Shown: in pieces, positions 1-15,725 of the stretch
Numbering within the stretch: position 1 is the first letter of the stretch
Layout of the letters: every line of letters starts with the position of its first letter
Source: a bacterium
GTDB taxonomy: Bacteria; UBP18; UBA7526
Assembly (NCBI GenBank): GCA_030615855.1
Contig: JAUWYL010000025.1
Span: forward strand, 1 to 15,725
DNA: 15,725 bases
Reading direction: 5' to 3'
The notes under the pieces: model-generated
Seen by the model: only the letters and a program-made list of their open reading frames with translations
The model's database searches: none
Told to the model about the DNA's origin: nothing
Program-made: the position numbers and the translations under genes

Positions 1-50
1 GCCAGAACCCCCGGTTTATTCTCTACCAAAACATTAATGATATGCTTCAT
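1..50 (-). CDS. ilvN: Acetolactate synthase small subunit, 5' end only
   Basis: Only the first 16 codons are in the window. They read MKHIINVLVENKPGVL, the usual opening of the ACT domain of IlvN, the regulatory subunit that confers valine feedback on IlvB. An ATG at 50-48 is preceded by a good ribosome binding site (GGAGGTG, 4 bases upstream). It follows ilvB on the same strand, as expected for ilvBN. The 144-base gap between the two genes is unusually long for this pair, which is often adjacent or overlapping, and it is filled with repeat sequence. The identity rests on few residues plus context. Confidence 0.85.
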   Translation of the reverse strand, partial: MKHIINVLVENKPGVL

Positions 51-65
51 TTTACACCTCCGGTG

Positions 66-193
66 CACGGATGATCACGGATTTCGTACGGATGATCACG
101 GATAAATCGGTGTCAATGCTTAATTATTTATGCTCTCTCGGATGCCAGCGAAGCGCATCCTGTAATCCGTGTTGTTATCTGTGCTAATCTGTG
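66..193. repeat. Repeat-filled ilvB-ilvN spacer (ATCCGTG/ATCTGTG words)
   Basis: A 16-bp unit, ACGGATGATCACGGAT, occurs twice (67-82 and 88-103). GGAT recurs at about 10-bp steps. A hairpin pairs 140-145 (GGATGC) with 155-160 (GCATCC). The right part (165-193) carries ATCCGTG and ATCTGTG words in the opposite orientation to those found at 14391-14428. The repeat starts directly after the ilvB TAG stop. No ORF or promoter is convincing here. Confidence 0.75.
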
Positions 194-194
194 T

Positions 195-1871
195 CTAAGC
201 GAGGCCGCGGAGCATCTCTGTAAGCGGCGCCCCACCAGGCACCATAGGAAAGACATTCGCCTCTGGATCGATGATAAAATCTAAGACTACTGGTTTATTG
301 ATAGAGATTGCTTTCTTCAGGGCAGGAAGAACATCCTCCTTCTTCTCCACTCTGATGCCCACTGCTCCGTAGGCCTCAGCTACTTTGACAAAGTCCGGAT
401 TTCCACTCAAATCAACGGCAGAGTATCGCCTCTTATAGAAAAGTTCCTGCCACTGTCTGACCAGACCCAAATAGCCATTATCCAAAATGGCCACCTTTAC
501 CGGTATCTTATTGTGAACCGCAGTAGCCAGTTCCTGAATGTTCATCTGGAAAGAGCCGTCACCAGCGATATCGAAGACGATTTTGTTTGGACAACCCACT
601 TTGGCCCCGATGCTCGCTGGAAAGCCATAGCCCATGGTGCCCAATCCGCCAGAGGATAAAAAGGCCCGGGGCTTGGTATATTGATAGTACTGGGCAGCCC
701 ACATCTGGTTCTGACCCACTTCAGTAGCGATAATGGCCTCACCCTCAGTCACCTCATAGATTTTCTCCACAACGTATTGAGGCTTTAATCTCCCGCCCCT
801 TTTATAGGTCAGGGGATGGTTCTTCTTCCACTGCTCGATCTGCTTCAACCAAGCAGATATCTTGGGCTTAGTAACGATCTTGTTGAGCTCTTTCAAGACA
901 TTCTTCACATCCCCCACAATGGGAATATCTACCTGAACGTTCTTACTTATGGCACTGGGATCGATATCGATATGGATAATCTTCGCCTCAGGAGCAAACT
1001 TATCTAACCTTCCTGTAACCCGATCGTCGAATCGAGCACCGATGGCGATGATGAGATCGGAATCCATGATGGCATAGTTGGCATACTCTGTTCCATGCAT
1101 TCCCAGCATCCCTAAAGATAAGGGAGAGTCTTCCGGAAAAGCGCCCAAAGCCATGAGGGTAGTGGCCACAGGAATATCTGTCTTATTTGCTAACTGGATG
1201 AGTTCCTTACTAGCCCCTGATAATATCACTCCTCCTCCAGCATAGATGAGAGGCCTAGTGGCCCTTGATATCATCTGGGCGGCCTTCTTTATCTGTCCCG
1301 GATGACCAGAAAGTGTTGGCTTATATCCTCGGATCTCTGCTTCCTTGGGGAACTTGGCCTCCGTTTCCTGAATCTGAACATCCTTGGGAAGATCGATCAA
1401 TACCGGGCCTGGTCTTCCGGTAGAGGCGATATGGAAGGCTTCCTTCACCGTCCTTGCCAAGTCCTTAACATCCTTAACTAAGAAGTTATGTTTAGTGATG
1501 GGTCTGGTAATTCCCGTAACATCTGCCTCCTGAAAGGCATCATTTCCTACCAGATGGGTGGGAACCTGACCGGTGATGGCTACGATGGGAATGGAGTCCA
1601 TATGGGCGGTAGCGATGCCTGTAGTTAAGTTCGTTGCTCCTGGGCCAGAGGTGGCCATGCAGACCCCTACTCTGCCCGTTGCCCGAGCATAGCCATCTGC
1701 CATATGGGCTGCCCCCTGCTCATGCCTGGTTAGAATAAACCTTATAGGAGCATCATATAAGACATCAAATACCGGAAGGACGGCTCCTCCACAGATGCCG
1801 AATATGACCTCCACCTTCTCCCTTATCAGACTCTCAATTAAGATCTCTGCACCGGTCATCTTCTTGGCCAT
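195..1871 (-). CDS. ilvB: Acetolactate synthase large (catalytic) subunit
   Basis: This 558-residue protein is a biosynthetic acetohydroxyacid synthase. It condenses two pyruvates to acetolactate, or pyruvate with 2-oxobutyrate, using thiamine diphosphate, FAD and Mg2+, as the first common step to valine, leucine and isoleucine. The N-terminal pyrimidine-binding domain has the catalytic glutamate (E51 in [15 protein letters not shown]). The central domain runs from about 190 to 335. The C-terminal domain has the ThDP motif starting GDGSFQMN at 437 and ending at DN 464-465. Length is normal. The ATG at 1871 has a strong ribosome binding site (GGAGG, 5 bases upstream). It is the second gene of an ilvD-ilvB-ilvN unit. 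The TAG stop is fused directly to the ACACAGATTAGCAC repeat of the next spacer. Confidence 0.97.
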
Positions 1872-1917
1872 TATTTCCTCCTCTCAATACACGGGTTATC
1901 AGGGGAAACAGCTGAAG

Positions 1918-2032
1918 GTTACTAACAGTTACTAAGGGTTACTAAACAGTTACTAACAGTTACAGTAACCGATAGTAACAGCGAAGTGTAGTAACCGATA
2001 GTAACAGTTCCGCATTGGCGGAACGTAGTAAC
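1918..2032. repeat. GTTACT/AGTAAC palindromic array in ilvD-ilvB spacer
   Basis: GTTACT occurs at 1918, 1928, 1938 and 1949, near 10-bp steps, followed by GTTACA at 1959. The orientation then flips, with AGTAAC at 1964, 1974, 1990, 2000 and 2027. The turning point is GTTACAGTAAC (1959-1969). A separate perfect hairpin, TTCCGC-ATTG-GCGGAA, sits at 2008-2023 inside the right half. The whole could fold into a long stem in DNA or in the ilvD-ilvB transcript. No coding signal is seen. Confidence 0.85.
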
Positions 2033-2046
2033 ATTGTCCTCCTTAC

Positions 2047-3711
2047 TTACCCCTTTCCTAATATCGCTCCCTTATCCGCTGAACTGACTAGCTGGGCATA
2101 CCTGGCTAAGTAGCCCTTTTTAATCTTGGGCTCCGGAGCCTTCCACTTGGAAAGTCTTTCCTTTATCTCTTCTTCACTTAATTCTATATCTATTTTTTTA
2201 CCGGGAATATTAATACGTATAATATCCCCATCTTTGACTATGGCTATCGGCCCTCCTTTAGCTGCCTCTGGTGAGATATGGCCGATACACGGACCACGCG
2301 TTCCTCCTGAGAACCTCCCATCCGTAATGAGAGCCACATCCTTCTCCCGGCCCATGCCACAGACACTGGAAGTAGGAGTGAGCATCTCCCTCATCCCCGG
2401 ACCTCCTTTGGGACCCTCATACCTTATGACGATTACCTCTCCTTTCTTTATCTTGCCTCCTAAGATGGCCTCCACCGCCTCCTCCTCAGAGTCAAAGACC
2501 CTCGCCGGGCCTTTATGCTTGAGCATCTCCTTAGAGACAGCGATCTGTTTAACCACCCCACTATCCGGGGCAAGGTTTCCTCTTAGAATAGCGATCCCTC
2601 CCTCTTTATGGAGGGGATTTTCAAGGCTTTTTATTACCTCTTTTCTCTTTATCTCCCTTCCCTTAATATTTTCTCCAATTCTTTCACCACTAACTGTTAG
2701 CTCATCGAGGTTCAGAAGATTTTTCTTTGCTAATTCATTCATAAGAGCCGGTATTCCTCCCGCCTCATCTAAGTCCTGCATATGATACTTCCCGGAAGGG
2801 GAAATATCGCATAAATGGGGAGTACGAGCACTGATTTCATCGAAGAGTTCTAGATCTAATTCTATTCCTGCCTCATGAGCAATGGCCGGAAGGTGTAAGA
2901 CGGTATTTGAGGAACAACCCAGAGCCATATCAACAGTAATGGCATTCTCAAAGGCTTCCTTGGTCATTATCTGTGAGGGGTTAATATTTTCTTTAACCAA
3001 TTCCATAATCTGCTTTCCAGCAAGTCTTGCTAATTCTTTTCTCTTATTCGAGACGGCCAGAATGGTCCCATTTCCCGGGAGGGCCATCCCTAAAGCCTCA
3101 GAGAGACAGTTCATACTGTTGGCGGTAAATATTCCCGCACAGCATCCCTCTCCCGGGCAGGCAAGGTCTTCTAACTCCTTTAGCTCCCCTTCTGTCATCT
3201 TACCAATAGCTACCTTTCCCACTCCCTCAAAGACATTGATAAGATCCACATCCTCTCCTTTATACTTGCCAGCGAGCATCGGGCCACCAGAAATAATGAC
3301 GGAAGGAATATTGAGCCGGGCAGCGGCCATGAGCATCCCGGGGGTGATTTTATCGCAGTTGGTAAGTAGTACCAATCCATCGAAGGGGTGAGCAATGGCC
3401 ATGCTCTCCACAGAATCAGCGATGAGTTCTCGAGAGGCTAAGGAATACTTCATCCCCGGATGGTTCATGGCGATACCATCGCAGATTCCAATGATCCCGA
3501 ACTCAATGGGTGTTCCCCCGGCTTCTCTTATCCCTCTCTTTATTTCCTTCGCCAATTTGTCGAGATGGATGTGACCAGGAACGATTTCATTCGCTGCATT
3601 AGCGATGCCAATAATGGGCTTGGCAATATCTCCGTCTTTTAAGCCCAGGGCTTTCATGAGGGACCGGTGGGGCGCTTTCTCATACCCCTTCTTCATAATA
3701 TCGCTTCTCAT
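2047..3711 (-). CDS. ilvD: Dihydroxy-acid dehydratase
   Basis: This 554-residue enzyme dehydrates 2,3-dihydroxy-3-methylbutanoate and its isoleucine-pathway homologue to the 2-oxo acids, the step after IlvC. Signature segments are [10 protein letters not shown] (C119), [15 protein letters not shown] (C190/C191) and the late GRFSGGTRG (463 onward) with the putative catalytic serine. Residues 45-50 read PGHIHL where [2Fe-2S] family members have PCNIHL. The first cluster cysteine is therefore absent, and I infer an E. coli-like oxygen-sensitive [4Fe-4S] enzyme. The ATG at 3711 has AGGAG 7 bases upstream. It is the first gene after the promoter at 3740-3768 and is followed by ilvB across a repeat-rich spacer. 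Confidence 0.97.
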
Positions 3712-3739
3712 CTTCTAGCTCCTATTAGAGTAATTATTT

Positions 3740-3768
3740 AGTATATCTCACAAATTTAATCTTGTCAA
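3740..3768 (-). promoter_or_regulatory. Near-consensus sigma70 promoter for ilvD-ilvB-ilvN
   Basis: On the minus strand a perfect -35 (TTGACA, 3768-3763) is followed after exactly 17 bases by a -10 of TATACT (3745-3740), five of six bases matching consensus. The -35 lies within the last codons of rimI (Asp-Leu-Thr) and the -10 begins just after its TGA. The expected transcript start is near 3733, leaving a leader of only about 20 bases before ilvD, enough for the ribosome binding site but not for a T-box or attenuator. Confidence 0.75.
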
Positions 3769-4212
3769 ATCTTTGTTCCCCATAATTAAAGCATCCTCAC
3801 TTGTATCGCTATAATATCCCTTTTGGATGCCCCCTATTTCGAAACCGAACTTCTTATACAAATTCTGGGCTGGTGAGTTAGAAGGTCTTACTTCTAAAGT
3901 GGCCCTCTTTACCCCCTTCGATACCGCTAATTTTAAAAGAAACCTTATGAGTCTCTCCCCAATCTTCTTTTTCCTATATTCTGGATGGACGGCAAGGTTT
4001 GTAATATGTGCTTCATCAAAGATAAGCCAGAATCCAGCATAGCCCACTACTCTGCCTTCGCTTTTAGCAACCAAGAAGCAGGAAGAATCCCTCTCTTTCA
4101 GTTCTGTCAGGAAGGCCTCCCTCGACCAGGGGGAAGGGAAAGAAGCCTCCTCAATCTCCAGGATCTCGTCAATATTTTCCCTTCTCATATCCTCAATAGT
4201 AATGGGAATCAA
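3748..4212 (-). CDS. rimI: Ribosomal-protein S18-alanine N-acetyltransferase (GNAT)
   Basis: This 154-residue single-domain GNAT acetyltransferase matches RimI, which acetylates the N-terminal alanine of ribosomal protein S18. It has the N-terminal EEASFPSPWS segment typical of RimI, motif A around NLAVHPEYRKKKIGERLI for acetyl-CoA, and motif B near RPSNSPAQNLYKKFGF. The start is TTG at 4212 with AGAGGT 5 bases upstream. A later in-frame ATG would lose part of the first strand and has poor spacing. It follows tsaB in transcription, the common tsaE-tsaB-rimI arrangement, but a 273-base repeat-filled gap separates it from tsaB. The exact substrate is inferred from family and context. Confidence 0.88.
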   Translation of the reverse strand: MIPITIEDMRRENIDEILEIEEASFPSPWSREAFLTELKERDSSCFLVAKSEGRVVGYAGFWLIFDEAHITNLAVHPEYRKKKIGERLIRFLLKLAVSKGVKRATLEVRPSNSPAQNLYKKFGFEIGGIQKGYYSDTSEDALIMGNKDLTRLNL

Positions 4213-4227
4213 GGATTACCTCTATTC

Positions 4228-4468
4228 GGTTAGGGTTAAGGTTACGATGCCCGTTTCGTCTTTCGGTTACGGTTACGTTGTTTTTTGTTGTGAGATCAAG
4301 GAGTGAGTTGTGTGTCGGATTGTGGAGGTGGGGTTGGGTTTTACTACCTCACCCTCACAACTCATCCCCGACCCACTACTTACTACCCATCCTCACCCTA
4401 ATTATACCTTACCTAATCCTTTAACGTTACCGATACGGGCTTCGTTGCCGTAACCTTTAAACCTAACC
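4228..4468. repeat. Long palindromic element, GGTTAC family, copy A
   Basis: This fills most of the 273-base tsaB-rimI spacer. The left end has GGTTA at 4228, 4234 and 4240, then ATGCCCGTTTCG, then GGTTAC at 4264 and 4270. The right end carries CGATACGGGCTTCGTT (4431-4446), CGTAACC and CCTAACC, which read back as the left arm in reverse complement. The middle (about 4285-4410) is a G-rich then C-rich stretch in which TGAGTTGTG (starting near 4303) pairs with CACAACTCA (near 4356). Two long words are shared exactly with the element at 8817-8921. A TATAAT box on the minus strand (4406-4401) has no convincing -35. Confidence 0.8.
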
Positions 4469-4485
4469 TTTTACCCTGAAGCCCT

Positions 4486-5142
4486 TCATTTCCCCATTGG
4501 TGCTCGAACGTAGATAGGTCTTAAGGTAAGGAGTTCTGTCTTTTTACTTCTCCTCAATTTCCTTAATCCCAACTCAGCAATGGATGAAGCATTCGGTAGT
4601 CTTCTTGATTTAGGAGCGAAGACCGCTTTTCCTCCTAATCTCTTCCTTATCAAATCCCCATAAACCTCAATCCCATCCCCCAAAAATATGACTTTGGACT
4701 TTATCTTCTTCAACAACTCACCCGGCTCACAAGCCATATACTTACTAATTCTCTTTCCATTCTTATATAAAGCAGAATAGACCTCTCCTTTTCGAGCATC
4801 CAGAATGGGACAGATCAAATCCTTACAATGGAAGAGATTAAAGGCCAGTCCATCCAGAGTTGGTATCCCAACAATAGGGATATTTAGTCCTTGAGCCAAT
4901 CCCTTAGCAGTGGCAATCCCAATGCGCAAGCCAGTAAAAGAACCAGGCCCTAAAGAGACAGCGATTCCATCTATATCTTTCATAGTCAAAGAAGCATCCT
5001 TCAGCACCCTATCCATAGCAGGCATAAGCCTTGAAGTATGAGTCTCCTTTAAATTTAGAGTATACTCTGCAATCAATCTTTCCTTATCCATCAGAGCAAC
5101 GGAACCAGTCATGGTCGAGGTCTCAATGCCAAGAATTGTCAT
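4486..5142 (-). CDS. tsaB: tRNA t6A biosynthesis protein TsaB
   Basis: This 218-residue ASKHA-fold protein works with TsaD and TsaE to transfer threonylcarbamoyl to A37 of ANN-decoding tRNAs. The N-terminus MTILGIETSTMTGSVAL and the block SLGPGSFTGLRIGIATAKGL (about 63-82) are diagnostic. The second half is shorter and less conserved, as usual for TsaB, which is a scaffold paralogue of TsaD and lacks its metal-binding histidines. The ATG at 5142 fits the family start, although no strong ribosome binding site precedes it and the upstream bases belong to a repeat word. It lies between tsaE and rimI, the classic context. tsaD is not in the window. Confidence 0.95.
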   Translation of the reverse strand: MTILGIETSTMTGSVALMDKERLIAEYTLNLKETHTSRLMPAMDRVLKDASLTMKDIDGIAVSLGPGSFTGLRIGIATAKGLAQGLNIPIVGIPTLDGLAFNLFHCKDLICPILDARKGEVYSALYKNGKRISKYMACEPGELLKKIKSKVIFLGDGIEVYGDLIRKRLGGKAVFAPKSRRLPNASSIAELGLRKLRRSKKTELLTLRPIYVRAPMGK

Positions 5143-5145
5143 ATC

Positions 5146-5230
5146 GTTTACCGTTGAGCGGTGCGTTTTACTTGCCCCGCTGGTGAATAACTATTATTCA
5201 ATCTGCCCGCCCTTCGGGCTGTTTACCGTT
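5146..5230. repeat. Hairpin-rich tsaE-tsaB spacer
   Basis: GTTTACCGTT occurs exactly at 5146-5155 and 5221-5230, bracketing the spacer. Between them are two hairpins: TGAATAA-CTA-TTATTCA (5184-5200) and GCCCG-CCCTT-CGGGC (5205-5219). The second copy of the bracketing word includes the tsaE stop codon (TAA, 5231-5229). Nothing coding is seen. Confidence 0.75.
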
Positions 5231-5684
5231 AACCGTAAAGCTTTTTTATTATATTCTGATAACGCTTCCCCTTGGGAATAAACCCTATCTTTCTTCTATT
5301 CCCATCAATAATTTCCAGATTTATGATTAGAACCTCTTTTGGCAAGAGTTTCTTAATCTTCTCTGCCCACTCAATGATGGTCACTCCCTCTCCATAGAGG
5401 TATTCCTCATAGCCCAGATCATAGACCTCTTTAAGATTATCTATCCTATAAAGATCAATATGATAGACAGGTAATCTTCCCTTATGCTCCTTAATCAAGG
5501 TAAAGGAAGGACTGGTTACATAATCCTTTTTCTTCACTCCTAAGCCCTCTGCTAAACCCTGAGTCAGGGTAGTCTTCCCACTCCCCAACTTCCCAATCAG
5601 AGCAACAACATCTCCCGGTCGAAGTAGTTTACCTGTCTTCTTTCCCAGTCTTATTGTCTCTTTTGCGCTCTTCGTCTCTATAAT
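5229..5684 (-). CDS. tsaE: tRNA t6A biosynthesis ATPase TsaE, probable ATT start
   Basis: TsaE is the ATPase that drives the TsaB-TsaD complex in t6A formation. The frame shows KLLRPGDVVALIGKLGSGKTT (Walker A, P-loop), SPSFTLIKEH, YHIDLYR (Walker B-like) and IIEWAEK, all typical. The only conventional start in frame is a TTG at 5588, inside the P-loop, which would destroy the protein. No ATG, GTG or TTG exists between the upstream in-frame stop (near 5735) and that point, yet the frame encodes a normal TsaE N-terminus. The best start is ATT at 5684, 8 bases after an AGGAG located at the end of the TPR gene, giving 151 residues, the usual length. The product is certain; the start is inferred. 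Confidence 0.9.
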   Translation of the reverse strand: MIETKSAKETIRLGKKTGKLLRPGDVVALIGKLGSGKTTLTQGLAEGLGVKKKDYVTSPSFTLIKEHKGRLPVYHIDLYRIDNLKEVYDLGYEEYLYGEGVTIIEWAEKIKKLLPKEVLIINLEIIDGNRRKIGFIPKGKRYQNIIKKLYG

Positions 5685-5689
5685 CTTAT

Positions 5690-6484
5690 TTACTCCTGCT
5701 TGGCTTTTAGTCTTTGAATACGTCTCTGGGCATTTTTAACTTCTTCACTCTCAGGATAGATTTCTATAACCTTTTGATAAGCCTGCATTGCCTGATCATA
5801 CATTTTTAATTTTTCATACCATTTCCCAATCTGATATTGATTGCGGCTAGCGTATTCTTCCACAGAATAATTATCTATTACTTTTTGACTTTCCACTATT
5901 GCCAGTTTATATTTCTTCTGTTCCGCATAGAGGACAGCAATGCCAGACTGGGCCAGAGCAGCAGCTTCACTTCCAGGGTAGTCGGCTATAACCTTTCGGA
6001 ATTTCTCTCGGGCCTGTTTATCTCGTCCCAGTTTACCATAGCACATTCCAATCGTAGCCTGAACGAATGCTTTAAAGTCACCTTTGGAGAGTTTATCAAC
6101 AGATTTTTCAAGTTGCTTAAGTGCTCGCCGGTGTTTATCTAAGTCCAAGTAAGCTATTCCCAGACTAACTGAGGCAAGTGCAAGGGCACGTCTTTCTGGA
6201 CAGTTTTTAATAACTTCGCGATACACTTTTATTGCCTGCTTTGGCTTGTTCAATTCCCTATAACATAATCCAATCTGAATTTGTACAGCATAGACGGGAA
6301 GTAACAGGCGGTCACGGAGTTCTTGATATGCCTCCATTGCTTCTTTGTATTTTTCTTCTTTATATAGCTTGTTGGCTTTTCTGGAAAGTTCTTTAGTCGG
6401 AGATAAGTCCTCAGCAGAAGTGGCTATTACAAATCCTATCATTAAAATTGTCACTATGCTACTTTTTACTAATCCTCTGCCCAT
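5690..6484 (-). CDS. Exported tetratricopeptide-repeat protein
   Basis: This 264-residue protein begins with a signal peptide: a charged start, a hydrophobic stretch SSIVTILMIGFVIA, and a probable cleavage after TSA near residue 24. The rest is TPR helices with recurring patterns such as KLYKEEKYKEAMEAYQ, KQAIKVYREVIKNCPE, KQAREKFRKVIADYPGSEAA and QAMQAYQKVIEIYPES. The final repeats resemble the YbgF/BamD-like family that acts in the periplasm on envelope assembly, but no specific function can be assigned. The ATG at 6484 has AAGGAG 9 bases upstream. It ends just before tsaE, whose ribosome binding site lies in its last codons. An exported protein is out of place in this cytoplasmic housekeeping unit. 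Confidence 0.85.
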   Translation of the reverse strand: MGRGLVKSSIVTILMIGFVIATSAEDLSPTKELSRKANKLYKEEKYKEAMEAYQELRDRLLLPVYAVQIQIGLCYRELNKPKQAIKVYREVIKNCPERRALALASVSLGIAYLDLDKHRRALKQLEKSVDKLSKGDFKAFVQATIGMCYGKLGRDKQAREKFRKVIADYPGSEAAALAQSGIAVLYAEQKKYKLAIVESQKVIDNYSVEEYASRNQYQIGKWYEKLKMYDQAMQAYQKVIEIYPESEEVKNAQRRIQRLKAKQE

Positions 6485-6537
6485 TTTTCTATGCTCCTTT
6501 CATTTTTATTTAGATTTTTGTTTTCCCTCAAGAACAG

Positions 6538-6565
6538 AATTTAATACTTTCAGATTAACTGGCAA
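6538..6565 (-). promoter_or_regulatory. Possible weak promoter upstream of the TPR gene
   Basis: TTGCCA (6565-6560) and TAAATT (6543-6538) on the minus strand are separated by 16 bases and match consensus at five and four of six positions. The site lies in the 133-base gap between the CBS gene and the TPR gene. The rest of that gap is AT-rich, with ATTCGCGT words (6600-6607, 6610-6617) touching the CBS stop codon. This is a low-confidence call from motif matching only. Confidence 0.3.
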
Positions 6566-6617
6566 ACTATCCAGTATTCGCAACCATTTGCATTTTTTGA
6601 TTCGCGTATATTCGCGT

Positions 6618-7079
6618 CTAGGCTTCGCCTTTAGCAATGGCCCTCACCACATCCGCCTTTCCTACAATGCCTACGATCTTATTCTTCTCCATAACAGGTA
6701 GAAGATACTTTCTCTCTGTGGACATTAGAGTTGCGATATCCTCGATATAGGTATCCGGTGTTATGGTGATTACTTCCTTGGTCATTGCTTCGGAGACCTT
6801 TTGGCCTAAGATCCTGCCCATCTCCTCCTCAAACCTCTTGGGGCTCTCTAAATAGATTACTCCTTCCAAAAGCTGGACCACAGTAGGAATATGAACCTTC
6901 TTATCTCTGATGATTAAATCCGCCTCAGTCACGATTCCCTTTAATTTATTGTTTTCATCCACCACCGGTGCTCCGCTTATTCTATGATTTACCAGAAACT
7001 TCGCCACCTCCTTTATCGTCATATCATCTTTCACTGTTAATACTTCTTTAGTCATAATATCCTTTGCCTGTACCACCAT
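6618..7079 (-). CDS. Protein with two CBS domains
   Basis: This small protein of 153 residues consists almost entirely of a CBS pair (Bateman module). The first CBS starts AKDIMTKEVLTVKDDMTIKE and includes HRISGAPVVDENNKLKGIVT. The second includes VSEAMTKEVITITPDTYIED and KYLLPVMEKNKIVGIVGKADVV. Such modules bind adenine nucleotides (AMP, ATP, NADH, sometimes c-di-AMP) and act as sensors; the ligand and partner here are unknown. The start chosen is ATG at 7079, 8 bases after AAGGAG. In-frame GTG (7088) and ATG (7085) also exist but lie too close to the ribosome binding site. The gene is packed directly against nnr, whose TGA is at 7087-7085, indicating translational coupling. Confidence 0.9.
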   Translation of the reverse strand: MVVQAKDIMTKEVLTVKDDMTIKEVAKFLVNHRISGAPVVDENNKLKGIVTEADLIIRDKKVHIPTVVQLLEGVIYLESPKRFEEEMGRILGQKVSEAMTKEVITITPDTYIEDIATLMSTERKYLLPVMEKNKIVGIVGKADVVRAIAKGEA

Positions 7080-7084
7080 TTTCA

Positions 7085-8764
7085 TCACTCCTTTCTTAGG
7101 CTTTTGAAGGCCTGGGGTAGTTTCTCCAAAACATCAGAGGCAACGAGAGACTCCTCTCCCTTCTCTTGGGCAGCCAAATCCCCTGCCAGACCATGGAGAT
7201 AGACTCCTGTCTTCGCTGCTTCTAAAGGTTCCTTTCTCTGGGCTAAGAAGGAACCGATCATCCCCGTCAGAACATCCCCCACTCCCGCAGAGGCCATCCC
7301 TGGATTTCCCGTGGGATTGATATAGGTGTTCCCTCCTGGATCAGAGATGACTGTCCTTGCTCCTTTCAAAACAACGATCACTTTGTATCTTTTGGCAAAG
7401 TCGCCTGCAATCTTTATTCTATTCTCCTGTACCTCTTTTACTGTCTTACTGATGAGCCTTGCCATCTCACCAGGATGGGGAGTAATTATGCGGAATGCGG
7501 AATGCGGAATGCGAGAATGTAGGAGAGAGAGGTGACCAACGAGGGCATTAAGGGCATCGGCGTCAATGACCATGGAGAGAGAAATCTTTTTTATTAGATT
7601 CCTTACCAGTTGTTGAGTCTCTTTATCGGTAGATAGCCCAGGTCCAAGAGCAAGAGCATCTGCCTTTTTAGAAAATTCTATGATCTCTTTTTCTGCTTTC
7701 AAAGAAAGGGTTTTCTTTTTTGTCTCTGGTAGGGGTAAGGTCATCCCTTCAGTTAATTTAATCTCCATGATTTCATTCAGACTCTCTGGGATGCCCAGGG
7801 TGACTAAACCTACTCCACTTCTTAGAGCCCCAAAGCAGAGAGAGGCCGCCTGAGAAGTTAAGGTTGCAGCACCAGTCATACCCACACTTCCCGCAATGAC
7901 CAAGAGGTGACCATAGGTTCCTTTATGAGTATCTGGCCTCCTCGGCAAAAAATAAGCGGAAATCTCTTCTTTAGCAATTAGGTTTACTTTAATCCTTTCA
8001 TCCTCTAAGAATTTCTTGGGGAATCCGATGCGAGCTACCTCTAATTTTCCCACATATTCTGCTCCGGGATAGACGACCAACCCAATCTTGGGAAGACCGA
8101 AGGTTATGGTCAAATCTGCCCTTATTGCTTCTCCGGGGACCCTGCCTGTGCTTCCTTCCACTCCAGAGGGAATGTCCACAGAGACAATAGGTTTCTTCAG
8201 GGTATTGATAAACTTAATGATTTTTGCTTCTATTCCTTTAGGTGCTCCCTTTATTCCTGTTCCCAGAATAGCATCAACGATTAAATCTGACTTTTTAATT
8301 TCTTGTTTAAGTCTCTCTAATTTTCGAGAAGTATCTATCTCTATAATTTCTATCCACCTCATCGGTGGATCCGCCAAAGAGGCGGATTCTTTTAGCACTC
8401 TTTTCAGATTGGTCTTCGGATCTTTCTTGAGTTCTTCCTTCTTTGTTAATAAGAATACCTTTACCCTTGCCCCGTTGGAAGTAATCCGACCCCGAAGGGG
8501 ACGGATGCCTCGCCTCTGGCGAGGACTTCCAATGGGGTTTGCTTTTTCTTTTGCTAAAAGACGAGCCACTACCAGTCCATCTCCACCATTATTCCCCTTG
8601 CCACAGAAGATAGAGACCCTTTTCCCTTTAAGAGGTGCGTAGCAGGATTTGATTACTCTGGCTACTGCTCTTCCCGCATTCTCCATAAGTTCTATAGAAG
8701 GAATTCCAGAGGCAATGGTCTTCCTATCAATCTCCCTCATCTCTTCTGCAGTGACAATCTTCAT
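7085..8764 (-). CDS. nnr: Bifunctional NAD(P)HX epimerase / ADP-dependent dehydratase with repeat-derived insertions
   Basis: This 559-residue protein repairs damaged NAD(P)H hydrates. The N-terminal YjeF-type epimerase domain (about 1-260) has CGKGNNGGDGLVVAR (54-68), DAILGTG (164-170) and VDIPSGVEGSTG (196-207). The C-terminal ribokinase-like dehydratase (about 265-555) has VIDADALNAL (399-408), ITPHPGEMARL (427-437), VVLKGARTVI (464-473) and NPGMASAGVGDVLTGMIGSF (487-506). Three segments look foreign and coincide with DNA repeats: residues 76-97, about 127-138 and about 416-426. The frame stays open through all of them, the catalytic motifs are intact, and the extra residues lie in loops, so the enzyme is probably active. 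The ATG at 8764 has only a G-rich, weak ribosome binding site. Confidence 0.95.
   Translation of the reverse strand: MKIVTAEEMREIDRKTIASGIPSIELMENAGRAVARVIKSCYAPLKGKRVSIFCGKGNNGGDGLVVARLLAKEKANPIGSPRQRRGIRPLRGRITSNGARVKVFLLTKKEELKKDPKTNLKRVLKESASLADPPMRWIEIIEIDTSRKLERLKQEIKKSDLIVDAILGTGIKGAPKGIEAKIIKFINTLKKPIVSVDIPSGVEGSTGRVPGEAIRADLTITFGLPKIGLVVYPGAEYVGKLEVARIGFPKKFLEDERIKVNLIAKEEISAYFLPRRPDTHKGTYGHLLVIAGSVGMTGAATLTSQAASLCFGALRSGVGLVTLGIPESLNEIMEIKLTEGMTLPLPETKKKTLSLKAEKEIIEFSKKADALALGPGLSTDKETQQLVRNLIKKISLSMVIDADALNALVGHLSLLHSRIPHSAFRIITPHPGEMARLISKTVKEVQENRIKIAGDFAKRYKVIVVLKGARTVISDPGGNTYINPTGNPGMASAGVGDVLTGMIGSFLAQRKEPLEAAKTGVYLHGLAGDLAAQEKGEESLVASDVLEKLPQAFKSLRKE
7488..7515. repeat. ATGCGGA heptamer tandem inside nnr
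   Basis: ATGCGGA is repeated exactly at 7488-7494, 7495-7501 and 7502-7508, followed by a degraded fourth unit. On the coding strand it reads as CATTCCGCATTCCGCAT and gives the peptide SRIPHSAFRI just before the ITPHPGEM motif of nnr. Because seven is not a multiple of three, successive units are translated in different frames. Confidence 0.8.
8352..8387. repeat. Double-hairpin element inside nnr
   Basis: Two perfect 7-bp stems lie side by side and share two bases: ATCCACC-TCATC-GGTGGAT (8352-8370) and ATCCGCC-AAAGA-GGCGGAT (8369-8387). They encode about 12 residues (ESASLADPPMRW) in the epimerase domain of nnr. The stretch falls between two helical parts where family members usually have a short link. 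Confidence 0.8.
8470..8537. repeat. 68-bp palindromic element inserted in frame in nnr
   Basis: The outer inverted arms CCCCGTTGGAAGT (8470-8482) and ACTTCCAATGGGG (8525-8537) match at 12 of 13 positions. Inside are two hairpins: ATCCG/CGGAT capping CCCC-GAA-GGGG (about 8484-8506), and CCTCGCC-TCT-GGCGAGG (about 8508-8524). The element could fold as a three-armed structure. It encodes about 22 residues (PIGSPRQRRGIRPLRGRITS with flanking Asn) between KEKA and GARVKVF of the epimerase domain. It lacks any coding capacity of its own. Confidence 0.88.
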
Positions 8765-8816
8765 CGTTTCCCCCGAAAAGAAGTTAATAAGTTGACTAGT
8801 TGATAAAGTAACATTT

Positions 8817-8921
8817 GGTTATGGTCAGGGTTACGATGCCCGTTTCGGCTACGTTATTCGGTTACGTAACCGTAACCCCTAAACGATACGGGCTTCGTTA
8901 CCGTTACCTTTTGACCTAACC
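8817..8921. repeat. Palindromic element, GGTTAC family, copy B
   Basis: This occupies most of the 156-base acpS-nnr spacer. GGTTACGATGCCCGTTTCG (8829-8847) is identical over 19 bases to 4240-4258, and CGATACGGGCTTCGTT (8884-8899) is identical over 16 bases to 4431-4446. The centre is the perfect palindrome CGGTTACGTAACCG (8859-8872). Arms end in GGTTA on the left and CCTAACC on the right. The right end runs into the acpS stop codon. The remaining 8765-8816 shows no feature. Confidence 0.85.
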
Positions 8922-9334
8922 TATGGCTTGTTAACTTGTTTCCTTGTTAACTTGTTACTCTTCTTTATTGCTATGGCTTGAGCAATAGCATACTCTTTGG
9001 TATGGGACATAGATACCAGGACTTCGTCTATCTCTAATCTCTTGGCAATCTCTTTAGTCTTTCCCACTAATCTAACTTCTGGCTTTCCATCATTATTATG
9101 AATTACCTGAATATCCTTCCATCTTACCCCTTTTCTCCATCCCGTTCCCAGGGTCTTCATCACCGCTTCCTTGGTAGCGAAATGGGCTCCATAGAACTGG
9201 TATCTATCCTTTTTCTTCTCTCCCCGAGCAATCTCTTCCTTAGTAAAGACTCTTTCTAAGAACCTACCATTATTATCGATGGCCCTTTTGATTCTTTCTA
9301 TTTTAACAAGGTCTATTCCCACACCCTTAATCAT
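8921..9334 (-). CDS. acpS: Holo-acyl-carrier-protein synthase
   Basis: This 137-residue enzyme transfers 4'-phosphopantetheine from CoA to a serine of apo-ACP, activating it for fatty acid synthesis. MIKGVGIDLVKIERI carries the Mg-binding aspartate (D8), and FYGAHFATKEAVMKTLGTGW holds the conserved glutamate and the ACP/CoA-contacting residues. VSMSHTKEYAIAQAIA is the usual C-terminal strand. The ATG at 9334 has AGGAG 6 bases upstream. The last dozen residues (SNKLTRKQVNKP) go beyond the family end and are encoded by a tandem octamer. It heads the acpS-nnr unit after the terminator of the upstream gene. Confidence 0.95.
   Translation of the reverse strand: MIKGVGIDLVKIERIKRAIDNNGRFLERVFTKEEIARGEKKKDRYQFYGAHFATKEAVMKTLGTGWRKGVRWKDIQVIHNNDGKPEVRLVGKTKEIAKRLEIDEVLVSMSHTKEYAIAQAIAIKKSNKLTRKQVNKP
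8927..8958. repeat. Four tandem CTTGTTAA-type octamers at the acpS 3' end
   Basis: The units are CTTGTTAA (8927-8934), CTTGTTTC (8935-8942), CTTGTTAA (8943-8950) and CTTGTTAC (8951-8958). They supply the last codons of acpS before CCA TAG. The 8-bp unit means each copy is read in a different frame. Confidence 0.88.
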
Positions 9335-9351
9335 CTCATTCTCCTCATTTC

Positions 9352-9384
9352 AGTATACTATATTTTTCTTTAAGAAGCAAACAA
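9352..9384 (-). promoter_or_regulatory. Probable promoter for acpS
   Basis: The minus strand reads TATAGTATACT at 9362-9352. TATAGT (9362-9357) lies 16 bases after TTGTTT (9384-9379), and TATACT (9357-9352) lies 17 bases after TTGCTT (9380-9375). Either pairing gives an acceptable sigma70 promoter with a start only about 10 bases before the acpS ATG. It sits immediately after the terminator, as expected for a new transcription unit. Confidence 0.5.
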
Positions 9385-9412
9385 AAAGCCTATCTTAAAA
9401 AAGACAGGCTTT
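9378..9412 (-). terminator. Intrinsic terminator after the nagB-like gene
   Basis: On the minus strand a 12-bp stem (AAAGCCTGTCTT at 9412-9401, AAGATAGGCTTT at 9396-9385, one G-U pair) with a TTTT loop is followed by TTTTGTT. It lies 44 bases after the nagB-like stop. There is no T-run on the plus strand, so it is directional and ends the yvcK-nagB transcript. Confidence 0.85.
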
Positions 9413-9456
9413 GAGTCAGGTTAAAGTGAAACAAAGACTACGCGGATTTTAAGGAG

Positions 9457-10419
9457 TTATCTCAGATCGCTTAGATAAATCTCTTTAGAAGACAGGATAC
9501 TCTCTTTGCCTAAGATATCCTTTGCCGCTAGCTCATCAACAATATAGATCATCTTTCCTTTCTTAGCATACTCTTGAGAAAAAGAGATAGGTAGATTGCA
9601 AGTTACTGGCCCCAGAAGAGAACCAGCGATGGTCTCTCTCTTTCTCTCCCCATTGGCTAAAAGGAGGATCAGGGGGGCCTCATAGACCAACCCGGCTCCC
9701 ATAGAGACGGCATAGTGGGGGGATTCCTCTACACTGGAGAAATGGCCATCCTTCACTGCATTCTGAATGGTATTCTCATCTAACTTAACCAGAAGCATCC
9801 TCTCTTCCAAAGGGATGCCACACTCATGGAAGCCGATGTGTCCCTTTTCTCCCACTCCTACTACCTGAAGGTCGATTCCCCCATAGGATTTAATCAATTC
9901 CTCATAACCATCCAGGATCTTTTCCTTAATCCAGGAGAGATAATCGCTGGGGGTAGTATCTGGAATCGAGACCGCTTTCCCAAAATCGGTTCCTTTTAAT
10001 CCGTAATAGGAAGGATCGACTTTGTGGCTTTCCAATTCGTGAATTAATCTCTCCTCTTTTACCTCAGTACCTTTCGGGATAAAGGTCTTAGCAAAAGGTG
10101 GCGTGAGTTTCTGAAAGAGTTGCTCAGACATAAAATGGACGTAGCTCTCCGGATGTCTGACCCTCTCTTCCGGGGTAGCCCCGGGTAATCCGACATATTC
10201 ATCGAGGTTGAAGGAGACTATCCTCTGGGCATCGAAGAGATGCTGACTGCTGGCGATAATATCATAGAGGCCGGTAGGAGTGCTTCCCGTAGCCAACCCC
10301 AGGACTATTTTTTCTTTCTCTTCACTGGGGATAAAACTCAAGATCTGCCCCAATACGATCTGGGCAGCCACCTGGCTCATCTGTTTCTTATCTTTAGTAA
10401 TATAGACTTGAAATCCCAT
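9457..10419 (-). CDS. nagB: Divergent glucosamine-6-phosphate deaminase (NagB family)
   Basis: NagB converts glucosamine-6-phosphate to fructose-6-phosphate and ammonia. This 320-residue protein has the phosphate-binding LGLATGSTPTGLY (40-52), the base Asp in FNLDEYVGL (D73) and the ring-opening motif GEKGHIGFHECG (190-201) with His194 and Glu199. It is about 55 residues longer than E. coli NagB, mainly through extra sequence at about 131-175. In that motif the Asp/Asn before GH is Lys192, and the usual FNEPG is FHECG, so activity or substrate may differ. The ATG at 10419 has GAGAGG 5 bases upstream. It starts 18 bases after yvcK and ends at a terminator. The family is sure; the deaminase reaction is less so. 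Confidence 0.8.
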   Translation of the reverse strand: MGFQVYITKDKKQMSQVAAQIVLGQILSFIPSEEKEKIVLGLATGSTPTGLYDIIASSQHLFDAQRIVSFNLDEYVGLPGATPEERVRHPESYVHFMSEQLFQKLTPPFAKTFIPKGTEVKEERLIHELESHKVDPSYYGLKGTDFGKAVSIPDTTPSDYLSWIKEKILDGYEELIKSYGGIDLQVVGVGEKGHIGFHECGIPLEERMLLVKLDENTIQNAVKDGHFSSVEESPHYAVSMGAGLVYEAPLILLLANGERKRETIAGSLLGPVTCNLPISFSQEYAKKGKMIYIVDELAAKDILGKESILSSKEIYLSDLR

Positions 10420-10437
10420 TTCTACCTCTCTTGACTT

Positions 10438-11736
10438 TCATTCCTTTGTTCCCCTACCCTTGGCTTCCATGAAGATCCTCGTAATGGCTCGGGCCAACTT
10501 ATCTGGCTCATGGCGCAGGTAGTCCTTGGTGCTCATGAGATTGGCCTTAGCTATTTTTAATCCCATCTTTTCTATCTTCTCCTCATCCACCACTACCTGG
10601 AAGGCCTTCTCCTCTTCATACTTTTTGGCAAGTTCTGGAGGACCCTGGCTGGTATTTACCAGAACATAGTCCAGAAACTTACTCTTAGTATGCCTATAGA
10701 TGGCCTCTATATGGTCTGAGGCGGAGTAATTGTCCGTCTCTCCCGCCTGGGTCATGATGTTGCAGACGTAGATCTTAATGGCCCTTGAGTTCTTTATGGC
10801 CTCTATCATCCCTTTTGTTAAAAGGTTAGGCATCACACTGGTATAGAGAGAGCCCGGGCCGATAATAATTACCTCTGCTTCCTTTATGGCCTTCAGGGCC
10901 TCGGGATAGGAAGGAGCATCAGAAGGCAAAAGGGAGAGCTTCTCTATCTCACCTCCCGCCTCAGGAATCTCTGCCTCCCCTTTTATTACTCTCCCGTCTT
11001 TCATCTTTGCCTGGAGAGAAACGTCGCTTAGGGAAGAGGGAAGGACCCGACCACGAATGGCCAATACCTTGCTGGTAGCCCTCACGGCGCTGGCAAAGTT
11101 CTTGGTCACTTCACGCATTGCGGTGATAAAGAGATTCCCAAAGGAGTGACCCTCCAGTTCGCTGGGACCTTTGAATCTATATTGAAAGAGATCCTCCATC
11201 AGGGGCTCGGTATCTGCCAAGGCCACCAGGCAATTCCTGATATCCCCTGGGGGAGGCATGCCGAAGTCTTTTCTTAATCTTCCCGAGCTTCCTCCGGAAT
11301 CAGCCACAGTGACGATGGCCGTTAGATTAGAAGTATACTCCTTTATTCCCTTTAAGAGGCTGGAGAGGCCATGCCCCCCTCCAATGCCTACCACCCTCGG
11401 GCCCCTTCGCAGTTGCCTTTTCTCATAGACCACATCAACCAAATCCTTCTTTTCCTGGGGAGCGAAAAGGGAGTAGATGGATTTTAACAATCGTTGCAGG
11501 CCCAAGGCAATACAGATTACGCCTATAAAGAAAATAAGCATAACTACCGGCCTGGTTACCAGGGCCTCAGAGAGAAAGATTCTTTCAAAACCTTTTACAA
11601 ATTGGGGAGGCCTGGGAAGACGCAATAGGCCACCCAATCCCGTTCCAAGAAAGATAATCCCGACAAGTAAAAGGATTATCCACCTCTTAATGAGCATCCC
11701 GGGATAGAACCACTTCAATATCTTCTTTAATTTCAC
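10438..11736 (-). CDS. yvcK: YvcK/GlmR-type UDP-GlcNAc-responsive regulator with N-terminal membrane anchor
   Basis: The C-terminal 320 residues are a CofD-like Rossmann domain: GIGGGHG (117-123), TVADSGGSSGRLR (143-155), PPGDIRN (162-168) and GPGSLYTSVMPNL. In Bacillus and Listeria this family binds UDP-GlcNAc and supports growth on gluconeogenic carbon and cell-wall precursor synthesis. Here about 110 residues precede the domain, with two hydrophobic segments (about 19-39 and 63-84) that should form a membrane hairpin, giving 432 residues against about 317 in B. subtilis. The start is GTG at 11736 with GGAGG 9 bases upstream. It is coupled to the nagB-like gene. The role as envelope regulator is inferred from the family. 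Confidence 0.9.
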   Translation of the reverse strand: MKLKKILKWFYPGMLIKRWIILLLVGIIFLGTGLGGLLRLPRPPQFVKGFERIFLSEALVTRPVVMLIFFIGVICIALGLQRLLKSIYSLFAPQEKKDLVDVVYEKRQLRRGPRVVGIGGGHGLSSLLKGIKEYTSNLTAIVTVADSGGSSGRLRKDFGMPPPGDIRNCLVALADTEPLMEDLFQYRFKGPSELEGHSFGNLFITAMREVTKNFASAVRATSKVLAIRGRVLPSSLSDVSLQAKMKDGRVIKGEAEIPEAGGEIEKLSLLPSDAPSYPEALKAIKEAEVIIIGPGSLYTSVMPNLLTKGMIEAIKNSRAIKIYVCNIMTQAGETDNYSASDHIEAIYRHTKSKFLDYVLVNTSQGPPELAKKYEEEKAFQVVVDEEKIEKMGLKIAKANLMSTKDYLRHEPDKLARAITRIFMEAKGRGTKE

Positions 11737-11754
11737 CTTATCAGACCTCCTTCA

Positions 11755-11916
11755 GTTAACAGCAGTTAATAACGGTTAATAAGGATGCCTTTCGCTAACG
11801 CTCAAGAACCTTGTTTCTTCGCTTCGCTCAGAAATAACAGTTGCGTTAAAGGTAACCGATATTAACCCCTGCCTGCCGGCAGGCAAGGATATTAACAGTT
11901 TTTAACCGATTTTAAC
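11755..11916. repeat. GTTAA/TTAAC palindromic array in pdxJ-yvcK spacer
   Basis: GTTAA occurs at 11755, 11765 and 11775, exactly 10 bp apart, and TTAAC at 11862, 11892, 11902 and 11912, again in 10-bp steps with a gap. The orientation flips between the halves. Inserted between them are the dispersed repeat at 11804-11840 and the perfect 16-bp palindrome TGCCTGCCGGCAGGCA (11870-11885). Confidence 0.85.
11804..11840 (+). repeat. Dispersed CTTCGCTTCGCTCA repeat, copy 1
   Basis: This 37-bp sequence starts AAGAACCTTGTTT and ends TCGCTTCGCTCAGAAATAACAG. It matches the reverse complement of 12805-12839 except for small indels. The core GAGCGAAGCGAA resembles a short repeat seen in intergenic DNA of many environmental bacteria (from general knowledge, not searched). 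Confidence 0.8.
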
Positions 11917-11920
11917 CTAT

Positions 11921-12640
11921 CTATCTTCGCCTTTTGATAAGATTAAGCATCTCTTTGACCGCTTGCTTCATCCCCACCATTACTGCTCGGGCAATAATGT
12001 TATGGCCGATATTTAACTCCTCTATCTCGGGAATCTTGACTATTCGAGGGACATTCCGATAGGTAAGGCCGTGACCAGCACTTACCGCAAGGCCTAACTC
12101 TCGCGCTTCTTTGGCTGCTCTTGAAATGCGGGTGAGTTCTTTACCTTTCTTCTTCTTGCTTTTCGCTTCTGCATAGCATCCGGTATGTAACTCCACCATC
12201 TGAGCCCCTGTCTTAGTAGAGGTCTTGACCTGTTTTAGATCAGGGTCTATGAATAGACTCACCATGATATCTTTCTTCTTCAATCTCTTGACCGCCTGAG
12301 AAATCTTCCTCAAGTTTCCCGTTACATCCAATCCCCCTTCAGTAGTCAGTTCTTGTCTTTTCTCTGGTACCAGGGTAGCCTGATCCGGTTTTATTCTGCA
12401 GGCGATCTTTAGGATTTCTTCTGTTACCGCCATCTCTAAGTTGAGCCTCTTGACCTTTTTCCTTAGGAGTCTTACATCCCTATCCTGGATGTGGCGTCGA
12501 TCCTCTCTCAAATGAACGATAATAGAGTCTGCTCCTGCTCTCTGGGCCAAGAGGGCGGCCTCTAAGGGGTCTGGCTCTGGGACCCCTCTGGCCTGCCTTA
12601 CCGTAGCCACATGGTCGACATTTACTCCTAACCTAACCAT
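11921..12640 (-). CDS. pdxJ: Pyridoxine 5'-phosphate synthase
   Basis: PdxJ condenses 1-deoxyxylulose-5-phosphate with the PdxA product to make pyridoxine 5'-phosphate in the DXP-dependent vitamin B6 route. This 239-residue TIM barrel opens with MVRLGVNVDHVATVRQARG, the family signature, followed by DPLEAALLAQRAGADSIIVH, HLREDRRHIQDRDV and EMAVTEEIL. Later blocks VELHTGCYAEA, VSAGHGLTYRNV and ELNIGHNIIARAVMVG hold the phosphate-binding loops and catalytic residues. Length is normal. The ATG at 12640 is fixed by the conserved N-terminus although the ribosome binding site is weak. Placement near glmM and acpS genes is common in several phyla. pdxA is not present here. Confidence 0.96.
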   Translation of the reverse strand: MVRLGVNVDHVATVRQARGVPEPDPLEAALLAQRAGADSIIVHLREDRRHIQDRDVRLLRKKVKRLNLEMAVTEEILKIACRIKPDQATLVPEKRQELTTEGGLDVTGNLRKISQAVKRLKKKDIMVSLFIDPDLKQVKTSTKTGAQMVELHTGCYAEAKSKKKKGKELTRISRAAKEARELGLAVSAGHGLTYRNVPRIVKIPEIEELNIGHNIIARAVMVGMKQAVKEMLNLIKRRR

Positions 12641-12691
12641 CTCTTTACATTCCCAATTATGTGAAATTCGTCTTTCGTTTATCGGTTACCT

Positions 12692-12724
12692 GCCTGCCAT
12701 CGCTACGCTCAGGCGTTAGCAGGC
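12692..12724. repeat. GCCTGC...GCAGGC hairpin
   Basis: GCCTGC (12692-12697) pairs with GCAGGC (12719-12724) around a loop containing CGCTACGCTCAGGCGTTAGC. It opens the 372-base pdxJ-glmM spacer, which holds this hairpin, the ATCAGA array (12749-12905) and a GC-rich hairpin cluster (12935-12990). No gene was found in the spacer. Confidence 0.6.
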
Positions 12725-12748
12725 GGGCGAGGCTCGTGTAATTAGAGT

Positions 12749-12905
12749 ATCAGATTACCAGAATACCAGATGGAGAACTTAGGTATCAGAGGGTCAGATT
12801 AAATCTGTTATTTTGAGCGAAGCGAAAAACAAGGTTCTTCGATGAAATCGGAGGTTCTTATTCTGACCTTCTGACCATCTCATTCTGATACTCTGATGTT
12901 CTGAT
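12749..12905. repeat. ATCAGA/TCTGAT palindromic array with nested dispersed repeat
   Basis: Five RYCAGA-type words lie at 12749, 12757, 12765, 12785 and 12793 (ATCAGA, ACCAGA, ACCAGA, ATCAGA, GTCAGA). Five reverse-complement words lie at 12862, 12870, 12884, 12892 and 12900 (TCTGAC twice, TCTGAT three times). Most steps are exactly 8 bp. Between the halves sits the second copy of the dispersed repeat (12805-12839), in opposite orientation to copy 1. Confidence 0.88.
12805..12839 (-). repeat. Dispersed CTTCGCTTCGCTCA repeat, copy 2
   Basis: This 35-bp sequence, read on the minus strand, matches 11804-11840 apart from two small indels. It lies at the centre of the ATCAGA array. Confidence 0.8.
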
Positions 12906-12934
12906 AGTCTATAAAAACGAGCTGCGCAACCGCC

Positions 12935-12990
12935 CCTCGCCGTTGGCTCGGGATACTTCACTTCGGCGAGGTATCCTGAACGAAGTGAAG
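12935..12990. repeat. Cluster of mutually exclusive hairpins before pdxJ
   Basis: Three perfect stems overlap: CCTCGCCG/CGGCGAGG (12935-12942, 12964-12971), GGATAC/GTATCC (12951-12956, 12971-12976) and CTTCACTTCG/CGAAGTGAAG (12956-12965, 12981-12990). Only some can form together. The cluster follows the glmM stop by about 20 bases. There is no T-run, so it is not a standard terminator. Confidence 0.7.
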
Positions 12991-13012
12991 GGCAACCGTA
13001 TGACGTAACCTG

Positions 13013-14359
13013 TTAACTTAGTTTCTTTTTAATGACTTTGCTTATGTCTCGGGCAATGGTCTCAATCTCTTCTCTCTCTCTTCCCTCAACCATTACCCTG
13101 ATAAAAGGCTCGGTGCCTGAAGGACGGACTAAAATTCTCCCGCCACTACCGAGTTTCTTCTCTGCCCTCTCAATCTCTTTCTTAATCTCGGGAACTTTTA
13201 ATGGGCTTTTCTTCTTCTTGACCCTGACGTTGATTAGAACCTGAGGGAATTTTTCCATAACCTGGGCCAGTTCAGAAAGAGGCTTATTCCTTCTCTTCAT
13301 GATGGAGAGTATCCGGAGGGTAGTGATTATTCCATCTCCCGTCGTATTATGCTCTAAGAAGATGATGTGTCCTGACTGCTCCCCACCCAAAGTTAGATTC
13401 TCTCTTAGCATTTTATCCAGAACGTATCTGTCACCAACCGGGGTTCTCAGAACTTCTCCGCCCATCCTTTCTAATGCTAAATCCAGTCCCAGATTACTCA
13501 TCACTGTGGCCACCAGGGTCTTTTTAGGAAGTCTCTCCATCCTTATCAGCTCCTGGGCGCAGAAAGCCATCACCTGATCCCCATCGACCACCTCTCCCTT
13601 CTCATCTATGGGGATTACTCGATCCCCATCCCCATCAAGTGATATCCCAACATCTGCCTTCTCTTTTAACACCCTCTTTCGGGTTACTTCGGGATAAAGT
13701 GGGCCGCAGTTTTCATTAATATTTGTTCCATCTGACTTGTTATTCAAAACGATCACTTCTGCCCCGAGTTCCCTTAAAATCTGGGGTGCTACTTGGTAGG
13801 TAGCACCATTTGCACAATCGACTACTATCCTATATCCTCTGAGGTTCAAACCTCGATGGAAAGATTTTAGGACAAACCCCTCGTATCTTTTGGGAGCATC
13901 GTCAATAGGGCAGATCCTACCGATCCTCTTTCCCGTGGGGCGGGGTACTTTTTTCTTCCTGAAGAGGAGTTCTTCAATCTTCTTCTCATAATCATCGGAG
14001 AGCTTAAAGCCCCTTCGGGAGAAGAACTTAATTCCATTATCATAATATGGGTTATGGGAAGCGGAGATGACAATCCCAGCATCGGCCTTTAGAGATTTTG
14101 TGAGATAGGCGATGGCGGGGGTGGGAAGGATGCCCAATTTAAAAACATCTCCCCCTGCAGAGGATATTCCACTAGATATGGCTTCTTCAAGCATGGGACC
14201 GGAAAGACGGGTATCGCGACCGATGGTCAGGGAGGCCTTCTCCGTATCCTTCTTGAAGAAAGTAGCAGCTGCCTTCCCTAATTGAAAGGCGAGTTCTGGA
14301 GTCATGGGATGGAGATTGGCTACTCCTCTTATTCCATCGGTACCGAAAAGTCTACGCAA
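13013..14359 (-). CDS. glmM: Phosphoglucosamine mutase
   Basis: GlmM converts glucosamine-6-phosphate to glucosamine-1-phosphate on the way to UDP-GlcNAc. RRLFGTDGIRG opens the protein; GIVISASHNPYYDNGIKFF holds the phosphorylated serine (residue 101 from this start); DGDGDR binds Mg2+; GGEQSGHII is the sugar loop; RPSGTEPFIRVMVEG is the phosphate loop. I chose TTG at 14359, with GTGAGG 6 bases upstream, giving 448 residues. In-frame GTG codons at 14371 and 14401 would add residues with no ribosome binding site, and the 14401 start lies in repeat DNA. It follows cdaR, and GlmM is known to bind and inhibit CdaA in Firmicutes. Its stop lies in an AGTTAAC repeat word. Confidence 0.95.
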   Translation of the reverse strand: MRRLFGTDGIRGVANLHPMTPELAFQLGKAAATFFKKDTEKASLTIGRDTRLSGPMLEEAISSGISSAGGDVFKLGILPTPAIAYLTKSLKADAGIVISASHNPYYDNGIKFFSRRGFKLSDDYEKKIEELLFRKKKVPRPTGKRIGRICPIDDAPKRYEGFVLKSFHRGLNLRGYRIVVDCANGATYQVAPQILRELGAEVIVLNNKSDGTNINENCGPLYPEVTRKRVLKEKADVGISLDGDGDRVIPIDEKGEVVDGDQVMAFCAQELIRMERLPKKTLVATVMSNLGLDLALERMGGEVLRTPVGDRYVLDKMLRENLTLGGEQSGHIIFLEHNTTGDGIITTLRILSIMKRRNKPLSELAQVMEKFPQVLINVRVKKKKSPLKVPEIKKEIERAEKKLGSGGRILVRPSGTEPFIRVMVEGREREEIETIARDISKVIKKKLS

Positions 14360-14388
14360 GTTAGGCCTCACTTTCGTTCGGCAATCTT

Positions 14389-14488
14389 CACAGATTAGCA
14401 CAGATTGACTAAACTGATTAGCACGGATTTAGAAATGAGAATCAGTGCTAATCCGTATCTTTTAATCTGTGCCCATCCGTGTGACTAT
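14389..14488. repeat. GATTAGCACGGAT palindrome in cdaR-glmM spacer
   Basis: Outer arms CACAGATTA (14389-14397) and TAATCTGTG (14463-14471) are perfect inverted repeats. Inner arms GATTAGCACGGAT (14416-14428) and ATCAGTGCTAATC (14441-14453) match at 12 of 13. GATT words on the left and AATC words on the right recur at about 10-bp steps. The same words occur in the ilvB-ilvN spacer. Confidence 0.85.
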
Positions 14489-14510
14489 TGAAATTCCGCT
14501 ACCTCAAAAT

Positions 14511-15446
14511 TTACTCCATAAATACTATCTTGCTGCCTAAAGTGACCTTGAAAATAGAAGGGGTGATAGAGACTACCTCGATCTTGGGGGGCACAGTAAC
14601 CTCTGGCTTCAGTTTGTAGGTGCCCCGAGAGAGGTCACTGACATCTATGGCTACCGTGACATCCGTAGCCTTCAGGGTTGCCATCGCCTCCTGGGGCCCC
14701 CTTAAGAGAATGGTTGCTTCCTTCTCTTTTAGTCGGGCCTCAAGGAGTGAGGAAGGGGGTTGCATAATCTTGACCGGAATATCCTTGAATCTCTTCTCTA
14801 CCAATTCCCGGACTAGATCTATCGATACCTGAATGGGCACCTCTCCTATGATCTTTAAGTCCCTCTCTGCCAGATCTGCCTTCACTACCCGAGCAATATT
14901 GCTTGAGATACCACTTACATCTATGGGGGTAGTCGGTATTCCTGGCAAGGCCTTTAGTCTGCTCTCCGGTCCACGAACCTTGAGACTCTTCGGACTAGAG
15001 GTAGCCTTCCCTATTCCATAGCCCGGAGCCGGCTTCCCCAGAATAGTAGGTCTTATCTCAATCTCCTTGGTAACCAAAGGCTCTAGATTGACCGAGACTA
15101 CCCTCGGTGTTATCTTGACCACCCTCACCCCTTCGGGACATTTTATCTTGAAGTCCTCTAGGGGATAAAAGAACTGGCCCTTCTCCTTTCCTTTGAGATC
15201 GAGGTAGACCTTGATCTGCTTTCTCTCCAGCCCCAGAATGATGTTGCGTGGACCCTGGAGGCTTACTGAGATTGTCTCTGGGGTTATGCTAGGAGCGAGG
15301 TTGCCAGGAACGTTATAGAAATCAAGCGGCACATCACCGAAAGAGATGGGCTCTCCTTGCTGGCCCAGGACATAGAAGAATAAGGCCAAGGCACAGGCCA
15401 AAGAGGCCAATTTAATCCCCAGATTATGACGAAACCAATTCTTCAT
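14511..15446 (-). CDS. cdaR: CdaA regulatory protein (YbbR-domain)
   Basis: This 311-residue protein has a short cytoplasmic start, one membrane helix (about 9-28, IKLASLACALALFFYVLG) and an extracytoplasmic part made of three YbbR-like beta repeats (about 33-110, 113-200 and 215-305). Each shows patterns such as PETISVSLQGPRNII, PKSLKVRGPESRL and EATILLRGPQEAM. In Firmicutes CdaR binds the membrane cyclase CdaA and modulates c-di-AMP synthesis. The ATG at 15446 has GGGAGG 6 bases upstream, within a GC-rich repeat word. It sits between cdaA and glmM, the standard operon order. Confidence 0.93.
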   Translation of the reverse strand: MKNWFRHNLGIKLASLACALALFFYVLGQQGEPISFGDVPLDFYNVPGNLAPSITPETISVSLQGPRNIILGLERKQIKVYLDLKGKEKGQFFYPLEDFKIKCPEGVRVVKITPRVVSVNLEPLVTKEIEIRPTILGKPAPGYGIGKATSSPKSLKVRGPESRLKALPGIPTTPIDVSGISSNIARVVKADLAERDLKIIGEVPIQVSIDLVRELVEKRFKDIPVKIMQPPSSLLEARLKEKEATILLRGPQEAMATLKATDVTVAIDVSDLSRGTYKLKPEVTVPPKIEVVSITPSIFKVTLGSKIVFME

Positions 15447-15474
15447 CCCGCCCCTCCCTGTGTAATTTCACCCT

Positions 15475-15493
15475 CGCCCCTCTTTGAGGGGCG
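15475..15493. repeat. CGCCCCTC-TTT-GAGGGGCG hairpin
   Basis: A perfect 8-bp stem with a 3-base loop in the 136-base cdaA-cdaR spacer. The word GAGGGGCGGG recurs at 15486-15495 and 15571-15580 and inverted at 15447-15456. The last copy also forms part of the cdaR ribosome binding region. The rest of the spacer (15496-15565) is AT-rich with no clear signal. Confidence 0.75.
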
Positions 15494-15564
15494 GGGTTCA
15501 CAAAATTGACTTATAGAAAGTATAAAAATTACCCGCTGATAAGTTCTATTGAGCAACATTTTAA

Positions 15565-15593
15565 TAAAAAGAGGGGCGGGACTCATCCCTCTT
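15565..15593 (-). terminator. Possible terminator overlapping the cdaA stop
   Basis: On the minus strand AAGAGGG (15593-15587) pairs with CCCTCTT (15575-15569) around an 11-base loop holding the cdaA TGA, followed by TTTATT. It could attenuate transcription between cdaA and cdaR, although these genes are normally co-transcribed. It may simply be another spacer repeat. Confidence 0.4.
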
Positions 15594-15725
15594 CTCCTTT
15601 GGGAAGGGGCCGAAGTAAGAGATTCTGCAGTGTCTTGGATAGGGTAGTTTCATCCAGATCCCTGGTTAGCCTTCCCCCAACCGCCAGAGATATCTTCCCC
15701 GTCTCTTCAGAGACAACGATCACTA
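15583..15725 (-). CDS. cdaA: Diadenylate cyclase CdaA, 3' end only
   Basis: The last 47 codons before TGA read VIVVSEETGKISLAVGGRLTRDLDETTL and onward. This is the C-terminal part of the DisA_N/DAC domain of membrane-bound CdaA, which makes c-di-AMP from two ATP. SEETGKISLA and GRLTRDLD are well-conserved family segments. The membrane helices and catalytic DGA and RHR motifs lie outside the window. The order cdaA-cdaR-glmM downstream confirms it. Confidence 0.92.
   Translation of the reverse strand, partial: VIVVSEETGKISLAVGGRLTRDLDETTLSKTLQNLLLRPLPKGEEG

Follow-up and report, generated by a model that had tools for sequence, protein, structure and literature searches.

Word-array hairpins between bacterial genes as probable gene-less relatives of the 23S rRNA intervening sequence

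The patterned spacers of the window, by which we mean the whole 15,725-nucleotide stretch of DNA analyzed, are very probably non-autonomous copies, lacking any gene, of mobile elements akin to the intervening sequences (IVSs) of 23S rRNA. Full-length relatives have, in the loop between their arms, an ORF of the PF05635/TIGR02436 family (23S rRNA intervening-sequence protein, S23, a four-helix bundle), a family and fold known from 2gsc. A full element consists of (word)n, the S23 gene, and (inverted word)n, with arms made of one degenerate word at a step of 7, 8, or 10 bp, and loss of the S23 gene would leave pure array hairpins such as those in the window.

An earlier, sequence-only reading had named five spacers of the window and assigned them one design, in which a short word is repeated at a fixed step and then inverted and the word differs from spacer to spacer. 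All five (5/5) are self-complementary beyond 300 dinucleotide shuffles, with p about 0.003 each. Their RNA folding z scores are −7.0 (spacer at 1918), −4.7 (8817), −2.2 (11755), −1.7 (12749), and −8.0 (14389), the spacers at 11755 and 12749 having been folded minus their outermost units. Taken alone, the claimed steps of 10 bp at 1918 and 11755 and of 8 bp at 12749 are significant (p ≤ 0.007); the step at 14389 is 10 bp with p = 0.12, and the 6-bp step claimed at 8817 is unsupported, the best lag there being 13 (p = 0.07). The same design recurs in the spacer at 4228–4475 and partly at 63–190 and 5150–5240. Rfam gave no match in the window. The elements of the window are as follows.

63–190, no strand assigned: CACGGAT words with inverted counterparts; taken alone, not significant
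1913–2033, minus strand: ORF-less GTTACTA element; GTTACTANCR in four direct units at a 10-bp step, a tip, then inverted units
4228–4475, no strand assigned: composite element; outer GGTTACG...GCCCGTTTCG arms at about 4228–4282 and 4418–4475; hairpin p = 0.003
5150–5240, no strand assigned: partial array of GTTTACCG/GTTAACCG words, resembling the arms of the S23-bearing locus L269
8817–8912, no strand assigned: GGTTACG...GCCCGTTTCG element without ORF; folding z −4.7
11755–11916, no strand assigned: GTTAATA/GTTAAAA element without ORF; 10-bp step; nested GC hairpin and GAAACAAGGTTCTT module
12741–12906, plus strand: ORF-less ATCAGA element with an 8-bp step; five units followed by inverted ones
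14389–14488, no strand assigned: CACAGATTAG element with a step of 10 bp; hairpin with the strongest fold (z −8.0)

The design extends well beyond the window. Among 304 spacers of 60–400 bp, drawn from 758 kb of the 1.375-Mb genome (G000), the hairpin score lies above all 19 shuffles in 133, periodicity in 167, and both in 98; the corresponding counts for 304 coding controls of equal length are 13, 19, and 0. One design with many words is borne out, and the observation stands, as many spacers exceed their shuffles in the genome-wide comparison that had been named as its possible refutation. About one in three of the testable intergenic gaps in this genome is occupied by element copies. Lags are mainly 7 (57 cases), 8 (39), 10 (35), and 14 (15). 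It had been suggested that the repeats might serve protein binding along one DNA face; helical phasing of this kind is rejected because 10-bp steps are less frequent than those of 7 or 8 bp.

PF05635 matches number 11 in G000 (some partial) and 44 across the six genomes of the phylum, compared with 0 in 14 control genomes. Inverted arms flank the S23 gene (p ≤ 0.02) at 18 of 27 loci in this phylum, 19 of 27 in Omnitrophota, 19 of 24 in Pseudomonadota, and 14 of 14 in an Omnitrophota subfamily; controls gave 4 of 120, and windows shifted at the same S23 loci gave 0/74, 1/53, and 1/54 (2/181 in total). Shuffles, other genes, and shifted windows served as controls. Mismatched-flank controls are weak in this test because the words are common to other S23 loci. 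Significant inverted arms are missing around roughly a fifth to a third of S23 genes, of which some are truncated or at contig ends. Steps in S23 elements are mostly 7 in Omnitrophota and Pseudomonadota and both 7 and 8 in this phylum, and an S23 copy on a Calothrix plasmid is likewise flanked by heptamers, those on one side being the inverse of those opposite. In the loops examined, S23 was the only gene seen, and it lies on the strand of its neighbors in 63 cases versus 5 (downstream neighbor) and 71 versus 3 (upstream neighbor).

No window element contains an S23 gene, but the arms of most of them resemble those of elements that do. Genome-wide, 71 of the 98 phased-hairpin spacers share 9-mers with S23 arms above all 19 shuffles. 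Both arms of the ATCAGA element at 12741–12906 are near-identical to those of the S23-bearing locus L255 (43 + 45 = 88 versus at most 26 for shuffles), and its loop (12803–12858) holds a GAGCGAAGCG...AAGGTTCTT module. The element at 1913–2033, in which GC mini-hairpins (CGAAGTG; TTCCGC..GCGGAA) break up one arm, belongs to a family dispersed over about 20 loci in G000 and matches on both sides the S23-bearing locus L272 on the genome's own contig C35 (score sum 57 versus shuffles ≤25). Its cousin at 11755–11916 also has L272 as its best S23 locus (44 versus ≤25), and a truncated S23 with a GTTAATA-type arm is present at L275. The S23-bearing element at C30:13741, also of this genome, is matched by both outer arms of the composite element at 4228–4475 (28 + 38, shuffle sums 20–25), whose loop contains a nested GTGAGT array with an 8-bp step at about 4295–4400, and by the arms of 8817–8912 (37 + 25 versus 16–21). 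The partial array at 5150–5240, whose hairpin and period are not significant alone, scores 40 against the arms of L269 (shuffles ≤22). For the 14389 family no S23-bearing partner was found, the best S23-locus similarity (L256/L273) being weak, at 31 versus shuffles of 20–28, and coming from the outer nested layer; the array at 63–190 is probably a decayed member of this family. From the association of S23 genes with inverted arms and the identity of arms between window and S23-bearing elements, we infer that the window spacers derive from intergenic IVS-like elements and are non-autonomous.

The words form dispersed families, with the same family at many loci. Word polarity is constant (GTTACTA 13/13, ATCAGA 15/16, GGTTACG 7/7) when scored with fixed words, automatic word clustering being too coarse, and detailed architecture, including the positions of mini-hairpins, is common to loci. 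These observations bear on the proposal that replication slippage or template switching makes and inverts the micro-repeats in place, with no mobile element involved. The arms are indeed degenerate tandem repeats of variable unit number, Coxiella strains vary by a single heptamer (PMC4990558), some arrays, such as that on C133 of G009, have long regular runs of units, and slippage very likely adjusts unit number. However, an origin in place would not be expected to yield the same words at many loci in one polarity with shared mini-hairpin positions, one class of gene, S23, in the loops, and clean absence in sister species, and local template switching, the first of two options in the sequence-only reading, is very unlikely.

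Comparison between species, rather than strains, indicates turnover. In comparisons with sister species (88% identical genes), 0 of 27 array spacers are homologous, compared with 29 of 56 other long spacers, and array junctions in sister species mostly hold another sequence or nothing; elements appear to be swapped between species. The GTTACTA element at 1913–2033 is missing in G002, has different content in G001, and is 96.7% identical in G004. The junction of 4228–4475 has different arrays in G001 and G002, that of 8817–8912 a CACTGATTAG array in G001 and a AAGTTAAT array in G002, and that of 12741–12906 a CCAGTTTTCC array in G001 and 25 bp in G002; the junction of 11755–11916 is empty (4 bp) in G001, and the element at 14389–14488 is absent in G002. 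As to whether the same word would recur at the same locus elsewhere, the word differs in sister species. One junction compared in three species is reused by unrelated S23 elements, the S23 proteins being 30–35% identical or without a blastp match.

Such turnover is difficult to reconcile with host-selected RNA elements, that is, processing or stability signals within operons, with S23 genes as passengers or as regulators using the hairpins. The strong RNA folds, the location of the spacers almost always between co-directional genes, and the sense orientation of the S23 ORFs would suit such a role, as would one element conserved above its adjoining gene: the ilvB-ilvD element is 96.7% identical between genera, compared with 84.9% for that gene (67% at third positions), which could reflect selection for function or recent transfer. 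Presence, word, and length nevertheless vary at the same junction among sister species, many junctions are element-free in a sister species, and gene-less GTTACTA copies occur in both orientations (8 versus 6). We consider a host-selected origin unlikely.

Each kind of S23 protein has a different repeated word, and word and protein similarity rise together. Mean arm cosine is 0.49 for S23 pairs of similarity above 0.7, 0.24 for those at 0.5–0.7, and 0.13–0.14 below. With orthologous loci left out, the Mantel r of arms versus S23 is 0.25 (500 permutations, ≤0.12); the correlation rests on pairs above 0.5 similarity, the cross-phylum r alone being small (0.08). GTTACTA accompanies one S23 subfamily in two phyla.

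The plan of these elements has a precedent in the IVS of Coxiella 23S rRNA, which combines an S23p ORF with complementary borders and tandem GACAGAT heptamers and is excised by RNase III (PMC4990558). As in the rRNA IVSs of Coxiella and Leptospira, relatives of the window elements have an S23/IVP gene in a loop closed by complementary borders that can form a stem, with the ORF in sense and, as in Coxiella, tandem short repeats beside it; their distribution is likewise patchy, and horizontal transfer is suspected (PMC4990558); the window copies themselves are gene-less. Unlike known IVSs, which occupy helices of 23S (or 16S) rRNA, both the S23 loci read and the window elements are sited between protein or tRNA genes, and they therefore represent an intergenic form. 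They also differ in having dozens of word families, steps of 7, 8, or 10 bp, and loss of the gene in most copies. S23 has so far been known mainly from insertions within ribosomal RNA.

The sequence-only reading was correct that no IS, REP, or CRISPR plan fits. The words are degenerate, CRISPR-type spacers are missing, and the second half is inverted, unlike CRISPR with its identical direct repeats and unique spacers. REP/BIME sequences with RAYT and MITEs are likewise short, palindromic, dispersed, intergenic, and non-autonomous, but the arms here are word arrays, and no Y1 (RAYT) transposase (PF01797) was found in G000 (93.6% complete). Dispersal, inverted repeats, gene-less copies, and presence/absence would all be expected of ordinary MITEs that arose by deletion from a classical transposon bounded by terminal inverted repeats and carrying S23 as cargo. 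The arms, however, are not unique terminal repeats, S23 is the only gene in the loops, the Y1-family search for a transposase was negative, and no constant target-site duplication or insertion motif was seen by eye at 33 present/absent junctions, whose boundaries are blurred by divergence; a different hairpin (CCCGTTAGAAAT) in G001 does have GTCTAC twice. We regard a MITE origin as distinctly unlikely. Diversity-generating retroelements are another point of comparison, as their Avd protein is a structural relative of S23 (4DWL versus 2GSC; PMC10053308); unlike in those systems, no reverse transcriptase (PF00078) was found in any of this phylum's six genomes.

How IVS-like elements could spread between genes can be outlined. 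It is an evenly balanced proposal that the S23 protein binds its own element's word, as DNA or RNA, and that the element requires it to spread, in which case gene-less copies would be moved in trans; the protein's one solved relative is a pentamer according to the literature. It is also possible, although we lean against it, that the arms pair in the transcript and that RNase III excises the element as in rRNA, which would make insertion between operon genes tolerable. The hairpins may likewise act in RNA processing, as the sequence-only reading had suggested among its options, given RNase III excision of the rRNA relatives (PMC4990558) and S23 ORFs that are nearly always in sense. Drawing these together, we tentatively suggest, just short of even confidence, a widespread minimal mobile element whose sole gene encodes an S23 four-helix-bundle protein that would recognize its own word, as DNA or RNA, and would spread copies with and without the gene into intergenic sites, with neither a transposase nor a reverse transcriptase of its own. 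Word and protein would change together as a recognition code, and many unexplained bacterial heptamer repeats would be its traces.

Heptamer repeats (TAACTGA in Beggiatoaceae and cyanobacteria; long simple sequence repeats) are also intergenic, with heptamers commonest and a scattered phylogeny (PMC4679880). They resemble our elements as short-word intergenic arrays with suspected horizontal transfer (PMC4679880), but their description covers 169 sets of direct repeats and one indirect repeat, with no gene or mechanism attached, whereas the arms here are inverted around S23 genes. We predict that the heptamer repeats are relics of S23 elements. Such elements are one possible explanation for heptamer and octamer repeats between genes.

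S23/IVP is annotated as a four-helix bundle of no known function, although rRNA IVSs have been studied for >25 years (PMC4990558). Tying S23 to inverted, family-specific word arrays in four phyla points to the word as its likely partner and to a mobile element as its context, and opens the role of IVS and S23 to direct test. It also shows such elements rewriting the spacers of a genome from one sister species to the next. The plan is known from the Coxiella IVS; the intergenic spread, word diversity, word–protein pairing, and gene-less copies are new, and searches of the open-access literature, which covers few subscription journals and preprints, found no previous description of S23 elements between genes.

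Viral carriage was considered and rejected. GTTACTANCRGTTACTA has 42 single matches in viral contigs, judged to be about chance level, with an inverted unit nearby in 5 and some in coding sequence; GATTAGCAC has 2 matches. A word match in Granulosicoccaceae, in coding sequence, also looks like chance.

The five spacers that a sequence-only reading had described as short words repeated at fixed steps and then inverted (1918-2032, 8817-8921, 11755-11916, 12749-12905, and 14389-14488) are each self-complementary beyond 300 dinucleotide shuffles. The steps assigned to them held in part: 1918 (10 bp), 11755 (10 bp), and 12749 (8 bp) are significantly periodic alone, whereas the 10-bp step at 14389 is not, and the 6-bp step at 8817 found no support in the periodicity test. 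The design is widespread in the genome. In 758 kb of the 1.375 Mb, taken in stretches with genes called by a home-made codon model, 304 spacers of 60-400 bp were compared with 19 shuffles each; hairpin score exceeded all shuffles in 133 spacers and periodicity in 167, as against 13 and 19 coding stretches of equal length. Both properties together (a phased hairpin) were found in 98 of the 304 spacers and in none of the coding stretches. Lags of 7, 8, and 10 predominate, and dozens of words could be read, including GTTACTANCR, GTTAATANCR, and CACNGATTAG at 10 bp; TATCAGA, AAAGTAGG, GTGAGTTG, and AAGTTAAC at 8 bp; and GGTTTAC, TTACAGTAACCAG, ATTTTGC, and AGCCTGA at 7 or 14 bp. Some arrays are nested inside the loops of others. 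At C30:68854-69113, C30:218808-219184, and C30:247494-247714 of the source genome, and at 4228-4475 of the window, nesting is at the array centre and not in the arms, as though insertion favoured hairpin loops.

These elements are dispersed. Spacer 1911-2040 matches about 20 further sites in its own genome, and the plan of this GTTACTA family is four direct units, a GGTTAC...GCAACC tip, and then inverted units. Polarity is constant, with GTTACTA first in 13/13 arrays, ATCAGA in 15/16 (one mixed), GGTTACG in 7/7, and CACGGAT in 5/5. The pattern GTTACTANCRGTTACTA occurs 25 times in the source genome and 36 times in G004, from another genus, and is present in 7/193 Omnitrophota genomes; its reversed control gave zero occurrences in the same searches. 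GTTACTA elements also carry GC mini-hairpins, in one arm only and inserted at a single point of the word. Their content at this point (TCCCGAT..ATCGGGA, TTCCGC..GCGGAA, or CCTGCCTGCCGGCAGGCAGG; window 1981-2025 and loci L032, L144, L153, and L157) varies from copy to copy, as if the mini-hairpins were themselves mobile.

At C35:26600-27174 of the source genome and at one Omnitrophota locus, the loop of a GTTACTA array contains an ORF for S23 (PF05635/TIGR02436), a four-helix-bundle protein known from intervening sequences (IVS) of 23S rRNA; the nearest solved structure is 2gsc. PF05635 has 11 hits in the source genome and 44 in its phylum (six genomes, draft MAGs among them, all positive), and it is found in 38/58 Omnitrophota, 26/150 Pseudomonadota, and 0/14 control genomes. 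S23 genes have a word array upstream and its inverse downstream, the word differing for most genes. Inverted arms (p<=0.02 versus shuffles) surround 18/27 S23 genes in the phylum, 19/27 in Omnitrophota, and 19/24 in Pseudomonadota, as well as 14/14 in one Omnitrophota set retrieved with a single S23 protein, compared with 4/120 genes of the source genome and 0/74, 1/53, and 1/54 windows shifted by 800 bp at the same loci. An S23 copy on a Calothrix plasmid is flanked by GGGTGTA heptamers, direct on one side and inverted on the opposite one.

The window elements are gene-less copies of such S23 elements, with the following matches.

Gene-less elements of the window and their S23 partners (match score versus shuffles)
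12741-12906: matches both arms of S23 element L255 (88 versus <=26)
1913-2033: matches S23 element L272 (57 versus 25)
11755-11916: cousin of L272 (44 versus 25)
4228-4475: matches the S23 element at C30:13741 of the source genome (66 versus <=25)
8817-8912: matches the same C30:13741 element (62 versus <=25)
14389-14488: no S23 partner found, the sole such case listed

Across the sample, 71 of the 98 phased hairpins have 9-mers in common with S23 arms above all 19 shuffles. Several S23 genes (L272, L250, L257, L307, and others) are stop-broken or truncated, as expected of elements on their way to gene-less copies.

Word and protein are paired. Among 90 S23 loci, orthologous loci left out, arm similarity is flat at 0.13-0.14 for S23 similarity <0.5 and rises to 0.24 at 0.5-0.7 and 0.49 at >0.7 (Mantel r 0.25; 500 permutations <=0.12). 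Within the GTTACTA subfamily, the words GGTTACTA/GGTTACC are kept at 71-73% S23 identity, with GGTTAC/GGTTAG-like words at 52-55% and GGGATAGTAGG-like words at 44-46%. At a single junction with flanks 81-88% identical, three species have three words, and their S23 proteins are 30-35% identical or without a blastp match. S23 ORFs are co-stranded with their neighbours (downstream 63 to 5, upstream 71 to 3), whereas among gene-less copies of GTTACTA both orientations occur (8 to 6). This suggests that insertion has no preferred direction and that a working gene is kept only in sense copies, or is lost from antisense ones.

A word is not kept at its locus between species. In 158 orthologous spacer pairs with the syntenic congeners G001 and G002, 0/27 phased-hairpin comparisons were homologous over half their length (17 unrelated sequence, typically an array of another word; 6 absent; 4 partly shared), compared with 29/56 other long spacers. 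Spacer 8765-8920 has three words in three species. Across 33 present/absent junctions, no constant target duplication was seen by eye, sequence divergence having blurred the element ends. The 1913-2033 element is an exception: it is absent from the congeneric species, though 96.7% identical in G004, where the adjoining ilvD shows 84.9% identity (67% at third positions), a pattern that speaks for recent transfer or for selection. Between the window copy and locus L149, a 34-bp mini-hairpin has been gained within the element.

Several of these features have precedents. The IVS of Coxiella, termed a selfish element, combines an S23p ORF with complementary borders and tandem GACAGAT heptamers and is excised by RNase III (PMC4990558). 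PF05635 is also carried by rRNA-gene insertions of CPR bacteria (PMC11270868), Avd, from diversity-generating retroelements, is related to S23 (PMC10053308), and TAACTGA heptamers of Beggiatoaceae were reported without a mechanism (PMC4679880). We found no prior report of intergenic S23 elements or gene-less copies in the open-access literature. We infer that S23 binds the word of its own element and is needed for spread, and that gene-less copies would be moved in trans. The arms may pair in RNA, and RNase III may excise the element, by analogy with rRNA IVS. Searches of the six genomes of the phylum gave no reverse transcriptase, and the source genome has no Y1 transposase hit; mobility, if it occurs, would thus depend on host replication/recombination, some other enzyme, or a novel activity.

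Other hairpins were also observed. A further type, CCCGTTAGAAAT...ATTTCTAACGGG, is inserted at L063:12620-12762 (G001) with an apparent GTCTAC duplication, and its empty site is present in G002. A related CCCCGTTGGAAGT hairpin (window 8475-8537), missing from G001 and G002, lies in frame within an NAD(P)H-hydrate epimerase-like ORF (7085-8764), as does a run of three GCGGAAT heptamers (7489-7517). The module GAGCGAAGCG...AACAAGGTTCTT is found in both orientations in loops and spacers (window 11800-11835 and 12803-12858; L063:5322-5404), the L063 copy being close to a CTCTCGGATGCCAGCGAAGCGCATCC-like module.
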